Positions 1-64,000 of a DNA stretch of 64,000 nucleotides are shown here, piece by piece. The stretch covers positions 252,233-316,232 of the forward strand of contig NZ_LMIK01000004.1 of assembly GCF_001428685.1 (NCBI RefSeq), given 5' to 3'. A program made the position numbers and the translations under genes. Below the pieces are notes generated by a model. The model had not been told where the DNA came from, did not search any database, and was given only the letters and a program-made list of their open reading frames with translations. This stretch comes from Lysobacter sp. Root76 (GTDB lineage: Bacteria; Pseudomonadota; Gammaproteobacteria; Xanthomonadales; Xanthomonadaceae). Position 1 is the stretch's first letter. Each line of letters begins with the position of its first letter.

Positions 1-271
1 CGTCGCGCTGGCGCGGCGGCAGCACCAGCACCAGCGGATAGCGATGCGCGCCGTCGTCCCCGTCCAGGCTCAGGCCGGAGCGCTGCAGCGCCTCGACCTC
101 GGGCTTGAAGCTCTGCTCGCAGACCAGGCCTGGGCGCGGCTGCGCGTGCAGCGGCCAGCCGTCGCGCGCGCGCAGGAACAGGGCGCCGCCCTGCGCCGGC
201 CAGCTCAGCCGGCCATCGGCGAACGGCAGGAACAGGGTTTCGAGCGCGTTATCGGGTGCGTCAGCGCGCAC
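1..271 (-). CDS. RsmC-like class I SAM methyltransferase, N-terminal part
   Basis: Partial gene running off the left edge; only about 90 N-terminal residues are present. The translated reverse strand gives ALETLFLPFADGRLSWP, then FLRARDGWPLH, CEQSFKPEVEAL and PLVLVLPPRQRD, which resembles the substrate-binding N-terminal half of the 16S rRNA G1207 (RsmC-type) methyltransferases annotated in Xanthomonadaceae. The catalytic SAM-binding half lies outside the window, so function cannot be confirmed. An in-frame stop lies just upstream and no ATG is available, so the GTG at 271 is the likeliest start. It is divergent from the small gene at 421, with about 150 bases shared between them for both promoters. 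Confidence 0.65.
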   Translation of the reverse strand, partial: MRADAPDNALETLFLPFADGRLSWPAQGGALFLRARDGWPLHAQPRPGLVCEQSFKPEVEALQRSGLSLDGDDGAHRYPLVLVLPPRQRD

Positions 272-420
272 GGCAGGGTCGAATACGGATCATCGGGGTC
301 ATTTTACCCGTCGCCGCGCATCGGCGCCCGTATCGGCGCGTCCACGCCCCGACAACGCCGGTTTCATGCCGTCGCAACGCCGCCGGCGCCATGCTGGCCG
401 AAAACAGAGGAAGCACACGC

Positions 421-678
421 ATGCGAGCCCTTTTCATCGGCGGCACGGTCGACAACAGCGAACTCGATCTGGACGGCGCGCAGCCGCCGCGCCATTACCC
501 CGAAAACACCGGCAGCGGCCATCCGCGCTACCGCCTGCACCACACCGGCCTGCGCGACGGCGCGGTCGCCTACGCGGTCTACGCCCCGCCGGAGCTGGCC
601 GACGAAGAAATCGAACGCGTGGCGGAGGAACGCGGCTACGCGCGCAGGTTCCAGGCCGAGGCGCAGTTGAGCGGCTGA
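421..678 (+). CDS. Conserved hypothetical protein, 85 aa
   Basis: Small soluble protein of unknown function starting MRALFIGGTVDNSEL. It is acidic, with alternating Arg/Glu in its C-terminal helix (ADEEIERVAEERGYARR). The start at 421 is preceded by AGAGGAAG about 8 bases upstream, a good ribosome-binding site, whereas upstream in-frame ATGs lack one. The segment GDGAVAYAVYAPPEL-like (RDGAVAYAVYAPPEL) looks like a short beta hairpin, perhaps a compact alpha/beta fold. No domain, signal peptide or membrane segment is seen. It stands alone between a divergent methyltransferase and the convergent ybbP gene, so its neighbours do not suggest a role. Confidence 0.7.
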   Translation: MRALFIGGTVDNSELDLDGAQPPRHYPENTGSGHPRYRLHHTGLRDGAVAYAVYAPPELADEEIERVAEERGYARRFQAEAQLSG

Positions 679-732
679 ACGCCGCTCACGCCTGCGCGCC
701 GTTGGTGCGTCGCAGGCGTCAGAGGCCCGCCG

Positions 733-3228
733 TCAGTTCTGCAGTTCGCGCAGGGTCACCGAAGGCGGTGCGTCGAGCACGCGCCGGGTCGCGTACAGAC
801 CTGCGAGCAGGGCCGCGATCAGGCCCAAGGCCGCGCCGACCGCGGCCATGGTCCAATCCACGCGCCAGGGCAGGTCGAACACCTGGGTCGCGATCACGCC
901 GGCCAGCACCGACGCCGCGGTCGCCGCGACCAGGCCCGACAACAGGCCGATCGCCGCGAACTCCGAAGCCTGGGCCAAGCGCAGCTGACGCCGGCTGCCG
1001 CCGAGCACGCGCATCACGCCGCCTTCGAGCAGGCGCTCGTCCTGGCTCGCGCTGACCGCGGCCATCAGCACCAGCACGCCGGCCACCAGCGAGAAATAGA
1101 ACACCACCTCGACCACGGTCGAGACCTGGTCGGCGGTGCCGCGCACCTGCTTGAGCACGGCATCGACGTCGATCACCGACAAATTCGGGAAGCGCGAGAC
1201 CAGATCGGCGGTGAAGCGCGTGCGTTGCGGCGGTACGCTGACCGCGGTGATGTAGCTGGCCGGATAGCCGTCCATCGAACCCGGCGATGCGATCACGAAG
1301 AAGTTGGGGCGGAAGCTCTCCCAATCGACGCTGCGCAGGCTGGTGATGGTCGCCTCGAACGGCTGCCCGGCGATGTCGAAGGCGACGCGGTCGCCGAGTT
1401 TCCAGCCCAGTTGCTCGGCGAAGCCCTCCTCGACCGACACTTCCGGCCGCGCCGGTTTGGCGCCGCCCCAGAATTTGCCGGCGGTGATGCGGTTGTCGTC
1501 GCGCAGACTCGCGGCCACCGACAGGTTGAACTCGCGCTCGGCCAGACGCTGCGCGCGTTCGCCCTGCCCGGCATAGTCGGCGCCGGTCACCGGCTTGCCG
1601 TTGCGCGCGACCAGGCGGCCGCGGATCATCGGATACAGGGTCGGCGCGGCGATGCCCTGCTCGCTCATGAAGCCGCGCACCGGCGCGAGCTGGTCGTCCT
1701 GCACGTTGATGATGAAACGATTGGGCGCATCGGCGGCGAGTGCGAGCTGCCAACGATCCAGCAGATCGGTACGCACGAAGGTCAGCAACAGCAAGGCCAT
1801 CAGGCCCAGACCCAGCGCCGAAACCTGGGCGATGCTGGTGCCGGCGCGGCGGCTGACGTTAGCCAAGCCGTAACGCAGGCTGCCGCGCAGGCGCGAGCGC
1901 AAGCGCCGCACCGCCACGATCAGCAGCCAGGCCAGCGTCGCCAACACCGCCAGGGTGCCGGCGATGCCGAGCAGCATCGCGGTGCCCAGGGTCGCCGAAC
2001 CGGCCTTCCACCACAGCAGCGCGCCCAGGCCGGCGAAACCGGCCAGCGCGACCAGCCAGGCGCTGGGCTCGGTGGGATCGAGATCGCGACGCAACACACG
2101 CAACGCCGGCACCCGCCGTAGTGCCAGCACCGGCGGCGCGCCGAACGCGAGCAGCACCACCAGGCCGACGCCGTAGCCCTGCAGCGCCGGCATCAAACCG
2201 GCCGGCGGAATCGATAGTTTCAGGGCCTGCGACAGCCAACTGCCGACCAGCCATTGCAAGCCGAATGCGAGCGCCACGCCGACCGTGCAGGCGACCAGGC
2301 CCAGCATCAGCAATTCGCCGACGTGCACGCCGACCAGGGTGCGCTGACTGGCGCCGAGGCAACGCATCACCGCAGTGCCGGACAGGTGACGCTCGCTGTG
2401 GCGGCGCGCGGCCATCGCCACCGCCACCGCCGCCAGCACCACCGACACCAGCGCGGCCAGGCCGAGGAAGCGGCCGGCGCGGTCCAGCGCGGAACGGATT
2501 TCCGGACGCGCGTCGCTGATCGTTTCCAGGCGCTGGCCGCGTCCCAGCGCGGGACGCGCGGCGGCGACGAAGCGTTCGACCGCGGCGGCGTCGCCGGCGA
2601 TCACCAGGCGATAACGAATACGGCTGCCTTCCTGCACCAGGCCGGTGGCGCGCACGTCGCCGAGGTTGAGGAAGACCTTGGGCGCGATATTGAAATAGTC
2701 GAGCGCGGCGTCGGGCTCCTGCACCACCAGCGCGGCCAGGGTGAAACGCGCGTCGCCGATCGCGATGCTGTCGCCGAGCGTCGCGCCCAGGGTGTCGGCG
2801 CCGGCGCGGCTCATCCAGACCGTGCCGCGCGCCGGCACGCCGCCGGCATCGCGTTCGCCGCCGCGATCGGCGATGCGGAACGCGCCGCGCAGCGGAAAGC
2901 CCTCGCCCAGCGCGCGCAATTCGCCCAGCTGCAGGCGCTCGCCGACCCGGATCATGGTTTGCAGTTCCATGGTTTCGGTGCGGCGCAGCCCGCCGGCTTG
3001 CGCGGCCCGGTGCACGGCACCGGCGATCGGCGCATCGGCGCGGACCACGGCGTCGCCGCCGAGCAGGCGGTTGGCTTCGATCGCCAGCGCGCGTTCCGCA
3101 CGATCGGTGACGAAGCCGACCGAGGTCACCGCCAGCACGGCCAGCACCAGCGCGGCGAACAGGATGCGCACGTCGCCTGCCCTGAAGTCGCGGCGCAGCT
3201 GGCGCCAGGCCAGCGACCAGGTCCTCAC
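733..3228 (-). CDS. ybbP: YbbP-type ABC transporter permease (FtsX family)
   Basis: Inner-membrane permease of 831 residues, the usual length for YbbP. It opens with [17 protein letters not shown] and a first transmembrane helix near residues 20-45, then a large periplasmic region, a central block of several membrane helices (about 255-460) and a second FtsX-like core with three helices near the C terminus (about 690-820). This 4+4 type duplicated FtsX layout is typical of the family. Its start overlaps the end of the ATPase gene by 4 bases (ATGA), so the two are translationally coupled and form one transporter. YbbAP is thought to extract or transport hydrophobic molecules at the envelope; the substrate cannot be told from sequence. 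The adjacent divergent TesA esterase is its usual neighbour in proteobacteria. Confidence 0.93.
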   Translation of the reverse strand: MRTWSLAWRQLRRDFRAGDVRILFAALVLAVLAVTSVGFVTDRAERALAIEANRLLGGDAVVRADAPIAGAVHRAAQAGGLRRTETMELQTMIRVGERLQLGELRALGEGFPLRGAFRIADRGGERDAGGVPARGTVWMSRAGADTLGATLGDSIAIGDARFTLAALVVQEPDAALDYFNIAPKVFLNLGDVRATGLVQEGSRIRYRLVIAGDAAAVERFVAAARPALGRGQRLETISDARPEIRSALDRAGRFLGLAALVSVVLAAVAVAMAARRHSERHLSGTAVMRCLGASQRTLVGVHVGELLMLGLVACTVGVALAFGLQWLVGSWLSQALKLSIPPAGLMPALQGYGVGLVVLLAFGAPPVLALRRVPALRVLRRDLDPTEPSAWLVALAGFAGLGALLWWKAGSATLGTAMLLGIAGTLAVLATLAWLLIVAVRRLRSRLRGSLRYGLANVSRRAGTSIAQVSALGLGLMALLLLTFVRTDLLDRWQLALAADAPNRFIINVQDDQLAPVRGFMSEQGIAAPTLYPMIRGRLVARNGKPVTGADYAGQGERAQRLAEREFNLSVAASLRDDNRITAGKFWGGAKPARPEVSVEEGFAEQLGWKLGDRVAFDIAGQPFEATITSLRSVDWESFRPNFFVIASPGSMDGYPASYITAVSVPPQRTRFTADLVSRFPNLSVIDVDAVLKQVRGTADQVSTVVEVVFYFSLVAGVLVLMAAVSASQDERLLEGGVMRVLGGSRRQLRLAQASEFAAIGLLSGLVAATAASVLAGVIATQVFDLPWRVDWTMAAVGAALGLIAALLAGLYATRRVLDAPPSVTLRELQN

Positions 3229-4013
3229 GGCACCAGCCTGCCGCTGTCTAGTCGCAGCATGCGGCCGCAGCGCTGCGCCAGGTGTTCGTCGTGGGTGACC
3301 AGGACCAGGGTGGTGCCTGCGTCGGCATTGAGTTCGAACAGCAGCTCGATGATGGCCTGACCAGTGTGGGTGTCGAGATTGCCGGTGGGCTCATCGGCGA
3401 ACAGCAAGGAGGGCCGGGTCACGAACGCGCGCGCCAGCGCCACGCGCTGCTGCTCGCCGCCGGACAGCTGACGCGGGTAATGGCCCAGGCGCTGGCCCAG
3501 GCCGACCTTGTCCAGGATCGCCTTGGCCGGTCCCTCGACTTCGCGGTCGCCGCGCAGTTCCAGCGGCAGCATCACGTTCTCCAGCGCGGTCAGCGAGGGC
3601 AGCAGCTGGAAGCTCTGGAACACGAAGCCGACCTTCTCGCCGCGCACGCGCGCGCGGCCGTCCTCGTCCAGCGCCGACAGCGGCTCGCCGTCGAGGGCGA
3701 CGCTGCCGCTGCTGGGGCTGTCCAGACCGGCCATCAGCGACAGCAGGGTGCTCTTGCCCGAGCCGGAGGCGCCGACGATGGCGACGGTATCGCCGCGCGC
3801 GATCTCGAAACCGACCCCATCGAGGATGGTCAGCTCCTGGCCCGGCAGGGCCACGCGCTTGCCCAGGTCCTGGACCCGCAACGCGGGCGCATTCACGGCG
3901 GGGGCTGCGCCGGGGCCGCGCCTGTTGGCGCCGCGTCGGCTCGCGTCACGCTTAACGGGATCACGCTGAACGGAATCGGCGCGAACCGCGTGCACTTGAA
4001 TGGAATCGGCCAT
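3225..4013 (-). CDS. ybbA: YbbA-type ABC transporter ATP-binding protein
   Basis: Cytoplasmic ATPase of 262 residues that powers the YbbP permease. Visible motifs are Walker [10 protein letters not shown] near residue 80, the ABC signature [14 protein letters not shown], Walker [13 protein letters not shown] and the switch histidine in LVTHDEHLA. It belongs to the MacB/LolD-like branch that pairs with FtsX permeases. The N terminus carries about 35 extra residues rich in Arg, Asp and Ala ([14 protein letters not shown]) before the ATPase fold, longer than is common, and an internal start cannot be excluded. The stop overlaps the ybbP start. It is divergent from tesA with only about 50 bases between the two starts. 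Confidence 0.93.
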
Positions 4014-4060
4014 GATCGTCCTTATGCTTGCTCCAGCGACATCATCCGGAGACCTTATTA

Positions 4061-4780
4061 ATGACGCTTAATAAAGAGGGATATGCGGCATCGCGGCGCC
4101 GGCTTCAATGGGCCATCGGTACCGGGTCCCTGGCTCTGGTCCTGGCCTGCGTGCTGATCGCGGCGCCGCTGCAGGCTCAGTCAGCGCATGCCCGGCCGGC
4201 CGCGGCGGCCCCCGCCCCGACCGGCAAAGCGGCGCGCACGGTGCTGGTGATGGGCGATTCGCTCTCGGCCGGCTACGGCCTGGCGGCCTCGCAGGGCTGG
4301 GTGTCGCTGACCGCGCAGCGCGTGGCCCAGACCCGTCCGGGCTGGCGCGTGGTCAACGCCAGCATCAGCGGCGAAACCACCGCCGGCGGCGCCGCGCGCA
4401 TCGCCGGCGAGCTGGCCCGGCACAAGCCCGCGGTGGTGGTGATCGAACTGGGCGCCAACGACGGCCTGCGCGGCCTGCCGCTGAGCCAGAGCCGGGCCAA
4501 CCTGGAGCGCATGATCGCCGCCGCCCAGGCCGCCAAGGCGCGGGTGCTGCTGATCGGCATGCGCATGCCGCCGAACCTGGGCCGCGAGTACACCCAGGGT
4601 TTCGAGCGCAACTACGCCGAACTCGCGCGTAACCACGGCGCCGCGCTGCTGCCGTTCCTGCTGGAACCGATCGCGCTCGACCGCCAGGCCTTCCAGGACG
4701 ACAACCTGCATCCGATCGCGAGCGCGCAGCCCAAGCTGCGCGACCACGTGTGGACCAAGCTGGGGCCGTTGTTGCGCTGA
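4061..4780 (+). CDS. tesA: Arylesterase / lysophospholipase TesA (SGNH hydrolase)
   Basis: Periplasmic SGNH-family esterase/thioesterase of 239 residues. The start at ATG 4061 is chosen because GGAG lies 9 bases upstream; an in-frame TTG at 4028 would add 11 residues with no ribosome site. A signal peptide is clear: basic start NKEGYAASRRR, hydrophobic core LALVLACVLIAAPL and an AQA-type cleavage region. Catalytic blocks are VMGDSLSAGYG (Ser nucleophile), SISGETTAGG (oxyanion Gly), ELGANDGLRG (Asn) and DDNLHPIA (Asp/His). The gene is divergent from ybbAP, the arrangement seen in many proteobacteria, which suggests that the transporter and esterase act on related lipid-like compounds. Confidence 0.92.
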   Translation: MTLNKEGYAASRRRLQWAIGTGSLALVLACVLIAAPLQAQSAHARPAAAAPAPTGKAARTVLVMGDSLSAGYGLAASQGWVSLTAQRVAQTRPGWRVVNASISGETTAGGAARIAGELARHKPAVVVIELGANDGLRGLPLSQSRANLERMIAAAQAAKARVLLIGMRMPPNLGREYTQGFERNYAELARNHGAALLPFLLEPIALDRQAFQDDNLHPIASAQPKLRDHVWTKLGPLLR

Positions 4781-4839
4781 TTAGGGGCCAGTACGGGCAG
4801 CATGAGCGGGGCAGCACGAGCGACGCGGCCCTGGGTTCT

Positions 4840-4907
4840 GTGGGAGCGACGTAAGTCGCGATTGCGCAACTCCGGCCAACGGCGATCGCGACTTACGTCG
4901 CTCCCAC
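4840..4907. repeat. REP-like inverted repeat
   Basis: A perfect 23-base inverted repeat (4840-4862 and 4885-4907), beginning GTGGGAGCGACGTAAG, with a 22-base loop. It lies in the gap between tesA and the WYL regulator. The same arm sequence recurs at 52668-52690 and, with one base changed, at 52753-52775. This fits an intergenic palindromic (REP/BIME-type) repeat family; it may also protect or end the tesA transcript. Confidence 0.85.
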
Positions 4908-5012
4908 GGAAAGCCGACGCGACGGCTCTCCCGGCAAGAGCCGCGGTGTCCATTTCCGCAGGAATCGAGCGCGCTTGCTATCGTGCGCAGCTCCACCCGC
5001 CGCAGCGACCGC

Positions 5013-5717
5013 ATGAGCCGCACCGAACGCCTGTTCGACCTGATCGAAGCCCTGCGCCGGCACCGCCAGCCGATCGCGGCCGCGACCCTGGCGCAGGAAC
5101 TGGGCGTGTCGCTGCGCACGATCTACCGCGATGTGCAGACCCTGGTAAGCCTGGGCGCGCCGATCGACGGCGAAGCCGGCGTCGGTTACCTGCTGCGGCC
5201 GGGATTCTTCCTGCCGCCGATGAACTTCGCCCAGGACGAGATCGAAGCGCTGGTATTGGGCGCCCGCTGGGTCCAGCGCCAGGACGACCGCGCGCTGTCG
5301 CTGGCGGCGAGCAATGCCCTGGCGAAGATCGCCGCCGCCGCGCCGCGCGACCTGCGCGATGCGATCGGCGAAATCGGATTGTGGGTATCGCCCAGCAACG
5401 CCCACCCCGCCGCGCCGAGCACCATGCAGCGCATCCGCGATGCCATGCGCGACGAGCGCAAGCTGCGCATCCGCTACGGCAGCGGCGAAGGCCAGGAGAG
5501 CGAGCGCACGATCTGGCCGCTGGCCCTGGCCTTCTTCGACCACGCCCGCGTGGTCGGCGCCTGGTGCGAACTGCGCGGCGACTTCCGCCATTTCCGTCTC
5601 GACCGCATCGCCGCGCTCGAAGTGCTGCCCGAACCGATGCCGCAGCGTCGCAGCGCGCTGCTCAAAGCCATGGTCGCGCAACTGTACGAACCCCACCAGA
5701 CCGGCGACGCACGCTAG
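5013..5717 (+). CDS. YafY-type HTH / WYL-domain transcriptional regulator
   Basis: Regulator of 234 residues. The N-terminal HTH_11 winged helix-turn-helix is seen in RTERLFDLIEALRR, AATLAQELGVSLRTIYRD and VGYLLRPGFFLP; the WYL effector-sensing domain follows (RIRYGSGEGQESERTIWPL, VGAWCELRGDFRHFRLDRI) up to about residue 220. Length and order match the YafY family, whose members respond to small ligands or nucleic acids through WYL. ATG 5013 is preferred over an in-frame ATG 30 bases upstream because MSRTERL aligns with family starts. Its end overlaps the convergent Crp-like gene by 4 bases. The target is unknown. Confidence 0.88.
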   Translation: MSRTERLFDLIEALRRHRQPIAAATLAQELGVSLRTIYRDVQTLVSLGAPIDGEAGVGYLLRPGFFLPPMNFAQDEIEALVLGARWVQRQDDRALSLAASNALAKIAAAAPRDLRDAIGEIGLWVSPSNAHPAAPSTMQRIRDAMRDERKLRIRYGSGEGQESERTIWPLALAFFDHARVVGAWCELRGDFRHFRLDRIAALEVLPEPMPQRRSALLKAMVAQLYEPHQTGDAR

Positions 5718-6487
5718 TTGGGCTTGGCGCGCGGCCGCGGCTCGGCGCGCACGAAGTCGCGTCCCAGGTAGGCCTTGCAGCGGAACTGATCGATGTCGTT
5801 GATGCGCAGGATGTTACGGCGCCGGCTCACCAGTCCGCTGCGGTGCCAGGTCTGCAACTGTGCGTTCAACTTCGGCCGGCTTGCGTTCACCATCGCCGCG
5901 AGGATGCTCTGGGTCGGCGGCAGCGCGACTTCGAAACCGTCGACCGCGGCGCGGCCGCCGTCGTGCATCATCGACAGCAGATAGCGCGCCAGCCGCGATT
6001 CCAGGCGGTGCAGGCACATGGTCTCCAGGCTGTCGACGGCCTTGCGCAGGCGCACGCACAGGGTCGCGTGCGCCCGCTCGAGCAGGACGGGTTCGGAGGT
6101 CAGGGCCGGAAAATGCCGGCGCGCCAGCAGCAGCACCCGCGCCGGACCGTAGGCCATGGCGGTGAAGTTGCGGTCTTGGGCGTCCAGCAAGGCGGTCTCG
6201 TCGACGGTCTCGCCGGCCTCGATGGTATCGACGATGAGTTCCTGGCCGTCCGGGCCATAGAGGATCTTGTAGATCCGTCCGCGCGCGACCAGGGCGAGGA
6301 AATCGCTGGGATCGTTCTTGAGGAACAGGGCCTGGCCGTCGCGCAGAGTGCGCTCGGTGGCGTTGCGGGCGACGTGATCGAGCAAGGTGGCGGGCAAGCC
6401 CTGGAACAGCGGCGATTGCTCGAGTATCAACTGCCGGGCACGTGCATTGGCGGAGCGGTCCAGCGTCATGCACATGCGCGCGACCAC
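5714..6487 (-). CDS. Crp/Fnr-family transcriptional regulator linked to the R-body locus
   Basis: DNA-binding regulator of 257 residues. A cyclic-nucleotide-binding-like beta roll occupies residues about 25-145 (SPLFQGLPATLLDHVA, FLKNDPSDFLALVARGRIY) and a Crp-type winged helix the C-terminal part (SRLARYLLSMM, ALPPTQSILAAMVNASRPKLNAQLQTW, RNILRIND). The phosphate-binding cassette typical of true cAMP binders is not evident and no Fnr-style Cys cluster is seen, so the ligand is unclear. It is the first gene downstream of the reb genes on the same strand, 430 bases away, so its linkage suggests it controls R-body expression. Starts at Met5 or Met7 are equally possible. Confidence 0.85.
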   Translation of the reverse strand: MVARMCMTLDRSANARARQLILEQSPLFQGLPATLLDHVARNATERTLRDGQALFLKNDPSDFLALVARGRIYKILYGPDGQELIVDTIEAGETVDETALLDAQDRNFTAMAYGPARVLLLARRHFPALTSEPVLLERAHATLCVRLRKAVDSLETMCLHRLESRLARYLLSMMHDGGRAAVDGFEVALPPTQSILAAMVNASRPKLNAQLQTWHRSGLVSRRRNILRINDIDQFRCKAYLGRDFVRAEPRPRAKPN

Positions 6488-6920
6488 CCTCGCGAGGTGC
6501 GACGCGCATCGGCGCGTTCACCGCCGACGGCGGTTCGACTGCCCTGCAACGCGAAAGCGACCGCCGCAAGAGGGCTGCCGCTGTCGATAGATATGCGAAC
6601 TGAAAACATGCAACCGACGCGGCACCGGTGCTGCCGGCCGCAGCTGCGTGACGAACGATCCATATTCATCCCCTGCCGTCGCGGACGGAGCCGCATTGGC
6701 CTGTGCCGCGATCGGCCGGCGCGCTCTGTGCACGGAGCCGCCTGCACTACGTTCGCGGTCGTTCCCTGGGTCCGGAACGACGCCGCTGCCGCGACGAGTC
6801 CGGGCTCGTGCGGGGCGAGCTGCCGGCGCGATCGCCGGCGGACTGCCTCGCGGACGCGGCATCGGGGGCCGCCGCATCCCTAGCGTCCGGCGTCGGGTGT
6901 CGCGCCCGACGCCTTCCGCC
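6488..6920. other. Intergenic region between the reb genes and the Crp-like gene
   Basis: No convincing gene is present; the open frames lack ribosome sites and recognisable protein. It should contain the promoter of the Crp-like gene, most likely in the AT-richer part around 6580-6670, and at 6889-6913 the terminator-like hairpin that closes the reb transcript. Confidence 0.6.
6889..6913 (-). terminator. Hairpin after the last reb gene
   Basis: A perfect 9-base-pair stem (6889-6897 with 6905-6913, GGCGTCGGG) and a 7-base loop lie 8 bases past the stop of the last rebB gene. There is no following U-run, so termination may need Rho, or the hairpin may stabilise the mRNA 3' end. Confidence 0.55.
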
Positions 6921-7280
6921 TTACGGAGAACCGCTGTTCAAACCCTTTACCGGCTTGGTGCCGGTGAAGGCCTTGAGCACGGTCATCAGGCTGCTCAGGT
7001 TGTCGGACACGCCGGTCTGAGCGACCTTCTCGGTCGCGCCCGCGGCGGCCGTGGTGTCGAGCGTGTAGATCTGCATCACGCCCTGGTTGGCCGCGGCCAG
7101 CGCCAGCGTGTTCTGCTGCTGCTGCGCGGCGACGGCGTTCTCGAACAGGATGCCGGTCGAGTGCGCCAGGCTCTGGTAGATCGAGCCCATCGCGAAGGCC
7201 GGCGCTTCGCCGATGACCTTGACGTTGGACTGGGTGACGGCATCGGTGATCTGGTCGTTGACGGCGGTTGGAAATGCCAT
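6921..7280 (-). CDS. RebB-family R-body protein, distal copy
   Basis: R-body structural protein of 119 residues. R-bodies are coiled proteinaceous ribbons built from small Reb proteins that unroll and can break membranes. The family core is clear: VNDQITDAVTQSNVKVIGEA at residues 7-26, then AMGSIYQSLAHSTGILFENA and a Gln-rich segment AAQQQQNTLA. Over the first 103 residues it differs from the gene at 7366-7686 at only about seven positions, so it is a recent tandem duplicate. Here the C terminus is longer (FTGTKPVKGLNSGSP). GAGG sits 10 bases before the ATG. It is the last gene of the reb run and is followed by a hairpin. Confidence 0.9.
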   Translation of the reverse strand: MAFPTAVNDQITDAVTQSNVKVIGEAPAFAMGSIYQSLAHSTGILFENAVAAQQQQNTLALAAANQGVMQIYTLDTTAAAGATEKVAQTGVSDNLSSLMTVLKAFTGTKPVKGLNSGSP

Positions 7281-7365
7281 GAGGTAATCCTCGTTATGCG
7301 GTCGTCAGGAACATGCGCGCCTGTGAGATCCGGCGGATGGCGCGGAGCCATCGGCCGGGGTTCTC

Positions 7366-7686
7366 TCACTTGAAGGCGTTGAGCACGGTGAGCAGGCTGG
7401 TCAGGTTGTCGGAGACGCCGGTCTGGGCGACCTTCTCGGTCGCGCCCGCGGCGGCCGTGGTGTCGAGGCTGTAGATCTGCATCACACCCTGGTTGGCGGC
7501 GGCCTGCGCCAGCGTGTTCTGCTGCTGCTGCGCGGCGATGGCGTTCTGGAACAGGATGCCGGTCGAGTGCGCCAGGCTCTGGTAGATCGAGCCCATCGCG
7601 AAGGCCGGCGCTTCGCCGATGACCTTGACGTTGGATTGGGTGACGGCATCGGTGATCTGATCGTTGACGGCGGTCGGGAAAGCCAT
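7366..7686 (-). CDS. RebB-family R-body protein, proximal copy
   Basis: R-body structural subunit of 106 residues, nearly identical to the next gene downstream. It shares the start AFPTAVNDQITDAVTQSNV and the Gln-rich helix, differing at scattered conservative positions such as Gln47/Glu and Ile49/Val, and ends NAFK without the extra 15-residue tail. A strong ribosome site (AGGAG) is 8 bases before the ATG. Two or more RebB paralogues are typical of R-body loci, where distinct subunits are thought to co-assemble. The duplication may supply heterotypic subunits or raise dosage. A GTACGGC palindrome at 7708-7725 lies just upstream. Confidence 0.9.
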   Translation of the reverse strand: MAFPTAVNDQITDAVTQSNVKVIGEAPAFAMGSIYQSLAHSTGILFQNAIAAQQQQNTLAQAAANQGVMQIYSLDTTAAAGATEKVAQTGVSDNLTSLLTVLNAFK

Positions 7687-7707
7687 GGTTTAACTCCTCG
7701 GGGTCGT

Positions 7708-7725
7708 GTACGGCCCATGCCGTAC
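7708..7725. promoter_or_regulatory. Palindrome upstream of rebB
   Basis: GTACGGC and GCCGTAC form 7-base arms around a 4-base spacer, 22 bases before the rebB start. The same half-sites, wider apart, recur at 12411-12417 and 12441-12447 upstream of the small rebB-like gene. It could be an operator or an mRNA hairpin. Confidence 0.4.
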
Positions 7726-7759
7726 GTTTCAAAGAACGCTGCGGAACCCGCCTTGTGAA

Positions 7760-8338
7760 TCAGGCGGACGACGCGGCGGACGGGGACTTGCGAGCGCTGG
7801 CCTCGGCGCGCCCGGCTTCGAGCACAGCCTCGATCTGGCGCGTGAGCGGGCCGTACTGGCGCTCGAAACAGGCCTCGACTTCGGCCTTGATCAGGATCGC
7901 GAGGCGGTCGGCGATCTGCGCGATCGCCAACTGCGCGGCCGCGGTTTCGCCCTCGCCCGCGCCTTTCAAGTGCGAGGGCCGCAGGTCGCCGAGCGTGCGC
8001 GAAGACTCCAGCAAGCGCAGGATCGCCTGCTCCTCGCGGGTCAGCGGGGCCGCCGGCGCGGCGCCCTTGGCGGGCGCGGCGGCGTCGCCGGGCGGTGCCT
8101 TGGCGGCGCCGAGCACGCTCTTCATCGCCGCCTCCACGCGCTGCCGGCCCTGATCGACGATGTCCGCGGCGTGGCGCCGGGCCTGGTCGGTGTAGCCGCC
8201 CAGCACGGCCTCGTCCGCGCTCAGGGTGGCGAGAAACTCGGCCAGTTCCCTGCGCTCGTTCTCGTCCAGGTCGTGGCCCAGCCACTGGCGCGCGAACTGA
8301 TGCACCTGCTCGGTCAACTCGTTCCGACTTACGGTCAT
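7760..8338 (-). CDS. Hypothetical protein of the R-body locus, 192 aa
   Basis: Soluble, mainly helical protein with no recognised family. Two helical blocks (LTEQVHQFARQWLGHDLDE with FLATLSADEAVLGGYT; then REEQAILRLLESSRTLG to IEAVLEAGRAEASAR) flank an Ala/Pro-rich linker at about residues 80-97. Charged heptad-like stretches suggest coiled coil and possible oligomerisation. No signal peptide or membrane helix. It lies in the same orientation between the ADA-like gene and the rebB pair, so it is probably co-transcribed and may be an assembly, chaperone or regulatory factor for R-bodies; this is inference from position only. Confidence 0.75.
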   Translation of the reverse strand: MTVSRNELTEQVHQFARQWLGHDLDENERRELAEFLATLSADEAVLGGYTDQARRHAADIVDQGRQRVEAAMKSVLGAAKAPPGDAAAPAKGAAPAAPLTREEQAILRLLESSRTLGDLRPSHLKGAGEGETAAAQLAIAQIADRLAILIKAEVEACFERQYGPLTRQIEAVLEAGRAEASARKSPSAASSA

Positions 8339-8371
8339 GGCACTACTCGCGAGCGTTGGGGGGACGGGCGT

Positions 8372-8590
8372 TCAACGCGAACGCAGAAGCTGGCTGAGCG
8401 CGCGCAACACGTCGGGCTGCATCAGGCGCTCGAGCACTTTCACCAGTTCGGGGTCCAGTGCCTTGTCGGCGGCCGCGGTGGTGGCGGGTGTCGATGCGGG
8501 CGACGGCGGGTCCGCCGACTTTCCGGGCGCGGCCGGGGTATCGGGACCGTCTATCTCTTCGTGCAGCAGGTGTTCGACGAGATCGTTCAT
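8372..8590 (-). CDS. Small hypothetical protein of the R-body locus, 72 aa
   Basis: Very small protein MNDLVEHLLHEEIDG with a Pro/Ala/Ser/Thr-rich middle and a C-terminal amphipathic helix (LVKVLERLMQPDVLRALSQL). AGGAGC-like sequence precedes the start. It sits 33 bases before the 192-residue gene and 82 bases after the ADA-like gene, on the same strand. Family and role are unknown. Two short helices joined by a flexible linker would suit an adaptor, but this cannot be shown. Confidence 0.65.
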   Translation of the reverse strand: MNDLVEHLLHEEIDGPDTPAAPGKSADPPSPASTPATTAAADKALDPELVKVLERLMQPDVLRALSQLLRSR

Positions 8591-8672
8591 CGCAAGCTCC
8601 TGGCGGTGCCGGCGGCGCGTGCCGCGCGGCCGGTATGGAATGCGTCCGCGCCGCAGACGGATACGGCTGCGT

Positions 8673-10916
8673 TCACGTCTTGTCCGGCTTGGATCGGGTC
8701 AACGCGACCACCGAGGCCGGCGACTTGAAGCCGTACATCGTCTGCAGGCCCAGGGCGGTGTCCGGTATCAGCGTGAGCGAGGAATCGACCGTGGTTTCCC
8801 AATAGTCGGTGGCGATCGACAGCACCAGCTGCTGCAGCGACACCATGGTTTCGTCCAGCACCCGAGTCTGACCGGCGGGCAGCAACTGATAGGCGAGCAG
8901 GATCACCATGCGCAGGAACTCGTCCTGGACATCGGTGTGCTCCACGCCTTGTCCGTCGGCGCCCAACAGATAGGAGCGCCAGTTGTTGAACAGGGTCAGC
9001 GACCGGGTCAGGGCGTCGAACCAATAGGACTTGATCGTGGTCTGGCCGGCCAGCTGCAGCACCAGCTTGGCGTAGAGCGCGTAGTAGTCGGAGATGTTGG
9101 CCGGGTTGCAGATCGGTGCCAGGCCCGCGTTGAGCTGGCTGTACAGCCAGACCTTGTTCTCCTGGTTGCTCAGCACGTCGGCCAGGCTGGTCTGGGCGCG
9201 CACCATGGCGATGAACTTCTCGACCTGCGGCTGCTCCAGCGCGTTCGCGCCGAGGTAGGCCACCGCGTTGCCGGCCTGGTGCAACACGTCGGTGTCGATG
9301 TAGCCGTCCAGATGGCGGAAGCCGCGGTTGATGCGGTAGCCCTCGACCGAGTCGAACAGGCCGGAGGCTCCGGTGATCGCGTTGCTGCCCATGTTGGTGT
9401 CGAACGCGATCGCCGGATAGCGCGCCGCCATGTAGTTGCGGTAGTAGTAGGCGTGGCCGAGCCGGATCGCGAACTGCGGGCTGCCGGCGAAGAAGGCGTA
9501 CCAGCTTTGGCTCTGCGGCGGCGGTACGGTGTCCAGGGTCTCGCTCATCGCCATCTCGCTGCGCTTGCCGTTGTAGGCGACGATCGCGATGCTGGCCGGG
9601 CTGTTGATGTCGAAGCGGCGCAGGGTGCAGCCGGCATGGGTCAACGAATCGCTGCGGAACAGCTCGTCGAACAGGCCGGACACGTCGCTCTTCTTGCGTG
9701 GCGCGGCGCCGCGGCTGCCGCGCGGCTCGTCGGCGAGCCGGCCCTGGGCGGTGGCCACGCAGCGCGCGATGTAGGCTGAGTAGGCGCGATAGAAGTCTTC
9801 GCCGGGCGGCTCGGCGGCATTGACGTAGTAATAGCCAATCATCGATCGGTTATCGGCGGTCGACGCCGCACCCTCGCCGCAGTGAATGTGGCAGATCACC
9901 TGCTGCGAGCGCGCGCCCTTTGCCTGGCCGAAGTACTTGCCCAGCTCCGATTGGTTGTCGAACAGGAACTGGAAGAACTGGCTGAAGTCGGCGACCTTGG
10001 TCTCGGTGCCGAGCAGGTCGATGCCGATCACCGTGCTCGGGCCGGACTGGTTCAGCAGTGGCAGGATCGTCCCCTTCAACTCTTTGCTCAGGCTGTCGCC
10101 AGGCATGTAACCGGCCGAAGTGTGCACCAGCAGGCGATAGCTGCTCGGATCCTTCGGGTTCAGCTTGTTGAACGCCTGGGCGATCTGGTCGGCGGCCGCG
10201 ATTTCGTCGGCGCCCATCGCCGCCTGGTTGCAGCGCACCCCGCTCTGGTACAGAAAGGCGTAGGTCGCCAGCATCCACTGCTCATAGCGGCCCGCGTACT
10301 TGGGGTCGCGCTTCACCGCCTTCATCAGGCTGGAACGGGTCTTGTAGCAGTCGTCGAAGGGCGTGTACTTGTTGGCGCTGTAGATCTTGTTGTTGAAATA
10401 GCGCAGCACCTTGATCAGTTCCGGGTTGCCCTGCACGCGGGTGCGCAACTGGCCGCGGATCTCCTCGTACAGCTCCGGACTGGAGGCGAAGGCATTGATC
10501 AGATTCGGCGACAGGGACCAGCGCCGCGCCAGCACCACGCAGGCGATATAGATGGATTCGGCCGCGCATTCGCCACGTTCGTACTGGGCCTTGTTGGCCT
10601 TTCCGGCCAGCGAATTGAGCGGATTGCCGTTCTCGATCATCATCTGCAGGGCCAGATCGAACAGCGCCACCGTGCCTTCCACGATCGCCTCTTCGCCGGT
10701 TCCGCCCCCCATGATCCCGACCAGCGACAGGCGCTGGCCCTTGGGCACGGTCACCTTGATGGGGGTCGCGCCATCTTTCGGCGGCTGGTAGTCGATCTCG
10801 TAGTCGACGGACGCATCCAGGCGCCCCTCGACCGGCAGGATGCCGCCGAAGTGGCTGTGGTAGTCGAACGGGTACCGCTGCATCTTCACGGGCGAGGTCA
10901 GTTCGAAAAAGGCCAT
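8673..10916 (-). CDS. Large adenosine-deaminase-like metallohydrolase in the R-body locus
   Basis: A 747-residue protein with the ordered motifs of the adenosine deaminase/AMP deaminase amidohydrolase barrel: PFDYHSHFGG (metal-site pair His20/His22), VICHIHCGEGA (His343-His345, Glu348, like the HxGE of ADA), IRLGHAYYY (His488, like GHG), SNAITGA at 511 (like SN-LTGA) and YIDTDVL near 540, where a metal-binding Asp is expected. It is about twice ADA length, with a long insertion (residues 30-330) and a C-terminal extension of about 200 residues. Start ATG 10916 has GGAG 8 bases upstream. No signal peptide. The substrate is unknown; ADA-like proteins act on purines, and this one could be a nucleotide-targeting effector or structural partner of the R-body. 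Family assignment rests on motifs read by eye. Confidence 0.65.
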   Translation of the reverse strand: MAFFELTSPVKMQRYPFDYHSHFGGILPVEGRLDASVDYEIDYQPPKDGATPIKVTVPKGQRLSLVGIMGGGTGEEAIVEGTVALFDLALQMMIENGNPLNSLAGKANKAQYERGECAAESIYIACVVLARRWSLSPNLINAFASSPELYEEIRGQLRTRVQGNPELIKVLRYFNNKIYSANKYTPFDDCYKTRSSLMKAVKRDPKYAGRYEQWMLATYAFLYQSGVRCNQAAMGADEIAAADQIAQAFNKLNPKDPSSYRLLVHTSAGYMPGDSLSKELKGTILPLLNQSGPSTVIGIDLLGTETKVADFSQFFQFLFDNQSELGKYFGQAKGARSQQVICHIHCGEGAASTADNRSMIGYYYVNAAEPPGEDFYRAYSAYIARCVATAQGRLADEPRGSRGAAPRKKSDVSGLFDELFRSDSLTHAGCTLRRFDINSPASIAIVAYNGKRSEMAMSETLDTVPPPQSQSWYAFFAGSPQFAIRLGHAYYYRNYMAARYPAIAFDTNMGSNAITGASGLFDSVEGYRINRGFRHLDGYIDTDVLHQAGNAVAYLGANALEQPQVEKFIAMVRAQTSLADVLSNQENKVWLYSQLNAGLAPICNPANISDYYALYAKLVLQLAGQTTIKSYWFDALTRSLTLFNNWRSYLLGADGQGVEHTDVQDEFLRMVILLAYQLLPAGQTRVLDETMVSLQQLVLSIATDYWETTVDSSLTLIPDTALGLQTMYGFKSPASVVALTRSKPDKT

Positions 10917-11002
10917 GAGCAAGGCTCCTCAGGTCTGCGCCGCAAGGCGGCATTCGGGTCCGGAGCGCATCGCGGCGACGCGCTCTCGCGGTGGTCTTCA
11001 GG

Positions 11003-12025
11003 TCAGGACGACGCGCTCTTGTGGTTCTGCAGCACGCTGGCGTACTTGGAGATGCTCTGGTCGATGCGATCGATGGCGAAGCTCGCGGCTTCGGCCTCCA
11101 TCGCGCCGGCGGCGGCGGCGACCGCGGCGGCGGCGCCCATCAGGATGTCGGTGGCGAGCACGCCGAGCGCGTCCTCGGCGGCCTTCTCCAGCTGGTTCTC
11201 GACCAGGTTCTGGGTCATTTCCTTGAGCAAGATGCCCTGGCTGGCCAGCGCGAGCTTGCTGACGCCGTCGAAGTAGGCTGCGGCCGACTGCGCGACCAGG
11301 CCGGCGGCCTGGGTGATCATCATGTTGGGCGGGATCGCGATCTGCGACGGCGCGTACTGCGCGGTCTCGGCGTTGCTCAGCTGCACCGCCTGCACGATCT
11401 TCTGATTGAGCGCGTCGGTCGGCGGGCTGGCGGCGGCGGACTGGGCCAGCATCTGCGTGTTCATCGTCGCCAGCACGCTCGGCGGCGGCGGCGCGGGCGG
11501 GTTGGCCGGCGGCGCGGGCGGGTCCGACGCAGTGCCGGTGCCGGTCGTGCCAGAACCGCCGCCGCCCGATCCGCCGCTGCCCGATCCGTTGGACCCCGAG
11601 CCGGTGGCCGCTGCGCCAGTGGTGGCGGACCCCGTGGTGCCGTTGCCGCTCGTGCCCGATCCCGCCGCACCGCTGCCGGTCGTGCCCGAGTCGGTGGTGC
11701 CCGATCCTGTCGTGCCAGATCCTGTCGTGCCGGACCCGCTCGCGGCATCGGCCGCGGCGGCAGTGGTCGCGCTCGGTGTCGCGCCTGCGTCGGCATCCGC
11801 CGCAGGCGTGACCGCCGGCGTCGCAGCCGTTTCCGCGGTGGTCGTGTCCGCGGGGGGCGGGGTCGCCGCAGCCGCGAGCGTCGCGGGCGTCGCCGGATCT
11901 GCTGGCATCGCCGCGGTCGCCGGAGCGGCGGGGCTCGCGGGCGCCGCTGGAGTTGCCGGCGTCGCGGGCGTCGCCGGCGTAGTGGCGGGTGCGGTCGGCG
12001 GTTTGTTCCTGTTCCAGAAAGGCAT
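11003..12025 (-). CDS. Ala/Pro/Thr-rich protein with C-terminal RebB-like domain
   Basis: A 340-residue protein in two parts. Residues about 8-190 are low complexity: Ala-Thr-Pro-rich first, then Gly-Ser-Thr repeats (SGTTGSGTTDSGTTGSG). The C-terminal 150 residues contain a RebB-like helix (ALNQKIVQAVQLSNAETA, compare QITDAVTQSNVKVIGEA in RebB) followed by Ala-rich helices (AGLVAQSAAAYFDGVSKLAL, LGVLATDILMGAAAAVAA). It is therefore probably an R-body component or tether with a disordered arm. It begins WNRNKPP after the start and has no signal peptide. It lies 41 bases after the small RebB-like gene. The repetitive DNA makes in-frame length change possible. Confidence 0.75.
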   Translation of the reverse strand: MPFWNRNKPPTAPATTPATPATPATPAAPASPAAPATAAMPADPATPATLAAAATPPPADTTTAETAATPAVTPAADADAGATPSATTAAAADAASGSGTTGSGTTGSGTTDSGTTGSGAAGSGTSGNGTTGSATTGAAATGSGSNGSGSGGSGGGGSGTTGTGTASDPPAPPANPPAPPPPSVLATMNTQMLAQSAAASPPTDALNQKIVQAVQLSNAETAQYAPSQIAIPPNMMITQAAGLVAQSAAAYFDGVSKLALASQGILLKEMTQNLVENQLEKAAEDALGVLATDILMGAAAAVAAAAGAMEAEAASFAIDRIDQSISKYASVLQNHKSASS

Positions 12026-12066
12026 GGCGCTACTCCCCTAATCAACGTCCGTTGTTGCGGGGGCCG

Positions 12067-12306
12067 TCATGACGACTTCTCGCCTATGGCCATGATCAGA
12101 CCGACCGCCTTGGACACCACCGCGGTCGAGATCTGGTTGAGCACCTGTTGGCTGTGCACGGCGTTCTGCAGCGACAGGCCGGCGGAGTGGCTGGCGACCT
12201 GGTAGAGCGCGGCGATCGCCTGGGCGGGGGCCTCGGCCACGACCTTGACGTTGGTCTGGGTGACGGCATCGGTAATTTGCGAATTCACGGGCGTGGTGTC
12301 GGCCAT
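12067..12306 (-). CDS. Short RebB-family R-body protein, 79 aa
   Basis: Shortest RebB-type protein of the locus: VNSQITDAVTQTNVKVVAEA matches the N-terminal helix of the other RebB copies almost residue for residue, then QAIAALYQVASHSAGLSLQNA parallels their second helix. It stops after AVGLIMAIGEKSS, lacking the 25-40 residue C-terminal part of the longer copies. It is the first structural gene after the sigma factor on the same strand, so it probably heads the reb operon; the 217-base gap upstream holds a hairpin and a tandem repeat. Likely a minor or nucleating subunit (inference). Confidence 0.88.
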   Translation of the reverse strand: MADTTPVNSQITDAVTQTNVKVVAEAPAQAIAALYQVASHSAGLSLQNAVHSQQVLNQISTAVVSKAVGLIMAIGEKSS

Positions 12307-12370
12307 GGACCTGTCCTTGGGAGTCGCGTGTTGGATGGAGTCCCCGACCGGCGCCGCGCCGAGGCGTTCC

Positions 12371-12402
12371 GCCGCGCGTGCCCAAAACCCGGCACGCGCG
12401 GC
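12371..12402. repeat. Perfect 12-bp hairpin upstream of the reb operon
   Basis: GCCGCGCGTGCC (12371-12382) pairs perfectly with 12391-12402 around an 8-base A/C loop, between the sigma gene and the first reb gene. It could end the sigma transcript or act in the reb leader. No U-run follows on the minus strand. Confidence 0.55.
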
Positions 12403-12488
12403 GTCCTGTGGCCGTACGACGGCGCGGAGGCGGCGTCGGCGTACGGCGTTTGATGCGATAGCTATGGGTTAAACGCGCCGTGTCCGAT

Positions 12489-12516
12489 TCTGTGAACGCG
12501 GCTCTGTGAACGCGGC
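12489..12516. promoter_or_regulatory. Tandem 14-base direct repeat after the sigma gene
   Basis: TCTGTGAACGCGGC occurs twice with no gap (12489-12502, 12503-12516), between the sigma gene stop and the reb operon. Two adjacent identical sites suit cooperative binding by a regulator of the reb promoter, or slippage. TGTGAACGCG resembles half of a Crp-type site. Confidence 0.4.
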
Positions 12517-12523
12517 CATGCGC

Positions 12524-13078
12524 TCAATCGCGGTCCACCGCGACCCGGATCCGCTCGCGCAGCAGCTGCACCCGCTTGCGCGCCAGCGGCTGGTTGATCG
12601 CCAGACGTTCGGCGATCGCCGGGTACGGCAGGTCGTCGATGAAGCGGTAGACGAACAGGCGCTTCTGGTCGCGGCTGAGCGAGGCGACCGCGGTGATCAC
12701 CCGGCCCAGCTGCTCCTCCAGTTCCATGCGCTGCAGCGCGGACAAGTCCAGGCCCTGGGCCACGCCCTCGGCCTCGATATCGACGCCGCGGTCGAAGACC
12801 TCGCCGTCGCGGCCGTTGCGGCGCACGCTGTCCAGGAACACGTGGCGCAGGACCACGAACAGGAATCCCTCGGGGTCGCTCATCGCGTCCGGCGAGCGGC
12901 GCATGAACAACAGGGCCTTGATGGCGGTGTTGGCGAGCAAGTCGTCGGCGCGGTCGCGGTGGCCGTCCGAGAGCCGGCGAGCGCGCCGGTCGAGCTCGGG
13001 CTTGGTCGTACGCCAAGCCTTGACGAACATCTCATCTGCAATTCCGAATTCCTGCGATCCATCGCCCGGCTTATTCAT
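12524..13078 (-). CDS. Sigma-70 family sigma factor of the R-body locus
   Basis: A 184-residue ECF-sized sigma factor. Region 2 is seen in RADDLLANTAIKALLFM to FLFVVLRHVFLDSVRR, region 4 in RVITAVASLSRDQKRLFVYRF and PAIAERLAINQPLARKRVQLLRERIR (helix-turn-helix). ATG 13078 is chosen over an upstream ATG because AGGAGG is 8 bases before it. It lies immediately upstream of the reb genes on the same strand, so it probably directs their transcription; sigma factors are reported neighbours of R-body genes in other proteobacteria. No anti-sigma gene adjoins it. A Crp/Fnr-like palindrome overlaps its ribosome site at 13090-13110. Confidence 0.85.
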   Translation of the reverse strand: MNKPGDGSQEFGIADEMFVKAWRTTKPELDRRARRLSDGHRDRADDLLANTAIKALLFMRRSPDAMSDPEGFLFVVLRHVFLDSVRRNGRDGEVFDRGVDIEAEGVAQGLDLSALQRMELEEQLGRVITAVASLSRDQKRLFVYRFIDDLPYPAIAERLAINQPLARKRVQLLRERIRVAVDRD

Positions 13079-13089
13079 CACCAACACCT

Positions 13090-13110
13090 CCTGTGTTGAG
13101 TACACACAGG
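13090..13110. promoter_or_regulatory. Crp/Fnr-like palindrome over the sigma gene start region
   Basis: CCTGTGT and ACACAGG form perfect 7-base arms around TGAGTAC, 12 bases before the sigma factor ATG and partly over its AGGAGG. The core TGTGT-N5-ACACA resembles Crp/Fnr operators. The linked Crp-like regulator at 5714-6487 is the natural candidate; binding here would repress the sigma gene and hence the reb genes. Confidence 0.5.
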
Positions 13111-13270
13111 CGAGTCTGGTGAGACGCTCAGGGAAAGGCTGTTACCTGGGTGACACGGCGAGCGCATTAGCCGCTGCTGACAAAACCTGTCAGCGCCGCT
13201 GCCTACAAGGTTCGGACGGCGGCCACGCCCCGGCGGCCCGCCCATCCCTGCCAACGCCCCGAGGCCGACC

Positions 13271-13867
13271 ATGCTGACCTTCTATCACGCGCCGCGATCG
13301 CGCTCTTCGAGCATTCTTTATCTGCTGGAGGAGTTGGAAGCGCCTTATTCCGTCCAGATAATCGACATCCACGCCGACGACGGCGCGCCCGAAAGCTATC
13401 GCGCGATCCAGCCCAGCAAGAAGGTGCCGGCGATCGTGCACGATGGCGTGGTGGTGATCGAGCGCGCCGCTATTTGCGCGTATCTGGCCGATGCGTTCCC
13501 GCACAACGGCCTGGCGCCGGGCATCGGCGATCCGATGCGCGGCCCCTATCTGAGCGCGTTGGTGTATTGCGATTCGGTGCTGGATCCGTGCCTGTCGGCA
13601 CATGCGCACGCTTGGGAGTACGCGTCCCGCGCTTTCCCGTTCGGGGTCTACGAAGACATGCTGGCCTATCTGGAGCGGCGCCTGGGCGCGCAAGCCTATG
13701 CCGCCGGCGAGCGCTTCAGCGCCGCCGACACGCAGTGGGCCTGTGCCCTGCATTGGGGCATGCGACTACGGGGGCTGATACCCGAACGGCCGGTGTTCGC
13801 CGATTATTTGACCCGGATCACGGCGCGACCGGCGTTCCAGCGCGCGATGGCGCTGGACCATGCCTGA
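13271..13867 (+). CDS. Glutathione S-transferase family protein
   Basis: Cytosolic GST-fold protein of 198 residues. The thioredoxin-like N-terminal domain is MLTFYHAPRSRSSSILYLLEE, with KKVPAIVHDG (cis-Pro loop) and IERAAICAYLADAF (the usual Glu/Ser glutathione-binding site is here ERAA, so the Ser is replaced). The all-helical C-terminal domain spans about residues 85-190 (FSAADTQWACALHW). Length is normal. It is divergent from the reb sigma gene and convergent with the anti-sigma-like gene. Substrate unknown. Confidence 0.85.
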   Translation: MLTFYHAPRSRSSSILYLLEELEAPYSVQIIDIHADDGAPESYRAIQPSKKVPAIVHDGVVVIERAAICAYLADAFPHNGLAPGIGDPMRGPYLSALVYCDSVLDPCLSAHAHAWEYASRAFPFGVYEDMLAYLERRLGAQAYAAGERFSAADTQWACALHWGMRLRGLIPERPVFADYLTRITARPAFQRAMALDHA

Positions 13868-13876
13868 GTGCGCAGC

Positions 13877-14356
13877 TCAGGCGGTGCGACCGCGCGCGCC
13901 GCCGCTGCCGAGGTCGGACAGCCGATCCCACAACCAGGTACCGCCCGCGCACAGCGCCAGCACCGGCAGCCAATTGCCCAGCCCGGAGGGCATGCGCGAC
14001 AAGGGCGCGGCGATCGCGGCCCACCATGCGTCGCCGTAGTTGGCGATCGCGTACAAGGCGAGGCAGCCCAGGGCCAGGACCAATGCGTTGAGCAGCCATC
14101 GCTCGACCCGGTCGCCCAGGCCGGCGTCGGCTTCGACCCGGCGCAGCACCTGGGCCGCGAAATCCGCCGGCAGCGGCTCCATCGCCGGCGCCCGCAACGC
14201 CCGCACCAGCAAGCGGTACTGGCCGACGCGCGCATCGCTGGCGTCCATCGGCAGGCCGGCGCGCTCCTCGCGCAGCGCGCGCTCCTGCGCCTGCCATTCC
14301 TGCGCTTCGCGCTGCTGGCGGTCGTCGGGCGGCGGCGGAGTGTGGGACATGTTCAT
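13877..14356 (-). CDS. Probable membrane anti-sigma factor partner
   Basis: A 159-residue protein with a charged cytoplasmic N-terminal part (REAQEWQAQERALREER, YRLLVRALRAPAMEPLPADFAAQVLRRV) and two hydrophobic helices (LLNALVLALGCLALYAIANY and LGNWLPVLALCAGGTWLW). Its start overlaps the sigma gene end by 4 bases (ATGA), giving translational coupling. The segment around PADFAAQVLRRVE occurs in small membrane regulators next to RpoE-like sigma factors. It has no zinc-binding HxxxCxxC motif, so it is not a classic ZAS anti-sigma; the role is inferred from position and topology. Confidence 0.7.
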   Translation of the reverse strand: MNMSHTPPPPDDRQQREAQEWQAQERALREERAGLPMDASDARVGQYRLLVRALRAPAMEPLPADFAAQVLRRVEADAGLGDRVERWLLNALVLALGCLALYAIANYGDAWWAAIAAPLSRMPSGLGNWLPVLALCAGGTWLWDRLSDLGSGGARGRTA

Positions 14357-14940
14357 GCGGTGACTCCCATGCTGGACTGCAGGCGCTCGCGCAGCAAGGC
14401 CCGGGTCCGGAACAGATGGCTCTTGATCGTGCCCTCGGCCAGGCCGGTGATACGCGCGATCTCGACGATCGGCACCTCATCCAGGTGATACAGGGTCAGC
14501 AGGGTCCGCTGCAGCGGCGGCAGCGCCTCGATCTGGGCATGCAGCGCCGCGGCGACCTCGGCGTCGGCGCAGGCCGCTTCCAGATCGAAACCGTCGCTGA
14601 CCTGATCCAGCGGCGACAGCGCATCCTCGTCGTCGGCGACCTCGGCGATCGGGATCCGCTTGCGCTCCAGGTGACGCTTGGCCACCGAGTAGGCGACCTG
14701 GCCGATCCAGGACTTCAGCGCGCTCTCGTGCCGGTACTGGTGCAGGCACTGGTGCACGCGCAGGAATGCCTCCTGGCAGAGCTCGCGGGTGTCGTCGGGC
14801 TGGCGCACCATGCGCTGGATGATGTGCCAGCACAGGCCCTGGTACTCGCGCACCAAACGCTCGAACGCGCCCGGCGCGCGCGCCAGCACAGCGGCCACAA
14901 GCGCGCGATCGTCGTTGGCAGGGGACTGCGAGTCGGTCAT
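14353..14940 (-). CDS. RpoE-like ECF RNA polymerase sigma factor
   Basis: Sigma factor of 195 residues. Region 2: FERLVREYQGLCWHIIQRMV, TRELCQEAFLRVHQCLHQYR, SALKSWIGQVAYSVAKRHLERKR. Region 4: ALPPLQRTLLTLYHLDEVPIVEIARITGLAEGTIKSHLFRTRALLRERL, a textbook ECF helix-turn-helix. The linker between regions 2 and 4 is acidic (VADDEDALSPLD). It forms a two-gene operon with the overlapping membrane partner. ECF sigmas of this kind often serve envelope-stress responses and control their own operon; the signal here is unknown. Confidence 0.93.
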   Translation of the reverse strand: MTDSQSPANDDRALVAAVLARAPGAFERLVREYQGLCWHIIQRMVRQPDDTRELCQEAFLRVHQCLHQYRHESALKSWIGQVAYSVAKRHLERKRIPIAEVADDEDALSPLDQVSDGFDLEAACADAEVAAALHAQIEALPPLQRTLLTLYHLDEVPIVEIARITGLAEGTIKSHLFRTRALLRERLQSSMGVTA

Positions 14941-15123
14941 CTAGGCAGATGGATACGGCCAGGGGGCCGATGGTTGCAACGGCGTACTGGATCGTCGTCC
15001 AGCCGCCGGGCGGCTGCGCCGGGCCGGGTGGACCGGGGCCCGGCGGGCGTCCATGCTGGCGCCTGCAACCGTTCCGACGGCGGCCGTATCCATTGCCCCA
15101 AGACCCAAACCCGAGACCGTGCC

Positions 15124-15450
15124 ATGGATGTCGATATCCTCATTCCGATCACCCTGTTCCTGTGCATCACCTACTCGATCAAGTTCGTGATCGACGCGCG
15201 CTTCCGCAGCAAACTGATCCAGCAAGGCGGCTCGGAAGAGCTGATCCGCTCGCTGGTGCAGAGCGAAGACCAGCGCCGCCGCCACGCCTCGCTGCGCTGG
15301 GGCCTGCTGGCGCTGGCGCTGGCCGTCGCATTCGCGCTGATCGAAGCCTTCGGCTGGCGGGATGTGACCCCTGGCGTGATCGCCGTGCTGCTGGGCGCGA
15401 CCGGCCTGGGCAACCTCGGTTACTACGCGCTTTCGCGCCGCCTTTCGTGA
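15124..15450 (+). CDS. Small two-helix membrane protein
   Basis: A 108-residue inner-membrane protein: MDVDILIPITLFLCITYSIKFVIDARFR gives an N-terminal helix, then a charged cytoplasmic segment (KLIQQGGSEELIRSLVQSEDQRRRHASLRW) and two closely spaced hydrophobic helices (LLALALAVAFALIEAF, GVIAVLLGATGLGNLGYYAL). Similar small membrane proteins with an arginine-rich middle occur in Xanthomonadaceae without known function. The ATG at 15124 is the only start with a plausible hydrophobic N terminus. It is divergent from the ECF sigma gene with about 180 bases between. Confidence 0.75.
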   Translation: MDVDILIPITLFLCITYSIKFVIDARFRSKLIQQGGSEELIRSLVQSEDQRRRHASLRWGLLALALAVAFALIEAFGWRDVTPGVIAVLLGATGLGNLGYYALSRRLS

Positions 15451-15529
15451 ATGCGGGCGGGCGGACCCGGATGGCCGGGTCCGCCGTCACCGCTACGGGC
15501 GCGCCGAGGCGACGCCCGTAGCCGCGTAG

Positions 15530-15970
15530 TCAGGGCCCCATCCGGTCCAGCATCGTGCGCAGCACGGGCACCGTAGTCACGTCGTCGACGCCCTTCATCG
15601 ACATCACCGCCTCGCGCAGATCGGCCAGCGCGCCCGGCGTGGGCGCCTGCACCAGCACCATCAGGTCGATATCGCCGGCGACGCTGTGGCAGAACCGCAC
15701 CTGCGGCAGCTGCGCCAGCAAGGGCATCACGTCGTCGCAACTGAAGCCGTCGGCGTAACGGATCAGCAACCAGGCCTGCAGCGGATCGCCGCCGCTGCCC
15801 AGGCGCACGGTGTACTGCGCGATCACCCCGCCCGACTCCAGCCGCTGCAGGCGTTCCTGCACCGTGCTGCGCGATAGCCCGACCGCCTTGGCCAGGGCGA
15901 CGGTGGACAGGCGCGCGTTGTCCTGCAGCAGCGCGATCAATCGGCGATCGATGTCGTCCAGCGCTTTCAT
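15530..15970 (-). CDS. Lrp/AsnC-family transcriptional regulator
   Basis: A 146-residue regulator: N-terminal helix-turn-helix (ALDDIDRRLIALLQDNARLS, VALAKAVGLSRSTVQERLQRLES) and a RAM effector-binding domain (WLLIRYADG, VAGDIDLMVLVQAPTPGALADL, MKGVDDVTTVPVLRTML). Length and order are typical of Lrp-like proteins that bind amino acids. ATG 15970 is chosen because it begins the HTH; the upstream open frame is antisense to another gene. It is divergent from the monooxygenase/hydrolase pair and may regulate it. Confidence 0.92.
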   Translation of the reverse strand: MKALDDIDRRLIALLQDNARLSTVALAKAVGLSRSTVQERLQRLESGGVIAQYTVRLGSGGDPLQAWLLIRYADGFSCDDVMPLLAQLPQVRFCHSVAGDIDLMVLVQAPTPGALADLREAVMSMKGVDDVTTVPVLRTMLDRMGP

Positions 15971-16078
15971 GGTCGGATCCGGCGATAAGTCGGCAGGACC
16001 GGCATTCTGCCGGGTTGAGACCGGCGCAGGCGAGTGCGCACAGTGATGGCCCGTTCCAAGGCGCGCGCCAGCCGCAGC

Positions 16079-16459
16079 ATGAGCCCCTCCGACCCCGAAC
16101 GATTCGCCACCCTGCCGCCACCGCCGTACTACGCGGTGATCTTCTCCTCCCAGCGCAACGGCGAGGACGAAGCCGGCTACGCGTCCACCGCCGAGCGCAT
16201 GGACGAGCTGGTACGCGACCAACCCGGCTTCCTGGGCTACGAATCCACGCGCGACGGCAGCGGATTCGGCATCACCGTCGCCTACTTCGACAGCGAAGCC
16301 GCGATCGCCGCCTGGCGCGAGCACGCCGAACACGCGCTCGCGCGCAACCGCGGCCGCCGCCTCTGGTACCGCCGTTTCGAGCAACGGGTCGCGCGCGTCG
16401 AACGCGCCTACGGCGGACCGCAGCCCTCTTCTTCCCCAGCCTCCGAGACCACACCATGA
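16079..16459 (+). CDS. Antibiotic-biosynthesis-monooxygenase (ABM) domain protein
   Basis: A 126-residue protein with the ferredoxin-like ABM fold: YYAVIFSSQRNGEDE, TAERMDELVRDQPGFLGYES, FGITVAYFDSEAAIAAWREH and a basic tail RRLWYRRFEQRVARVER. Proteins of this kind are small dimeric heme- or cofactor-free monooxygenases, or simply sensors; the substrate is not predictable. An in-frame start at 16034 or 16046 is possible, but family starts align near MSPSDPERF. The stop overlaps the next gene's ATG by 4 bases, so the two are co-translated. Confidence 0.8.
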   Translation: MSPSDPERFATLPPPPYYAVIFSSQRNGEDEAGYASTAERMDELVRDQPGFLGYESTRDGSGFGITVAYFDSEAAIAAWREHAEHALARNRGRRLWYRRFEQRVARVERAYGGPQPSSSPASETTP

Positions 16460-17028
16460 AGCTCGATTCCAACACCGCACTGATCCCGATCGACGTGCAA
16501 CGCGGCTTCGACTACCCGCCTTGGGGACCGCGCAACAACCCGGCCATGGAAACCAACGGCCGGCACCTGCTCGCGGCCTGGCGCGAGCACGGCCTGCCGC
16601 TGATCCACGTGCGCCACGATTCGGTGATGGCCGGATCGTCGCTGCATCCCTCGCATCCCGGCAATGCTTTCCGCGACGGTTTCGAACCCCGGCCCGGCGA
16701 GGCCTTGGTGAGCAAATCGGTCAACGCGGCCTTCATCGGCACCGACCTGGATCTGCGCCTGCGCCGGCTCGGCGTCGGCAGCGTCGTGCTGTTCGGCATC
16801 AGCACCGACATGTGCGTATCGACGACCGCGCGCGTCGCCGCCAATCTGGGCTATCGCACCATCGTCGTCGCCGACGCCTGTGCCTGTTTCGATCTGCGCG
16901 ACGAACGCGGCGTCGCCATTCCCGCCGACGACATCGCACGCGCGCACCTGGCGACGTTGCGCGCGGAGTTCGCCGAGGTCGTCGATACCGATGCAATGCT
17001 CGCCGCCGTGCAGCGACGCGCCGCCTGA
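16456..17028 (+). CDS. Isochorismatase-family cysteine hydrolase
   Basis: A 190-residue cysteine hydrolase. The catalytic triad is visible: Asp in LIPIDVQRGFDYP (near residue 13), Lys in ALVSKSVNAAF and Cys in FGISTDMCVSTTARVAANLGY. The cis-peptide preceding the Cys loop is typical. The PPWGPRNNP segment and HxxHP (SSLHPSHPG) loop suggest an amidase or nicotinamidase-like subfamily rather than true isochorismatase; the substrate is uncertain. It is translationally coupled to the ABM-domain protein and divergent from an Lrp regulator, suggesting a small amide- or amine-degrading unit. Confidence 0.88.
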   Translation: MKLDSNTALIPIDVQRGFDYPPWGPRNNPAMETNGRHLLAAWREHGLPLIHVRHDSVMAGSSLHPSHPGNAFRDGFEPRPGEALVSKSVNAAFIGTDLDLRLRRLGVGSVVLFGISTDMCVSTTARVAANLGYRTIVVADACACFDLRDERGVAIPADDIARAHLATLRAEFAEVVDTDAMLAAVQRRAA

Positions 17029-17075
17029 CGATCGCATGCGCGTCGCAACGACCGCTCGCGAGGCGACGAACGGTA

Positions 17076-17104
17076 TTGCAACTATTTTTTAACGAGCGTA
17101 ATGT
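17076..17104 (+). promoter_or_regulatory. Sigma-70 promoter upstream of the leader ORF
   Basis: TTGCAA (17076-17081) and TAATGT (17099-17104) are separated by exactly 17 bases that include a T-run, in an unusually AT-rich patch. This is the best sigma-70 match I see in the window. It points toward the small ORF, hairpins, tRNA-like sequences and rtcB cassette. Confidence 0.65.
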
Positions 17105-17153
17105 GCGCGACCTCGGCCCACTGCGGCCACATACCGAATCCAAACCTTCCGCC

Positions 17154-17276
17154 ATGAACCTCTTCATCGACATCGCCAAATCGCAGCAGTCGCGGCCTCA
17201 GCGCCACGACGCGGATGCGTGCGCGCCGATGAACGTCGGCGGTCGCGACGAAGCGCTGCCGCGCACTCCACACTGA
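17154..17276 (+). CDS. Possible 40-residue leader peptide
   Basis: Short open frame starting MNLFIDIAKSQQSRPQRH and ending EALPRTPH, 50 bases after the promoter and 12 bases before the first of three competing hairpins. No good ribosome site is seen (CTTCCGCC precedes the ATG), so translation is uncertain. Its last codons are mixed (Leu, Pro, Arg, Thr, Pro, His) without a run of one amino acid. Position suggests an attenuation leader for the RNA-repair cassette; it could instead be an untranslated part of a small RNA. Confidence 0.4.
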   Translation: MNLFIDIAKSQQSRPQRHDADACAPMNVGGRDEALPRTPH

Positions 17277-17288
17277 CCTTGCCTATGC

Positions 17289-17358
17289 GGGAGGTCGGTG
17301 ACCCCGACCTCCCGAGGAACGCGAACGCCCTCGGGTTCACCACCCGGGGGCGTTTTGT
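17289..17358 (+). terminator. Attenuator-like hairpins with intrinsic terminator
   Basis: Hairpin 1 is a perfect 10-base-pair stem (17289-17298 with 17304-17313). The terminator is a 12-pair stem with one wobble (17324-17335 with 17343-17354) followed by TTGTTT. CCCGAGG at 17311-17317, overlapping the 3' arm of hairpin 1, can pair with CCTCGGG at 17329-17335 in the terminator 5' arm, giving a mutually exclusive antiterminator. A ribosome on the ORF stop codon would cover hairpin 1 and favour read-through. Confidence 0.65.
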
Positions 17359-17388
17359 TTCCGGCGCTCGCAAAGGACCAGTTTTCCC

Positions 17389-17573
17389 CTGGAAATCAGC
17401 GATTTCCAGCCGGCCCCGAAGCATCCGCGCGCTTGCGCGCCGCAGGGGCGATGCCGTCGAGGCGCCGCAAGGCGTCGTGCCTGGATGCTTCGGCACGGGC
17501 GGAGCGGTTGGCGATCGCAATGCATTGGGCGCTTGCGCCCGAACGGATTGGCGTCTGGCGACAGACGCCAATG
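17389..17573 (+). ncRNA. Highly structured non-coding stretch before the tRNA-like sequences
   Basis: No protein is evident. Successive perfect stems are CTGGAAATC (17389-17397 with 17401-17409), a long-range stem CCGAAGCATCC (17416-17426 with 17483-17493) enclosing smaller hairpins, GGGCG/CGCCC (17527-17540), and ATTGGCGTCTG (17547-17557 with 17562-17572) with a GCGA tetraloop. Such density exceeds chance expectation and suggests a folded RNA. Some RtcB/Ro operons carry Y-RNA-like transcripts with tRNA-like modules; whether this is one cannot be judged here. Confidence 0.45.
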
Positions 17574-17678
17574 CGAAACATCGAGCGAACGTTCTGCAGC
17601 GGCACGGGTTCTGATCCCGTCCGGTGCGCGCGGCCCTGCCGTGGCGTATGCCGCAGAGCGCAAGACGGTGTTTCGGAA

Positions 17679-17749
17679 GCGACGTTAGCTCAGAGGAAAG
17701 AGCAGCGGCATGTACGCAGGTCGCCGGTTCGAGTCCGGCACGTCGACCA
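17679..17749 (+). tRNA. Aberrant tRNA-like sequence 1 (short anticodon arm)
   Basis: About 71 bases with an encoded CCA end. The acceptor has 6 pairs with a G-A mismatch at the top, the D stem is GCTC/GAGC, and the T arm GCCGG-TTCGAGT-CCGGC is perfect. The anticodon arm has only 13 bases, forming a 3-pair stem (GCG/CGC) with loop GCATGTA, and lacks the universal U33. It therefore cannot be a normal elongator tRNA. It could be a decoy, sensor or substrate for the nearby RtcB ligase, or a decayed gene; intact D, T and CCA parts argue against simple decay. Confidence 0.6.
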
Positions 17750-17817
17750 CTGGATAGCTCAGACGGTTAGAGCATCGGATTCAGATTCCGACTGTCGCGG
17801 GTTCGATTCCCGCTCCA
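17750..17817 (+). tRNA. Aberrant tRNA-like sequence 2 (CAG anticodon, short acceptor)
   Basis: Follows the CCA of the first by one base. The D arm (GCTC-N9 with GG-GAGC), anticodon arm (TCGGA-TTCAGAT-TCCGA, 5 pairs, U33, anticodon CAG) and T arm (GCGGG-TTCGATT-CCCGC) are all perfect, with a 5-base variable loop. The acceptor stem is only 4 pairs (TGGA/TCCA). Anticodon CAG would read leucine, but leucine tRNAs have a long variable arm that is missing here. It is tRNA-shaped but unlikely to be charged normally, so a special role linked to the rtcB cassette is suspected. Confidence 0.6.
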
Positions 17818-17820
17818 AAA

Positions 17821-18210
17821 ACTGCCTGTCACGCAGTGAGTGATACCGGGGACGCAAGTCCCCACCCGGAAACGCCCCTTGCGGCGTTGCGGACGAAGCC
17901 GCGCTCAGGCGCGGCGGAGGACGGAACGCCGCAGCGGAGACGACGCCGGACCCGCGCCCGCGAGGCGACGGACCGCGCCGGCTGGCCGGACGCGACAGAA
18001 CATCGTCGCGCACCGACCCCGCCGCGGCTTCCGCGCCGAGCGCGCACGGGTTCCGCGCCGACGCCGTCGGGGGCGCTTCCACCCCATTCCGCTTCGCGGT
18101 CGCCGCCTGCGCGCGGCCGCGGCACCCATGCAGCGCGCGACGAACGATCCGGTCGCGCGCCGCCCCTTACGACCGGATCGAAACCCGCAGAACACTAAGG
18201 AGAAAGCGTC
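17821..18210 (+). other. Untranslated region between tRNA-like sequences and slipin
   Basis: A 390-base stretch with no supported gene. It contains further hairpins, notably GGGGAC-GCAA-GTCCCC at 17848-17863 with a GNRA tetraloop, then very GC-rich sequence. The slipin ribosome site (AAGGAG) lies at its end. It may be a long 5' leader of the slipin-rtcB mRNA. Confidence 0.5.
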
Positions 18211-19341
18211 ATGTTCTGGAACAAGCGGGTCGTGGTCGGCGACGCCGAGCGCGCCCTGATCTACCGCAACCGCCGTTTCGAGCGCGTGCTCGGACCGGGC
18301 GTCTACCGCATCGGCGACTGGCTGGGCCGCACCGAAGTCGTGCTGCACGACATCGCCAAGCCGGAGTACGCCGGCAAGGACACCGATGTGCTGGTGGCCG
18401 CGCTAGGCGAGCGCCTGGGCGACAGCTTCGTGCTGGCCGACATCGGCGTCGACCAGGTCGGCCTGGTGATGAAGAACGGCAAGCTCGAGGACCTGCTCGC
18501 GCCGGGCTCGCGCGAGCTGTACTGGAAGGGCCTGGTCCCGATCGAGATCGTCGCCATGACCTTGTCGGCGGGGCTGGAGCTGCGCGGTGAGATCGCGCAG
18601 CGCCTGCGCCAGATCGGCTTGCTCGATCGCATCGCCATGGCCGTCACCGTGCCCAACGAGTCCGCTGGCCTGCTCTACGTCGACGGCAAGTTGGTGCGCA
18701 CCCTGGACGCCGGCAGCTACGCCTTCTGGAACTTCCAGAAGAACGTCGCCGTCGAGCTCGTCGAGCTGCGCGTGCAGTCGGTGGAAGTGTCGGGCCAGGA
18801 GTTGCTCACGCGCGACAAGGTATCGCTGCGCGTGAACCTGGCGGCCAGCATGCGCGTGACCGATCCGGTCGCCGCGCGCAGCAAGGTCGCCAAGTACAGC
18901 GACTACCTGTATCGCGAGCTGCAGTACGGCCTGCGCAAGGCGGTGTCGGCCAAGACCCTGGACGAACTGCTGGGCGACAAGGCTTCGCTGGACGCCGACA
19001 TCTTCGGCTACGTGCGCGGCCAGGTCGGCGAGCTCGGCATGGAAGTGCTGGGCGTGGGCGTCAAGGACGTGATCCTGCCGGGCGAGATGAAGGACATCCT
19101 CAACGGCGTCGTGCAGGCGGAGAAGTCGGCCCAGGCCAACGTCATCCGTCGTCGCGAGGAGGCCAACGCCACGCGCAGCCTGCTCAACACCGCGAAGCTG
19201 ATCGAGGACAGCCCGGTGCTCATGCGCCTCAAGGAGCTCGAGGCGCTGGAGAAGGTCACCGAGAAGATCGACAAGCTCACCGTCTTCGGCGGTCTGGACG
19301 GCGTGCTCAAGCAGCTGGTCAGCCTCAAGACGAGCGGCTGA
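18211..19341 (+). CDS. Slipin-family SPFH/band-7 protein
   Basis: A 376-residue protein beginning WNKRVVVGDAERALIYRNRRF. The SPFH core is SAGLLYVDGKLVRTLDAGSYAFWNF to LLTRDKVSLRVNLAASMRVTDPVAA, followed by a helical oligomerisation region (GMEVLGVGVKDVILPGEMKDILNGVVQAEKSAQANVIRRREEANATRSL) and a C-terminal helix. Unlike typical slipins it has no N-terminal membrane helix; instead the first 140 residues look like a second, divergent SPFH-like unit. AAGGAG precedes the ATG. Slipins recur next to rtcB in diverse bacteria, where they are suspected to organise RNA repair at membranes or act as scaffolds. Co-transcription with the next two genes is likely. Confidence 0.88.
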   Translation: MFWNKRVVVGDAERALIYRNRRFERVLGPGVYRIGDWLGRTEVVLHDIAKPEYAGKDTDVLVAALGERLGDSFVLADIGVDQVGLVMKNGKLEDLLAPGSRELYWKGLVPIEIVAMTLSAGLELRGEIAQRLRQIGLLDRIAMAVTVPNESAGLLYVDGKLVRTLDAGSYAFWNFQKNVAVELVELRVQSVEVSGQELLTRDKVSLRVNLAASMRVTDPVAARSKVAKYSDYLYRELQYGLRKAVSAKTLDELLGDKASLDADIFGYVRGQVGELGMEVLGVGVKDVILPGEMKDILNGVVQAEKSAQANVIRRREEANATRSLLNTAKLIEDSPVLMRLKELEALEKVTEKIDKLTVFGGLDGVLKQLVSLKTSG

Positions 19342-19447
19342 AGGCGTGATCCGTGGAATCCCGGATGACGACTCGGCCGCGAACCAGAACCGAGAACGCC
19401 GCTCTCCAGGGAGCGGCCATCGCATCCTATTTCTACGGAATCATTCC

Positions 19448-20251
19448 ATGCGCAAGGACATGTACAAAGTGATCGTGGAACGGCCGCGGCGCGGAGGCCG
19501 CTACAGCAAAGAACTCCGCCCGCCGTCCGACCCCGAAGACCAACCGCAACACGAAAGCCTCAAGTTCCGCCATCGCTCGCGTAAATGGCTCAACGAGAAC
19601 CTCAACCCGCTGCGGCGCTATCTCGGCCGCCAGGCCGGCCGCCCCTGGGACGAGGTCTACTCGGAGCTGTGCGCGAACATCGACCGCCGCAACACCGTGC
19701 AGCAACACATCCACGAGCATCTCGAGGATTTCGTGGCGCTGCGGGTGCAGGCGCTGGATGGCGCGTTGCACTACGAGCGCGGCTACGGCGGTCTGCAGCG
19801 GCTGGATCGGAGCTGGGCGCCGAAGCTTTACGTGGACCCGGTCAGCGGCTTGCTGCTGATCAACCATGCGGGGATCCAGGCCAGGCGCGAGGCGAAGCGC
19901 GAGTACGCACGAGCGCGGCGTGCGCAGCCGGAGGTCGATGTACGGGCGTTGGACGAGTTTCACCAACTGCGCCGCATCGACGGCATCTGGTACGAGGTCG
20001 AGCTGGCGGAACTGCCGCGCCCCGTCGCGGTCATGGACCAACACAGGAAATCGCCGAGGCTGGTGATGCCCTACGACGTAATCGCGCGGCGTCCGGCCAA
20101 GTGGATCGGCAAGCCCTGCGGCCATCGCGGCTGCGAAGCGTGCCGGCCCTATGGCCACGCCGGTCTGTACGCCCGCAGCAAGCGCCAGCTGAACCGGCAC
20201 GAGCTGCAGCGTTATGGCCTGCGAAATCACGACGGCGAACGCCTGCATTGA
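19448..20251 (+). CDS. Unknown basic protein between slipin and rtcB, 267 aa
   Basis: Basic soluble protein starting MRKDMYKVIVERPRRGGRYS. A notable segment is LNENLNPLRRYLGRQAGRPW with DEVYSELCANIDRRNTVQQH, and near the C terminus a possible metal-binding GKPCGHRGCEACRP followed by SKRQLNRHELQRYGLRN. I recall similar proteins beside rtcB and slipin genes in other bacteria, but no function is known to me. The high Arg content and position suggest an RNA-binding partner of the ligase. ATG 19448 is preferred to an upstream in-frame ATG because the conserved start MRKDM follows it. Confidence 0.75.
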   Translation: MRKDMYKVIVERPRRGGRYSKELRPPSDPEDQPQHESLKFRHRSRKWLNENLNPLRRYLGRQAGRPWDEVYSELCANIDRRNTVQQHIHEHLEDFVALRVQALDGALHYERGYGGLQRLDRSWAPKLYVDPVSGLLLINHAGIQARREAKREYARARRAQPEVDVRALDEFHQLRRIDGIWYEVELAELPRPVAVMDQHRKSPRLVMPYDVIARRPAKWIGKPCGHRGCEACRPYGHAGLYARSKRQLNRHELQRYGLRNHDGERLH

Positions 20252-20314
20252 GTAAACAATGGAGCAAACCGGTGGCGTCGCGGAAACCGCGGCGCCGCCG
20301 TTCAGGAGAACCTT

Positions 20315-21529
20315 ATGAGTCATCAATACGAACTGCTGCACGCGCCAGGCGCCACCCCGATCAAGGGCTGGGTGCGCGGCGTGCCGCTGGAATCGCAGGC
20401 GCACGAGCAATTGCGCAACATCGCCTCCCTGCCCTTCGTCGGGCCGTGGCTGGCGGTGATGCCCGACGTGCACCTGGGCAAGGGCGCGACCGTGGGATCG
20501 GTCGTGCCCACGCGCGGTGCGATCATCCCGGCCGCGGTCGGCGTCGACATCGGCTGCGGCATGGCCGCGGTGCGGACCACGCTGCGGGCCAAGGACCTGC
20601 CCGACAATCTGGCCCTGCTGCGTTCGTCGATCGAACGCAGCGTGCCGGTCGGCAACGGCCCCGGCGGCGATCACCGCAAGCGCCCGGACAGCATCGACAC
20701 CCGGATCGCGCAGTCGGGCCTGGTGCCGCGCCTTGAGGCGGTGCGCGCCAAGCACCCGAAGGTCCGCAACGACAAGCTGGACAAGCAGCTGGGCACGCTC
20801 GGCGGCGGCAACCACTTCATCGAGATCTGCCTCGACGAGGCCGATGCGGTGTGGGTGATGCTGCACTCGGGTTCGCGCGGCACCGGCAACCTGATCGGCA
20901 CCTACTTCATCGAACAGGCGCGGCGCCAGTTGGAGCGGCGCGTGCTGGGCTACCGCCTGCCGGACAAGGACCTCGCGTTCTTCCTGGAAGGCGAGCCGCT
21001 GTTCGAGGAATACGTCGAGGCCGTGTCCTGGGCCCAGGACTACGCGCGCGAGAACCGCGAGGCGATGATGGCGCGGGTCTTGCACGAGATGCGTCAGCGC
21101 CTGCCCAAGTTCCAATTGGAGAAGATGGCGGTCAACTGCCACCACAACTACGTGCAGCGCGAGCAGCATCACGGCGAGTCCTTGCTGGTCACCCGCAAGG
21201 GTGCGGTCAGCGCGCGGGCCGGCGAGCTGGGGATCATTCCCGGCAGCATGGGTACCTGCAGCTATATCGTGCGCGGCAAGGGCAATGCGGACAGCTTCCA
21301 CAGCTGCAGCCACGGCGCCGGCCGGGTGATGAGCCGGACCCAGGCGCGCGCGAGCATCACCCTGAAGCAGCACCGCGAGGCGACCGCGCATGTCGAGTGC
21401 CGCAAGGACGCGGCGGTGATCGACGAGTCGCCGGCCGCCTACAAGTCGATCGACGCGGTCATGGCCGCGCAGACCGACCTGGTCGAAGTGCTGCACACCC
21501 TGCGTCAGGTGATCTGCATCAAGGGATGA
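20315..21529 (+). CDS. rtcB: RtcB RNA-splicing ligase
   Basis: GTP- and Mn-dependent RNA ligase of 404 residues that joins 2',3'-cyclic-phosphate (or 3'-phosphate) ends to 5'-OH ends, as produced by tRNA-cleaving toxins. All metal and catalytic motifs are present: GVDIGCGMAA (Cys81), GGGNHFIEI, MLHSGSRGTG, VNCHHNYVQ and SCSHGAGRVMSR, whose His333 corresponds to the guanylylated histidine. AGGAGAACC precedes the ATG. Length fits the shorter bacterial subfamily. No rtcA or sigma-54 regulator rtcR is nearby; instead a slipin, an unknown basic protein and tRNA-like sequences precede it. A strong terminator follows at 21551. Confidence 0.95.
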   Translation: MSHQYELLHAPGATPIKGWVRGVPLESQAHEQLRNIASLPFVGPWLAVMPDVHLGKGATVGSVVPTRGAIIPAAVGVDIGCGMAAVRTTLRAKDLPDNLALLRSSIERSVPVGNGPGGDHRKRPDSIDTRIAQSGLVPRLEAVRAKHPKVRNDKLDKQLGTLGGGNHFIEICLDEADAVWVMLHSGSRGTGNLIGTYFIEQARRQLERRVLGYRLPDKDLAFFLEGEPLFEEYVEAVSWAQDYARENREAMMARVLHEMRQRLPKFQLEKMAVNCHHNYVQREQHHGESLLVTRKGAVSARAGELGIIPGSMGTCSYIVRGKGNADSFHSCSHGAGRVMSRTQARASITLKQHREATAHVECRKDAAVIDESPAAYKSIDAVMAAQTDLVEVLHTLRQVICIKG

Positions 21530-21550
21530 GGCCGGTCGCCGGCGATTGGA

Positions 21551-21580
21551 CGCCGCTCCGCGAGGGGCGGCGTTTTCTTT
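21551..21580 (+). terminator. Intrinsic terminator after rtcB
   Basis: CGCCGCTCC (21551-21559) pairs with GGGGCGGCG (21564-21572) around a GCGA tetraloop and is followed by TTTTCTTT. It lies 21 bases past the rtcB stop and closes the slipin-rtcB transcript. Confidence 0.88.
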
Positions 21581-21818
21581 GACCAGCGGTTTCCTAATTC
21601 CAGTCGACGGGTTCGGCCGGAGAAGGCCGGCCCGCACGGCCTGGAAAGCGCCGCGAGGCCGCCGTCCGTCGCAATTTCGCGATCGCAACAAAACGTAACA
21701 GCGGGATTGCGACACGGTGCGCGATTCGCCCCCTCGTCAAGGCCGCGCGGGTAACGGATAGTTAACCGACCGGGCGTATCGTCGCCTGGCAGGGGCCCGC
21801 TCAAGGAGAGGTGGAGCC

Positions 21819-22055
21819 ATGAACGATCTGGCATTGGATGCCGCGTCGTCCCGCGCGACCTTGTCGCACGAGGACCGCGAACTGGCCGTCACCTACGGCA
21901 TCGAAGCACGTCAGCACCACGCCGGACGCGCGTGGACCGACATACAACACGAACTGGCCGCGGGTTGGGCGCGCATGCGCGGCTACCGGCGCGCGGAATG
22001 GCCCGAGGTGGTCGACCACGTCGAAGCCGCCTGGCACGGCTCGATCCGCCTCTAG
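21819..22055 (+). CDS. Small conserved hypothetical protein, 78 aa
   Basis: Helical 78-residue protein: HEDRELAVTYGIEARQHHAG, then WTDIQHELAAGWARMRGYRRAEWPEVVDHVEAAWHGS. The pattern of Trp and His residues resembles small stress-associated proteins of Xanthomonadaceae, but no function is known. AAGGAGAGG lies just before the ATG. It stands alone after the rtcB terminator, with an AT-richer stretch upstream (GGTAAC-GGATA-GTTAACC palindrome near 21750) that may carry its promoter. Confidence 0.75.
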   Translation: MNDLALDAASSRATLSHEDRELAVTYGIEARQHHAGRAWTDIQHELAAGWARMRGYRRAEWPEVVDHVEAAWHGSIRL

Positions 22056-22074
22056 CCGGGCGGACGCGGCAGGC

Positions 22075-22992
22075 TCAGGCTTTGGCTTCGGCTGTTTGCG
22101 GCCGCCGCGCCCATTGCCATTTCAGGTTGACCCCCAGCGTGCCCAGCACGATCAGGGCCACGCCCAGCATTTGCACGCGGCCGAGCGTGCTGCCGTACAA
22201 TAGATAGTCGAGCAGCAGCGCGATCACCGGATAGACGAAGGCGAGCACCGCGATCGTCACCACCGGCAGGCGCGGATAGGCCGAATAGAACAGCACATAG
22301 CACACGCCGCTGTGGATCAGCCCCAGCCCGGCCAGCCAATACCAATGCGGTCCGACGTGGGCGATCGCGACGTAGTCGGCGAATGGCGCCAGCATCGCCA
22401 CGCCGACCAGGCATTGGATCAGCACCACCGCGAACGGCCGCTCGCGGCTGATCCGGCGCGACAGCATCAACGAGGCTCCGCACAGCAGCGCGGCGACGAA
22501 GGTCAGGCCGATGCCGATCAGGTAGCCGGCATCGGCGCTGCGCCATAGCTTGATCGGGTCGGCCGAGCAGGCCACGCCCACGAACGCGACCACGGTCCAG
22601 GCCCAATCGGCCGGACGAGTGCGCTCGCCGAAGAACAGCGCCGCCATCGCCAGCATCGCGAACGGAAAGAAGTGGTAGACCATGGTCGCCACGCCGATCG
22701 ACGAGCGCGCCATGCCGGCGAACAGCGCGACCCAGTTCAGCACCAGCAGCACGCCGCTGACGATCGCGCCGCGGATCAGCGCCGGTTCGCTCATCAGCCC
22801 GCGCAGATGACCGCGCGCCAGGCCCCAGGCGATCAGGAACGCGCTGCCGAACACGCAGCGGAAGAACACCGTGGTGATCGCGTCCTGGCCGCCCTCGTGG
22901 GCGAACACGCCGACCGACCCGATCAGGATTTCGGCGACGAACAACTGGATCAGCGCGGTGCGGGACTCTGAGGCGGAGGCGGTCGGGTTCAT
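22075..22992 (-). CDS. EamA-family DMT-superfamily exporter
   Basis: Inner-membrane transporter of 305 residues with ten predicted hydrophobic helices in two EamA repeats (for example VFAHEGGQDAITTVFFRCVFG then FLIAWGLARG; FVAALLCGASLML, AVVLIQCLVGVAML, WLAGLGLIHSGVCYVLFYSAYPRL, VIALLLDYLLYG). The second repeat shows the common PVIALLL pattern. Such carriers export metabolites or amino acids. It is divergent from a MocR regulator sharing an 85-base control region, so the regulator probably controls it in response to a PLP-related or amino compound. Confidence 0.88.
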   Translation of the reverse strand: MNPTASASESRTALIQLFVAEILIGSVGVFAHEGGQDAITTVFFRCVFGSAFLIAWGLARGHLRGLMSEPALIRGAIVSGVLLVLNWVALFAGMARSSIGVATMVYHFFPFAMLAMAALFFGERTRPADWAWTVVAFVGVACSADPIKLWRSADAGYLIGIGLTFVAALLCGASLMLSRRISRERPFAVVLIQCLVGVAMLAPFADYVAIAHVGPHWYWLAGLGLIHSGVCYVLFYSAYPRLPVVTIAVLAFVYPVIALLLDYLLYGSTLGRVQMLGVALIVLGTLGVNLKWQWARRPQTAEAKA

Positions 22993-23022
22993 GCGGTCAG
23001 GCTAGGCCCCGACTGGCGACCG

Positions 23023-23061
23023 GTACAGATTCAGTTAGACTCTGATTTCACCAGTACAGAT
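23023..23061. promoter_or_regulatory. Direct repeat, probable MocR operator
   Basis: GTACAGAT occurs at 23023-23030 and 23054-23061, 31 bases apart (three helical turns), in the gap between the divergent exporter and MocR genes. MocR-type regulators commonly bind spaced direct repeats, so this is the likely operator for both genes. Confidence 0.6.
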
Positions 23062-23077
23062 CGGGCGGCCCCACGCC

Positions 23078-24520
23078 ATGGCCAGCGACCTGCTCTACGA
23101 ACGGCTCGCCGAACGCCTGCGCCATCAGATCCAGCGCGGCACCCTGCGTGCCGGCGAGCGCCTGCCGTCCTTGCGCCGCCTCGGCCGCGATCAGCGCATC
23201 AGCCTGGCCACCGCGGTCGAGGCCTATCTGCAGTTGGAACGCGAAGGCCTGATCGAGGCGCGTCCGCGTTCGGGCTACTACGTGCGCGCACCGGCCGCGC
23301 CCATGCCGCGCGCCAGCGCTCGCCATCGCGCCCGCGCGCCGCAGCCGATCCGCAACCCGGCCCTGCTGGGCGTGCTCGACGTGCTCGGCCGTTGCGACCT
23401 GATCTCGCTGCACGCGGCCACGCCCGCGCCCTCGCTGCTGCCGACCGCCGCGCTCGCCGCCGCCGCATCGCGGGTGATGCGGCGCAACGCCCAGGCCGCG
23501 CTCAGCTACGCCATCCCGCAGGGCCTGGCCGCACTGCGCGAACGCATCGCGCAGCGTTACGTGCAATGCGGCGTCGACGTCGATCCCGACGAGATCGTGA
23601 TCACCGCCGGCGCGATGGAAGCGATCAGCCTGGCGCTGCGCACGGTGGCGCGCGCCGGCGACGTGGTCCTGGTCGAAACCCCGACCTACTACGGCCTGCT
23701 GCAGGCGGTGTCCGAGCAGGGCCTGCGCGTGATCGAAGTGCCGAACCGCCCCGGTCTGGGCATAGACCCGGACCGCTTGTCCGAACTGCTGGAGCGGCAC
23801 GCGGTGCGCGCGGCGGTGCTGGTGCCAAATTTCAACAATCCGGTCGGCAGTTTGACCAGCGACGAGGCTAAGCGCGCGATCGTCGCCGCCTGCGCCGCGC
23901 ACGGCACGGTGGTGATCGAGGACGATCTCTACGGCGAGTTGTCGTACTCCGGCGAGCGCCCCAGTCCGCTACGCCGCTACGACGAACGCGGCGGCGTCAT
24001 CACCTGCGGCTCCTATTCCAAGATGCTGACGCCCGGCTTGCGCGTCGGCTGGATGCTGGGCGGGCGCTGGGCGCCGGCGCTGCTGCGCGCCAAGTGCTTC
24101 TCCACCGTCGCCACCTCGACCTTGTCGCAGCTCACCATCGTCGAATACCTGGCGCGTCACGACTTCGAGCGCGGGCTGCGCCGCCTGCGCCGCGAGCTGG
24201 CGGTCAACGCCCAGCGCTACCGCGAAGCGATCGCGCTGCATTGGCCGCAAGGCACCTGCGTGAGCGCGCCGGCCGGCGGCATGGCGCTGTGGATCGAACT
24301 GCCGCCGCAGATCGAGGGCCAGGCCGTGTTCGAGGCCGCAATGGCGCGCGGCATCGGCATCCTGCCCGGTCATCTGTTCTCCAATCGCGGCGACTATGGC
24401 CATCACCTGCGCCTGAGCTGTGGCCAGCCCTGGAGCGAGCCGGTCGAAACCGCGCTGCGTACGGTCGGCGCCTTGGCCGCCGATCTGGCCGCCGATCTGG
24501 CCGGCGATCTGGCCGGCTAA
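23078..24520 (+). CDS. MocR-type (GntR/aminotransferase) transcriptional regulator
   Basis: A 480-residue regulator. N-terminal GntR winged helix (LLYERLAERLRHQIQRGTLRAGERLPSLRRL, ISLATAVEAYLQLEREGLIEARPRSGYYV), then a fold-type I aminotransferase domain from about residue 115 with ITAGAMEAISLALR, PNFNNPVGS, VIEDDLYGEL and the PLP-binding lysine in CGSYSKMLTPGLRVGW. The C terminus ends in a short repeat LAADLAADLAGDLAG encoded by near-identical 12-base units. MocR proteins sense PLP or amino acids and regulate divergent genes; here that is the EamA exporter. Confidence 0.93.
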   Translation: MASDLLYERLAERLRHQIQRGTLRAGERLPSLRRLGRDQRISLATAVEAYLQLEREGLIEARPRSGYYVRAPAAPMPRASARHRARAPQPIRNPALLGVLDVLGRCDLISLHAATPAPSLLPTAALAAAASRVMRRNAQAALSYAIPQGLAALRERIAQRYVQCGVDVDPDEIVITAGAMEAISLALRTVARAGDVVLVETPTYYGLLQAVSEQGLRVIEVPNRPGLGIDPDRLSELLERHAVRAAVLVPNFNNPVGSLTSDEAKRAIVAACAAHGTVVIEDDLYGELSYSGERPSPLRRYDERGGVITCGSYSKMLTPGLRVGWMLGGRWAPALLRAKCFSTVATSTLSQLTIVEYLARHDFERGLRRLRRELAVNAQRYREAIALHWPQGTCVSAPAGGMALWIELPPQIEGQAVFEAAMARGIGILPGHLFSNRGDYGHHLRLSCGQPWSEPVETALRTVGALAADLAADLAGDLAG

Positions 24521-24523
24521 ACG

Positions 24524-24556
24524 GGCCGCGGGCGCTGTCCGGCCGCCCCCGCGGCC
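24524..24556 (+). terminator. GC-rich hairpin after the MocR gene
   Basis: GGCCGCGGG (24524-24532) pairs perfectly with CCCGCGGCC (24548-24556), three bases after the stop. No T-run follows, so it is only a weak terminator candidate. Confidence 0.45.
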
Positions 24557-24598
24557 GGCGTTGGAGCATGAAGGAACCACCCGCACAAGGAGTGCAGC

Positions 24599-25417
24599 AT
24601 GAACATCGGCAACAACAATCTGGTCCTGAGCAAGTATCCGGCGGCGATAGAAAAGCATCCCGACGCCAAGCGCGCATTGTGTTTCGGCGACTCCTGGTTT
24701 CAGTACGTGCCGCATCCGACCGACCTCAACAAGCAGATCGCGCGCCTGTTCAAGAAGACGCTGTTCCTGCGCGAAGGCGTGGCCGGTCGCGACAGCGCGA
24801 TGTGGAAGGCGGCGCTGCCGCGGATCCAGCGCGAGATCGGCACCTTCGGCTTCGACGCGATCCTGCTGTCCAACGGCGGCAACGACATCGTCGGCGAGGA
24901 GCTGCGCGAGTTCGTCAAGACCGCCGCGCAACCGCAGTCCACGGGCGCCGGGCCCTGGGGCGAGATTCCGCCGGAGGTGTTCGACCACATCCGTCTGGAG
25001 ACCTTCGAACACGCGCTGCGTTATGCGATCAAGGACATGAAGGAAGTGGTGCAGATCCGCGACCTCCTGTCGCGCGACACCATCATCTACGTCCACACCT
25101 ACGACTACATCTTCCCCAGCGGCAAGGCGTTCAAGCTCGGCCCGTTCACGATGGGGCCATGGGTCAAGCCGTTCCTGGACAACGTCGGCCTGACCGATCC
25201 CAAGCGCCAGCGCGTGCTCACGACCTGGCTGGTCGATCAGTTCGCGCGCGCGCTGCGTGCGTTCGTGTCGCAGAACGCCAACATGCGTCTGGTCGATTCG
25301 CGCGACACGCTCAAGACCGTCTCGCAATGGGAAAACGAGATCCATCCGGTGGCCAGCGGCTTCGAGGCGATCGCCAAAAAATGCTGGAAGCCTGCGCTGA
25401 CCGGCGTACTGGAATAG
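24599..25417 (+). CDS. SGNH/GDSL hydrolase-family protein
   Basis: Soluble 272-residue protein with the SGNH blocks: CFGDSWFQYVPHP (nucleophile Ser near residue 33), LLSNGGNDIVGEEL (Gly/Asn oxyanion residues) and NEIHPVASGFEAIA (His in place of the family's DxxH). No signal peptide, so it acts in the cytoplasm or leaves by another route. AAGGAG lies 8 bases before the ATG. The substrate is unknown; family members are esterases or acyl hydrolases. Confidence 0.82.
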   Translation: MNIGNNNLVLSKYPAAIEKHPDAKRALCFGDSWFQYVPHPTDLNKQIARLFKKTLFLREGVAGRDSAMWKAALPRIQREIGTFGFDAILLSNGGNDIVGEELREFVKTAAQPQSTGAGPWGEIPPEVFDHIRLETFEHALRYAIKDMKEVVQIRDLLSRDTIIYVHTYDYIFPSGKAFKLGPFTMGPWVKPFLDNVGLTDPKRQRVLTTWLVDQFARALRAFVSQNANMRLVDSRDTLKTVSQWENEIHPVASGFEAIAKKCWKPALTGVLE

Positions 25418-25483
25418 AGCTGGCCCTGGGCTAGACTGCGGGCGCGCCGAAAGGCGCGTCCCGCCGTTTCGCCCGAGGTCGCG

Positions 25484-26068
25484 ATGAAAGCCCTATTGCT
25501 CTGGCCGCTGCTGCTGTTGTCAACGCTGCCTGCTGCCGCAGCCGAACCTGCCGCGGCCGAACCCGTCGCAGCCGAACCCGTCACGACCGCGTCGGTCACG
25601 ATCAAATCCCCGCAGGCCCTGCCCGACGACGAGCGGATCAAGGTGTTCCTGGCCGGCAGCATAGACATGGGCGGTTCGGAGAACTGGCAGGCGCGGGTCG
25701 AACGGGCACTGGCCGACGAGGGCGTGGTATTGCTCAATCCGCGCCGCGACGACTGGAATCCGGCCTGGAAGCCCTCGGCCGCCGAGCCGGAGTTCCGCAA
25801 ACAGGTCGAATGGGAACTGTCCGCGCTCAACCGCGCCGATGTGATCCTGATGTACTTCGCGCCGTCCTCGCAAAGCCCGATCACCCTGCTCGAACTGGGC
25901 CTGCACGCGCCCTCCGGCAAGGTCCTGCTGGCCTGCCCGCAAGGCTATTGGCGCAAGGGCAATGTCGACATCACCGCCGACCGCTACGGCGTGCCGCGTT
26001 ACGAATCCCTGGACGCCTTGATCGCCGGCGTGCGCCAGCGCCTGGCCGAGCTGCGGCGTCAGCGCTGA
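25484..26068 (+). CDS. Exported nucleoside 2-deoxyribosyltransferase-like protein
   Basis: A 194-residue protein. Signal peptide LLLWPLLLLSTLPAAAA is followed by a repeat EPAAAEPVAAEPV and then a Rossmann-like domain: IKVFLAGSIDMGG, NWQARVERALADEGVVLLNPRRDDW, EWELSALNRADVILMYFAPSSQSPITLLELGL. The GS/Asp/Glu pattern (including ITLLELGL) matches the nucleoside 2-deoxyribosyltransferase-like family, whose members cleave N-glycosidic bonds. Export is unusual for this family and could indicate nucleotide scavenging or a toxin-like role. It does not adjoin an obvious immunity gene. Confidence 0.8.
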   Translation: MKALLLWPLLLLSTLPAAAAEPAAAEPVAAEPVTTASVTIKSPQALPDDERIKVFLAGSIDMGGSENWQARVERALADEGVVLLNPRRDDWNPAWKPSAAEPEFRKQVEWELSALNRADVILMYFAPSSQSPITLLELGLHAPSGKVLLACPQGYWRKGNVDITADRYGVPRYESLDALIAGVRQRLAELRRQR

Positions 26069-26141
26069 GCGCGGGGCGGCACCCCGTCGCAGTCTGTGCG
26101 ATGGGCGCACGTCATAATGCGCGGCCCACGCGAGGCAGTTC

Positions 26142-27293
26142 ATGACCGCACCGCGCAATATCGTCGTCTGCCTGGACGGCACCAACAACTCCCCCGCCGA
26201 CGCCCGCACCCATGTGCAGCGGCTGTACCGGCTGATCGAGAAATCGTCCGCGCAGCTGACCTACTATCAGCCCGGCGTGGGTACGCTGGAACCGATCGGC
26301 GTGCTCGGACCGCTGCGCCGGCGCGCGTTGATGGGCCTGGATTCCGGCAGCGGCTGGATGCTGCAGCGCCACGTCAGCGCGGCCTACCAATTCCTGTCCG
26401 ACGTCTATCGCGAAGGCGACCGCCTCTACCTGTTCGGCTTCAGCCGAGGCGCCTATTCGGTGCGGGTGCTGGCCGGCATGCTCGCTACCGTGGGACTGCT
26501 GCATCCGGGCATGCGCGAGATGGTCGCATTCGCGTGGCAGGCCTACGAAAGCCTGCCCGCATTCCCGCCGCAGGCCGATGCGGCCTCGCCGCGGCGCCAG
26601 CAGGCCCTGCGCGATTACTTCCGGCGCATCCGCAGTTTCCGCAAGAGCTACTCGCGACGCGTGCCGGTGCACTTCCTCGGCTTGTGGGACACGGTCAGCT
26701 CGGTCGGCCTGCCGTGGCTGCCGCGGGTCTACAGCCATACCGCGTCCAACCCCATCGTCGCCACGGTGCGCCATGCGGTCGCGCTGGACGAGCACCGCGG
26801 CAATTTCGTCCAGAACCTGTGGACGCCGAAGCCGTCGCCGAAGCAGGACGTGCGCGAAGTCTGGTTCGCGGGCGGTCACGGCGATGTCGGCGGCGGCTAC
26901 CCCACCGGCGGTCGCGACATCGAGCTGGCGCGGATTCCGCTGGCCTGGATGTTGCGCGAGGCCGAGGCCGCGGGGTTGCTGACCGATGCCCAGGCACGCG
27001 CCGAGGCCGGCCTGCCCGACCTGAGCGACGACGAAGCGATGCAGCGGTTCGCGTTGGCGCCGCGTCACGACGAGATCCATCACTGGCTGTGGCAGTTGTC
27101 GGAACGCTTGCCGATACCGCGCTGGTCGCAGAGCGCCGACGGGCGCTGGGAGCGGCACTGGCGCCCGCATCACGCGCGTGCGCGCACCTTGCGCCCGGGC
27201 GCGCTGGTGCACGAGAGCGTGTACCAGCGCCTGCGCCTGTGTTCGGCCTATCGCCCGAGCAACCTGCGCGACGACGTCGTGCTGGTGCGCTGA
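26142..27293 (+). CDS. DUF2235 alpha/beta-hydrolase (Tle1-like phospholipase fold)
   Basis: A 383-residue protein with the DUF2235 signature: NIVVCLDGTNNSP at the N terminus, LYLFGFSRGAYSVRVLAGML (nucleophile Ser near residue 102), VHFLGLWDTVSSVGLP (Asp) and FAGGHGDVGGGYPTGGRDIELA (His). This fold includes type VI secretion phospholipase effectors (Tle1). No signal peptide or T6SS genes are seen nearby. It may be a cytoplasmic lipase or an effector secreted by a distant system. Confidence 0.85.
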   Translation: MTAPRNIVVCLDGTNNSPADARTHVQRLYRLIEKSSAQLTYYQPGVGTLEPIGVLGPLRRRALMGLDSGSGWMLQRHVSAAYQFLSDVYREGDRLYLFGFSRGAYSVRVLAGMLATVGLLHPGMREMVAFAWQAYESLPAFPPQADAASPRRQQALRDYFRRIRSFRKSYSRRVPVHFLGLWDTVSSVGLPWLPRVYSHTASNPIVATVRHAVALDEHRGNFVQNLWTPKPSPKQDVREVWFAGGHGDVGGGYPTGGRDIELARIPLAWMLREAEAAGLLTDAQARAEAGLPDLSDDEAMQRFALAPRHDEIHHWLWQLSERLPIPRWSQSADGRWERHWRPHHARARTLRPGALVHESVYQRLRLCSAYRPSNLRDDVVLVR

Positions 27294-27303
27294 AGGCCGC
27301 GAT

Positions 27304-27999
27304 TCAACGCGACGGCGCGCCCTGGCCGAACAGGATCCGGCGCTCCTCGTCGCTGACCTGGGTGTTCGGCGCGTAGGACTGGGGCGTCTCGGCATAGGTG
27401 CGCTGCACGGCCGGACGCTCGCGCATCGCCTCGAACCAACGCCGCAGTTCGGCGAAGTCCTGCAGCGACTGCCCGTGCGAGGCGTGCGGCACGATCCAGG
27501 GGTAGCAGGCCATGTCGACGATCGAATACTCGCCGGCGATGAACGCGCGCCCGGCCAGTTGCCGGTCGAGCACGCCGTACAGGCGATGGGTCTCGCGGGT
27601 GTAGCGGTCGATCGCGTACGGCACCTTCTCCGGCGCGTAGATATTGAAGTGGCCGATCTGCCCCGCCATCGGCCCCAGGCCGCCGACCTGCCAGTACAAC
27701 CACTGCAGGGTCTCGGCGCGGCCGCGCGGATCGGCGGGCAGGAAGCGCCCGGTCTTTTCGGCCAGGTACTGCAGCATCGCGCCGGATTCGAACAGCGACA
27801 GCGGCGCCCCGCCGCCGGGCGGGTCGTGATCGACCAGGGCCGGAATCTTGTTGTTGGGCGAGATCTTCAGGAATTCGGCCTCGAACTGCTCACCCTTGCC
27901 GATGTTGATCGGCACGATCCGGTGCGCCAGCCCGGACTCTTCCATGAATAGCTTGAGCTTGAGGCCGTTGGGCGTGGGCCAGAAATACAGATCGATCAT
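27304..27999 (-). CDS. GST-like disulfide-bond oxidoreductase (YfcG/YghU type)
   Basis: A 231-residue GST. The start MIDLYFWPTPNGLKLKLFMEE (Thr/Asn at the glutathione site rather than Tyr/Ser), SPNNKIPALVD and LFESGAMLQYLAEKTG define the thioredoxin-like domain; the C-terminal helical domain includes YWQVGGLGPMAGQ and SIVDMACYPWI. TPNG and the GLGPM loop are typical of the YfcG/YghU group, which reduces disulfides with two glutathiones. It is convergent with the DUF2235 gene, whose stop lies 11 bases away. Confidence 0.88.
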   Translation of the reverse strand: MIDLYFWPTPNGLKLKLFMEESGLAHRIVPINIGKGEQFEAEFLKISPNNKIPALVDHDPPGGGAPLSLFESGAMLQYLAEKTGRFLPADPRGRAETLQWLYWQVGGLGPMAGQIGHFNIYAPEKVPYAIDRYTRETHRLYGVLDRQLAGRAFIAGEYSIVDMACYPWIVPHASHGQSLQDFAELRRWFEAMRERPAVQRTYAETPQSYAPNTQVSDEERRILFGQGAPSR

Positions 28000-28364
28000 G
28001 TGCGGGCTCCGGCGTGGGAGAAATGGGGGTCGCGGCCTTCGACGTGCGTGCTTCGACGTGCGTGCTTTGACATGCTGGCCTCAGCATCGCGGACTTCGAT
28101 CCTGCGAACTTCGACGACGAAGTCCCGGTGCGGTCAAGCTCGTCCGATGCATCTTCCTGCATCTCGTCGATGCCGGGTACCGGTTTTCGAGCATAAGGGC
28201 CGCGCGCCCGCAACGGAACACACCGGTGGGACGCTGCGTCGCATTCCTGCGCTTCCTTTGCAGCGGGGACGCCCCCATCCGGAGCCGACGGGTCGCGAAC
28301 GCAGCCGCACTGCGCGGCTCGCGACATCCGCACGCCCACCAGCTCATACTTTCAGTCCTTGCCC
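28000..28364. other. Intergenic region with a 14-base tandem repeat
   Basis: No gene is supported. CTTCGACGTGCGTG is repeated perfectly at 28037-28050 and 28051-28064, with a decayed third copy (CTTTGACATG) after it. The rest should contain divergent promoters for the GST and the lipid A deacylase. Confidence 0.55.
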
Positions 28365-29408
28365 ATGCGCCGCACTGCCCTGTTGCTGTTCCTTCTGCTG
28401 AGCGCCGCCGGCGCCCACGCCGCGGATCGCGAAACCTGCGTCACCGGCCATACCAAGCTCCCGCCCACGGTCAACTTCCGCGTCGACAACGACCTGTTCG
28501 GCGGTCAGGACCAGGGTTACAGCAACGGCGTGCAGCTGACCCTGGTCTCGCCCAACCTGGTCGACTACACCGACGATCCCTGCCTGCCGCGCCTGGCGCG
28601 CTGGATCAATCGCCACGTCAGCGCGCTCACGCCGGAAGGCTTCGAGCAGCAGAACATGGTGGTGAGCTTCGCCCAGGGCATCTTCACCCCGACCGACTAC
28701 AGCCGCCGCGACCTGATCGAGGACGACCGGCCCTACGCCGGCGCGCTGCTCGCCAGCCTGGGCTACAACGCGCGCAATGGCGACCGGCTGCGCACCACCC
28801 AGCTGCAGTTCGGCATCGTCGGGCCTTCGGCCTACGGCAAGCAGGTGCAGAACGAAGTCCACAAGCTGCTCGGCGACGAGACCTTCCAGGGTTGGGACAA
28901 CCAGCTCCACGACGAGCCGGTGGTGCGCCTGGTCCACGAGCGCATGCGCCGCTATTCGGCCGGCAACGAAGAGAACGGCCCCTGGGGCTGGGACGCGATC
29001 AGCCACTACGGCGGCAGCGTCGGCAACCTGGCGACCTACGCCAACCTCGGTGCCGAATGGCGCTTCGGCCGCCACCTGCCCGACGATTTCGGCAGCACGC
29101 CGCTGCGTCCGGCCGGCGAGAACACCGCGCCGACGCGCAGGACCCGCGGCCCCAACCAGTTCGGTGCGCACCTGTTCCTGACCGTGGACGCACGCTGGGT
29201 GCTGTACGACATCACCCTGGACGGGAACAGCTTCCGCGACAGCCACAGCGTCGACAAACGGCCCTTCGTCGCCGACGCCGGCTATGGCATGGCCTTCATG
29301 TACGGACGCTGGAAGTTCGCCCTGGCGCGTTACCACCGCACCCGCGAATTCGAGGGCCAGAAGCAGACCCCGGTGTTCGGCAGCTTCACCATCAGCCGCT
29401 CGCTCTGA
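28365..29408 (+). CDS. LpxR-type lipid A deacylase (DUF2219)
   Basis: Outer-membrane protein of 347 residues. Signal peptide RRTALLLFLLLSAAGAHA, then the conserved N terminus VNFRVDNDLFGGQDQGYSNG with Asp/Asn and Ser/Gly residues of the LpxR calcium site, SFAQGIFTPTDYS, EDDRPYAGALLASLGYN and C-terminal beta strands (AFMYGRWKFALARYHRTREFEG, FGSFTISRS). LpxR removes the 3'-acyloxyacyl group of lipid A; homologues form a barrel. An alternative TTG start 6 bases upstream is unlikely. Confidence 0.9.
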   Translation: MRRTALLLFLLLSAAGAHAADRETCVTGHTKLPPTVNFRVDNDLFGGQDQGYSNGVQLTLVSPNLVDYTDDPCLPRLARWINRHVSALTPEGFEQQNMVVSFAQGIFTPTDYSRRDLIEDDRPYAGALLASLGYNARNGDRLRTTQLQFGIVGPSAYGKQVQNEVHKLLGDETFQGWDNQLHDEPVVRLVHERMRRYSAGNEENGPWGWDAISHYGGSVGNLATYANLGAEWRFGRHLPDDFGSTPLRPAGENTAPTRRTRGPNQFGAHLFLTVDARWVLYDITLDGNSFRDSHSVDKRPFVADAGYGMAFMYGRWKFALARYHRTREFEGQKQTPVFGSFTISRSL

Positions 29409-29412
29409 GACC

Positions 29413-29443
29413 GCGAACGCCCCGGCACCGCCGGAGCGTTCGC
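29413..29443. terminator. Bidirectional terminator hairpin
   Basis: GCGAACGCCCCGG (29413-29425) pairs with 29431-29443 with one mismatch around a 5-base loop. It sits between two convergent stop codons (29408 and 29458) and probably ends both transcripts. Confidence 0.7.
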
Positions 29444-29457
29444 CTTGTCGCGCGCGC

Positions 29458-31749
29458 TCAGAAAGTCACGCTCCAACTGTCGATATAGCCGACATCGCCG
29501 TTGGCGTTGTCGTTGACGCGCAGCTTCCAGGTGCCGTTCAGCGCTTCGCTCGACAGATTCAGCGTGACCGTCTTGTTGACGTTGTCGGCGCTGCCGCCGC
29601 TGCGGTTGTGGATGTTGTAGAGCGAACCGTCCGGAGCCACCAGGTCCACCTTCAGGGCATTGCCGCTGCGGCCGGAGACCGTGATCGGGCTGTCGACCGT
29701 GGCGTTGTCGCTGATGGTGTAGTCGGCGGTGTTGCTGTAGGTCTGCGCGCCGCCGGCGGTCACCGTGACCGTGGCGGTCTTGGTATGGGTCGCGCCGCCG
29801 TTGTCGGTCACGGTCAGGCTCACCGTGTAGTCGCCGGCGGCCGCGTAAGTCTTGCTCGGGTTGGTGGCAGTGGAGGTGGTGCCATCGCCGAAGCTCCAGG
29901 CGCGCGAGACGATCGTGCCGTCGCTGTCCGTGGAACTATCCGTGAAGTTTGCACTCAAGCCGCTGACCGCCGCGCTGAAGTTCGCGACCGGCGCCGCGTT
30001 GGCGCCGCTGCCGTTGTAGCTCAGGGTCAGCTTGGGAGCCGAGGCGCCTTCGCGCGAGCTCCAGTCGACACCGTCGATGACGCCGGAGGTGTTGACCAGG
30101 ACGACGCCGTGGTTGGCGACCGCGCCCGATGCCCAGTCCTCGACCAATTGCACGCCGGCCGCGTTGAGCGCGATGGTGCGCACGCCGGTGCCGCTGGGCG
30201 TGACCGTGCCCAGCTTGGTGCCCAGGGTCGCGCCCGCATACGTGGCATCGGCCTCGGTCCACGCAGCGGTGACCTGGTACAGGTCGTAGGCGCCGGTGGA
30301 CAGGTTGCTGACGTTGAGCGAGACCGTGGCCGAGGTGATGTCCAGGCCGGCCGCGGCGCTCAGGTTCCAGCCCATCAGCCCGCGCAATTGCAGGCCGGCG
30401 TCGTCGCCGTCGGCGTACAGGATGGCGCCATTGTCGCGGGTGCCGTTCGACTTCACGGTCACGTCGCGCACCGCGTCCAGGGTCATGTTGTTGGCCGGCG
30501 GTGCGCCCTTGTTGCAGGTGCCGCTGAAACTGTCGGTGTAGCTGCTGCCGGCCTTGGGCACGAACTCGCCGGTGTAGCCGGTCGCGCTCAGGGTCAGCTT
30601 GAGCACGCCGTGGGTGCTGGCATTGCTGGCTTCCAGCATCGGATGGCTGCCGTTGAGGCCGTAGAAGGCGCGGCCGCCGGTGCCGACGAGGACCTGACGG
30701 ATGCCGTCGCTGGCCGCGGCCTGGTTCGGATTCATCTTGCCGTAGCGCTGGTAATTGTGGTCGTGACCGACCAGCACCAGGTCGGCCTTGGCCGCGTACA
30801 GCGCATCCCAGAACGGCTTCACTTGGCTATAGCCGGTGTAGTTGCCGCGGCTCACCAGCGGGTGATGGAAGTAAGCCGCGGTGCAGGGTTTGGTGTTCGC
30901 TGCCAGGTCGTTCTGCAGCCAGGTCACCTGAGCGCTGGCGACGGTGCCGCCAGACATGGTGTTGAGGGCGATGAAATGCCACTCGCCCACGTCCCAGCTG
31001 TAATAGCCCTTGCTGCGGTCGCCGGCCGGACCGGTCTGGGCGCCGACGCCGTTGAAATAGTCGAAGTAGCCGCTGGCGCCGGTGGTGTTGTACTCGTGGT
31101 TGCCCGGCGTCGGGCTGGTCAGCTCCTTGAAGCGGCCCCAGGTCGGCGCGTAACGGCTGTTGTACTCGCTGAGCGTGCCGCTGCTGTAAGCGTTGTCGCC
31201 GGCAGTGAACACCGCGACCGGGGCGATCGCCACGATCAGGTCGGAGGTCCCCGCGCAGGCGTTGCCGCTGGAGTCGCAGATGTCGCCGGCGCCGGCCACC
31301 ACGACCGAGGTCGCTTCCAGCGCGCTCAGGCCGTAGTCGTAGCTTTCCACCTCGTAGCCGCTGTCGGGGTTGCCGAAGTAGGGCTGGATGTCGACGCAAT
31401 CGCCGCGCAGCGCGCGGGCGTGGAAGGCGCGGCCGTTCCAGTGATTGCCTTCGAAGCTGTAGACATCGCCGCCGGAGCTGCGGATGACCAGGGAGTCGTA
31501 AGGCTTGAGTTCCAGCGACTTGAAGCTCAGGCGTATCCATTTGGCGCCCGGCCGGCATACGCGGTTGCTCGGCGCGGCCAGCATCGAGGCGGCGCGCGCG
31601 GGCGCGATGCGCTCGGTGACCGTACCGTCTTCCGCCAATTGCAGGGTGCGCTGCGCGGCGCCGGCGCTGGGTGCGATCGCGAACGCTGCGGCCAGCGCGA
31701 GCGTCGCGGCCGCGCCGCGGCCCGGCCGTTGTTTGTGCGTCTTGTTCAC
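29458..31749 (-). CDS. Secreted purple-acid-phosphatase-like metallophosphoesterase with PKD and P domains
   Basis: A 763-residue exported protein. Signal peptide at residues 1-33 ([20 protein letters not shown]). The metallophosphoesterase domain has [51 protein letters not shown] and [13 protein letters not shown], the five metal-ligand motifs. Then come a DNRLRE-like beta domain (about 485-640, [10 protein letters not shown]), a PKD domain ([14 protein letters not shown]) and a C-terminal proprotein-convertase P-type beta sandwich ending SWSVTF. The start is GTG with AGGAAG upstream. P and PKD domains are often found on type II-secreted enzymes of predatory bacteria; the substrate is probably a phosphoester nutrient. 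Confidence 0.92.
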
Positions 31750-32432
31750 TGGAATCTTCCTGATTGGTTGCAAGGGGATGCGCGCGGGTCGCACCGGATC
31801 GCTGTCATCAGGGCGAGGCGCGCGGCGGGCACAGGCCCGGCCGCGTACGCGGTTCCGATCGCCGCCGGACGCTGCGCGCCGGCGTGACGAATTGCAGTTC
31901 ACCGACGGCGCGGCCCTTGCGGGCCGCCGGTGCAATCGCCCGCAAGCGTCCCCAGCGCCTGCGATGCGTGTTCGCGCCCCCGACGGACTGCGCCGTCTTC
32001 GGGGGCCCGGCAACAATGCAGCGGATCATCGTCGCCTTGCGGCCACGCAACTGCGGCCGGCGTCACAACGCGATGCGCCGCTGCGGCGCCAGTGTGCGAT
32101 GCGTCCGCGGTTGGCCGCGTTCACGCCGGCGATGGTAGAGCCGGTTTGTTGCAATCTGCCTTTAACCTGGCCGTTTGGGCTGGAAACTCCGTCGAAATGC
32201 ATCTTTTATGTGCCGTGTCGTCGAGCTGTATCAGCAACAAGTGTGCAAGGCACGTTGAATGCCGGGATCAGACCGTTGCCGGCGATCGGGTGGCACGGCA
32301 CGCAATGCGCGGCCGTCCGTCGGTTCGCGACCGATGCATGGCCGGTGGTCGACGGCGGCGATTGACGCCTGCCACGGCCGGAGCGAGCATCGGATGCTTC
32401 GCGCGGACCACGCGCACATGCAAGGACAGGCC
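31750..32432. other. Intergenic region, 683 bases
   Basis: No credible gene on either strand; open frames lack ribosome sites. A perfect hairpin GCGGCCC-TTGC-GGGCCGC lies at 31910-31927. Bases 32140-32260 are AT-richer and probably carry the promoter of the DUF3224 gene and perhaps of the phosphoesterase on the other strand. Confidence 0.55.
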
Positions 32433-32837
32433 ATGAGCACGCGTATCCGCGGTGTCTTCGACGTCAAGATGATTCCGCAACCCGCCGACGATGCCGCCGC
32501 CGGTCAGTACATCGGCCGCATGTGGCTGGACAAGCACTACCACGGCGAACTCGAGGGCGGCAGCCAGGGCCAGATGCTGGCCTTCCGCAGCGTGGTCGCC
32601 GGCTCGGCTGGCTATGTCGCGATGGAGCGCGTCGAAGGCACGCTGGGCGGCCGCCGCGGCAGTTTCGTGCTGCAGCACAGCGCCGTCATGGATCGCGGCA
32701 CGCCCAATCTGGTCCTGCAGGTCGTGCCCGATTCCGGCAGCGACGAGCTGACCGGCCTGAGCGGCACCATGGCGATCGAGATCGCCGACGGCATGCACTA
32801 CTACGACTTCGACTACAGCCTGCCGACCGAACCATGA
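32433..32837 (+). CDS. DUF3224 domain-containing protein
   Basis: A 134-residue beta-barrel-like protein: VFDVKMIPQPADD, IGRMWLDKHYHGELEGGSQGQML, YVAMERVEGTLGGRRGSFVLQHS, VLQVVPDSGSDELTGLSGTM and HYYDFDYSLP. This order is typical of DUF3224 proteins, small lipocalin-like proteins of unknown ligand. AGGACAGG precedes the ATG. It is followed 50 bases later by the DUF1275 gene on the same strand. Confidence 0.88.
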   Translation: MSTRIRGVFDVKMIPQPADDAAAGQYIGRMWLDKHYHGELEGGSQGQMLAFRSVVAGSAGYVAMERVEGTLGGRRGSFVLQHSAVMDRGTPNLVLQVVPDSGSDELTGLSGTMAIEIADGMHYYDFDYSLPTEP

Positions 32838-32887
32838 GCGCGGCTTGCGTGCGGCCAGCGGACCTCACCCACACCCAGGAGGCTTGA

Positions 32888-33568
32888 GTGGGTCTGCAGC
32901 ATCTGCCGCGCTGGGTCTGGCTGGGCGCCAGTTCGCTGGCCTGCGTCGCCGGCATGGTCAACGTGATCGGCTTCCTGGGGTTCGAACACCAGGCAATCAC
33001 CCACCTCACCGGCACCACCTCCCTGCTCGCCGCGGCACTGGCCGGCGCCGACCTGCGCGCGGCGGCGCATCTGTCGGGCATGATCCTGGCCTTCTTCGCC
33101 GGTGCCGCGCTGAGCGGCATGATCGTGCAGGACAGCACCCTGCGTCTGGGACGTCGCTACGGCGTTGCGTTGGCGATCGAATCGGTCTTGCTGTTCGCGG
33201 CCGTGCCCCTGTTCCATCGCGAACAGATCCTCGGCGCTCTGCTCGCCGCGGTCGCCTGCGGTCTGCAGAACGCGATGGCGAGCACCTACAGCGGTTCGGT
33301 GGTCCGTACCACACACCTCAGCGGCATGATCACCGACCTGGGCATCGGCCTGGGGCATGCCCTGCGACGGCGGCCGTTGTCGCGGCAACGCTTGTCGCTG
33401 AGCGCCCTGATCGTCGCGGGCTTCTTCGCCGGCGGCTTGATCGGCGCGCTCTCGTTCCGCGGCTTCGGCTACGACGCCCTGTACTTGCCCGCCGCACTGA
33501 CCGGTATCACCGGCATTTTCTACGCCCTATACCGCCACCTCCACCCGCCAGCGCCGTTGTCCGACTGA
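32888..33568 (+). CDS. YoaK-type DUF1275 membrane protein
   Basis: Six-helix inner-membrane protein of 226 residues (WLGASSLACVAGMVNVIGFLGF, HLTGTTSLLAAALAG, GMILAFFAGAALSGMI, GALLAAVACGLQNAMASTYSG, ALIVAGFFAGGLIGAL, LTGITGIFYALYRHL). HxTG and VRTTHLSGMITDLG are the DUF1275 signatures. GTG start with AGGAGG 8 bases upstream. Function unknown; members are suspected transporters. Confidence 0.9.
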   Translation: MGLQHLPRWVWLGASSLACVAGMVNVIGFLGFEHQAITHLTGTTSLLAAALAGADLRAAAHLSGMILAFFAGAALSGMIVQDSTLRLGRRYGVALAIESVLLFAAVPLFHREQILGALLAAVACGLQNAMASTYSGSVVRTTHLSGMITDLGIGLGHALRRRPLSRQRLSLSALIVAGFFAGGLIGALSFRGFGYDALYLPAALTGITGIFYALYRHLHPPAPLSD

Positions 33569-33585
33569 ACGGTGCCGATCGGCGC

Positions 33586-34569
33586 TCAATCGACCGGATA
33601 GGGCCCTTCGGCGAACGTTTCAGCGTGATAACCCTTGCGGCCGATCGCGCGGGCCAGATCGCTGCGCACGTCCTCGCCCGCACGCAGGCGCTGCAGTGCG
33701 TAGGCGAAGTCGTAGCGCGGGCGCCAGCCCAGCTCGGTGCGCGCGCGCTCGTTGACGTAGACGCGCTCGATGCCCGGAAACATGCGCCAGCCACGGCGCG
33801 CATACTCGGCCTCGTAGCTTGGCGCATAACGCGCGACCACCGCCGGTGCGTCCTCGCGCAGCTGCTGCAGGTCGTCGCGGGTGAACGGCGTGGTCGCGCT
33901 GATGATGTAACGGCCGAAGCCGATCGCCGGCGCGCGTTCGATCGCGAGCAGATGGGCATCGACCACGTCCTCGATGTCGACGCGCCGGTACAGCAGTTCG
34001 TTGGCTTTGATGTTGGCGTCCTCGAACGCGTCGCGCGCCGACTTGAGGTCGTCTTCTTCCGGGAAGAAGCGCGAGGTGCGCAGCACCAGCACCGGCAGGC
34101 CCTGCTTGTGCTGGAACAGCTCGCACACGCTCTCGGCCGCGATCTTGGTCACGCCGTAGATATTGCGCGGCACCGGCACCACGTCCTCGGTCACCCAGGC
34201 CGCGGGCGCGCCCGGCGGCGGGGTCAGGGCGCGGCCGAAAGCGCTGGTGGTGCTGGTGAATACGAACGCGCCGACGCCGGCGGACACCGCTTCCTCGAGC
34301 AGGTTGAGGGTGCCGGAGATATTGGTGTCGACGAAGTCCTGGCGGCTGTGGGTAGCCACGTGCGGCTTGTGCAGGGTCGCGGTATGCAGGACCGCGTCGA
34401 CCCCGCGCATGCAGCGCGCGACCAGGCCGCGGTCGACCACGGAGCCGACCGCGTCGGTGTAGGCGGAAGCGATCACGTCCAGTCCGAGGGCTTCGTGACC
34501 GTCGTGGCGCAGGCGGCGCATCAGCGCTTCGCCGAGGTGGCCGGCACTACCGGTGACCAGGATTTTCAT
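33586..34569 (-). CDS. NAD(P)-dependent epimerase/dehydratase (extended SDR)
   Basis: A 327-residue extended short-chain dehydrogenase. Nucleotide-binding GSAGHLGEALMRRL at the N terminus, LHTATLHKPHVATH, VFTSTTSAFG (catalytic Ser/Thr) and YGVTKIAAESVCEL (YxxxK). ATG 34569 begins MKILVTGS, the usual SDR start; longer frames only add low-complexity residues. It probably modifies or reduces a nucleotide sugar or small molecule; the substrate is unknown. Confidence 0.9.
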   Translation of the reverse strand: MKILVTGSAGHLGEALMRRLRHDGHEALGLDVIASAYTDAVGSVVDRGLVARCMRGVDAVLHTATLHKPHVATHSRQDFVDTNISGTLNLLEEAVSAGVGAFVFTSTTSAFGRALTPPPGAPAAWVTEDVVPVPRNIYGVTKIAAESVCELFQHKQGLPVLVLRTSRFFPEEDDLKSARDAFEDANIKANELLYRRVDIEDVVDAHLLAIERAPAIGFGRYIISATTPFTRDDLQQLREDAPAVVARYAPSYEAEYARRGWRMFPGIERVYVNERARTELGWRPRYDFAYALQRLRAGEDVRSDLARAIGRKGYHAETFAEGPYPVD

Positions 34570-34935
34570 GCGGGGCGTTCCGAAGGCGCGGGACGCGACG
34601 GCGGCCCGTGGCGTCATTCTCCCTCATCGCGAGCGCGGGCGTCATGTCCCTGCGCGGCGGCTCAGGTCGCAACGGGCCAGCGATGGCGAGACCATGACCG
34701 TGAGGGTATGGCACGGCCGCATACGACAGGCCGCGAGCCGGCGCGCGGCTGTGGGGGAGCGTGCCGATGCTGCTGCGATCGGCTTGGCGGTGCGGGTGAT
34801 AACGATCCGCTACCACTGGGAGATGGCCAGGTTCGTCTATAGACGGCGACTGGGGCGGTCTGCTGCCTGCTGGCGACGCCGCCTGCGATGGGCGGCGTTT
34901 TTCGCTTGAGCGCGATGCAGTCGGACGCGGCGACG
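34570..34935. other. Intergenic region downstream of the protease operon
   Basis: No gene is supported. It contains a perfect palindrome GTCTATAGAC at 34835-34844 and a plus-strand intrinsic terminator at 34876-34902. No plus-strand gene ends nearby, so a short RNA or opposing-transcript barrier is possible. Confidence 0.5.
34876..34902 (+). terminator. Intrinsic terminator facing the protease operon
   Basis: ACGCCGCC (34876-34883) pairs with GGCGGCGT (34891-34898) and continues with four to five T residues. It points rightward toward the 3' end of the minus-strand operon; the stem may also end that operon in reverse, though without a U-run. Confidence 0.6.
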
Positions 34936-36462
34936 CTAATGCGGAGGCGATGCAGGAGCTGTTGCGGGTGCCGTCGCGGGTGCCGTTGCGGGTGCTGTTG
35001 CGGGTGCTGTTGCAAGTGCCGTTGCAGGTGCCGTTGCAGGTGCCGTTGCGGGCGCCGTGGCAGGCGCAGTCGCGGGGCGAGCTGCGGTCGCTGGTGCGGT
35101 AGCCGGCGCAGTCGCGGGTGCCGTGGCGGGTGCAGTGGTCGGCGCCGTAGCGGGCGCGGTGACTGGTGCGGTCGCGGGTCGCGCCGCAGTTGCCGGCGCG
35201 GTCGCGGGCGCCGTTGCAGGAGCGGTTGCGGGCGCGGGCGGCGTAGCCGGCCGTGGCGGTGGACGCGCGGCATCGGCGATGGCGGTGTCCATGGCCGTGC
35301 GCCGCTCGCGATCGCCCGCCTGCTGCGAGGCCAGGCGCGCATTGCGGGCGACGTTGGGATCGGGCTCGGCGGCCGGGTTGATCGAGGTATTGCGGATGCG
35401 GTCGGCCTGCGCCTGCGCCGCCATCTGATTCAGCGGCAGATAATCGCTGCGGAAATTCAGCTCGACCGAGGAATTGAGTTCGAGGTCGGTGTTCATCTCC
35501 TCGGAACTCTGCGAGCGCTGGGTCGAGACGTAGCCGATGTTGTTCTCGATCTCGGCGCTGGCTCCCCAAGGGCCGACCCCGAAGCTGCCGGACGCGCGCA
35601 CCCGGTTGTTCATGTTGAACTGGCTGCCGCGGTCCTCGCTGGCCGCGCTGCGGGTGTCGACGTGGAAACGCATCGAGGCGTTGATGCGGCCGCTGTCGAT
35701 CACGATGCGCTGCATGCCCAGCATGACCATGGTCGCAAGCATCTGCTGGCGCTGGCGCGCGATGTAGCGCCGCGCCAGCGGCACCAGCTGCTCGGGGTTG
35801 CTGGCGTCGACCGACTCCTCCGGTTGCATGCCCAGTTGCGCGCGTATCTCCTCCGCGCTCGGCATCGAAGCGCCGCCGCGCAGTCGCAGGCGGATCTCCG
35901 CGGCCTCTTCGGGATCGACTTCCTCGCCCTCCTCGGACTGCTCGTACTCGATGTTCTGCGGGAAATGTTCGGCCACCCATTGCCGGACCTGGATGATGCT
36001 GAACTGGCTGCGCTCGAAACCCTCGGCCGAGGCCGACACGCTGTTGAGCAGTTGCACGTACATCTGCATCTGCTGCGAGTTGGAATCGAGCATGGCCTTG
36101 AACACGCCGTTGATCAGGTCGGTCACGAAGCGCGGGAACGAGACCGCATTGAGCACGTTGCGGGTGGTGTCGGCGACGCGGTCGGCGGCCGCGGCGAAGC
36201 CCGGCTGGTCCTGCGCGCGCGCCAGCGGCGGCGACGCGCGCTGCGCGAGCTCCGCATCGGCCTGACCCTCCTCGGCGATCAGGTCCGCCGCCAGCGCCGA
36301 CACCCGCACCATCGAGCGCGCCAGCGATTGCCGGTCCTGCAGCGACAGGCTCTGATAGTTGGGCGACTGCTCCAGTACATCGCGCACCGCGCTGCGGATC
36401 CACGGCGGCGGCGGCGCGGCAGCCGGCGCGGACGCAGCGGCACGGGCGGCGGCGACGCTCAT
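34936..36462 (-). CDS. Unknown core-family paralogue A with Pro-Ala-Thr tail
   Basis: A 508-residue protein, one of four paralogues in this operon. Shared blocks are an N-terminal SAVRDVLEQSPNYQSLS, SFPRFVTDLINGVFKAML with SNSQQMQMYVQLLNSV, ATMVMLGMQRIVIDSGRI with NASMRFHV, and LNFRSDYLPLNQMA. This copy has a more acidic middle (SEEGEEVDPEEAAE) and from about residue 400 a tail of PATA repeats encoded by 12-base units. No signal peptide; function unknown. It is the last gene of the operon and lies 1 base after the stop of the preceding gene. Confidence 0.8.
   Translation of the reverse strand: MSVAAARAAASAPAAAPPPPWIRSAVRDVLEQSPNYQSLSLQDRQSLARSMVRVSALAADLIAEEGQADAELAQRASPPLARAQDQPGFAAAADRVADTTRNVLNAVSFPRFVTDLINGVFKAMLDSNSQQMQMYVQLLNSVSASAEGFERSQFSIIQVRQWVAEHFPQNIEYEQSEEGEEVDPEEAAEIRLRLRGGASMPSAEEIRAQLGMQPEESVDASNPEQLVPLARRYIARQRQQMLATMVMLGMQRIVIDSGRINASMRFHVDTRSAASEDRGSQFNMNNRVRASGSFGVGPWGASAEIENNIGYVSTQRSQSSEEMNTDLELNSSVELNFRSDYLPLNQMAAQAQADRIRNTSINPAAEPDPNVARNARLASQQAGDRERRTAMDTAIADAARPPPRPATPPAPATAPATAPATAPATAARPATAPVTAPATAPTTAPATAPATAPATAPATAARPATAPATAPATAPATAPATALATAPATAPATAPATAPATAPASPPH
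34939..35260. repeat. 12-base tandem repeats encoding the PATA tail
   Basis: Degenerate 12-base units (for example GTGCCGTTGCGG, GTGCTGTTGCGG on the plus strand) run for about 300 bases at the end of the paralogue A gene. Gain or loss of units keeps the frame, so tail length could vary between strains. Confidence 0.8.
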
Positions 36463-36463
36463 C

Positions 36464-37354
36464 TCAGGCCGCCGCCGACAAGGTCGGCGCCGACCCCGAT
36501 GCCGGCGCGGCGATGCGCCCGGACAGCCAGCGCTGGGCGGCGCCGATCAGCTCGTAGTCCTCGGCCGCGATCTGCGGTGCGGGATCGGCGTAGTGCTCGG
36601 CCAGCCACAGCAGCACGGTCTGGCCGGCGCGCCCCTGATCGACGCGGCGCTGGATCAGGCTCGCGCTCTGGCCCTGGGTGGCACCCGCTATCGCGACCAG
36701 CTGCCACAACGAGTTCACCCCGAACGCGGCCTGCAGCATGCGATCGCGCAGGAAGCCCAGGGCCAAGTTGATGTTGGCGACGATGTCGCGCGCCGCCAGG
36801 TTCGCCATCGGGTCCACGCGCAGCGCCAGGAACTCGCCCAGCGAGGCGCACGCGGTTTCCAGCGCCACGCGCTCGCGCAGGTCGCCGCCGTCGGCCTGGG
36901 CCACGATCGCTTCGCACAAGGCCGCCATCAGGCGTTCGAAGTACGGGGTTTCGATCACCCGGGCGAAGATCGCCTGACGCTCGTTGACGTCCAGGCGTTC
37001 GCGACGCGCGCGCCAGAAACTGTTGATGAGCTGCGCGCCCGGACCCAGCGGCTGGGTGATCGCACCGCTGGCGAACAGGCCGGCGATCAGCTCGGCGGTC
37101 GGCAGCAGGCCGGCGGCTTCGAGTTCGGCGGCGAAGTACAGCGGCGCGGCCGCCTGCAGCTGGGCGCGGTCCATCGCATTGGGCGCGCCCGGCGGCAGGT
37201 CGATCGCGCTGTCGAGCGGATCGGCCGACAGCGCCAGCGCCATCGCCGACTGTCGCTCCAGCGCCGCCAGCGACAAGGCCAGGGCGCGCAGCAACGGCTC
37301 GTGCTCGTGGCGCGGGGCGAGGCGGATGTCCGGCGGCGGCGGGGCCAGGCGCAT
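36464..37354 (-). CDS. Unknown helical protein sharing a domain with the 699-residue protein
   Basis: A 296-residue helical protein. Its segment YFAAELEAAGLLPTAELIAG then LFASGAITQPLGPGAQLINSFWRARRERLDVNERQAIFARV aligns with YFAYMLEEMRMPQVIERIVE and LFRAGLLPLGRGKAGDYLFNYYKKAGERITEGERRDLYMRV of the gene at 41219-43318, and VLLWLAEHYADPAPQ to AAQRWLSGRI matches IIRWLANNHQRLSG to ACEQWLAVGG. It therefore carries a stand-alone copy of that C-terminal domain. No signal peptide or known family. It lies between paralogues A and B. Confidence 0.75.
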   Translation of the reverse strand: MRLAPPPPDIRLAPRHEHEPLLRALALSLAALERQSAMALALSADPLDSAIDLPPGAPNAMDRAQLQAAAPLYFAAELEAAGLLPTAELIAGLFASGAITQPLGPGAQLINSFWRARRERLDVNERQAIFARVIETPYFERLMAALCEAIVAQADGGDLRERVALETACASLGEFLALRVDPMANLAARDIVANINLALGFLRDRMLQAAFGVNSLWQLVAIAGATQGQSASLIQRRVDQGRAGQTVLLWLAEHYADPAPQIAAEDYELIGAAQRWLSGRIAAPASGSAPTLSAAA

Positions 37355-37366
37355 GCGCGTGCCCCG

Positions 37367-38617
37367 TCAGCGATTGCCGCTGCCCTGCGCGCCGCCGGCG
37401 GCGGCACCGCCGCGCGCGCCCGGCACGTAGTTCGGATCGACCGGCGTCGAATTGCCCTGGATCGCCGCGATCATGGCCGGCGAGGCCAGCTTCTCCATCG
37501 GGAAGTAGTCCGACTTGAAGTTGACCCGCACCTCGCCGGTGAGTTTGGCCTTCATGTCCTGCTTGGACTCGGAGTCCTCGCTTACCGAAGACGACACCGT
37601 GGTCATGTGGCGCTGCACGTTCTCGTTGACCGAGCCCGCCGCGCCCCAGCCGAAATGGACGCCGGCCGCGCTGCGGTTGCGGTTCATGCTCGACTGGCTG
37701 TCGTACAGGGAGGCGCCGGCCGAACGCGAGGCTTCGTCGCTGGCGCGGAAGTCGAACACGACCTTGGCGTTGATCGCGCCGTCGGTGACGACGATGCGGT
37801 TGATGCCCAAGATCACCATCGACGACAACAGCTGCTGGCGGCTGCGCGCCATCTGCAGGCGCGCGGCCTGGGTCAGCCGCGCCTCCTGGTCGGCATCGGA
37901 AATGTCGGTGATCGGCTGGGCGATCTGCAGTTCGGCGTTGATCCGGGCCAAGGCCGCCTGGTCGTCTTCCTCATTGATGTTGGTCAGGCGCGGACCGCCG
38001 CCCTCGGAATCGCTGGCGTCGATGCCCAGATCGCCGGGGAAGCGGTCGACCAGCCAATCGCGCGCATTGTTGAGGCTGATGTTGTCGGCGGCGAACTGGT
38101 CGACCGTCTGCGCCACCGATTTCAGCAGCTCGCCGTACGCGTTCATCTGCTGGATCGAGGCGTTGACGATGGCCTGAAACACGTTCTGGATCAGGCCGCC
38201 GACGAAGGCCGGGAAATCCACCGAGCCGATGTACTTCTTGAAGTTGTCGGCGCCTTGTTCGACCGAACCGGCCTTGAAGTCGCTGCCGGCGAAGGTGCCG
38301 ATCTTGTCGGACGCCTTGCCCTTGGCCTGATCGACTTCGCCGGCGAGCGCACGCGTCAGGCCGTCTTCGCTGCCCTGACTCTTGGCCAGGATGCCCTGCC
38401 CCGGCGTGAGCTCCTGCTTGGCGAGGCCGTCGGGATTGGTCATGTACGAAGCCACGCGCACCATGTTGCGCGCCAGCTCCTGCTGCTCGGCCACCGGCAG
38501 CTCGCGAAAGCCGGGCGAGGATTCGAGCAGGCGCCGCACCTGCGGCCGCACCGCCGACAGGGTGTCGTCGTCCAGCCACGACGGCGGGGCGGCTGCGCTG
38601 CGCACTGAGTCGCTCAT
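37367..38617 (-). CDS. Unknown core-family paralogue B
   Basis: A 416-residue member of the operon's paralogous family: VRPQVRRLLESSPGFRELPV, VDFPAFVGGLIQNVFQAIV with NASIQQMNAYGELLKSVAQT, SSMVILGINRIVVTDGAIN with AKVVFDFRASDEA, and EVRVNFKSDYFPMEKLAS then PAMIAAIQGN. Start 38617 (MSDSVRS) is chosen because GGGAG lies 8 bases upstream; ATG 38623 is too close to it. No signal peptide. The strong sequence conservation of the central strand-rich block among the four copies suggests a shared assembly role. Confidence 0.8.
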   Translation of the reverse strand: MSDSVRSAAAPPSWLDDDTLSAVRPQVRRLLESSPGFRELPVAEQQELARNMVRVASYMTNPDGLAKQELTPGQGILAKSQGSEDGLTRALAGEVDQAKGKASDKIGTFAGSDFKAGSVEQGADNFKKYIGSVDFPAFVGGLIQNVFQAIVNASIQQMNAYGELLKSVAQTVDQFAADNISLNNARDWLVDRFPGDLGIDASDSEGGGPRLTNINEEDDQAALARINAELQIAQPITDISDADQEARLTQAARLQMARSRQQLLSSMVILGINRIVVTDGAINAKVVFDFRASDEASRSAGASLYDSQSSMNRNRSAAGVHFGWGAAGSVNENVQRHMTTVSSSVSEDSESKQDMKAKLTGEVRVNFKSDYFPMEKLASPAMIAAIQGNSTPVDPNYVPGARGGAAAGGAQGSGNR

Positions 38618-38642
38618 GGCCATCGCTCCCTTGCCCGCCGCC

Positions 38643-39998
38643 TCAACGCGTCGCCGGCGGTGTGGTCGCCGGCGCCGCGGCCTGACCGCCCTGCGCAGGC
38701 GGACGTCCGGCCAGGGTCTTGACCATGCCCGGTTGAGCGTTCATCTGGATCGCCGCGATCGATTCGGGATTGGCCAGCTTTTCCAGCGGCAGATAGTCGC
38801 TCTTGAAGTTGACCTCCATCGTGCCGGCCAGACTGGCCTTGGTCTGCAGGCTGGCGTCGATCGTGGTCTGCGAGGCCGATGCCATCTTCAGCACCGGCTG
38901 CGCGGTGGTCTTGTAGGTGCCCTTGGAGTAATAGCTGGCGTCGCGGTTGCTGCTTTGGTAGCCGGCGTCCTTGCTGTAGGAACTGCTGCGCTCGCCGCCC
39001 TCGGAGCTGCCCTCGTAGTCGCCGCTGGAGGTGGTCGCGTACTGGTCGCCGTAGTCGAACTGCTGCGCGCTCTTGCGGAACGACATGTTGTCGCGGGCCT
39101 GGAAGTCGTACATGACCTTGGCCGATATCTTGCCGTCGGTGACCACGATCCGGCTCATGCCCAGCATCACCATGGTCGCCAGCAGTTGCTGGCGGCCGGT
39201 CGCGACCTGGGTGCGCGCGGCAGGCACCAGCACCGCTTCGATCAGTTCGTCGTCGAGGCGTTCGATCGGCTTGTCCAGCGGCAGCGAGCTGTTGAGCCGC
39301 CCGACCGCCGCGCGCTCGTCGACGCCTTCGCGCAGGGTCACGCGCGGTCCGGACGAGGCGGCGCTCTCGTCGCCGAATCCGCCCATGTCGCCGAAGCCGC
39401 CGGTGTCCATGCTCAACTGGAACATGTCAGGGAACTGCTCGACCAGATGATCGCGGCCCTGGTTCTGGGTGGTGTTGTCGTCGCGGAACTGGTTGAGGCT
39501 CTTGGAAACGTCGGCGACCAGTTTGGCGTAGGCCTCCATCTGCTCGATCGAGCTCTGCACCAGCGAATGGAACACGCCGTTGATGAGGCCGGCGCAGAAT
39601 TCCGGAAAGTTGACCTCGCGCAGCAAGGCGCCGGCCACGGCCGCGCCTTCGCGCGCGCTCTGCGCAGTGAATTTTCCCTCCTGGTCGGTGTTGCTGCCGC
39701 GCTGGCTGACCCGCGACAGACCCTCGTTGGCCAAGGCGCGCACCTGCGGGCTTTGTTCTTCGGGCTTGAGCTTGATCCCCGGCTCGGCCAGATAGCTGCC
39801 GATCCGCACCAGGCCCTGGGCCAGCGCTTCGCGCTTCTCAGGCGCCAGTTCGTGGAAGGCCTGGCTGCTCTGCAGCAGTTCGCGCACGGCCAGGCGCGCG
39901 GATTCGTGGGTTTCGCGGCTGGCCACCGGCGCCGAGCCGGAATCGGCGGGACGCGCGGTAGGCGGAAAGATCGCGGATCTGACGCTCGCGGCTGACAT
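38643..39998 (-). CDS. Unknown core-family paralogue C
   Basis: A 451-residue paralogue: ARLAVRELLQSSQAFHELAP, VNFPEFCAGLINGVFHSLVQ, SSIEQMEAYAKLVADVSKSL with NQFRDDNTTQNQGRDHLVEQ, ATMVMLGMSRIVVTDGKISA with KVMYDFQARD, EVNFKSDYLPLEKLANPES. Between blocks it has a Ser/Tyr/Gly-rich stretch (SGDYEGSSEGGERSSSYS) that may be disordered. The end is Gln/Ala/Pro-rich. Start 39998 has GGAG 8 bases upstream; a longer frame exists but lacks a site. It lies 25 bases before paralogue B. Confidence 0.8.
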   Translation of the reverse strand: MSAASVRSAIFPPTARPADSGSAPVASRETHESARLAVRELLQSSQAFHELAPEKREALAQGLVRIGSYLAEPGIKLKPEEQSPQVRALANEGLSRVSQRGSNTDQEGKFTAQSAREGAAVAGALLREVNFPEFCAGLINGVFHSLVQSSIEQMEAYAKLVADVSKSLNQFRDDNTTQNQGRDHLVEQFPDMFQLSMDTGGFGDMGGFGDESAASSGPRVTLREGVDERAAVGRLNSSLPLDKPIERLDDELIEAVLVPAARTQVATGRQQLLATMVMLGMSRIVVTDGKISAKVMYDFQARDNMSFRKSAQQFDYGDQYATTSSGDYEGSSEGGERSSSYSKDAGYQSSNRDASYYSKGTYKTTAQPVLKMASASQTTIDASLQTKASLAGTMEVNFKSDYLPLEKLANPESIAAIQMNAQPGMVKTLAGRPPAQGGQAAAPATTPPATR

Positions 39999-40118
39999 GG
40001 CTATGACTCCGTCTCTATGTCTTTGCAAAGTCCGGCACCGGGGTCGCCCCGCCCGCCGAAGAACACCCGGAGACGCGCCCGCCCGACGGCGCGCGCCCCA
40101 CCGCCGCGCCGGTGCGCG

Positions 40119-41177
40119 CTACTGCAGCTGACGCGCTTCCTGGATGCTGTCGCGCATCTCGAACTCGATCGGACGCACGTACAGGCTGATGCGCGCCGGC
40201 GAATTCGGATTGACCCGGATGCTCAGCACCGAGAAGTGGCCCTGCTCGCGCGCCTCCTCCATGCCGAAGGCTTCCAGCCAGCGCGACAGCGCGGCGAGCT
40301 GGCGCGGGCGTTCGGCCAGGCCGAGCTTGAGCAGGTCGAGGAAGCGCGCCGGCAGATCGGGAATCGCCGCCAGCAGGATCTCCAGCTTGAGCTCGGCGCC
40401 GTCCGCGGTTTCGCGCACGCCGACCAGCACGCCGCCGTCGGGCAGCTCGAAGCGCCCGCCCAATGCGACCCCGACGATGCGCATCAGGCTGGGCAGCTGA
40501 TGGCCGATGCCGAGCCGATTCATCATCGGTCCCAGCGCCGATACCGCGAGCTTTCCGCGATGCAGGAAGGTCACGCGCTGACTGCCGGATTCGCGCTTGC
40601 AGCCGATCGAGGTGAAGATCGGCATCAGGCTCGGCATCTCCGCCATCACCTGGCGGGTGAGCATCGACAGGCCCGGCGACAGCGCTTCGATCTGGGTCGG
40701 CAGCAGCTCGTAGTAGATCTTGGCCGCGTACAGGCCGTCCTCGTCGAAGGCGCTGCCGAACCAGGCGCCGTAGTTCATCCAGCCCAGGCCGCCGAAGCCG
40801 CGCCATTCCTCGCTGCGCGAGTCGAACCAGCGCAGCGCCTCGCGTCCGAACACCGGCTGCACCAGCCGGCGCATCTCGCGCGTGGCCTCGTCGCGCCGGG
40901 CCACCGGCGGCGCGCCGGGGCCCAGCGGTTCGATGGTGAAGCGCAGCATGTCCGGCTCGGTTTCCGAGAACGAAGGCTCGTACGGCACCGCGCCGGGCGT
41001 GAGCGCATTGCGGGCGTAGGAGACGTCGTCGTCGGGAAGGCGGAAGGTGCGGTCGATCAGCGAATCCAGGTACGGCAGGGGATCGCGCGTGCCCAGGGCG
41101 CGCGCGGCGGTGGCGAGCGAGCGCTTGACGTGCATCGCCATGGGCTGCTTGCCGTGGTGGCTCGAGGGCTGGTTCAT
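40119..41177 (-). CDS. Unknown protein of the protease operon, 352 aa
   Basis: A 352-residue soluble alpha/beta protein without a recognised family. Notable segments are MRRLVQPVFGREALRWFD, MNYGAWFGSAFDEDGLYAAK with IYYELLPTQ, GSQRVTFLHRGKLAVSALG, GVRETADGAELKLEILL and SVLSIRVNPN with ARISLYVRPIEF. The alternation of paired strands ending in a K/R-rich strand recalls ABBA-type prenyltransferase barrels, a weak and untested resemblance. It lies between the 699-residue protein and paralogue C and is probably co-transcribed with them. Confidence 0.7.
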   Translation of the reverse strand: MNQPSSHHGKQPMAMHVKRSLATAARALGTRDPLPYLDSLIDRTFRLPDDDVSYARNALTPGAVPYEPSFSETEPDMLRFTIEPLGPGAPPVARRDEATREMRRLVQPVFGREALRWFDSRSEEWRGFGGLGWMNYGAWFGSAFDEDGLYAAKIYYELLPTQIEALSPGLSMLTRQVMAEMPSLMPIFTSIGCKRESGSQRVTFLHRGKLAVSALGPMMNRLGIGHQLPSLMRIVGVALGGRFELPDGGVLVGVRETADGAELKLEILLAAIPDLPARFLDLLKLGLAERPRQLAALSRWLEAFGMEEAREQGHFSVLSIRVNPNSPARISLYVRPIEFEMRDSIQEARQLQ

Positions 41178-41218
41178 TGCGGTGCTCCCGTGGGGACTTC
41201 AGGCGGCATGGGTCGCGA

Positions 41219-43318
41219 TCACATCAAGGGCATGGAGCCGTTGAGGCCGCCGGTCAGCGATTCGATCGCCTCGCGTGCGAACGCGGGCATCTCGATCGGC
41301 TTGCTGGTGATGACCGGCGACTCGGTCGACTGCGAATAGTGCTCGACGCTCTCGTCCTGCACGCCGCCCACCGCCAGCCACTGCTCGCAGGCCTGCAGCA
41401 GATCCCAGTCGTTGGGATCGACCGTCGGCTGGTCGCTGCCGCGCAGTTGCGGATTGGTCAGCGCCGCCAGAGAGATCACCTCGCCGAAGCGGCCGCTCAG
41501 GCGCTGGTGGTTGTTGGCCAGCCAGCGGATGATCACCGCGCCGGCGCGGGCCTGGGTGCGATAACGATGGGTGTTGCGGGTGCCGCCCAGGTAGTTGGCG
41601 TTGACCTGGTCGATCACCTGCCACATGTCGCGCGCACCGAAGGCGCCGCGGATTTCCGGATCGCTGAGCTGGTCGCGGAATTCCAGGATCATCTGCTGCA
41701 GTTCGGTCGCGGCGAAATAGGCGATGCCGTAGCCGTTCAGCGACAGATTGGCGCCGAGATCGCGTCCGGCCTTGCGCACCTGCTCCTGCGACACGGCCAC
41801 CGGGATGTTGCTGCGCAGGAGCCGGTCGACGCTGAGCTGGCGGCCGAACGAAGACACCGCCGAGACGAAGCGCAGCCACAGCTCGTTGAAGTCGCGGTTG
41901 GGCTGGTTGGCGTTGGGATCGCCGCCCGGGGCGCCGAACACGCGCATGTACAGGTCGCGACGCTCGCCTTCGGTGATGCGCTCGCCGGCCTTCTTGTAGT
42001 AGTTGAACAGGTAGTCGCCGGCCTTGCCGCGGCCCAGTGGCAGCAGCCCGGCGCGGAACAGCTCGACGATCCGCTCGATCACCTGGGGCATGCGCATCTC
42101 TTCCAGCATGTAGGCGAAGTAGATCGCCTGCACCGCATGCAAGTTCTCGCGAATGATCTCGACGTCGGTGGCTTCCTCCAGGTCCGGCAGCATGATTTCC
42201 ATGGCCGATGGAGGCGCGCCGGAGACCACGCCGGTCTGCATGTCGTAGACGTTCTGGATGCGGCTGGCCAGCCACGCATCGTTCGCGCTGACGCCGTCAG
42301 TGGCCAGGCGCCGCACCACCGCGGCGACGTTGCGGCCGCTGAGCGCGCACACGGTTTCGTTGGCGGCGGGCACGAAGGCGTTGCCGGTATCGCGCATGTC
42401 CTCGGCGACGGCGGTGTCCGTGGCCTCCTCCTGCGCCTCTTCGGCGGCGCTGCGCGCGGCGATGGCGACCTCGGCGGCACGGCGCGCCTGCGCGGTCGCG
42501 GCCTCGGCGGCCTTGGTGGCGCTGGCCACGGCGCGGCGCGCCGCAGCCAGCTCGGCCTTGCTCGGCTTCTCGTCGCTCAGCGCCTCCAGTTCGGCCTGCT
42601 TCTCCTTGACGGTCCTGGCGGCCGCACGTGCGCTCTCGCGCGCGCTCGCGGCGGCCTGGTCGGCCTCGCGCGAGCGGGCCAACGCGGCCTGCGCCGCGGC
42701 GATCGCGTTGCGCTTTGCGGCGGAACCGTCGAGCGCGTCGCAACGCGTACGCGGGTCCTCGTTGGGGTCGATGCAGCCGACGATGTCCGGATCGATCAGG
42801 CCCGAGTCGATCTGCGACTTGAGCACCACCGAATAGCGCTGCCCGAGCTGGGCGTAGGCCGCGTCGAACAGATTGCGGTTCTTGCGGTACTCGCCCTGCG
42901 CGGTGCTGATCCGCTGAACGAAGTCCGGACGCGCCGCATCGGTGTAGCCGTCGACCTGAAGCAGGCCGCAGATCGAGGCGATCTCGCGCTCGTACTTGTC
43001 CAGCGGCTCGATCAGGCTGCCGGTCATGCGCTGCGAGCCGAGCAGGCCGTACTTGTGCACGAATTTCTTCTTGCGCTCCAAGTCGTCCCAGGCTTCCTGT
43101 TGATGGGTCGCCGCGACCAGCCGGTAGAACGGGTCGATGACCACGTCGCTGCCCAGCTGCTTCTTGATCCGCTCCAGCTCGTCGAGCTGGCGGCTGCTCA
43201 GTCCGCCGCTGGTGTCGGCGGTCTTCTGGATGGTCTCCAGCACTTGCTGGCGGGCACGCAGCTCCTGGCGCTTCTTCAGCTCGCGCTCGCCCAGGTCAAC
43301 CAGCAGGATACGTTTCAT
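41219..43318 (-). CDS. Unknown 699-residue protein with Ala-rich coiled coil
   Basis: Three parts: an N-terminal charged region (LGERELKKRQELRARQQVLE to WDDLERKKKFVHKYG), an Ala/Arg/Glu coiled coil at about residues 205-320 (SREADQAAASARESARAAAR), and a C-terminal helical domain (about 380-660) homologous to the 296-residue protein at 36464-37354. The start overlaps the upstream 55-residue gene by 4 bases (ATGA). No signal peptide. The rod plus globular domain suggests a structural or scaffold protein. Confidence 0.78.
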   Translation of the reverse strand: MKRILLVDLGERELKKRQELRARQQVLETIQKTADTSGGLSSRQLDELERIKKQLGSDVVIDPFYRLVAATHQQEAWDDLERKKKFVHKYGLLGSQRMTGSLIEPLDKYEREIASICGLLQVDGYTDAARPDFVQRISTAQGEYRKNRNLFDAAYAQLGQRYSVVLKSQIDSGLIDPDIVGCIDPNEDPRTRCDALDGSAAKRNAIAAAQAALARSREADQAAASARESARAAARTVKEKQAELEALSDEKPSKAELAAARRAVASATKAAEAATAQARRAAEVAIAARSAAEEAQEEATDTAVAEDMRDTGNAFVPAANETVCALSGRNVAAVVRRLATDGVSANDAWLASRIQNVYDMQTGVVSGAPPSAMEIMLPDLEEATDVEIIRENLHAVQAIYFAYMLEEMRMPQVIERIVELFRAGLLPLGRGKAGDYLFNYYKKAGERITEGERRDLYMRVFGAPGGDPNANQPNRDFNELWLRFVSAVSSFGRQLSVDRLLRSNIPVAVSQEQVRKAGRDLGANLSLNGYGIAYFAATELQQMILEFRDQLSDPEIRGAFGARDMWQVIDQVNANYLGGTRNTHRYRTQARAGAVIIRWLANNHQRLSGRFGEVISLAALTNPQLRGSDQPTVDPNDWDLLQACEQWLAVGGVQDESVEHYSQSTESPVITSKPIEMPAFAREAIESLTGGLNGSMPLM

Positions 43319-43482
43319 GACGGTTCTCTCGCGTTGGTAACAAAATGGGTGGAGCCGGAATGGCTGGAGCCGGATTGGACGGAGTCGAGTCGGCTGGGAT
43401 GGGCGCGGCGCACGGCGTTACGCTGGTCCGCCGCGGCGCCCGCGTGCTTGCGGGACTTGCTGTTGTGTCGTTTGCTCGCCAT
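43315..43482 (-). CDS. Small basic protein, 55 aa, coupled to the 699-residue protein
   Basis: MASKRHNSKSRKHAGAAADQ then RNAVRRAHPSRLD and a Ser/His-rich end. GAGGAGAG lies a few bases before the ATG and the stop overlaps the next start as ATGA, good evidence that the frame is translated. The Lys/Arg-rich start could bind nucleic acid or a partner. No family is recognised. Confidence 0.6.
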   Translation of the reverse strand: MASKRHNSKSRKHAGAAADQRNAVRRAHPSRLDSVQSGSSHSGSTHFVTNAREPS

Positions 43483-43528
43483 GGGGCTCTCCTCGGCAGC
43501 GTTGCGTGGTGCGTGTGTGATGAGTGGG

Positions 43529-44953
43529 TCAGGCCGCGGCCAGCGCGGGTGGAACATCGGTGGACTCGTCGCCTTCCTCGCGGATCGCGCGGTCGATGCG
43601 CGCGTCCAGGGCCTGCAGCGCGGCCAGCGCGTCGACGACGCCATGACCGCAGCCTTCGACGCCGGCGCTGGCGAACGGGCGCGCGCTCTCGATCAGCACT
43701 TCGCGGGTTTCGGCGCTGTCCAGCGGCCAGGCCCGGCGCTGCGAGCGCGAAGCGAGCAGGCCGCAGATCGCGGCGACGAACGGCGAGGCGAAACTGGTGC
43801 CGCTGGCGGTCTGGTATCCCTCCAGGCCGCAGGTGAGGATGTCGCGGCCCGGCGCGCAGACCGCGACGTGCTCGCCGCGGGTGCTGAAGCTGGACGGACG
43901 GCGCTGGCTGTCGATCGCGCCGACCGCGATCACGCCTTCGTGGGCCGCCGGGTAGTACTTCTCGGTGAGGCCGGAATTGCCGCTGGCCGCGACCAGGATC
44001 ACGCCGCGCGCCAGGGCGTAGCGCACGATCTCTTCGTGCGGCTTCGGCGCGTCGGCGCCCAGCGCCGACTCGGGCGTGCCGAAGCTCATGTTGATCACTT
44101 TCACGCCCAGGTCGATCAGGCGCTTCATGCCCGCGTCGATATTGTCCAGCGCGCCGACGCCGAAACGGCGCTCGTCCGCGCCCACCGCCGCGCCGAGCAC
44201 GCGCACCGGGGTCAGGCCGCAAGCGCCGGCGCCGCCGGGCGGAATATCGTGGCCGCGCGCGACCAGGATCCCGGCGCAACCGGTACCGTGGCCGACTTCG
44301 TCCTGCGGACGCTCGCCGCGACGGCGGTAGTCGCCGACCAGGGTCAGTCCTCCGACCGCGGCCGGATCCAGATCGACGCTGTCGAAGCCGGCGCGCAGCC
44401 GCGACGAGAGTTCCGCGTGCTGGATCGCGACGCCGGTATCGGCCAGGCCGATCACGGTGGCCGGATCGCCGGGTTCGTAGGCCAGCGCCTGCGGCAGCCG
44501 GATCAGTTCGCGCGCCCAGGCGCGGCGCGTGTCGGCTGCGCCGCCTTCGCCGGGCGCGTCGAAGGGCGCGCGGCATAGATGATCGGCGCCGATGCGCTCG
44601 ACCGTGGGCAGTTCCGCCAGCGCCTGCAGCAGCGCCGCGGCACCGGCGGGGTCGCGCAGTTCGATGCGCAGCACGCGCGCGACGCCGCTGATCTGTTCGA
44701 CATCGTCGAAGCGACGCGCGCCCGCGACCGCGCGTTCGCTGCGCGGCGTGCGTGCGCTGTGCAGGCGCGCGACCCGGAACGCGCCGGCGTGATGGCGCAG
44801 CAGGCGGTCGATCGCGCCGCCGTCGATGTGCTCGGCGATCGGAGTGCCGTACTGGGTGCAGGCGCGCAGGCCGGGCACGTGCTCGGGCACTTCGCCCAGG
44901 CGCAGGGTCACCAGCAGCCGGCCGGGAACCCGCGGCGACCAGGCGGCGTTCAT
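43529..44953 (-). CDS. Subtilisin-like S8 serine protease without signal peptide
   Basis: A 474-residue protease. The catalytic triad is Asp172 (VIGLADTGVAIQHAEL), His222 (DEVGHGTGCAGI) and Ser387 (ASGTSFASPFVAAI), with the oxyanion Asn in VAASGNSG near 322. The first 150 residues (LLVTLRLGEVPEHVPG to PTVERIGADHLC) form a domain that may be an inhibitory prodomain. There is no signal peptide. Start ATG 44953 overlaps the previous stop (ATGA); longer frames only add Arg-rich antisense sequence. Lack of export suggests action inside cells or delivery by another route. Confidence 0.9.
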   Translation of the reverse strand: MNAAWSPRVPGRLLVTLRLGEVPEHVPGLRACTQYGTPIAEHIDGGAIDRLLRHHAGAFRVARLHSARTPRSERAVAGARRFDDVEQISGVARVLRIELRDPAGAAALLQALAELPTVERIGADHLCRAPFDAPGEGGAADTRRAWARELIRLPQALAYEPGDPATVIGLADTGVAIQHAELSSRLRAGFDSVDLDPAAVGGLTLVGDYRRRGERPQDEVGHGTGCAGILVARGHDIPPGGAGACGLTPVRVLGAAVGADERRFGVGALDNIDAGMKRLIDLGVKVINMSFGTPESALGADAPKPHEEIVRYALARGVILVAASGNSGLTEKYYPAAHEGVIAVGAIDSQRRPSSFSTRGEHVAVCAPGRDILTCGLEGYQTASGTSFASPFVAAICGLLASRSQRRAWPLDSAETREVLIESARPFASAGVEGCGHGVVDALAALQALDARIDRAIREEGDESTDVPPALAAA

Positions 44954-45747
44954 GGCCGGCCTCCGTTCGCGTCTTCGCTCCAGCGACCGAGATGGCCTTC
45001 GGTCAGCCGCACGTGCGCGACTTCGCCGCCGCCGAAATCGAGTTCGGCATCGCAACCGAGCTGGCTGGCCAGCGGCGCCAGCACCAGGCGGCCGTCGTCG
45101 CTCTCGACCACCGGCACCGCCTCGCCCGCGGCGCGCACCAGCGGCAGGCGCCCGGCGCGCAGGGCCGGCGCGCTCAGGTGCACGCGCTGGGTGGCGCGCG
45201 CATCGTGCTCGTCGCCGCGCTCGACCCGGGTCACGCGCGGCGCGGCGGCGCTCATCAGCGCCTGCTGCAGCCGGTTGACCGGCATCCGCGACAGGCGCGA
45301 GATCACGTCGGTTCCGGCGCTTTGCTTGAGTTCGTTGAGCTGGGTGATGGTGCGCACGCCGATGCGCTCGAGCCGGCGCTGGTCGTCTTCGCTGATCGAA
45401 TCGCCGAGCGCCTCGCGCAGATTGAACTTCGGGTCCTCGGCTTTGAAGTCGATCGCGTTCTCTTCGATCATCGGTTTGGTGATCGTGGTCAGGGCGAGCT
45501 TGATCGTGCTGGCTTCGGATTCGCCGGGGCCGGCCGGGCGCAGGTAGACGTCGTCGTCGATCATCTGCACGAAGGCGCGCAGGTCCATCGACACTTCCTT
45601 GACCGCGAAGGTCAGCGGCATCTTGCCGACGCGGGCCTTGATCGCCATCGCCGCCTGGGCCTTGTCCAACTGCTCGGTCAGGGCCTGGATGAACAGGTCG
45701 AAGGGCACGCCGCTGTCGCGCAGCAGGGCCGGCATCTGCGCGCTCAT
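44950..45747 (-). CDS. Unknown 265-residue protein of the protease operon
   Basis: The N-terminal 80 residues, FDLFIQALTEQLDKAQAAMA then LTFAVKEVSMDLRAFVQM and TIKLALTTITKPMIEENA, have the look of trypsin-co-occurring (trypco) small domains described from conflict systems, a resemblance I cannot verify. A middle helical part DDQRRLERIGVRTITQLNEL then RLSRMPVNRLQQALMSAA resembles a helix-hairpin-helix. The C-terminal third is beta-rich (VPVVESDDGRLVLAPLAS). Both ends overlap neighbours by 4 bases, showing tight translational coupling with the 83-residue gene and the subtilisin. Confidence 0.75.
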   Translation of the reverse strand: MSAQMPALLRDSGVPFDLFIQALTEQLDKAQAAMAIKARVGKMPLTFAVKEVSMDLRAFVQMIDDDVYLRPAGPGESEASTIKLALTTITKPMIEENAIDFKAEDPKFNLREALGDSISEDDQRRLERIGVRTITQLNELKQSAGTDVISRLSRMPVNRLQQALMSAAAPRVTRVERGDEHDARATQRVHLSAPALRAGRLPLVRAAGEAVPVVESDDGRLVLAPLASQLGCDAELDFGGGEVAHVRLTEGHLGRWSEDANGGRP

Positions 45748-45995
45748 GGCTGGCCTCCGCCGCAACTCCAGCTCACGGTCAGGCGCGACGGCATCGCGTT
45801 CCAGGCGTTGACCTCGCGGCTGCGCGGCAGGTCGGCCAGCAGCACGCAGCCGCCGTCGCGCAGGATCGGCCGCAGTTCCAGCGGCAGCGTCATCTCGACG
45901 TTGGCCAGCTGCACCTGCACCGGCAGACCGCGCGCTTCTGTCGCGATCAGGCCGTCATGCAGTTCGTCCAGCAGTTGCGAGAGCTCGCGCAGCAT
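45744..45995 (-). CDS. Small coupled protein, 83 aa
   Basis: LRELSQLLDELHDGLIATEA then LPVQVQLANVEMTLPLELRP and GCVLLADLPRSREVNAW. A helix followed by beta strands, similar in outline to the first part of the 265-residue protein, so possibly a related small domain. The start shares one base with the stop of paralogue D (TGATG) and its stop lies in the next ATGA. No signal peptide. Probably a regulator, chaperone or adaptor of the neighbouring proteases; unproven. Confidence 0.7.
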   Translation of the reverse strand: MLRELSQLLDELHDGLIATEARGLPVQVQLANVEMTLPLELRPILRDGGCVLLADLPRSREVNAWNAMPSRLTVSWSCGGGQP

Positions 45996-46972
45996 CACAC
46001 GCCTCCCTCCGGTGCCGTTGTCGGTGCCGGCGTGGCAGCGGGTGCCGCAGCCGGCACGGCCGCACGCATCGCCGGCGAGTGCCGCTGCACCAAGGCGATC
46101 TTGGCCGCATCGGCCAATCGTTCCAGCGGCAGGGTTTCGCTGACGAAATTGAGCTTGACCTCGCCGAACAGATCGGCGCGGACGTTGGATTCGTTCTGGG
46201 CGTTGACCGCGACCGTCGACACCATGGTCGAGCTCTGGCCGCTGTAGCTCATCGCGCCGCGCTCGCCCCAGTTGTTGACCGACTGCGGGTCGGCGCCGAC
46301 CGCGTAGCCGACCTTGGCCGCATCCTGGGCCGCGGCACGGAACATCACCTTGCTGGTGATGCTGCCGTCGCGCACCACGACCCGGCTCATGCCGAGCATG
46401 ACCATGGTCGCGAGCAGTTGCTGGCGCTCGCCGCCGACCTTGAGCCGGACCTGCGGAAGCACGCGCTGCTCCAGCACTTCGGTGCTCAGTTCCTCGCCGT
46501 CGACGCCGTACTCGCTCAGCCACGCCGGCATCAGGCCCTCGGCGCGCGGCGCCAGCTGCGGCTCGCTGCGTTCGCCGCCGTCGGGCAGCAGCAGCTGCAC
46601 TTCGCCGGGATAGCGGGTGGCGAGCCAGTCGCGCGCCTGATTGGGGCTGACGTTCTCTTCGGTGAACTGATCCAAGGTCTTGGCCACCGCCGCGACCAGG
46701 CTGGAGTAGCTCTCCATCTGCCGGATCGAGGCATCGACGATGGCGTCGAAAGTGCCGTGCACGAGCTGGGCCACGAAGCCCGGGAAGTCGATCTCGTTGA
46801 CCATCGCACCGGCGCGGCGGGCGATGGTCTCGGTGGCCTGCGGCTTGGGCGCAGCCGCTGGCGTCGCAACTGCGCCGCCTGCGGCCGGCGCATCGGCCAG
46901 CGCGCGCGCGGGCGACGGCGCCCCGTTCCTGGGCGGAAAGATCCTGCCGCGAGTGCCGTTGTGCTCGGACAC
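45995..46972 (-). CDS. Unknown core-family paralogue D, shortest copy
   Basis: A 325-residue paralogue: IDFPGFVAQLVHGTFDAIVD, ASIRQMESYSSLVAAVAKTL then DQFTEENVSPNQARDWLATR, ATMVMLGMSRVVVRDGSITS with KVMFRAAAQDA, and EVKLNFVSETLPLERLADAA. It lacks the N-terminal SPxF helix pair of copies A-C and starts with GTRGRIFPPRNG, a short IFPP motif also in copy C (SAIFPPTARP). It lies directly between the giant multi-peptidase gene and the 83-residue gene. Confidence 0.8.
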   Translation of the reverse strand: MSEHNGTRGRIFPPRNGAPSPARALADAPAAGGAVATPAAAPKPQATETIARRAGAMVNEIDFPGFVAQLVHGTFDAIVDASIRQMESYSSLVAAVAKTLDQFTEENVSPNQARDWLATRYPGEVQLLLPDGGERSEPQLAPRAEGLMPAWLSEYGVDGEELSTEVLEQRVLPQVRLKVGGERQQLLATMVMLGMSRVVVRDGSITSKVMFRAAAQDAAKVGYAVGADPQSVNNWGERGAMSYSGQSSTMVSTVAVNAQNESNVRADLFGEVKLNFVSETLPLERLADAAKIALVQRHSPAMRAAVPAAAPAATPAPTTAPEGGV

Positions 46973-46982
46973 GGTGCGATCC

Positions 46983-49900
46983 TCAGGCCGTCGTCACCCA
47001 GCGGTTCTCGCGCTCGTAGCGGCCGTCGCCGAGCAGGCGCAATTCGATCCGCGCCGCCGGACTGCCCTGTGCGAGCCCACTGAACCGGTAATCGATGCTC
47101 AGCTTCAGCGCCGCGACGCTGCCGACATCGGCGGCGTCCTCGATGCGCGCGGTCGCTTCCACGCCGTAGGCCAGATTGGCCGGCAGGCCGGCGACGACGC
47201 GGACGTCGCCGACCGAACCCTGCGAGGCGCGGAAATCGACCGTGATCGGCAGCGGCGAGGACTGGCCTTCGATCGCCGGCCATTCGCCGAGCTCGATGCG
47301 CACCTCCAAGGCCGCGGCCGAACTCACGCTCGGCGAAAACAGCGCCGGCGACTTCAGGCCTTCGAGCTGGTCCAGGGCCCAGCGGCAGGCGCCGGCGCTG
47401 CCGCGCAGCACGTTCATGCGCGTGCCGGCGACGCGGCTGGGCTCGATCGGCTCGCGGGTTTCGCCCGACGCGCTGGCATCGCTGCCGCTGTCCAGCGCCC
47501 GCACCGGCGACGGCGGACGCGCCAGCCGCAGACCGCCGCCGTAGCCCAGCGATTGCGCGCTGGGGCTCGGCGCTTCGGGCGGCAGGTACAGCACGCGCCA
47601 GTTGCCGTAGTCGGGTTCGGCCATGTTGCCGAAGTCGGCGGCGAAGTCGGCGAACGGCAGCCAGTCTTCGTAGCCGTTGTTGGCCGGATGGAAGTCGATC
47701 GGATCGGCGTCGAAAGCGACGCGGGTGTCCCAGGGATTGAGCACCTTGACCTGCACCGAGGCCGGATCCTCGAGGTTGCCGCGGATGCCGGCGATCACCA
47801 CCGCATGCGGCGCGCCCACGATCACCACCCACAAGGCGCCGCAGTCGCGCAGCCACTGCGCCCATTGGCTGGGCGTGTTGTAGACGCTGGCGTTGGACGG
47901 ATGCGGGATCACGACGAAGCCGTAGCGGTCGCGCACGGCATTGAGCAGATCCCAGCCGTAGGAACTGGCGAGCGAGCCGCCGACCTGGTTGGCCAGGGTC
48001 TCGGGCGTGTACGAAGCGTTGCGTCGCCACGACAGCAGCATCGCCATCGACGCGGCCCAGCAGGCGTCCTTGTTCGGCTGCGGAACCAGCACCACCGGAT
48101 AGTCGGCGCCGCCGCCGGACAGCGCGCGCACCGGACGCCCGCCGCCGAGCGCGAACGTGGTCGCGCGGCCTTCGATCCAGTCGATCTTGGTCGGGGTGAT
48201 GAAACAGCCTCGGTTGAGTCCCTGCGCCGCCGGCTGGCCGGTGACGTGGACCGCGCAGACCTGGGCCTTGAGCTGGCCGCTGCTGCGATCCAGATGGTAG
48301 ACCGGCGAACCGCTGGCGCCATGCAGGGTCAGGATCGGGTACTCGATCACCTCGCCGTTGCTTTGCGAAGCCGCATAGCCGCCGTGCAGGTGCTGCTTGT
48401 CGCCGTCGATCGCCGCGGTGAGCTCGGGCACCGCGTCGGACGCGCCGGAGTAACCGCAGACCACGATCGGCAGGCGATCGGACGGGGTCGCGTTGAGGAA
48501 TTCGAAGTACTGCCCGTTGGGCGCGGCGATCGGCACGTTCTCGATCACCGCCAGATCGTTCTCCCAGTTGCCCGTGCCGGTGTAGCGCGGCGCGATCCGC
48601 CACGACGAACTGGGCAGGGTGCATTCGCCGAACGGCTTGACCCCGGCACCGTTCTGGCCCGGCACCACGGTCACGTTGACCTTGTTGTGCAGGTTGTGGG
48701 CGCAGGTGAGGATGCGGTTGGGGCCGATGTAGAAGCCGGTACCGCCCCAGCCGTTGCCTGCGCTGTCTGTCATCAGCAACTGGCAGATCGCCGAATGCGG
48801 GAACGCGCGGGTGTCTTCGACGCCGACGAACCATTCCTCGCGCGCCAAGCTGAAGGCGTCGTCCTGGCAGGTCAGCGCGCTCATCGGGTTGGAGGGGTCG
48901 TAGTACGGGGTGATGATTTCCTGCGCGGTCGCGTAGGCGCGACCGGGCAGGGCGAGCGCGGTCGCGCGCCCACGCCCGCGCAAGCCCTGCGTGGTCGGCG
49001 CAGGCGCGGCGGCCGCGGCCGCGGCGCGCACGCAGTCCATGTAGTGGTCCCAGTTCCACAGTCGGCTCGGGCAATCGTGGTTGTCGCGCGGCGACGCTTC
49101 CTGGTGGCCGACGATGTGCTCGCGATCGATCGGCAGGCCGTATTGCGCGCACAGCCAGGCGACCAGCGCCGACGACGCCTGGTACTGCTCTTCGGTCGGG
49201 TCCAGGCCGCGCTTGTTGGCGACGTGCTCGATGCCGATGCCGTGGGTGTTGGCGCTGCTGGCATGCCAGGCCACGTCGTTGTTGCGCACCATCTGCACGA
49301 CTTCGCCGTCGCGGCCGATCACGTAGTGGGCGCTGACAGTGATGTGCTCGTTGCGCGAGTTGCGCTGGTCGGGGTTCTGGAACCAGCCGATGGTGCCGCT
49401 GATGCGCGAGCCGCCGTCGGTGATGTGGATGACGATGCGGTCGACCGTGCGCTGGGTGCGCATGCTGCGGTAGTTGCCGGTGTAGGCAGGGGCGAAACGG
49501 CTGGCGCCCGGGTACTCGGCGGTCGGCGCGTCGAACGCGCGCGCCTGCCGGTACGACTGCTCGGCGGCCACGGTCTCGTCCGGGATCGCCTCGCTGATGC
49601 CCTTGTTGTCCTGCTCGTCGTCTTCCAGCGCGAATGCGCGGGTCTGCCCGCGCCTGCTGCCGGGCATGCCCAGGGCGAAGGTGGTGGCGCGGCCTTCGAT
49701 CCAGTCGATCTTGCTGGGGGTGATGAAGCAGCCGCGATTGAGCCCCTGCGCGGCCGGTTCGCCGCTGACATGGACCGCGCAGATCAGCGCCTTGAGCCCG
49801 CCGCCGCGGTCGGACAGTGTGTAGACCGGCGAACCGCTGGCGCCCATCAGCGACAGGATCGGATAGTCGATGGTCTCGGGATTGGGCTGCTCGCGCACGT

Positions 49901-52082
49901 AACCGCCGTGCAGGTGCTGCTTGTCGCCGTCGATGATCGTGTCCAGCTCCGGCACCGCGCGCGAGGCCGCGGAATAGCCGCAGACCACGATCGGCAGGCG
50001 GTCCGAGGGCGTCGCCTGCAGGAACTCGAAGTACTGGCCATTGGGCGCGGCCAGCGGAACGTTATCGATCACCGCCAGGTCGTTGTTCCAGTCGCCGTCG
50101 CCCGTATAGCGCGGCGCGATCCGCCAGGACGAGGACTGCACGGTGCATTGCCCATAGGGACGCCCGCTCGCGCCGTTGCGGCCGGGGACGATCTGCACGC
50201 TGCTCATGCCGTGCAGGTTATGGGCGCAGGTCAGGATGCGGTTGTGGCCGATGTAGAAGCCGGTGCCCTGGTAGCCGGATCCGTCGGGACCGGTGATCAG
50301 CAGCTGGCAGATAGCCGAATGCGGATACAGCGAGGTGTTCGGCACGCCGGCGAACCACTCCTCGCGCGCCAGGCTGAAGGCGTCGGCCTGGCAGCTCAGC
50401 GCGGTGGACGGATCGGCGGGGTCGTAGAACGGGGTGATGATCTCCTGCGCGCGCGCATGGACCTTGCCGCCGCCCAATGCCTGCGCACGCGGCGCGGCGC
50501 GACTGGCGAGCGAGAACGAGATGCCGAAACCCGCGGCCTCCTGGGCGATCCACTGGCGCTTGGCCGCGGTGATCCGGCAGCCCAGGTTGGTGGTGGCCGA
50601 ATGCGCGGCCACGTGCACGCCGACCATGTGCGCGCGCGGGAAGGTGCCGCCTTCGATCCAGTACACCGGCGAGCCGCTGGCGCCGCCCAGGGTCTGCAGG
50701 TCGTAGTCGAAGGTTTCGTCGGTGGGCAGGCTGCGAATGTAACCGCCGTGCATGTGCTGCTTGTTCGGGTCGATGTTGTCGTTGACCCATTGCTCGATCG
50801 CGTCGTTGGCGTACCAGCGCGCGGAATAGCCGCAGACCACCACGCCCTCGGGACGCGACTGGGTCAATTCCTCGACCAGGTCGAAGGTGCGGTCGGCCGG
50901 CACCGCGTTGGCGGCCGGCACGCGGATCACCGCCATGTCGAAGTCGCTGTTGCCGGCGCTGTAGGACGGATGCTTGCGGCAGTCGGCCGCGGCGACGCGG
51001 AAGCGGCCGAAGGGTTCGGTGGCCGTGCTCACGCCGACACCGTTCTTGCCCGGCACGATGATCAGTTCGCTCTGTCCGTCGACCACATGCGCGGCGGTCA
51101 GCAGCAGGCAGGGGCCGATGAAGAACGCGCTGCCGTGCAGCGCCCCTTCTTCGCTGCCGTCGGGCCTGCGCACCTGGCAGATCGCCGAGTGCGGCGGCAC
51201 GGCGGTGTCGGTCACGCCGAGGAACCACATCGCGCTGCTCAGGAAGAACCCGATCTGGCTGGTCAGGGCGTCGAACCAGTTGCTCGGCTGATAGTACGAG
51301 GACACCAGCAGCGAACGCGGATTCGGCGTCGGGGTGCGGTGCGTGGGAGCGTCGTAGCGCTGGCTGTAGCGTGCATAGGACTGCGCGGTCGCGGGCGCGG
51401 CATCGCCCGGCGCGGCGGCGATCGGGGCGCTCCCGTCGATCGGTGCGGCGCCGTTGCCGTTGCTGGCCGGCGCGGGCGCGGGGGACGCCGCGGGCGCGGG
51501 GCCCTGCTGCCACAGATCGTCGGAGTAGCCGTCGCTGTACGGCGCCGGTTCCACCGGCGCGGCCGCGTGCGCGCCGCCGTTGCCGTTGCTGCGGCCGTTG
51601 CCGTTGGTCTTGATCGTCGCGGCCGTGTCGAGCGCGTCGCCGCCCCAGGCCAGGCCGCCGTTGGCGGCGACACCGTAACTCGACACCGCGTCCAGGCGCG
51701 CCGTGCGCCGCAGGCCGCGTTCGGTCAGGCCGCTGAGGTTGACGTACATGTTGCCGGCGTCGGGAATCTTCACCGATACCGGGCGGCTGCGATCGCCCTC
51801 GTTGTAGGTCGCCAAGCCGAAATACAGGCGCGGCTGGCCGACGAAGCGCGCGACCACGCTCGGCGGCACCAGGTAGACCGCGTCGCCGCGGCGCGCGCCG
51901 CTGCCCAGCACGCGGCTGGAGTAGAAGTTGCTGGCCGTGCGCCGGGCGCGATTCTCGGCCTTGAGCAGGTCCGGGTCGGTGGCCAGGCCGATCTCGAACA
52001 GCGGGTTTTCGCTGCGGACCGTGAAGCCCAGCACGCTGAAGCGATCGTCGATCGATTCGCGGTTGGCTCGGATGAGTGCCAT
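46983..52082 (-). CDS. Giant multi-peptidase: three trypsin-like domains, amidase and papain-like domain
   Basis: A 1699-residue protein. Residues 1-135 form an unknown N-terminal domain (FTVRSENPLFEIGLATDPDL), then a Pro/Ala/Asn-Gly linker. Trypsin-like domain 1 has His332/Asp382/Ser471, domain 2 His621/Asp668/Ser751, and domain 3 His1129/Asp1176/Ser1259, all with GASGSPVY nucleophile loops. Between 2 and 3 is an Amidase_2/PGRP domain (His886, His993, Cys1004) expected to cut peptidoglycan. A papain-like domain follows (Cys1341 in KDACWAASMAML, His1426, Asn1449 in LNPWD). The last 140 residues are a beta sandwich. Domains 2 and 3 are close duplicates. No signal peptide. AGGAG lies 11 bases before the ATG. 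Such an array of cell-wall and protein-cutting modules suggests a lytic effector. Confidence 0.88.
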   Translation of the reverse strand: MALIRANRESIDDRFSVLGFTVRSENPLFEIGLATDPDLLKAENRARRTASNFYSSRVLGSGARRGDAVYLVPPSVVARFVGQPRLYFGLATYNEGDRSRPVSVKIPDAGNMYVNLSGLTERGLRRTARLDAVSSYGVAANGGLAWGGDALDTAATIKTNGNGRSNGNGGAHAAAPVEPAPYSDGYSDDLWQQGPAPAASPAPAPASNGNGAAPIDGSAPIAAAPGDAAPATAQSYARYSQRYDAPTHRTPTPNPRSLLVSSYYQPSNWFDALTSQIGFFLSSAMWFLGVTDTAVPPHSAICQVRRPDGSEEGALHGSAFFIGPCLLLTAAHVVDGQSELIIVPGKNGVGVSTATEPFGRFRVAAADCRKHPSYSAGNSDFDMAVIRVPAANAVPADRTFDLVEELTQSRPEGVVVCGYSARWYANDAIEQWVNDNIDPNKQHMHGGYIRSLPTDETFDYDLQTLGGASGSPVYWIEGGTFPRAHMVGVHVAAHSATTNLGCRITAAKRQWIAQEAAGFGISFSLASRAAPRAQALGGGKVHARAQEIITPFYDPADPSTALSCQADAFSLAREEWFAGVPNTSLYPHSAICQLLITGPDGSGYQGTGFYIGHNRILTCAHNLHGMSSVQIVPGRNGASGRPYGQCTVQSSSWRIAPRYTGDGDWNNDLAVIDNVPLAAPNGQYFEFLQATPSDRLPIVVCGYSAASRAVPELDTIIDGDKQHLHGGYVREQPNPETIDYPILSLMGASGSPVYTLSDRGGGLKALICAVHVSGEPAAQGLNRGCFITPSKIDWIEGRATTFALGMPGSRRGQTRAFALEDDEQDNKGISEAIPDETVAAEQSYRQARAFDAPTAEYPGASRFAPAYTGNYRSMRTQRTVDRIVIHITDGGSRISGTIGWFQNPDQRNSRNEHITVSAHYVIGRDGEVVQMVRNNDVAWHASSANTHGIGIEHVANKRGLDPTEEQYQASSALVAWLCAQYGLPIDREHIVGHQEASPRDNHDCPSRLWNWDHYMDCVRAAAAAAAPAPTTQGLRGRGRATALALPGRAYATAQEIITPYYDPSNPMSALTCQDDAFSLAREEWFVGVEDTRAFPHSAICQLLMTDSAGNGWGGTGFYIGPNRILTCAHNLHNKVNVTVVPGQNGAGVKPFGECTLPSSSWRIAPRYTGTGNWENDLAVIENVPIAAPNGQYFEFLNATPSDRLPIVVCGYSGASDAVPELTAAIDGDKQHLHGGYAASQSNGEVIEYPILTLHGASGSPVYHLDRSSGQLKAQVCAVHVTGQPAAQGLNRGCFITPTKIDWIEGRATTFALGGGRPVRALSGGGADYPVVLVPQPNKDACWAASMAMLLSWRRNASYTPETLANQVGGSLASSYGWDLLNAVRDRYGFVVIPHPSNASVYNTPSQWAQWLRDCGALWVVIVGAPHAVVIAGIRGNLEDPASVQVKVLNPWDTRVAFDADPIDFHPANNGYEDWLPFADFAADFGNMAEPDYGNWRVLYLPPEAPSPSAQSLGYGGGLRLARPPSPVRALDSGSDASASGETREPIEPSRVAGTRMNVLRGSAGACRWALDQLEGLKSPALFSPSVSSAAALEVRIELGEWPAIEGQSSPLPITVDFRASQGSVGDVRVVAGLPANLAYGVEATARIEDAADVGSVAALKLSIDYRFSGLAQGSPAARIELRLLGDGRYERENRWVTTA

Positions 52083-52091
52083 GACTGACTC

Positions 52092-52430
52092 CTAGCGACG
52101 CTTGCGTTCACTGATGGAAGAAGCCGCGACATCGCGACGTTCGATCGCCGGCGCGCGAGCATCCAGCGCCAGTTCGATCGGCGTTCCGCCGACGTCGTTG
52201 ATGACCGAAGAAATTCGTTCCCAGAACCGTTGTTGGGCGTCGATGCCGATGCCTTCCAGGTGCGGCTTCATGAACTCGACCACCGATTCGAGATGGCGGA
52301 AGAACGCGCGCTGGCCGGACTGGACGTGCTCGACCGAACCGCGCCATTCGGCGACGGCGGCCTCGGCTTCGCCGCGCTCGCACCAGACGCGAACGATGAA
52401 GACGGCGGTACGGTCCTCGAGCAGTGCCAT
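52092..52430 (-). CDS. Small hypothetical protein heading the protease operon, 112 aa
   Basis: ALLEDRTAVFIVRVWCERGE, AEWRGSVEHVQSGQRAFFRH then LESVVEFMKPHLEGIG. The WRGSVEHVQSG segment looks like a conserved core that I associate with small proteins next to peptidase genes, though this is recollection. The stop is 9 bases before the giant gene's ATG. Start 52430 lacks a strong ribosome site. It is the first gene of the operon, so its upstream region must hold the operon promoter. Confidence 0.65.
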   Translation of the reverse strand: MALLEDRTAVFIVRVWCERGEAEAAVAEWRGSVEHVQSGQRAFFRHLESVVEFMKPHLEGIGIDAQQRFWERISSVINDVGGTPIELALDARAPAIERRDVAASSISERKRR

Positions 52431-52837
52431 TGCGACGGTGCCCCTGCGGAAACGCTTGCGGCCGAGGCTGCACCGGCGCCGTCACCGCGGCATCACCGGT
52501 GGATCACGGGTGAATCACGCGATCGTCGGGGCGTGTGATGTGGCGGTGATGCGGGTGAGAGGGCATGGGGCCGCCGCCGGCTTCGGTAGTAGGCGCAGTG
52601 ATGAGCGCCGCGAAGAGGGGCGAATGCGGCTGCGTGATCCGATAGCTGCGCGGCCGATGGGATGGCGATCGCGACTTACGTCGCTCCCACACGGAGCAGG
52701 GCAGATATCGCGTAGTCGACCGGGTCACAGTCCGGGCTGCGTCGCTCCCACTGTAGGAGCGACGTAAGTCGCGATCGGTACAGGCAGGTCTTCAACCAGT
52801 CCTCAACGGGCGCCCTTGCGGCCAAGCTCCCGCCCTC
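52431..52837. other. Intergenic region upstream of the protease operon
   Basis: Contains no gene I can support. It should carry the promoter of the 112-residue/giant operon near 52440-52560 and ends with the REP-like repeats at 52668-52775. CGGTGGATCAC and CGGGTGAATCACG around 52495-52518 form an imperfect direct repeat. Confidence 0.5.
52668..52775. repeat. REP-like repeat pair
   Basis: Arm ATCGCGACTTACGTCGCTCC (52668-52687, extending to 52690) is the exact reverse of the arm at 4840, and 52753-52775 is a facing copy with one change, so the pair forms a long palindrome with about 62 bases between. A partial third copy (GCGTCGCTCCCAC) lies at 52739-52751. Confidence 0.85.
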
Positions 52838-53803
52838 TCATCGCTCCAGAAACTGCAGACTCAACTGCAGCTGCGCATCCGCCGTGGCCAGACTGCGCCG
52901 CGCCGCATCGATCAATCCATAAGCGCGCATGCCCTCGTCGGCAATCATCGCCGCATATGCGGGCGCCGGCGCCGGCACCATCGGCTGGACCGCGTAGCCT
53001 ACGGCGCCCTGCGCCGGCCACGGCGGCGACGCCGCCTCGCTGCCGATCGCGCTCTGGGCGATGCTCTGGTACAGGGCCATGGTCTCGCGCATCGGTTGGA
53101 TCGCAAGCTCGCGCCGCAGCAGTTCGCGGCAATGCTCGAACTGGCGCAGAGCCTGCGCGCGCTGGCCGCTGAGCACGAGCAGCTGCATCAGATCGCGGTG
53201 CACATCCTCGCGCAGCGCATCGCTGTCCAGAATCGCCTGCGCATGCACGATGCCCTCGGCATAGTCGCGCCGGATCGTCGCCAGCTGCACCAGCCGCCCT
53301 AGCGCGTTCAGATAGTTGCGGCGGTGCTTCTCGCGTTCGCGCAGGGCCCAGTCGTCGGTAACGTCGAGCAGGATATCGGAGGTGTACATCGCCACGCCGC
53401 GGCGCAGGCCGTCGATGTCGGCGTCGCTGAGGCGTTCGGGCGCGCGGCTCAGGCCGGGCGTGACCAGGCGCTCGAACTCGTCCACGTCCAGCCACACCGC
53501 CGCCGGCCCGTTCAGCCCAATCGCGCCGCGCCGGTCGCAGACGATCAGGTCACCGTGCTTCAGCGGCGGTTTCTCGACCAAACGCCGCAGACGCCAAAGG
53601 GCGGTGTTGAACGAACCGGCGGTGGACGAGGACGAACGCTCGGGCCACAGGCTGGCGAGCAGTTCGGAACGGCTGAAGTAGCGGCCGCGGCCCAGGGCCA
53701 GGTAGGCGAGCAGACTCGCGCAGCGGCCGGCGATGGCGACGGCTTCGGAGGGCGCGCCGCCGCTGGCGATCGACAGCGATCCGAACAGGCAGATCCTGAA
53801 CAT
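52838..53803 (-). CDS. BTAD-domain (SARP-like) transcriptional regulator
   Basis: A 321-residue regulator: N-terminal OmpR-like winged helix (FRICLFGSLSIASGG, CASLLAYLALGRGRYFSRSE then LLASLWPERSSSSTAGSFNT) followed by a bacterial transcriptional activator domain of TPR-like helices (GVAMYTSDILLDVTDDW, YLNALGRLVQLATIRRDYAE then GIVHAQAILDSDALREDVHR). The C-terminal 60 residues are Pro/Ala-rich then helical. It lies just upstream of the protease operon on the same strand and may activate it, as SARP-like regulators do for specialised clusters. ATG 53803 begins the winged helix. Confidence 0.88.
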   Translation of the reverse strand: MFRICLFGSLSIASGGAPSEAVAIAGRCASLLAYLALGRGRYFSRSELLASLWPERSSSSTAGSFNTALWRLRRLVEKPPLKHGDLIVCDRRGAIGLNGPAAVWLDVDEFERLVTPGLSRAPERLSDADIDGLRRGVAMYTSDILLDVTDDWALREREKHRRNYLNALGRLVQLATIRRDYAEGIVHAQAILDSDALREDVHRDLMQLLVLSGQRAQALRQFEHCRELLRRELAIQPMRETMALYQSIAQSAIGSEAASPPWPAQGAVGYAVQPMVPAPAPAYAAMIADEGMRAYGLIDAARRSLATADAQLQLSLQFLER

Positions 53804-54143
53804 CCCGATGCTCCGTGCTGGGCCGGCGCGACGCGCGCGGCGAGGATGGATCCGGACCGTCCCCCGTGCCCGACACCGTGGCGGCGGTATCGACGGCAAC
53901 GCCGCGGAGCCAGGTCCGCGGCGCCCGACCTGTTTCGCATATCCGCCCACCGGCTGAGAAGTGCGCGCGCCGGCTGTCCTGGGACAGCCGCACTAGCCGT
54001 TAGCTGTAGCCGTAAGCCGTGATGGCCTGCCCACCGCCAGGAAAGCGATACCGGACAAGATTGGGCAAGAATCGCTTGCCGGTAAGCCGCGGCGGGCCAG
54101 GGACCGGGCGGCGCGACCAGGATGTCGACCGAAGGAGTGCTGC
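53804..54143. other. Divergent control region between BTAD and XRE regulators
   Basis: A 340-base gap with no supported gene. It includes repeated AGCCGT/TAGCTGTAGCCGT words around 53993-54020. It should carry the promoters of both regulators. Confidence 0.5.
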
Positions 54144-54503
54144 GTGAGTGCGTTGTCGCTGAGGATCCGCAAAGCCAGAGCGCTGGCTGCGTTGTCGCAA
54201 GCCGAACTCGCCCGCCGCATCGGCGTCAAGCGCAGCGCGGTCACCCAATGGGAGCACCCCGCCGGCACCACGCCCAGCGTCGAGCACCTGATCCAGATCG
54301 CCCAGGAAACCGTGCTGAGCTTCGAATGGCTGGCGACCGGGCGCGGCCCGAGCCGCTGCGAAGGCGCCGAACTGGCGCCGGCGGTGCTCGTCGACGACTA
54401 CGCGCGCGACGAACACGAGAGCGAGGCGCTGTCGCATTTCCGCCGGCTGTCGGGCAGCCGGCGGCGGATGGCGCTGGAGATTCTGCAGATCCTCGGCCGC
54501 TAG
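54144..54503 (+). CDS. XRE-family HTH transcriptional regulator
   Basis: A 119-residue protein with an N-terminal Cro/C1 helix-turn-helix (RIRKARALAALSQAELARRI then GVKRSAVTQWEHPAGTTPSV, LIQIAQETVLSFEWLATGRG) and an acidic then helical tail (DDYARDEHESEALSHFRRLS). GTG start with AAGGAG about 8 bases upstream. It is divergent from the BTAD gene; the two may form a regulatory pair. Its end is 3 bases from the metQ stop. Confidence 0.88.
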   Translation: MSALSLRIRKARALAALSQAELARRIGVKRSAVTQWEHPAGTTPSVEHLIQIAQETVLSFEWLATGRGPSRCEGAELAPAVLVDDYARDEHESEALSHFRRLSGSRRRMALEILQILGR

Positions 54504-54506
54504 CGT

Positions 54507-55295
54507 TCAGAACGCCGGCAGCACGGCGCCGCGGTACTTGGTCTGGATGAACACCTTGACCACCGGGCTGGTCAGCGCGGCGGCGAGCTTCTGCACCCGC
54601 GGATCGTTGATGTTGTCCGGGCGCGCGACCAGGAAATTGACGTAGGGCGAATTGCGGTCTTCGATGGTCAGCGCATCGCGGGTCGGATCCAGGCCGGCGT
54701 CGAGCGCGTAGTTGGTGTTGATCATGGCCAGGTCGACCTGGTCGAGCACGCGCGGCAGCATCGCCGAATCGAGTTCGCGGAAGGCCAGCTTCTTCGGGTT
54801 GTCGACGATGTCGCGCAGGGTCGCCAGCGGATCGGCGGGATCGCGCAGTTTGATCACCCCGGCCTTGTGCAACAGGATCAGGGCGCGGCTGTTGTTGCTG
54901 GGATCGTTCGGGATGGCGACGTCGGCGCCGGCCGGCAGCGCGTCCAGCGATTTGTAGCGGCGCGAGTAGGCGCCGAAGGGTTCGATGTGCACCCCGACCA
55001 CCGTGGTCAGCTGGGTGCCGCGGGTACGGTTGTAAGCGTCCAGGTAGGGCTCGGTCTGGAAGTAGTTCACATCGAGCAGCTTCTGCGCGACCTGGTCGTT
55101 GGGCTGCACGTAGTCGTTGAACACGCGCACTTCCAGCTTCACGCCCTGCTTGGCCAGGATCGGCTTGACCACCTCGAGGATCTCCGCATGCGGCACTGCG
55201 GTCGCGGCCACGGTCAGCGTGTCGGCGGGCGCCTGATTGCCGGCGCAGCCGGCGAGCGCGGCCAACGCGAACGAGTACAGGGCGAGTTTCTTCAT
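54507..55295 (-). CDS. metQ: MetQ methionine-binding lipoprotein
   Basis: A 262-residue NlpA-family substrate-binding lipoprotein. Lipobox LAALAGCAGN (Cys17), VAATAVPHAEILEVVKPILA, LEVRVFNDYVQPNDQVAQKL then DVNYFQTEPYLDAYN, and NDPSNNSRALILL are standard for MetQ. It delivers D/L-methionine to the MetNI transporter. It is the third gene of metNIQ, 36 bases after metI. Confidence 0.93.
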   Translation of the reverse strand: MKKLALYSFALAALAGCAGNQAPADTLTVAATAVPHAEILEVVKPILAKQGVKLEVRVFNDYVQPNDQVAQKLLDVNYFQTEPYLDAYNRTRGTQLTTVVGVHIEPFGAYSRRYKSLDALPAGADVAIPNDPSNNSRALILLHKAGVIKLRDPADPLATLRDIVDNPKKLAFRELDSAMLPRVLDQVDLAMINTNYALDAGLDPTRDALTIEDRNSPYVNFLVARPDNINDPRVQKLAAALTSPVVKVFIQTKYRGAVLPAF

Positions 55296-55331
55296 CGAGG
55301 GGATTCCGGAGGGGGATTGGGTGCCGCGGCT

Positions 55332-56021
55332 TCAGCGGCGACTGAAGCGTGCGACCAGGCGGTCGCCGACGCTTTGCAGCGCCTGGACCAGAATCAACAG
55401 CAAGATCACCGTGACCAAGGCGACATCGCCGTGCGAGCGCAGGTAGCCGTCGCGATAGGCCAGATCGCCCAGGCCGCCGGAACCGATCGCGCCGCCCATG
55501 GCGGTGTAGCCGATCAGGGCGATGGTGGTGACGGTGGCGCCGGCGATCAGGCCCGGCAAGGCTTCGGGCAGCAGCACGCGCAGCACGATCTGGCGGGTGT
55601 TCGCGCCCATCGCCAGGCTGGCCTCGATCACGCCGCGCTCGACCTCGCGCAGTGCGGTCTCGACCAGGCGCGCGTAGAACGGCGCGGCGCCGACCACCAG
55701 CGGCAGGATCGCGCCTCGCACCCCCAGCGACGTGCCCATCGCCGCCAGCGTCAGCGGAATCATCGCGATCATCAAGATGATGAAAGGTACCGAGCGCAGC
55801 AGATTGACCAGCAACGACAGCGCGCCGTAGAGCTTGGGCCGCGCGTGCAATTGGCGCGGCGCAGTGAGGAACAGCAGCACGCCGAGCGGCAGGCCGATCA
55901 GCAAGGTCAGCGGCAAGGCGCCGGCGAGCATCAGCAAGGTGTCGCCGCCGGCCTGGGCGATCTCGGCCCACTTGGCCGCGTCCAGGTGCGGGAACCACGC
56001 CCCGACGACCGCCCAGTTCAT
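55332..56021 (-). CDS. metI: MetI methionine ABC transporter permease
   Basis: A 229-residue five-helix permease with [33 protein letters not shown] and the EAA-loop [20 protein letters not shown], then [19 protein letters not shown]. The start overlaps the metN stop by 4 bases. It forms the membrane channel of the methionine importer. Confidence 0.94.
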
Positions 56022-57025
56022 CGGCGCAGTTCCTCGACGTGCACGCCGGCGCGCGCGAACGCGGCCATGGCCAGTTCGGCGTCGCCGCCGACCAGCGACA
56101 CGGTGAGCTGACCGTAGGGCGTGTCCTTGATCCGGTCGATACGGCCGGCCAGGATGTTGTAATCGACGCCGGACTCGCGCGCGACGCGGCCCAGCAACGG
56201 CTCGTAGGTTTTCTCGCCGAGGAAGGTCAGGCGCAGGACGCGGCCGGGCACCTGCGCCAAGTCGCGGTGCAGCTCGCCTTCGTCGACGTGCTCGGCCTCG
56301 GCGACGAAACGGCGCGTGGTCGGATGGCGCGGATGCAGGAAGACCTCGCTGACAGGACCGCTCTCGACCAGCGCGCCGGCGTCGAGCACGGCGACGCGGT
56401 CGCAGACGCGGCGGATCACTTCCATCTCGTGGGTGATCAGGACGATGGTCAGGCCGAGTTCGCGGTTGATGCCCGACAGCAGTTGCAGCACCGATGCGGT
56501 GGTCTGCGGGTCCAGCGCGCTGGTGGCTTCGTCGCAGAGCAGGATCTTGGGCCCGGTGGCGAGCGCGCGCGCGATGCCGACGCGCTGCTTCTGGCCGCCC
56601 GACAGCTGCGCCGGATACTTGTGCGCCTGTTCGCTCAGGCCAACCCGCGCCAACAGTTCATCGACGCGCTTGGCGACGTCCGCGCTGGAGGCGCCGGCGA
56701 GTTCGAGCGGGAACGCGATGTTGGCTGCGACCGTCTTCGACGACAGCAGGTTGAAGTGCTGGAAAATCATGCCGACGCGCCGGCGCAAACCGCGCAGACC
56801 ATCGGCGTCCAGTGCGCCCACGTCCTCGCCGTCGACCTGGATACGGCCGCCGCTGGCCCTTTCGAGCCGGTTGATCAAGCGCAGCAGCGTGGACTTGCCG
56901 GCGCCGGAATGGCCGATGATGCCGAACACTTCGCCGGCCTCGATGCGCAGGTCGAGCGGAAGCAGCGCGGGCGTGTCCCTGCCAGCGATCCGGTACGACT
57001 TGCTGGCCTGCTGGAATTCGATCAC
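56018..57025 (-). CDS. metN: MetN methionine ABC transporter ATP-binding protein
   Basis: A 335-residue ATPase: Walker [13 protein letters not shown], signature [15 protein letters not shown], Walker [14 protein letters not shown], His in [12 protein letters not shown], and a C-terminal NIL domain (about 265-335) that binds methionine and inhibits transport. The start is GTG 57025 ([13 protein letters not shown]), because the upstream frame adds only Arg-rich sequence. First gene of metNIQ; no S-box or Met-box was identified by eye. Confidence 0.93.
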
Positions 57026-57162
57026 GGAAGCTGGGGTTGAGGACGCCGGGCTCAAGCGTACCGCGTGGCGACGGTCGCCGTCGCGCACGCCGACGCATGA
57101 GCGCAGAACGATTCGTCAGTAGCGGCCGGCGCCGCCTTGTTCGCGCAGCGGTACGCGGGCGA

Positions 57163-57831
57163 TCAAGCGCCCGCGGCCTGCGACGGTTCCAGCCCGGCGA
57201 TCTGGCGCAGGGCGCGCTCGAACAGTTCCACCGGCTGGCCGCCCTGGATCAGATGGCGGTCGTTGATGATCACCGACGGTACCGCGCTGATGCCCTGGCT
57301 CTGATAGTGGCGTTCCTGCGCGCGCACTTCGTCGGCGTATTCCTGCGAGGCCAGTACCTGGCGCGCACGCGTCGCGTCCAGGCCGACCGCAGCGGCGACC
57401 TCGGCCAGGGTCTCGTGCGCGGACACGTCGCGGCCCTCGGTGAAGTAAGCGCGCAGCAGGGCATGCTTGAGCGCGCGTTCGTAGTCGCCGCCCTCGAGCG
57501 CGGCCCAATGCAGCAGGCGGTGGGCATCGAAGGTGTTGTAGATGCGGTTGCGCAGGTTGAACTCGAAGCCCAGCGCGGCGCCGCGCTGACGCAAGGCTTC
57601 GCGGTTCTGCGCGAGCTGCGCCGGGGTCGAGCCGTACTTCTCGATCAGGTGCTCGTCGATGTCCTGGCCTTGCGGGTCCATCTGCGGGTTGAGTTCGAAC
57701 GGCTGGAAGTGCAGTTCGACCGCGACCTCGTCGCCCACGCGCGCGATCGCCTGCTCCAGCGACTTCAGCCCGACCGCGCACCAGGGGCAGGAAACGTCGG
57801 AAACGAAATCGATCTTGATCGGCTGGGACAT
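57163..57831 (-). CDS. DsbA-family oxidoreductase (FrnE-like)
   Basis: A 222-residue cytoplasmic DsbA-like protein: thioredoxin start IKIDFVSDVSCPWCAVGLKS with the CPWC redox pair, a helical insertion (RNREALRQRGAAL-like region, AHRLLHWAALEGGDYERALK, LRAYFTEGRDVS), and ISAVPSVIINDRHLIQGGQP with cis-Pro. This is the FrnE/2-hydroxychromene-isomerase-like layout. Without a signal peptide, it probably acts on thiols in the cytoplasm. It follows metN after about 140 bases. Confidence 0.9.
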   Translation of the reverse strand: MSQPIKIDFVSDVSCPWCAVGLKSLEQAIARVGDEVAVELHFQPFELNPQMDPQGQDIDEHLIEKYGSTPAQLAQNREALRQRGAALGFEFNLRNRIYNTFDAHRLLHWAALEGGDYERALKHALLRAYFTEGRDVSAHETLAEVAAAVGLDATRARQVLASQEYADEVRAQERHYQSQGISAVPSVIINDRHLIQGGQPVELFERALRQIAGLEPSQAAGA

Positions 57832-57963
57832 GGGGGCACCGTGGGGATGCGGCCGGAACGCGGCCTCGATCGGTCCAAGATGCGGCGCAACATCCTGCCG
57901 ATCAACCGCGCGAGGCGGTCATGGGTGGGCCGCTGCGTTCCAGCGGTGGTCCGCTGGCGCCGT

Positions 57964-58494
57964 TCAATCCAGCGCCAGGCCCAGGATGCGGTCGTCGTAG
58001 TCGCGGCCGCCGACCTTGAAGCGGCGGGTGCCCAGGGCGCGGAAACCGCAGCGCTCGTAGAAGCCGATCGCCGCGGCATTGCCCTCGTACACGCCCAGCA
58101 GCAGGCGTTTCGCGCCGGCGCTGCGCGCGTGCGCGACGGCAGCGGCGAGCAGGCGCTTGCCCCAGCCGCCGCCGTGGAAACGGCTCAGCAGATAGATGCG
58201 CTTGAGTTCGAGATCGCCGGGATCGATATCGGCCAAGGGCAACTGCGCCGGTGCGACCACCGCGTAGCCCACCGGCGCTTCGCCGGGCGCGGCCTCGGCC
58301 AGCCACAGCGCGCTGGCGGGATCGTCGAGCCAGGCGCGGTACACCGCCGCGGCATGCGCGTTCGCGCAGTGCTGGACGATGTCGGCGCCGCCGAGGATGC
58401 CGGCGAAGGTTTCCAGGAACGTGGCCTGGCCCACCAGCGCCAGCGCGGCTTCGTCGCCGGCGACGCAGTTGCGGAGTCGGAGGTCGTGGCTCAT
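57964..58494 (-). CDS. GNAT-family N-acetyltransferase
   Basis: A 176-residue acetyltransferase: LRLRNCVAGDEAALALVGQA, VGYAVVAPAQLPLADIDPGD then LELKRIYLLSRFHGGGWGKR (acetyl-CoA pyrophosphate loop HGGGWG), VAHARSAGAKRLLLGVYEGN and NAAAIGFYERCGFRALGTRR. Length and motif order are normal. Substrate unknown. Confidence 0.92.
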   Translation of the reverse strand: MSHDLRLRNCVAGDEAALALVGQATFLETFAGILGGADIVQHCANAHAAAVYRAWLDDPASALWLAEAAPGEAPVGYAVVAPAQLPLADIDPGDLELKRIYLLSRFHGGGWGKRLLAAAVAHARSAGAKRLLLGVYEGNAAAIGFYERCGFRALGTRRFKVGGRDYDDRILGLALD

Positions 58495-58554
58495 GCGGGG
58501 ATGCGCAGACGCATCGCCGCTCCCTCCGTCGCGGGAGAGAGCGGCGACGTGGCC

Positions 58555-60204
58555 TTACTTGCGTTCGCCAGCGGTGGCGTCGCGCGCGGCGCGGAACTCC
58601 GAATCCTGGCTCCAGTTCGGCCAGCGCTTGGAGTTGGCCAGGCCGTTGCCCAGCGTGTACAGCAGTTCCAGATCGCGGGCCATGCCGGTGAAGGTCCAGC
58701 TGGCTTCCCACTGGTCGGCCGGCTGGTGGTAGCGGTCGGCGGTGTAGGCCTGCTGCGCGGCCTCGCCGGCAGCGCGGCCGCCCTCGACCTTGTCGTCGCC
58801 GGAACCGAACGAGATCGCCGGCACGCCGCGCTTGGCGAACGGGAAGTGATCGGAGCGGAAGAAGTGGCCGGCCTCGGGCTTGGCATCGGTGACGTAGCTG
58901 AGGTTCCAGCGCTGGCCGAGCGCGATCAGCTCGTCCAGCAATTCCTGCTTGGCGCTGCCGGAGGTGGTGAAGTCGCGCGAAGGGCCGGTCGGGTCGAGCG
59001 CGTCGGTGTTGATCACCGCCACGGTCTTGGCCAGCGGGTACAGCGGCTTGGACGAGTAGTACTCCGAACCCAGCAGGCCCTTTTCCTCGGCGGTCACCGC
59101 CAGGAACACCACCGAACGCTGCGGCTTGGGACCATGGGCGAAAGCGCGGCCCATCTCGATCAGCGCAGCGGTGCCGGTCGCATTGTCGACCGCGCCGTTA
59201 TAGATCTTGTCGCCCTTGGCATCCGGCGCGCCCACGCCCAGGTGGTCCCAGTGCGCGCTGTAGATGACGGTCTCGTCCGGGCGCTGGGCGCCGTCGACGC
59301 GGCCAACGATGTTCTGCGAGGTGATGACTTCGCTCTTGACCGCGTAGTTCGCCGACAAGCTCGCGCCCTTGAGTTCGACCGGCTTGAAGTCGCGCGTCTG
59401 CGCCTGGCGCTTGAGCGCTTCGAAATCCAGGCCGGAACGCTTGAACAGGTCGACGGCGAAATCGCGCTGGATCCAGCCTTCCATGGTCGGGTGGGTCGCG
59501 CCCGGACGGTCGCGGACCACGTCGAACATGGTGTTGGTGTTGGAATTCTTGACCGTGGCCCAGCCGTAGGAGGCCGGATCGGTCTCGTGCACGATCAGCA
59601 GGCCGAGCGCGCCCTGGCGCGCGGCTTCTTCGTACTTGTAGGTCCAGCGGCCGTAGTAGGTCATGGCCTTGCCGCCGAAGTCGCCCTGCCCGCTCTCGAA
59701 GTCGGGGTCGTTGATCAGCACGACCGCGATCTTGCCCTTGAGGTCGACGCCCTTGAAGTCGTCCCAGTTGCGCTCCGGCGCCTTGATGCCGTAACCGGCG
59801 AACACCAGCGGCGCGTTCGCGATCGACACCGACTTGGAACCGTCGAGCGCGGCGCGCACGGCGATCTCGCCGCCCTGGGTCAATGCCTGCGACTTGCCGT
59901 CCACCGCCACCGACAGGGTCGGCACGCCTTCGATCTGCGAACGCGTCAGCGGCACCGCCTGGGTCCAGGCGCGCTTGCCGTCTTTGAGGTCGCCGCCCGG
60001 TTTCAGGCCCGCGGCCTTCATCTGCGCGACCACGTAGTCGACGGTCTTGGTCTCGCCGGCGGTGGCCGGACCGCGACCTTCGAACTCGTCCGAGGACAAG
60101 GTCTTGACCTCGTCGGACAAACGCTGGGGATCGAACTTCGGGGCTTCGGCCGCCAGGGCCGCGGACACCGACAGGGACAGCAAGGACGCAACCAGCAGTT
60201 TCAT
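58555..60204 (-). CDS. Exported M28-family zinc aminopeptidase
   Basis: A 549-residue secreted peptidase. Signal peptide KLLVASLLSLSVSAALAAEA. A PA insert (APLVFAGYGIKAPERNWDDF to IVHETDPASYGWATV) lies inside the M28 catalytic domain: VIYSAHWDHLGVG (zinc His and Asp), YNGAVDNATGTAALIEMGRA (bridging Asp), FLAVTAEEKGLLGSEYY (Glu catalytic/zinc), VINTDALDP and RYHQPADQWE (zinc His). The start is 60204; a longer frame upstream runs antisense to the MFS gene and is rejected. It scavenges amino acids from peptides in the periplasm or outside. Confidence 0.94.
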   Translation of the reverse strand: MKLLVASLLSLSVSAALAAEAPKFDPQRLSDEVKTLSSDEFEGRGPATAGETKTVDYVVAQMKAAGLKPGGDLKDGKRAWTQAVPLTRSQIEGVPTLSVAVDGKSQALTQGGEIAVRAALDGSKSVSIANAPLVFAGYGIKAPERNWDDFKGVDLKGKIAVVLINDPDFESGQGDFGGKAMTYYGRWTYKYEEAARQGALGLLIVHETDPASYGWATVKNSNTNTMFDVVRDRPGATHPTMEGWIQRDFAVDLFKRSGLDFEALKRQAQTRDFKPVELKGASLSANYAVKSEVITSQNIVGRVDGAQRPDETVIYSAHWDHLGVGAPDAKGDKIYNGAVDNATGTAALIEMGRAFAHGPKPQRSVVFLAVTAEEKGLLGSEYYSSKPLYPLAKTVAVINTDALDPTGPSRDFTTSGSAKQELLDELIALGQRWNLSYVTDAKPEAGHFFRSDHFPFAKRGVPAISFGSGDDKVEGGRAAGEAAQQAYTADRYHQPADQWEASWTFTGMARDLELLYTLGNGLANSKRWPNWSQDSEFRAARDATAGERK

Positions 60205-60591
60205 GGACGGGACGCCTGTGACCAAAGTGCGGCCGATACTAGTTGAGCGCGGATCGGCCGGTCCAGCGGCGGAAGTCAGGGTTGCAGGCCCCGGCTTTGC
60301 ACTTTGTGTCGTTTCGGTGGCCGGCGCCTGGAACTGTGCGTTGTCCTGGCGCGGCTGCCGCGCATTCATCTTGTCGGGCACACTGTCGCCTCCGACGCTG
60401 CGGCCACGACCGCAGCGTCGCCCCTCCCCCTGTAGCGCCCGCCGACCGCCGCGTGAGCCCCGCCGCTCGCCGCAGCACCGCATTTCACAGACGCCGCACC
60501 GTCGCGGCCGGCCCGCGCACCCCGATGGCTGCACCGCAATGAACCCCGCTGCCCGCAACACGACCTCCCATCCCACCGCCCGGTGCGCGCG
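60205..60591. other. Divergent control region upstream of the peptidase and MFS genes
   Basis: No gene is supported in these 387 bases. They must hold the divergent promoters; CGATACTAGTTG near 60233 is a small AT-richer patch. I see nothing else. Confidence 0.5.
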
Positions 60592-61869
60592 ATGAGCGCG
60601 ACCGCCTACGTCGCCCCGGCTCAGCGCTCGCGTTCGCTGTGGCAGGGCCGCGGCCTGATCCTGGCCGGCATCGTGCTGTCCGCGTTCACCCTGCGCACCG
60701 CGGTGACTTCGCTGACGCCGCTGCTGGACAGCCTCGGCCGCGACTTCGGCTTCGGTCCGACCATGACCGGCGTGTTCGGCATGGTGCCGACCGCGGCGTT
60801 CGCGGCATTCGGCGTACTCACGCCGGCGATCGCGCACCGCCTCGGTCTGGAACGCGCGGCACTGTCGGCGATGGCGCTGGCCGCGCTGGGCCTGCTCGCC
60901 CGCGCATTCGCCGGCGACACCTGGCAGTTGCTGGTCGCCTCGGCGGTGGCGCTGTCGGGCATGGGCATCGGCAACGTGGTGCTGCCGCCGCTGGTGAAGC
61001 GCTATTTCGCCGATCGCGTCGGCGCGGTGAGTTCGCTCTACATCACCGTGCTGCAGTTGGGCACGATCCTGCCGGCGCTGGCGGCGGTGCCGCTGGCGCA
61101 GGCCGCGGGCTGGCGCACATCGCTGGGGTCGTGGTCGCTGGTCGCGGTGGCCGCGGCATTGCCGTGGATCGCGACGCTGTGGATGGAACGCTACGGCCGC
61201 TCGGCGCAAGCGCGCGCGCTGAGCGAGGCGCACGACCACGCCGTCACCGGCGCGGACGAAGCGCCGGAATTGAGCGCACCCGCGCCGCGCGGCCGGCCCT
61301 GGCGCTCGTCGGTGGCCTGGGGCATGGCGCTGATGTTCGGCATGACCTCGCTGATCACCTATTCGATGTTCACTTGGCTGCCCAAGCTGCTGGTCGAAGC
61401 CGGCGGCAGTCCGGCGCTGGGCGGCAGCATGGTCGCGCTGTTCTCGACCCTGGGCCTGATCGCGGCGCTGGCGCTGCCGGCGCTGGCGGTGCGCATCGCC
61501 AATCCGTTCCCGGTGGTGCTGGCCTGTGTGGTCATGTACCTGGGCGGCTTCGCCGGGCTGCTGTGGGCGCCGATGTCGCTGACCCTGCTCTGGGTGGCGA
61601 TGCTGGGCCTGGGCCCGAGCACCTTCCCCTTGTCGCTGACCTTGATCAACCTGCGCACGCGCACCCAGGCCGGTTCGGCCGCGCTCTCGGGTTTCATGCA
61701 GGGGCTGGGTTACAGCATCAGCTGCATCGGACCGCTGCTGTTCGGCTGGCTGCACGAGCGCAGTCACGGCTGGCTGCTGCCGTTCGGTTTCCTGACCCTG
61801 TGCCTGGTGGTGCTGACGATCGGCGGTTATCTCGCCTGCCGGCCGCGCATGCTCGAGGACAGCTGGTAA
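60592..61869 (+). CDS. CynX/NimT-type MFS transporter
   Basis: A 425-residue 12-helix carrier: LILAGIVLSAFTLRTAVTSL, GMVPTAAFAAFGVLTPAIAH, VALSGMGIGNVVLPPLVKRY, SLYITVLQLGTILPALAAVP, GMALMFGMTSLITYSMFTWL then LGLGPSTFPLSLTLINLRTR. LRTAVTSLTPLL and PPLVKRYF are hallmarks of the CynX/NimT (cyanate/2-nitroimidazole) branch. The start is ATG 60592 (MSATAYV); an in-frame ATG 9 bases earlier is equally possible. Confidence 0.9.
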   Translation: MSATAYVAPAQRSRSLWQGRGLILAGIVLSAFTLRTAVTSLTPLLDSLGRDFGFGPTMTGVFGMVPTAAFAAFGVLTPAIAHRLGLERAALSAMALAALGLLARAFAGDTWQLLVASAVALSGMGIGNVVLPPLVKRYFADRVGAVSSLYITVLQLGTILPALAAVPLAQAAGWRTSLGSWSLVAVAAALPWIATLWMERYGRSAQARALSEAHDHAVTGADEAPELSAPAPRGRPWRSSVAWGMALMFGMTSLITYSMFTWLPKLLVEAGGSPALGGSMVALFSTLGLIAALALPALAVRIANPFPVVLACVVMYLGGFAGLLWAPMSLTLLWVAMLGLGPSTFPLSLTLINLRTRTQAGSAALSGFMQGLGYSISCIGPLLFGWLHERSHGWLLPFGFLTLCLVVLTIGGYLACRPRMLEDSW

Positions 61870-61956
61870 ACGCAACGGGGAAACGCGTCCGGCGACGCGA
61901 CGCTTCGCAAAAACACGACGGGATCGCGCCGCGATGCGGCGCGATCCGGGTCGGCC

Positions 61957-62388
61957 TTAGTCCTTGTCGGCGCCGATCACGCGCCCGGTCTTGGGATCGA
62001 TCTTGAGTTCGACGTCGCGGCCGGCCGGATCGTCGGCCTCGGCGTTCCAGATGCCGTCCTCGTAATCGACGTCGTGCACATTGGTGTAACCGGCCACGGC
62101 CAGGTGCGCGCGCACGTCGGCTTCGCTGAGGTTGGCGACCTGCTCGTCCGGAAACACGCGGCCGGTCTTGGGATCCAGGCGCACGTCCACGCGGTTGCCT
62201 TCGGCGCTGCGCGCGTCGGCCTTCCAGACGCCGTCGCGGAACTTGATGTCGTTGACGTGGGTATAGCCCTGGTCGGTCAGCGTGGCGCGCACCTGTGCTT
62301 CGGTCAGTGCATCCTGCGCCTGCACGGCGCCGGATACGGCCAGCGCGAACGCGAACGCAGCGCCGCTCAGTACGGTGACTCGCTTCAT
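61957..62388 (-). CDS. Exported protein with two PepSY domains
   Basis: A 143-residue periplasmic protein. Signal peptide VTVLSGAAFAFALAVSGAVQ. Two PepSY repeats: LTEAQVRATLTDQGYTHVND with VRLDPKTGRVFPDE, and LSEADVRAHLAVAGYTNVHD with ELKIDPKTGRVIGADK. PepSY modules are small inhibitory or metal-related domains. Short and probably monomeric. AGGAGG lies a few bases before the ATG. Confidence 0.9.
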   Translation of the reverse strand: MKRVTVLSGAAFAFALAVSGAVQAQDALTEAQVRATLTDQGYTHVNDIKFRDGVWKADARSAEGNRVDVRLDPKTGRVFPDEQVANLSEADVRAHLAVAGYTNVHDVDYEDGIWNAEADDPAGRDVELKIDPKTGRVIGADKD

Positions 62389-62551
62389 GACAACCTCCTG
62401 TGGGGACGGTGTCCGAGTCTTGTCACACGCACGCCAACCGACGGTGAACATCGCCCATTCAGTCGCGCTGCTTCACGACGCATGCACGCGACGCTAACGA
62501 AGGCATCGCGCGAACGTGAATTCGATCGCGACAGCGCGGTATCGCGAGCGC

Positions 62552-63307
62552 CTATTTTTCGACCGGATATACCGAGGCGATCGGGCAGCTGATCCGCGAC
62601 AGCGCGCCGCCGCTGCGCGCGATGCCTTCGCCGGCGCGCATTTCCGGCACCACCGCGACCACGTCGCCGGGATTGCCGCAGACGGCGCTGATACCCATGC
62701 CCGAACGCAGTTCGATGGTGGTGGCATCGAACAATTCCGGGCAGCTGTGCGCGAGTTCGACCCGGTAGTAGCGATGGCCACCGGAGCGCTGCGGCGAGAC
62801 TTCCACCACCAGGCCCTTGCCGTCCTCGTTCCAGCCGCGCATGTAACGCGGGTTGAGGCAGTACGACACCGAGCCGCCGAAGCCACGGCGCTTTTCGGCG
62901 CGCACCTCGACCGTGTCCAGCGTGGCGACATCGCCGTGGCGGCGGTGACTGGCCAGCGCCAGCGCGGCGTAGTCCTTGGCATCGATCTCGGCGACCGCGG
63001 CCACCGGGCACAGACGCTGCCCGCTGCGCACGTACTCGTTGCCGGTGCCGCAGACCCAGCCCTCGCGCGCGAGCACGCTGGCCTGCGCATCCGCGCCCGC
63101 GGCCGGGCACTCCTCTTTCAGATCGACGCGAAAACGGCGGCCGTCGTTCTGCAGTACCGCCAGGGTGCGCTCCGACGCCTGCCGCACTTCGCCCATCGCG
63201 CGCGCGTCCAGGCAATGCGCCGCGGGCGCGGGTGCGCGCGTGGACGCGGCCGCCGCGGTGACGGCACAGATTGCGGTGGCGAGGAAAACAGCGGCAGGCA
63301 GGCGCAT
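62552..63307 (-). CDS. Hypothetical exported protein, 251 aa
   Basis: Signal peptide PAAVFLATAICAVTAAAAST, then a Cys-rich, beta-containing protein with repeated motifs HCLDARAMGEVRQA, EECPAAGADAQ, GWVCGTGNEYVRSGQRLCPV, VSYCLNPRYMRGW, HSCPELFDATTIELRSG and CGNPGDVVAVVPEM. At least seven cysteines suggest disulfides in the periplasm. I do not recognise a family. It is divergent from the TetR regulator. Confidence 0.8.
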   Translation of the reverse strand: MRLPAAVFLATAICAVTAAAASTRAPAPAAHCLDARAMGEVRQASERTLAVLQNDGRRFRVDLKEECPAAGADAQASVLAREGWVCGTGNEYVRSGQRLCPVAAVAEIDAKDYAALALASHRRHGDVATLDTVEVRAEKRRGFGGSVSYCLNPRYMRGWNEDGKGLVVEVSPQRSGGHRYYRVELAHSCPELFDATTIELRSGMGISAVCGNPGDVVAVVPEMRAGEGIARSGGALSRISCPIASVYPVEK

Positions 63308-63444
63308 CGCGATTCCGTGTCGTGAGCCGGCGCGCTCCGCCGGCTTCCGGATTAGACGCGAATTGCGGCGACCGGCGCCAGCGCGCGCGTCGCCCGCCTT
63401 TCGGACAGACGCGCCGGACGGTGCCGGCCGCCCGTCGGATTTAA

Positions 63445-63458
63445 ATGTCGATCGTCAT
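63445..63458. promoter_or_regulatory. Candidate TetR operator
   Basis: ATGTCGATCGTCAT is a 14-base near-palindrome (12 of 14 positions) in an AT-richer patch between the exported-protein gene and the TetR gene, about 55 bases before the TetR start. It may be its autoregulatory site. Confidence 0.45.
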
Positions 63459-63513
63459 GAATATTGCTAGCATCGCCCGACCAGGCCCGTACGCGGTCCG
63501 GCGGAGCCCAGCC

Positions 63514-64000
63514 ATGAAAGTCAGCCGCGAACAGGCCGCCGAAAACCGCGCACGCATCGTCGGCGCCGCCGCCCGGCTGTTCCGCGAACGCGGCTACGAC
63601 GGCATCGGCATCGCCGAACTGATGCAGAACGCCGGCCTCACCCACGGCGGCTTCTACGGCCATTTCGACTCCAAGCAGGACCTGATGGCGCAGGCCTGCG
63701 AGCACGCCGTGAGCGGGTCTCTGGCCTACTGGACCCAGCTGATCGAGCGCGATCCCATGCACGCCCTGCGGAACATCGCCGCCGCCTACCTGTCCACCGC
63801 GCACCGCGACCAGCCCGGGCGCGGCTGCACCTTCGCCGCCTTGGGCGCCGACGCCGCACGCCTGCAGCCGCCGGTGCGGCGCAGCCTGGGGCGGGCGCTG
63901 AGTTCTTACCTGGAACTGCTGACGCCGCTGCTGCCGGGCCGCAGCCGCGCCGCGCGTCGCGAGCGCGCGCTGGCGACCCTGGCCAGCCTGGTCGGCGCGC
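63514..64000 (+). CDS. TetR/AcrR-family regulator, 3' end cut by the window
   Basis: At least 162 residues are present. N-terminal TetR helix-turn-helix: ARIVGAAARLFRERGYDGIG then IAELMQNAGLTHGGFYGHFD with SKQDLMAQACEH. The ligand domain begins SLAYWTQLIERDPMH and has RGCTFAALGADAARLQ, a pattern of the YcdC/LfrR-like group. It probably represses a neighbouring efflux or detoxification gene outside the window. The ATG at 63514 has GCGGAG upstream. Confidence 0.92.
   Translation, partial: MKVSREQAAENRARIVGAAARLFRERGYDGIGIAELMQNAGLTHGGFYGHFDSKQDLMAQACEHAVSGSLAYWTQLIERDPMHALRNIAAAYLSTAHRDQPGRGCTFAALGADAARLQPPVRRSLGRALSSYLELLTPLLPGRSRAARRERALATLASLVGA

Follow-up and report, generated by a model that had tools for sequence, protein, structure and literature searches.

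Gene content of the operon

Analysis of the window, by which we mean the whole 64,000-nucleotide stretch of Lysobacter sp. Root76 DNA studied here, reveals thirteen minus-strand genes (g1 to g13) between positions 34936 and 52430 (Table 1), and all 13 of the genes claimed in the initial annotation were recovered. The overlapping junctions it described are likewise present, with 4-base ATGA overlaps at g4/g5, g5/g6 and g7/g8 and a 1-base overlap at g3/g4, while the remaining eight junctions are gaps of 1 to 120 bases. The subtilisin triad it proposed (Asp172/His222/Ser387) is exact in g6 (Pfam S8, 1.4e-35), and Pfam finds in the giant protein g2 the three Trypsin_2 stretches, the single Amidase_2 domain and the single C70 papain-like domain ascribed to it. 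Comparison also recovers the four paralogues (P1 to P4; the first shares 32-37% identity with the others, and profile-profile comparison gives E 3e-62 and 3e-67) and the other domain said to be common to two proteins, g8 and g12 (hhalign E 3e-37). We note that most core genes of the window have no Pfam match above the cut-off.

Table 1. Features of the operon and of its upstream regulator, in window coordinates
Feature	Position	Strand	Basis or remark
BTAD/SARP-type transcriptional regulator, upstream of operon	52838..53950	-	Pfam BTAD 9.5e-21
g1, 112 aa, first operon gene	52092..52430	-	G012, G013, G015, G032; L120, L137
g2, 1699-aa polymorphic multi-hydrolase protein (by sequence)	46983..52082	-	Pfam; homologues share N-terminus, enzymes differ
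giN, constant N-terminal module of g2	51678..52082	-	Alignment A10
Linker motif LAWGGD (LxW[AG]GD)	51636..51653	-	24/25 giants, including four near-copies (window, G012, G013, G015); shuffle mean 0.03
Linker motif YSDGYSDDLW (family YDDGFG)	51510..51539	-	25/25 giants, the same four near-copies included; shuffle mean 0.35
Trypsin domain 1 of g2	50604..51191	-	Pfam Trypsin; His and Ser motifs
Trypsin domain 2 of g2	49668..50360 (approximate, hand-set borders)	-	Trypsin_2; motifs at residues 616, 747
Amidase_2 domain of g2	49065..49454	-	Pfam 2.3e-34
Trypsin domain 3 of g2	48294..48743	-	Pfam Trypsin_2
Papain-like C70 domain of g2	47727..48077	-	Pfam 3e-11; Cys and His motifs
giC, C-terminal stretch of g2	46986..47465 (hand-set borders)	-	Ends many, not all, homologues
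g3 = P1 paralogue	45995..46972	-	
g4, 83 aa	45744..45995	-	Seen in all five family relatives
g5: remote Trypco2-like N-terminus, helix-hairpin-helix-like middle (by eye), TIG-like C-terminus	44950..45747	-	
g6, subtilase without evident signal peptide	43529..44953	-	Pfam S8; hydropathy
g7, 55-aa basic small protein, ATGA-coupled to g8	43315..43482	-	
g8, 699 aa: N-terminal domain, long charged linker rich in Ala, core as in g12	41219..43318	-	Alignment A6
g9, ABBA (aromatic prenyltransferase) fold	40119..41177	-	AlphaFold pLDDT 90.8, pTM 0.88
g10 = P2 paralogue	38643..39998	-	
g11 = P3 paralogue	37367..38623	-	Model pLDDT 69
g12, core domain common with g8	36464..37354	-	
g13 = P4 paralogue, Pro/Ala/Thr-repeat tail	34936..36462	-	

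The structural model of P3 is poor (pLDDT 69, pTM 0.42) and has no PDB fold match at E <= 0.001, and we therefore make no structural claim for the P family. A relation of the P paralogues to DUF2589, whose layout is alike by eye, was rejected at an hhalign probability of 0.1-0.6%. The paralogues also have no relatives in viral contigs or phage records, on which ground a phage or prophage origin was rejected.

In addition to its family relatives, g1 lies upstream of the giant in two of 19 wider stretches (L120 and L137); of the 80 wider loci, 39 have a recognisable g4. ORFs resembling g7 occur in G012, G013, G015, G037 and L044, the last being the one exception among 13 wider loci examined, and g7 was rejected as a peptide precursor because this small ORF is not widespread. 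A further ORF (54000-54437) adjoins the operon and is kept in family relatives; its frame looks doubtful, and it was excluded from the parts.

The operon is a real unit with a co-evolving core

We find that the operon is a real unit and that its nine core proteins co-evolve. The genome-contig scan yielded 171 relatives, 80 of which were kept, and the recognised genes stand in the same order in 79/79 loci with a recognised P3 (the reference paralogue), a count that covers 79 of the 80 loci (L115, in which P3 is not recognised, was dropped) and is a weak test for short loci with few genes. Where the contig is long enough to hold it, each core gene is present in at least 97% of places. Five further genomes of the family, one of which is truncated by its contig end, have g2-g6 and g8-g13 in the same order. 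The relatives span seven phyla (Pseudomonadota, Myxococcota, Actinomycetota, Cyanobacteriota, Chloroflexota, Acidobacteriota and Thermodesulfobacteriota), the last four with one row each and some represented by MAGs only.

Pairwise distances of the nine core proteins correlate with r of 0.77-0.93 across 57 loci, a set that omits L046, L067, L109-L114, L116, L118 and the loci missing any of the nine genes. In the permutation control, which covers g9 versus P3 only, the maximum over 1000 permutations was 0.15. For alignments A7 and A8, 64 and 57 sequences, respectively, were chosen by hand; L096 and L104, which nearly duplicate L092 and L098, are absent from A8. The single-system view of the initial annotation also withstood the test fixed for it beforehand: the paralogues and the peptidases co-occur in other genomes.

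The giant protein and its constant partners

Four features go beyond the initial annotation: the prenyltransferase fold of g9, the polymorphism of g2, the Trypco2-like domain of g5 and the regulators. Judged from its homologues, the giant is polymorphic: its N-terminal module is constant, two linker motifs come next, and the hydrolases behind them are swappable. In fact, giN has exactly one match per genome in 26/26 genomes, and the protein carrying it lies directly before P1 or one gene apart in all 19 upstream stretches, which were taken from 20 of the 80 kept relatives (G113 was skipped, its contig being too short). Behind this module, 21 giants display 14 hydrolase architectures, and the family thereby combines a constant N-terminus with a variable catalytic region, as polymorphic toxins do. 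The payload types include wall amidase, papain-like, trypsin and chitosanase-like enzymes. All three trypsin domains of g2 contain the His and GASGSP motifs; the giants of L131, L133 and L134 have a single recognised hydrolase each, and the GH46-like domain of giants lacks a conserved Glu at the one site inspected by eye. Sequence comparison of giN with the PDB gives chance-level matches only.

The confident model of g9 shows the ten strands in five hairpins of the PT barrel, an antiparallel barrel made up of five alpha-alpha-beta-beta repeats. Foldseek aligns it with CymD at E 5.5e-13 and returns 99 PDB chains at E <= 0.001; among the 50 listed, all are aromatic prenyltransferases by title, save that CdpNPT is one we take to be such rather than by its title. 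The same barrel as in CymD, PriB, IptA and fungal DMATS is thus seen in the model (TM about 0.7), and the Glu, Arg and KxY align, whereas identity to the top matches is 16-18% and the gene lies outside a natural-product cluster. By sequence, no prenyltransferase match was found for g9 in the PDB, and the window protein stays below the Pfam Trp_DMAT gathering score (14.6 versus 25 bits). The g9-DMATS profile alignment spans 326 columns at E 3.6e-4 with a probability of 37% only, against E of 0.011 to 0.88 for 11 control profile pairs taken as unrelated. Trp_DMAT matches 32/57 g9 members at E <= 1 (best 1.3e-4), and the unrelated Pfam model Qn_am_d_aIII also weakly matches 22/57.

Residues E67, R79, K153, Y155, R201 and Y333 of g9 align with DMATS residues, among which we presume, from DMATS work, the general-base Glu and the diphosphate-binding basic and Tyr positions. 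E67, R79 and K/R153 are jointly kept in 51/57 members, the second RxKxY reads RxTxL in the window (one Lys and one Tyr replaced), and in one clade the residues of the site vary jointly; from these alignments, the site looks to be under selection. The gene is single copy in 20/20 carrier genomes, and its sole plasmid-record match is an 880 kb Burkholderia replicon. The only giant without the Trp motif (L136) belongs to genome L118, whose g9 has lost most site residues. Since the giants of L132 and L133 retain the motif despite the lost site residues of their g9 (rows L092 and L106), we claim no link between g9 and the linker Trp motif as its target.

The subtilase Asp/His/Ser is invariant in 71/71 aligned sequences. 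In a hydropathy scan of 12 operon proteins (g1-g6, g8-g13), neither a signal peptide nor a membrane helix is evident, and no membrane-breaching protein is evident in the operon. Pfam assigns none of the operon genes scanned to a known immunity family, and an immunity protein of secreted or periplasmic type is not evident; g1 or g4 might have an immunity role.

In alignment A9 of g5, Pfam matches Trypco2 in 10/22 members at E <= 0.1 (best 2e-4) and TIG in 2/22 (best 1e-3). The g5 of the window is below the gathering score of Trypco2 PF19631 (14 versus 24.2 bits), and the Trypco2 model matched in 0/11 carrier genomes at E <= 0.001 in the genome search. According to the part of Kaur et al. 2020 (PMC7159879) used here, the family is named for its co-occurrence with trypsins in proposed conflict systems.

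Dedicated regulators stand upstream of the operon. The BTAD/SARP-type gene adjoins it in four of the five family relatives examined; the contig end truncates the fifth. A related regulator gene is upstream in 6/20 clustered upstream stretches, some of them short, and five further loci have it on the opposite strand, downstream of P4. Sigma-54 sites were found as well, in one clade.

A putative lytic-effector system and its alternatives

The operon would seem to be a lytic weapon or a self-destruct device, inducible and so far undescribed. We tentatively favour, while holding it somewhat short of probable, an inducible, cytosolic, chromosomally encoded polymorphic lytic-effector system. We do so because the gene order is kept in 79/79 loci, the core co-evolves, one giN per genome precedes P1, and 14 architectures follow the linker motifs; because of the subtilase triad in 71/71, the fold and joint site changes of g9 and the Trypco2-like domain; and because regulators and sigma-54 sites are present and export signals are not evident.

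In the mechanism that we propose, a dedicated regulator, going by its position, would switch the operon on, and its products would assemble in the cytosol with P1-P4, g8/g12 and the Trypco2-like g5 as the constant core. The giant, one per genome, would be held via its constant N-terminal module and the two short linker motifs, and the rest of it would, from its families, be a swappable row of hydrolases cutting proteins and, in many genomes, wall glycopeptide. The intact subtilisin g6 may mature or release this payload, and g9 probably draws on a prenyl diphosphate to modify a partner, either a protein or a small molecule, that assembly or contact with the membrane requires. Before a breach of the membrane the payload would have no access to the wall, and the outcome would therefore probably be lysis of the producer cell, with the enzymes released onto phage progeny or neighbours.

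Several points speak against the lytic-effector reading: (I) a membrane breacher is not evident, the fold of the P core is unrecognised, and the Trypco2 and DMATS matches are weak; (II) the Qn_am_d_aIII matches, the single-hydrolase giants and the Glu loss in the GH46-like domain; and (III) polymorphism is expected more of other-directed toxins than of self-lysis.

The claim that no described system has this gene set stands as far as tested. PADLOC, run on 10/13 proteins, returns generic peptidase domains and weak matches, and the literature search showed no description of such a system among the papers it listed. The PADLOC peptidase models match g6 (2e-13) and g2 (2e-14), the trypsin domains of g2 matching the trypsin models of LmuA and RT-Protease at about 1e-14. 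Weak matches fall in g2 (PDC-S45 5.8e-4, DrmC 0.092), g8 (JetC 0.0062, a type IIG model 0.028) and g6 (IetS 0.0084); the other seven of the 10 proteins have none, and the non-enzyme core genes scanned are unmatched apart from those in g8. The initial annotation holds in part, as to a single system and, as far as tested, the lack of a described counterpart, and its idea of a lytic or proteolytic system for conflict or predation would suit the polymorphic wall- and protein-cutting payload. Its multi-subunit scaffold or particle gains no support: the paralogue model is poor and without a fold match, and the best PHROGs E in the 10/13 proteins scanned is 0.0013, to a family of unknown function.

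As far as the part of Kaur et al. used here (PMC7159879) describes them, the Trypco1/2-trypsin modules of VMAP systems resemble the operon in having a Trypco2-like domain beside trypsins, and proteolytic release of effectors is proposed both there and in the lytic-effector reading. The operon differs in that no MoxR, vWA or VMAP component was found (for MoxR and vWA, by Pfam in 12/13 genes and eight neighbours), the Trypco2 match is sub-threshold, the co-inherited core has no counterpart, and the payload has wall hydrolases. The NucA-trypsin-subtilisin systems (System 3), in the same part of that paper, likewise join a trypsin and an S8 peptidase in one system, but in the operon the NucA nuclease and EAD1 are not recognised and the core differs. 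Polymorphic toxin systems, the subject of PMC3482391, share with g2 a constant N-terminus, a variable catalytic part and one toxin gene with a constant operon; unlike them, the giants often carry several hydrolases, set between constant ends, in place of a single C-terminal toxin, and the operon has no recognised immunity gene and no evident export signal.

The main alternatives differ in where the payload would act. A weapon against other cells, the predation idea of the initial annotation, in which the complex would leave the cell by export or injection to break down walls and proteins of competitors or prey, bacterial or fungal, is somewhat unlikely: the polymorphic wall-amidase, papain-like, trypsin and chitosanase-like payload would suit it, as would the predatory, chitinolytic or plant-associated genera to which, we presume, several carriers belong, but in the 12 proteins scanned neither signal peptides nor membrane helices are evident, and a secreted or periplasmic immunity protein is therefore not evident either. 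In addition, PHROGs matched no sheath, tube or baseplate gene of a contractile injection system, tailocin or phage in 10/13 proteins (best 0.0013), and phage or viral-contig relatives of the P paralogues were not found. We regard as unlikely a purely intracellular anti-phage proteolytic system, in which an invader is sensed, the subtilisin frees the trypsins and other enzymes, and the infected cell is killed. Its logic would be akin to that of the Trypco-trypsin and NucA-peptidase systems, and the Trypco2-like domain of g5, the spread across phyla, the LmuA and RT-Protease matches and the several peptidases together without export signals (compare the systems in the part of PMC7159879 used here) agree with it; against it, Pfam finds no MoxR, vWA, GTPase, NACHT or STAND match in 12/13 operon genes, PADLOC matches beyond the peptidases are weak in the 10 proteins, a sensor domain is not recognised, and wall amidases would be strange cargo for an effector working in the cytosol alone.

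Cyanobactin clusters combine a subtilisin and an ABBA prenyltransferase in one operon. The operon resembles them in the subtilisin beside an ABBA-fold gene and, with the small basic ORF g7 between g6 and g8, could be taken for a biosynthetic cluster of a prenylated peptide with cyanobactin-like logic. This is very improbable: g7-like ORFs are confined to near relatives, neither a conserved precursor nor a heterocyclase was found (no YcaO match among 12 genes scanned), and such a cluster leaves no place for the giant hydrolase and the further co-evolving proteins. Unrelated neighbouring genes or a phage remnant can be practically dismissed in view of gene order conserved across phyla, core co-evolution and the missing relatives in viral contigs and phage records.

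In a bolder reading, that of a conflict system, g9 might prenylate a partner, or bind it by sensing a prenyl diphosphate (for example at the conserved linker Trp/Tyr motif), and together with subtilisin cleavage load the lytic payload onto the membrane. We consider this doubtful; if true, an ABBA-type enzyme would be directed at the proteins of its own system, and a fold known from natural-product enzymes would have a bacterial role in acting on protein.

In sum, an order-conserved operon over seven phyla with a mostly Pfam-unmatched core represents a large blind spot. The operon is directly testable, with g9 and giN single copy in carriers and its own regulator present, and the giants supply a natural assortment of wall- and protein-cutting enzymes in many combinations. 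The prenyltransferase fold, the constant subtilisin and the polymorphic hydrolase together suggest a lytic mechanism not found in the literature searched.

Operon layout and co-inheritance

The operon genes form one unit. They follow one another with three ATGA overlaps, one 1-base overlap and a widest gap of 120 bases, in a window of 69% GC from a host genome (G000) of 4.36 Mb. Pfam recognizes Trypsin_2 (three stretches), Amidase_2 and C70 in g2, the giant, and an S8 domain in the subtilase g6, whose catalytic triad matches exactly the residues named in the initial annotation (Asp172/His222/Ser387) and is unchanged in 71/71 aligned sequences. The other ten genes scanned (all but g2, g6 and g7) have no Pfam match above cut-off, and NCBIfam and PHROGs, each searched with ten operon proteins, added nothing convincing.

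Features of the window and of two related loci (L122; L138, Burkholderia pyrrocinia)
Feature	Position	Strand	Description
Operon	52430 to 34936	-	13 genes; in transcription order g1 112 aa, g2 1699 aa, P1 (g3) 325 aa, g4 83 aa, g5 265 aa, g6 (subtilase) 474 aa, g7 55 aa, g8 699 aa, g9 352 aa, P2 (g10) 451 aa, P3 (g11) 418 aa, g12 296 aa, P4 (g13) 508 aa
BTAD/SARP-type regulator	52838-53950	-	upstream of the operon in the window clade; adjoins it in relatives
Repeated units	52440-52830		GTGGGAGCGACGTAAGTCGCGATCG-like, between regulator and g1
852-aa protein	29458-32016	-	metallophosphatase, PKD and proprotein-convertase P domains
GH46-like gene	L122:2639-4045	-	separate gene; GQYPDxxW motif three times at the N-terminus, similar to YSDDLW of the window's giant
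Genes after P4	L138:20573-25170		cyclase and patatin-like phospholipase

The paralogues P1–P4 are mutually homologous, as are g8 and g12. A query with all four paralogues matched 13 of 100 genomes, G000 itself included; four strong copies are found only in G000 and five relatives (G012, G013, G015, G032 and G037), the remaining seven genomes giving one weak match each. All five relatives repeat the order g2–g13 (g7 was left out of the test), with the contig of G037 ending within g2. Among the stretches compared, the epimerase neighbor was found in the three same-genus ones alone and DUF1275 in two of these, and this places the downstream border.

Scanning genome contigs with an expanded paralogue alignment gave 171 relatives, 80 of which were retained. 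For the genes found with profiles of the window's families, a single order is seen in 79/79 loci with a recognized P3. Where the contig has room, as judged by approximate offsets, presence is 64/65 for P1, 67/68 for g5, 68/69 for g6, 71/72 for g8, 75/75 for g9, 75/76 for P2, 74/74 for P3, 71/73 for g12 and 64/65 for P4; two loci, L067 and L118, account for six of the eight misses. L067 (Cupriavidus necator A5-1) is a decaying copy, in which only the g9-P2-P3-g12-P4 end is left and the matches are split. Pairwise distances among the nine core proteins correlate with r 0.77–0.93 (57 loci), and the g9–P3 correlation reaches at most 0.15 in 1000 permutations.

In the g9 tree, the closest named relatives of the window's g9 are from Lysobacter species. 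The tree spans Pseudomonadota, Myxococcota, Actinomycetota, Cyanobacteriota, Chloroflexota, Acidobacteriota and Thermodesulfobacteriota. Several of the less common phyla are represented by MAG contigs, which may be misbinned. Two rows of actinobacterial origin, a MAG and a Cellulomonas strain, are placed with starred support inside a group of Sphingomonas and Burkholderia rows, which suggests, without proving, transfer. In the deepest clade (L111, L113, L116) a fifth P paralogue is present, and an 880–1079-aa protein and a C70 gene are located after P4; in L113 the latter is fused to an N-terminal stretch that appears amidase-like by eye. We note that other genomes of the window's order carry tandem DUF2589 paralogues (L158–L182).

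The giant and its constant partners

Sequence comparison indicates that the giant is polymorphic, joining the same N-terminal module (giN) to different enzymes. A large protein starting with giN lies upstream of P1 in 19/19 upstream stretches of divergent loci, directly before P1 except for one intervening gene in four (L121, L122, L131, L134). Disregarding unmatched stretches, Pfam (E <= 0.01) distinguishes 14 hydrolase architectures among 21 giants (window, L119–L137, L138), built from Amidase_2, Trypsin_2, C70, C92, NlpC/P60, M15, DUF3238 and GH46-like domains. The GH46-like domain is within the giants of L126, L128, L129 and L136 and is encoded separately in the four loci with an intervening gene; a profile of these eight sequences matches a solved chitosanase at 1.6e-6. 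Since giN matches exactly once per genome in 26/26 carrier genomes, no orphan payload is seen in them.

The linker from giN to the enzymes is Pro/Ala-rich and little conserved apart from two motifs, LxW[AGI]GD (L, F or I at the first position; 24/25 giants, shuffle mean 0.03) and Y..DG[FYL] (25/25, shuffle mean 0.35), the shuffle figures (residues 111–400) being optimistic because the patterns were defined after viewing the sequences and four of the 25 giants are near-copies. Both motifs occupy the same alignment columns in giants of distant phyla.

PMC7159879 proposes conflict systems that include trypsin and S8 peptidases, and Trypco2 appears there as well as in PMC10907252; the excerpts of these two papers do not describe the operon. 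In the g5 family, Trypco2 matches 10/22 members at E <= 0.1 (best 2e-4) and TIG two of 22. The relation to Trypco2 appears remote at best, since a genome search with its model matched 0/11 carriers at E <= 0.001. The P3 model is poor and has no PDB match. No published description of the operon was among the matches listed, in a search covering a minority of subscription journals and no bioRxiv preprints. A Burkholderia record gives names to the S8 gene and to the giant (amidase); the remaining eight core genes in its P1-to-P4 stretch are 'hypothetical protein'.

Fold and putative ligand site of g9

The AlphaFold model of g9 (57-sequence input; pLDDT 90.8, pTM 0.88) predicts that it has the PRENYLTRANSFERASE fold, in which a unit of two strands and subsequent helices occurs five times. 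Foldseek places bacterial tryptophan prenyltransferases at the top (CymD 6os5, E 5.5e-13, probability 1.00, TM about 0.7) among 99 chains with E <= 0.001. The sequence agrees weakly with these enzymes: the Pfam model Trp_DMAT matches 32/57 family members at E <= 1 (best 1.3e-4) and gives 14.6 bits for the window's g9, under the cut-off of 25; the unrelated model Qn_am_d_aIII matches 22/57 (best 0.0039). A g9 profile and a profile of nine actinobacterial Trp_DMAT proteins align colinearly across 326 columns (E 3.6e-4, probability 37%).

In this alignment, g9 E67 falls on the Glu of TPVEFS, the general base in DMATS enzymes. Similarly, R79, K153/Y155, R201 and Y333 align with Arg, Lys/Tyr, Arg and Tyr of DMATS proteins, and T203 stands where these have Lys. 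E67, R79 and K/R153 are jointly kept in 51/57 sequences; among these, L085 lacks R201 and Y333. Within a Sphingomonas/Rhizobacter/Erythrobacter clade, five sequences have R79, K153, Y155 and R201 altered together; three of the five also differ at Y333 and two at E67. L118 is altered at most site residues. Among 91 columns conserved in the 51 other sequences, those altered in at least three of the five clade sequences comprise 5/6 site versus 13/85 other columns (Fisher P 0.001, optimistic because the six were picked once their conservation had been seen, and because the five sequences share ancestry). We read these residues as a putative site for ligand binding that selection maintains in most carriers and that one clade has lost as a whole. 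Since this clade retains the protein, g9 may also have a structural role.

Upstream region and possible use of the system

A gene related to the BTAD/SARP-type regulator lies upstream in six of 20 stretches clustered. In 11 of 12 other stretches inspected (L121, L123–L125, L127–L129, L132, L133, L135, L138), a 312–336-aa ORF is by eye a sigma-54 activator without receiver, as Pfam confirms for L138, the sole stretch checked. A DUF3467-like gene cluster is found in seven stretches and L138. Upstream of the DUF3467-like gene, 4/20 loci searched (L124, L125, L132, L135) carry perfect TGGCAC-N5-TTGCW sites; a perfect site is also present in 12/400 random windows of the same loci. No sigma-70 consensus promoter was found in the window region, versus 1.1 expected.

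A simple hydropathy scan of 12 operon proteins revealed no evident signal peptide or membrane helix; the one high hydropathy stretch lies within the C70 domain. The system may serve self-lysis with enzyme release, direct attack on neighbors or a purely intracellular anti-phage reaction. The controlled operon would supply cytosolic products, namely a constant subtilisin, a constant core, the prenyltransferase-like protein and a single giant carrying a payload that would cleave protein and, in part, peptidoglycan. Because export signals are not evident and no immunity gene was recognized, the simplest use, and the most likely, would be that this payload is kept from the wall for as long as the membrane is intact, cleavage by the subtilisin acting as the switch.
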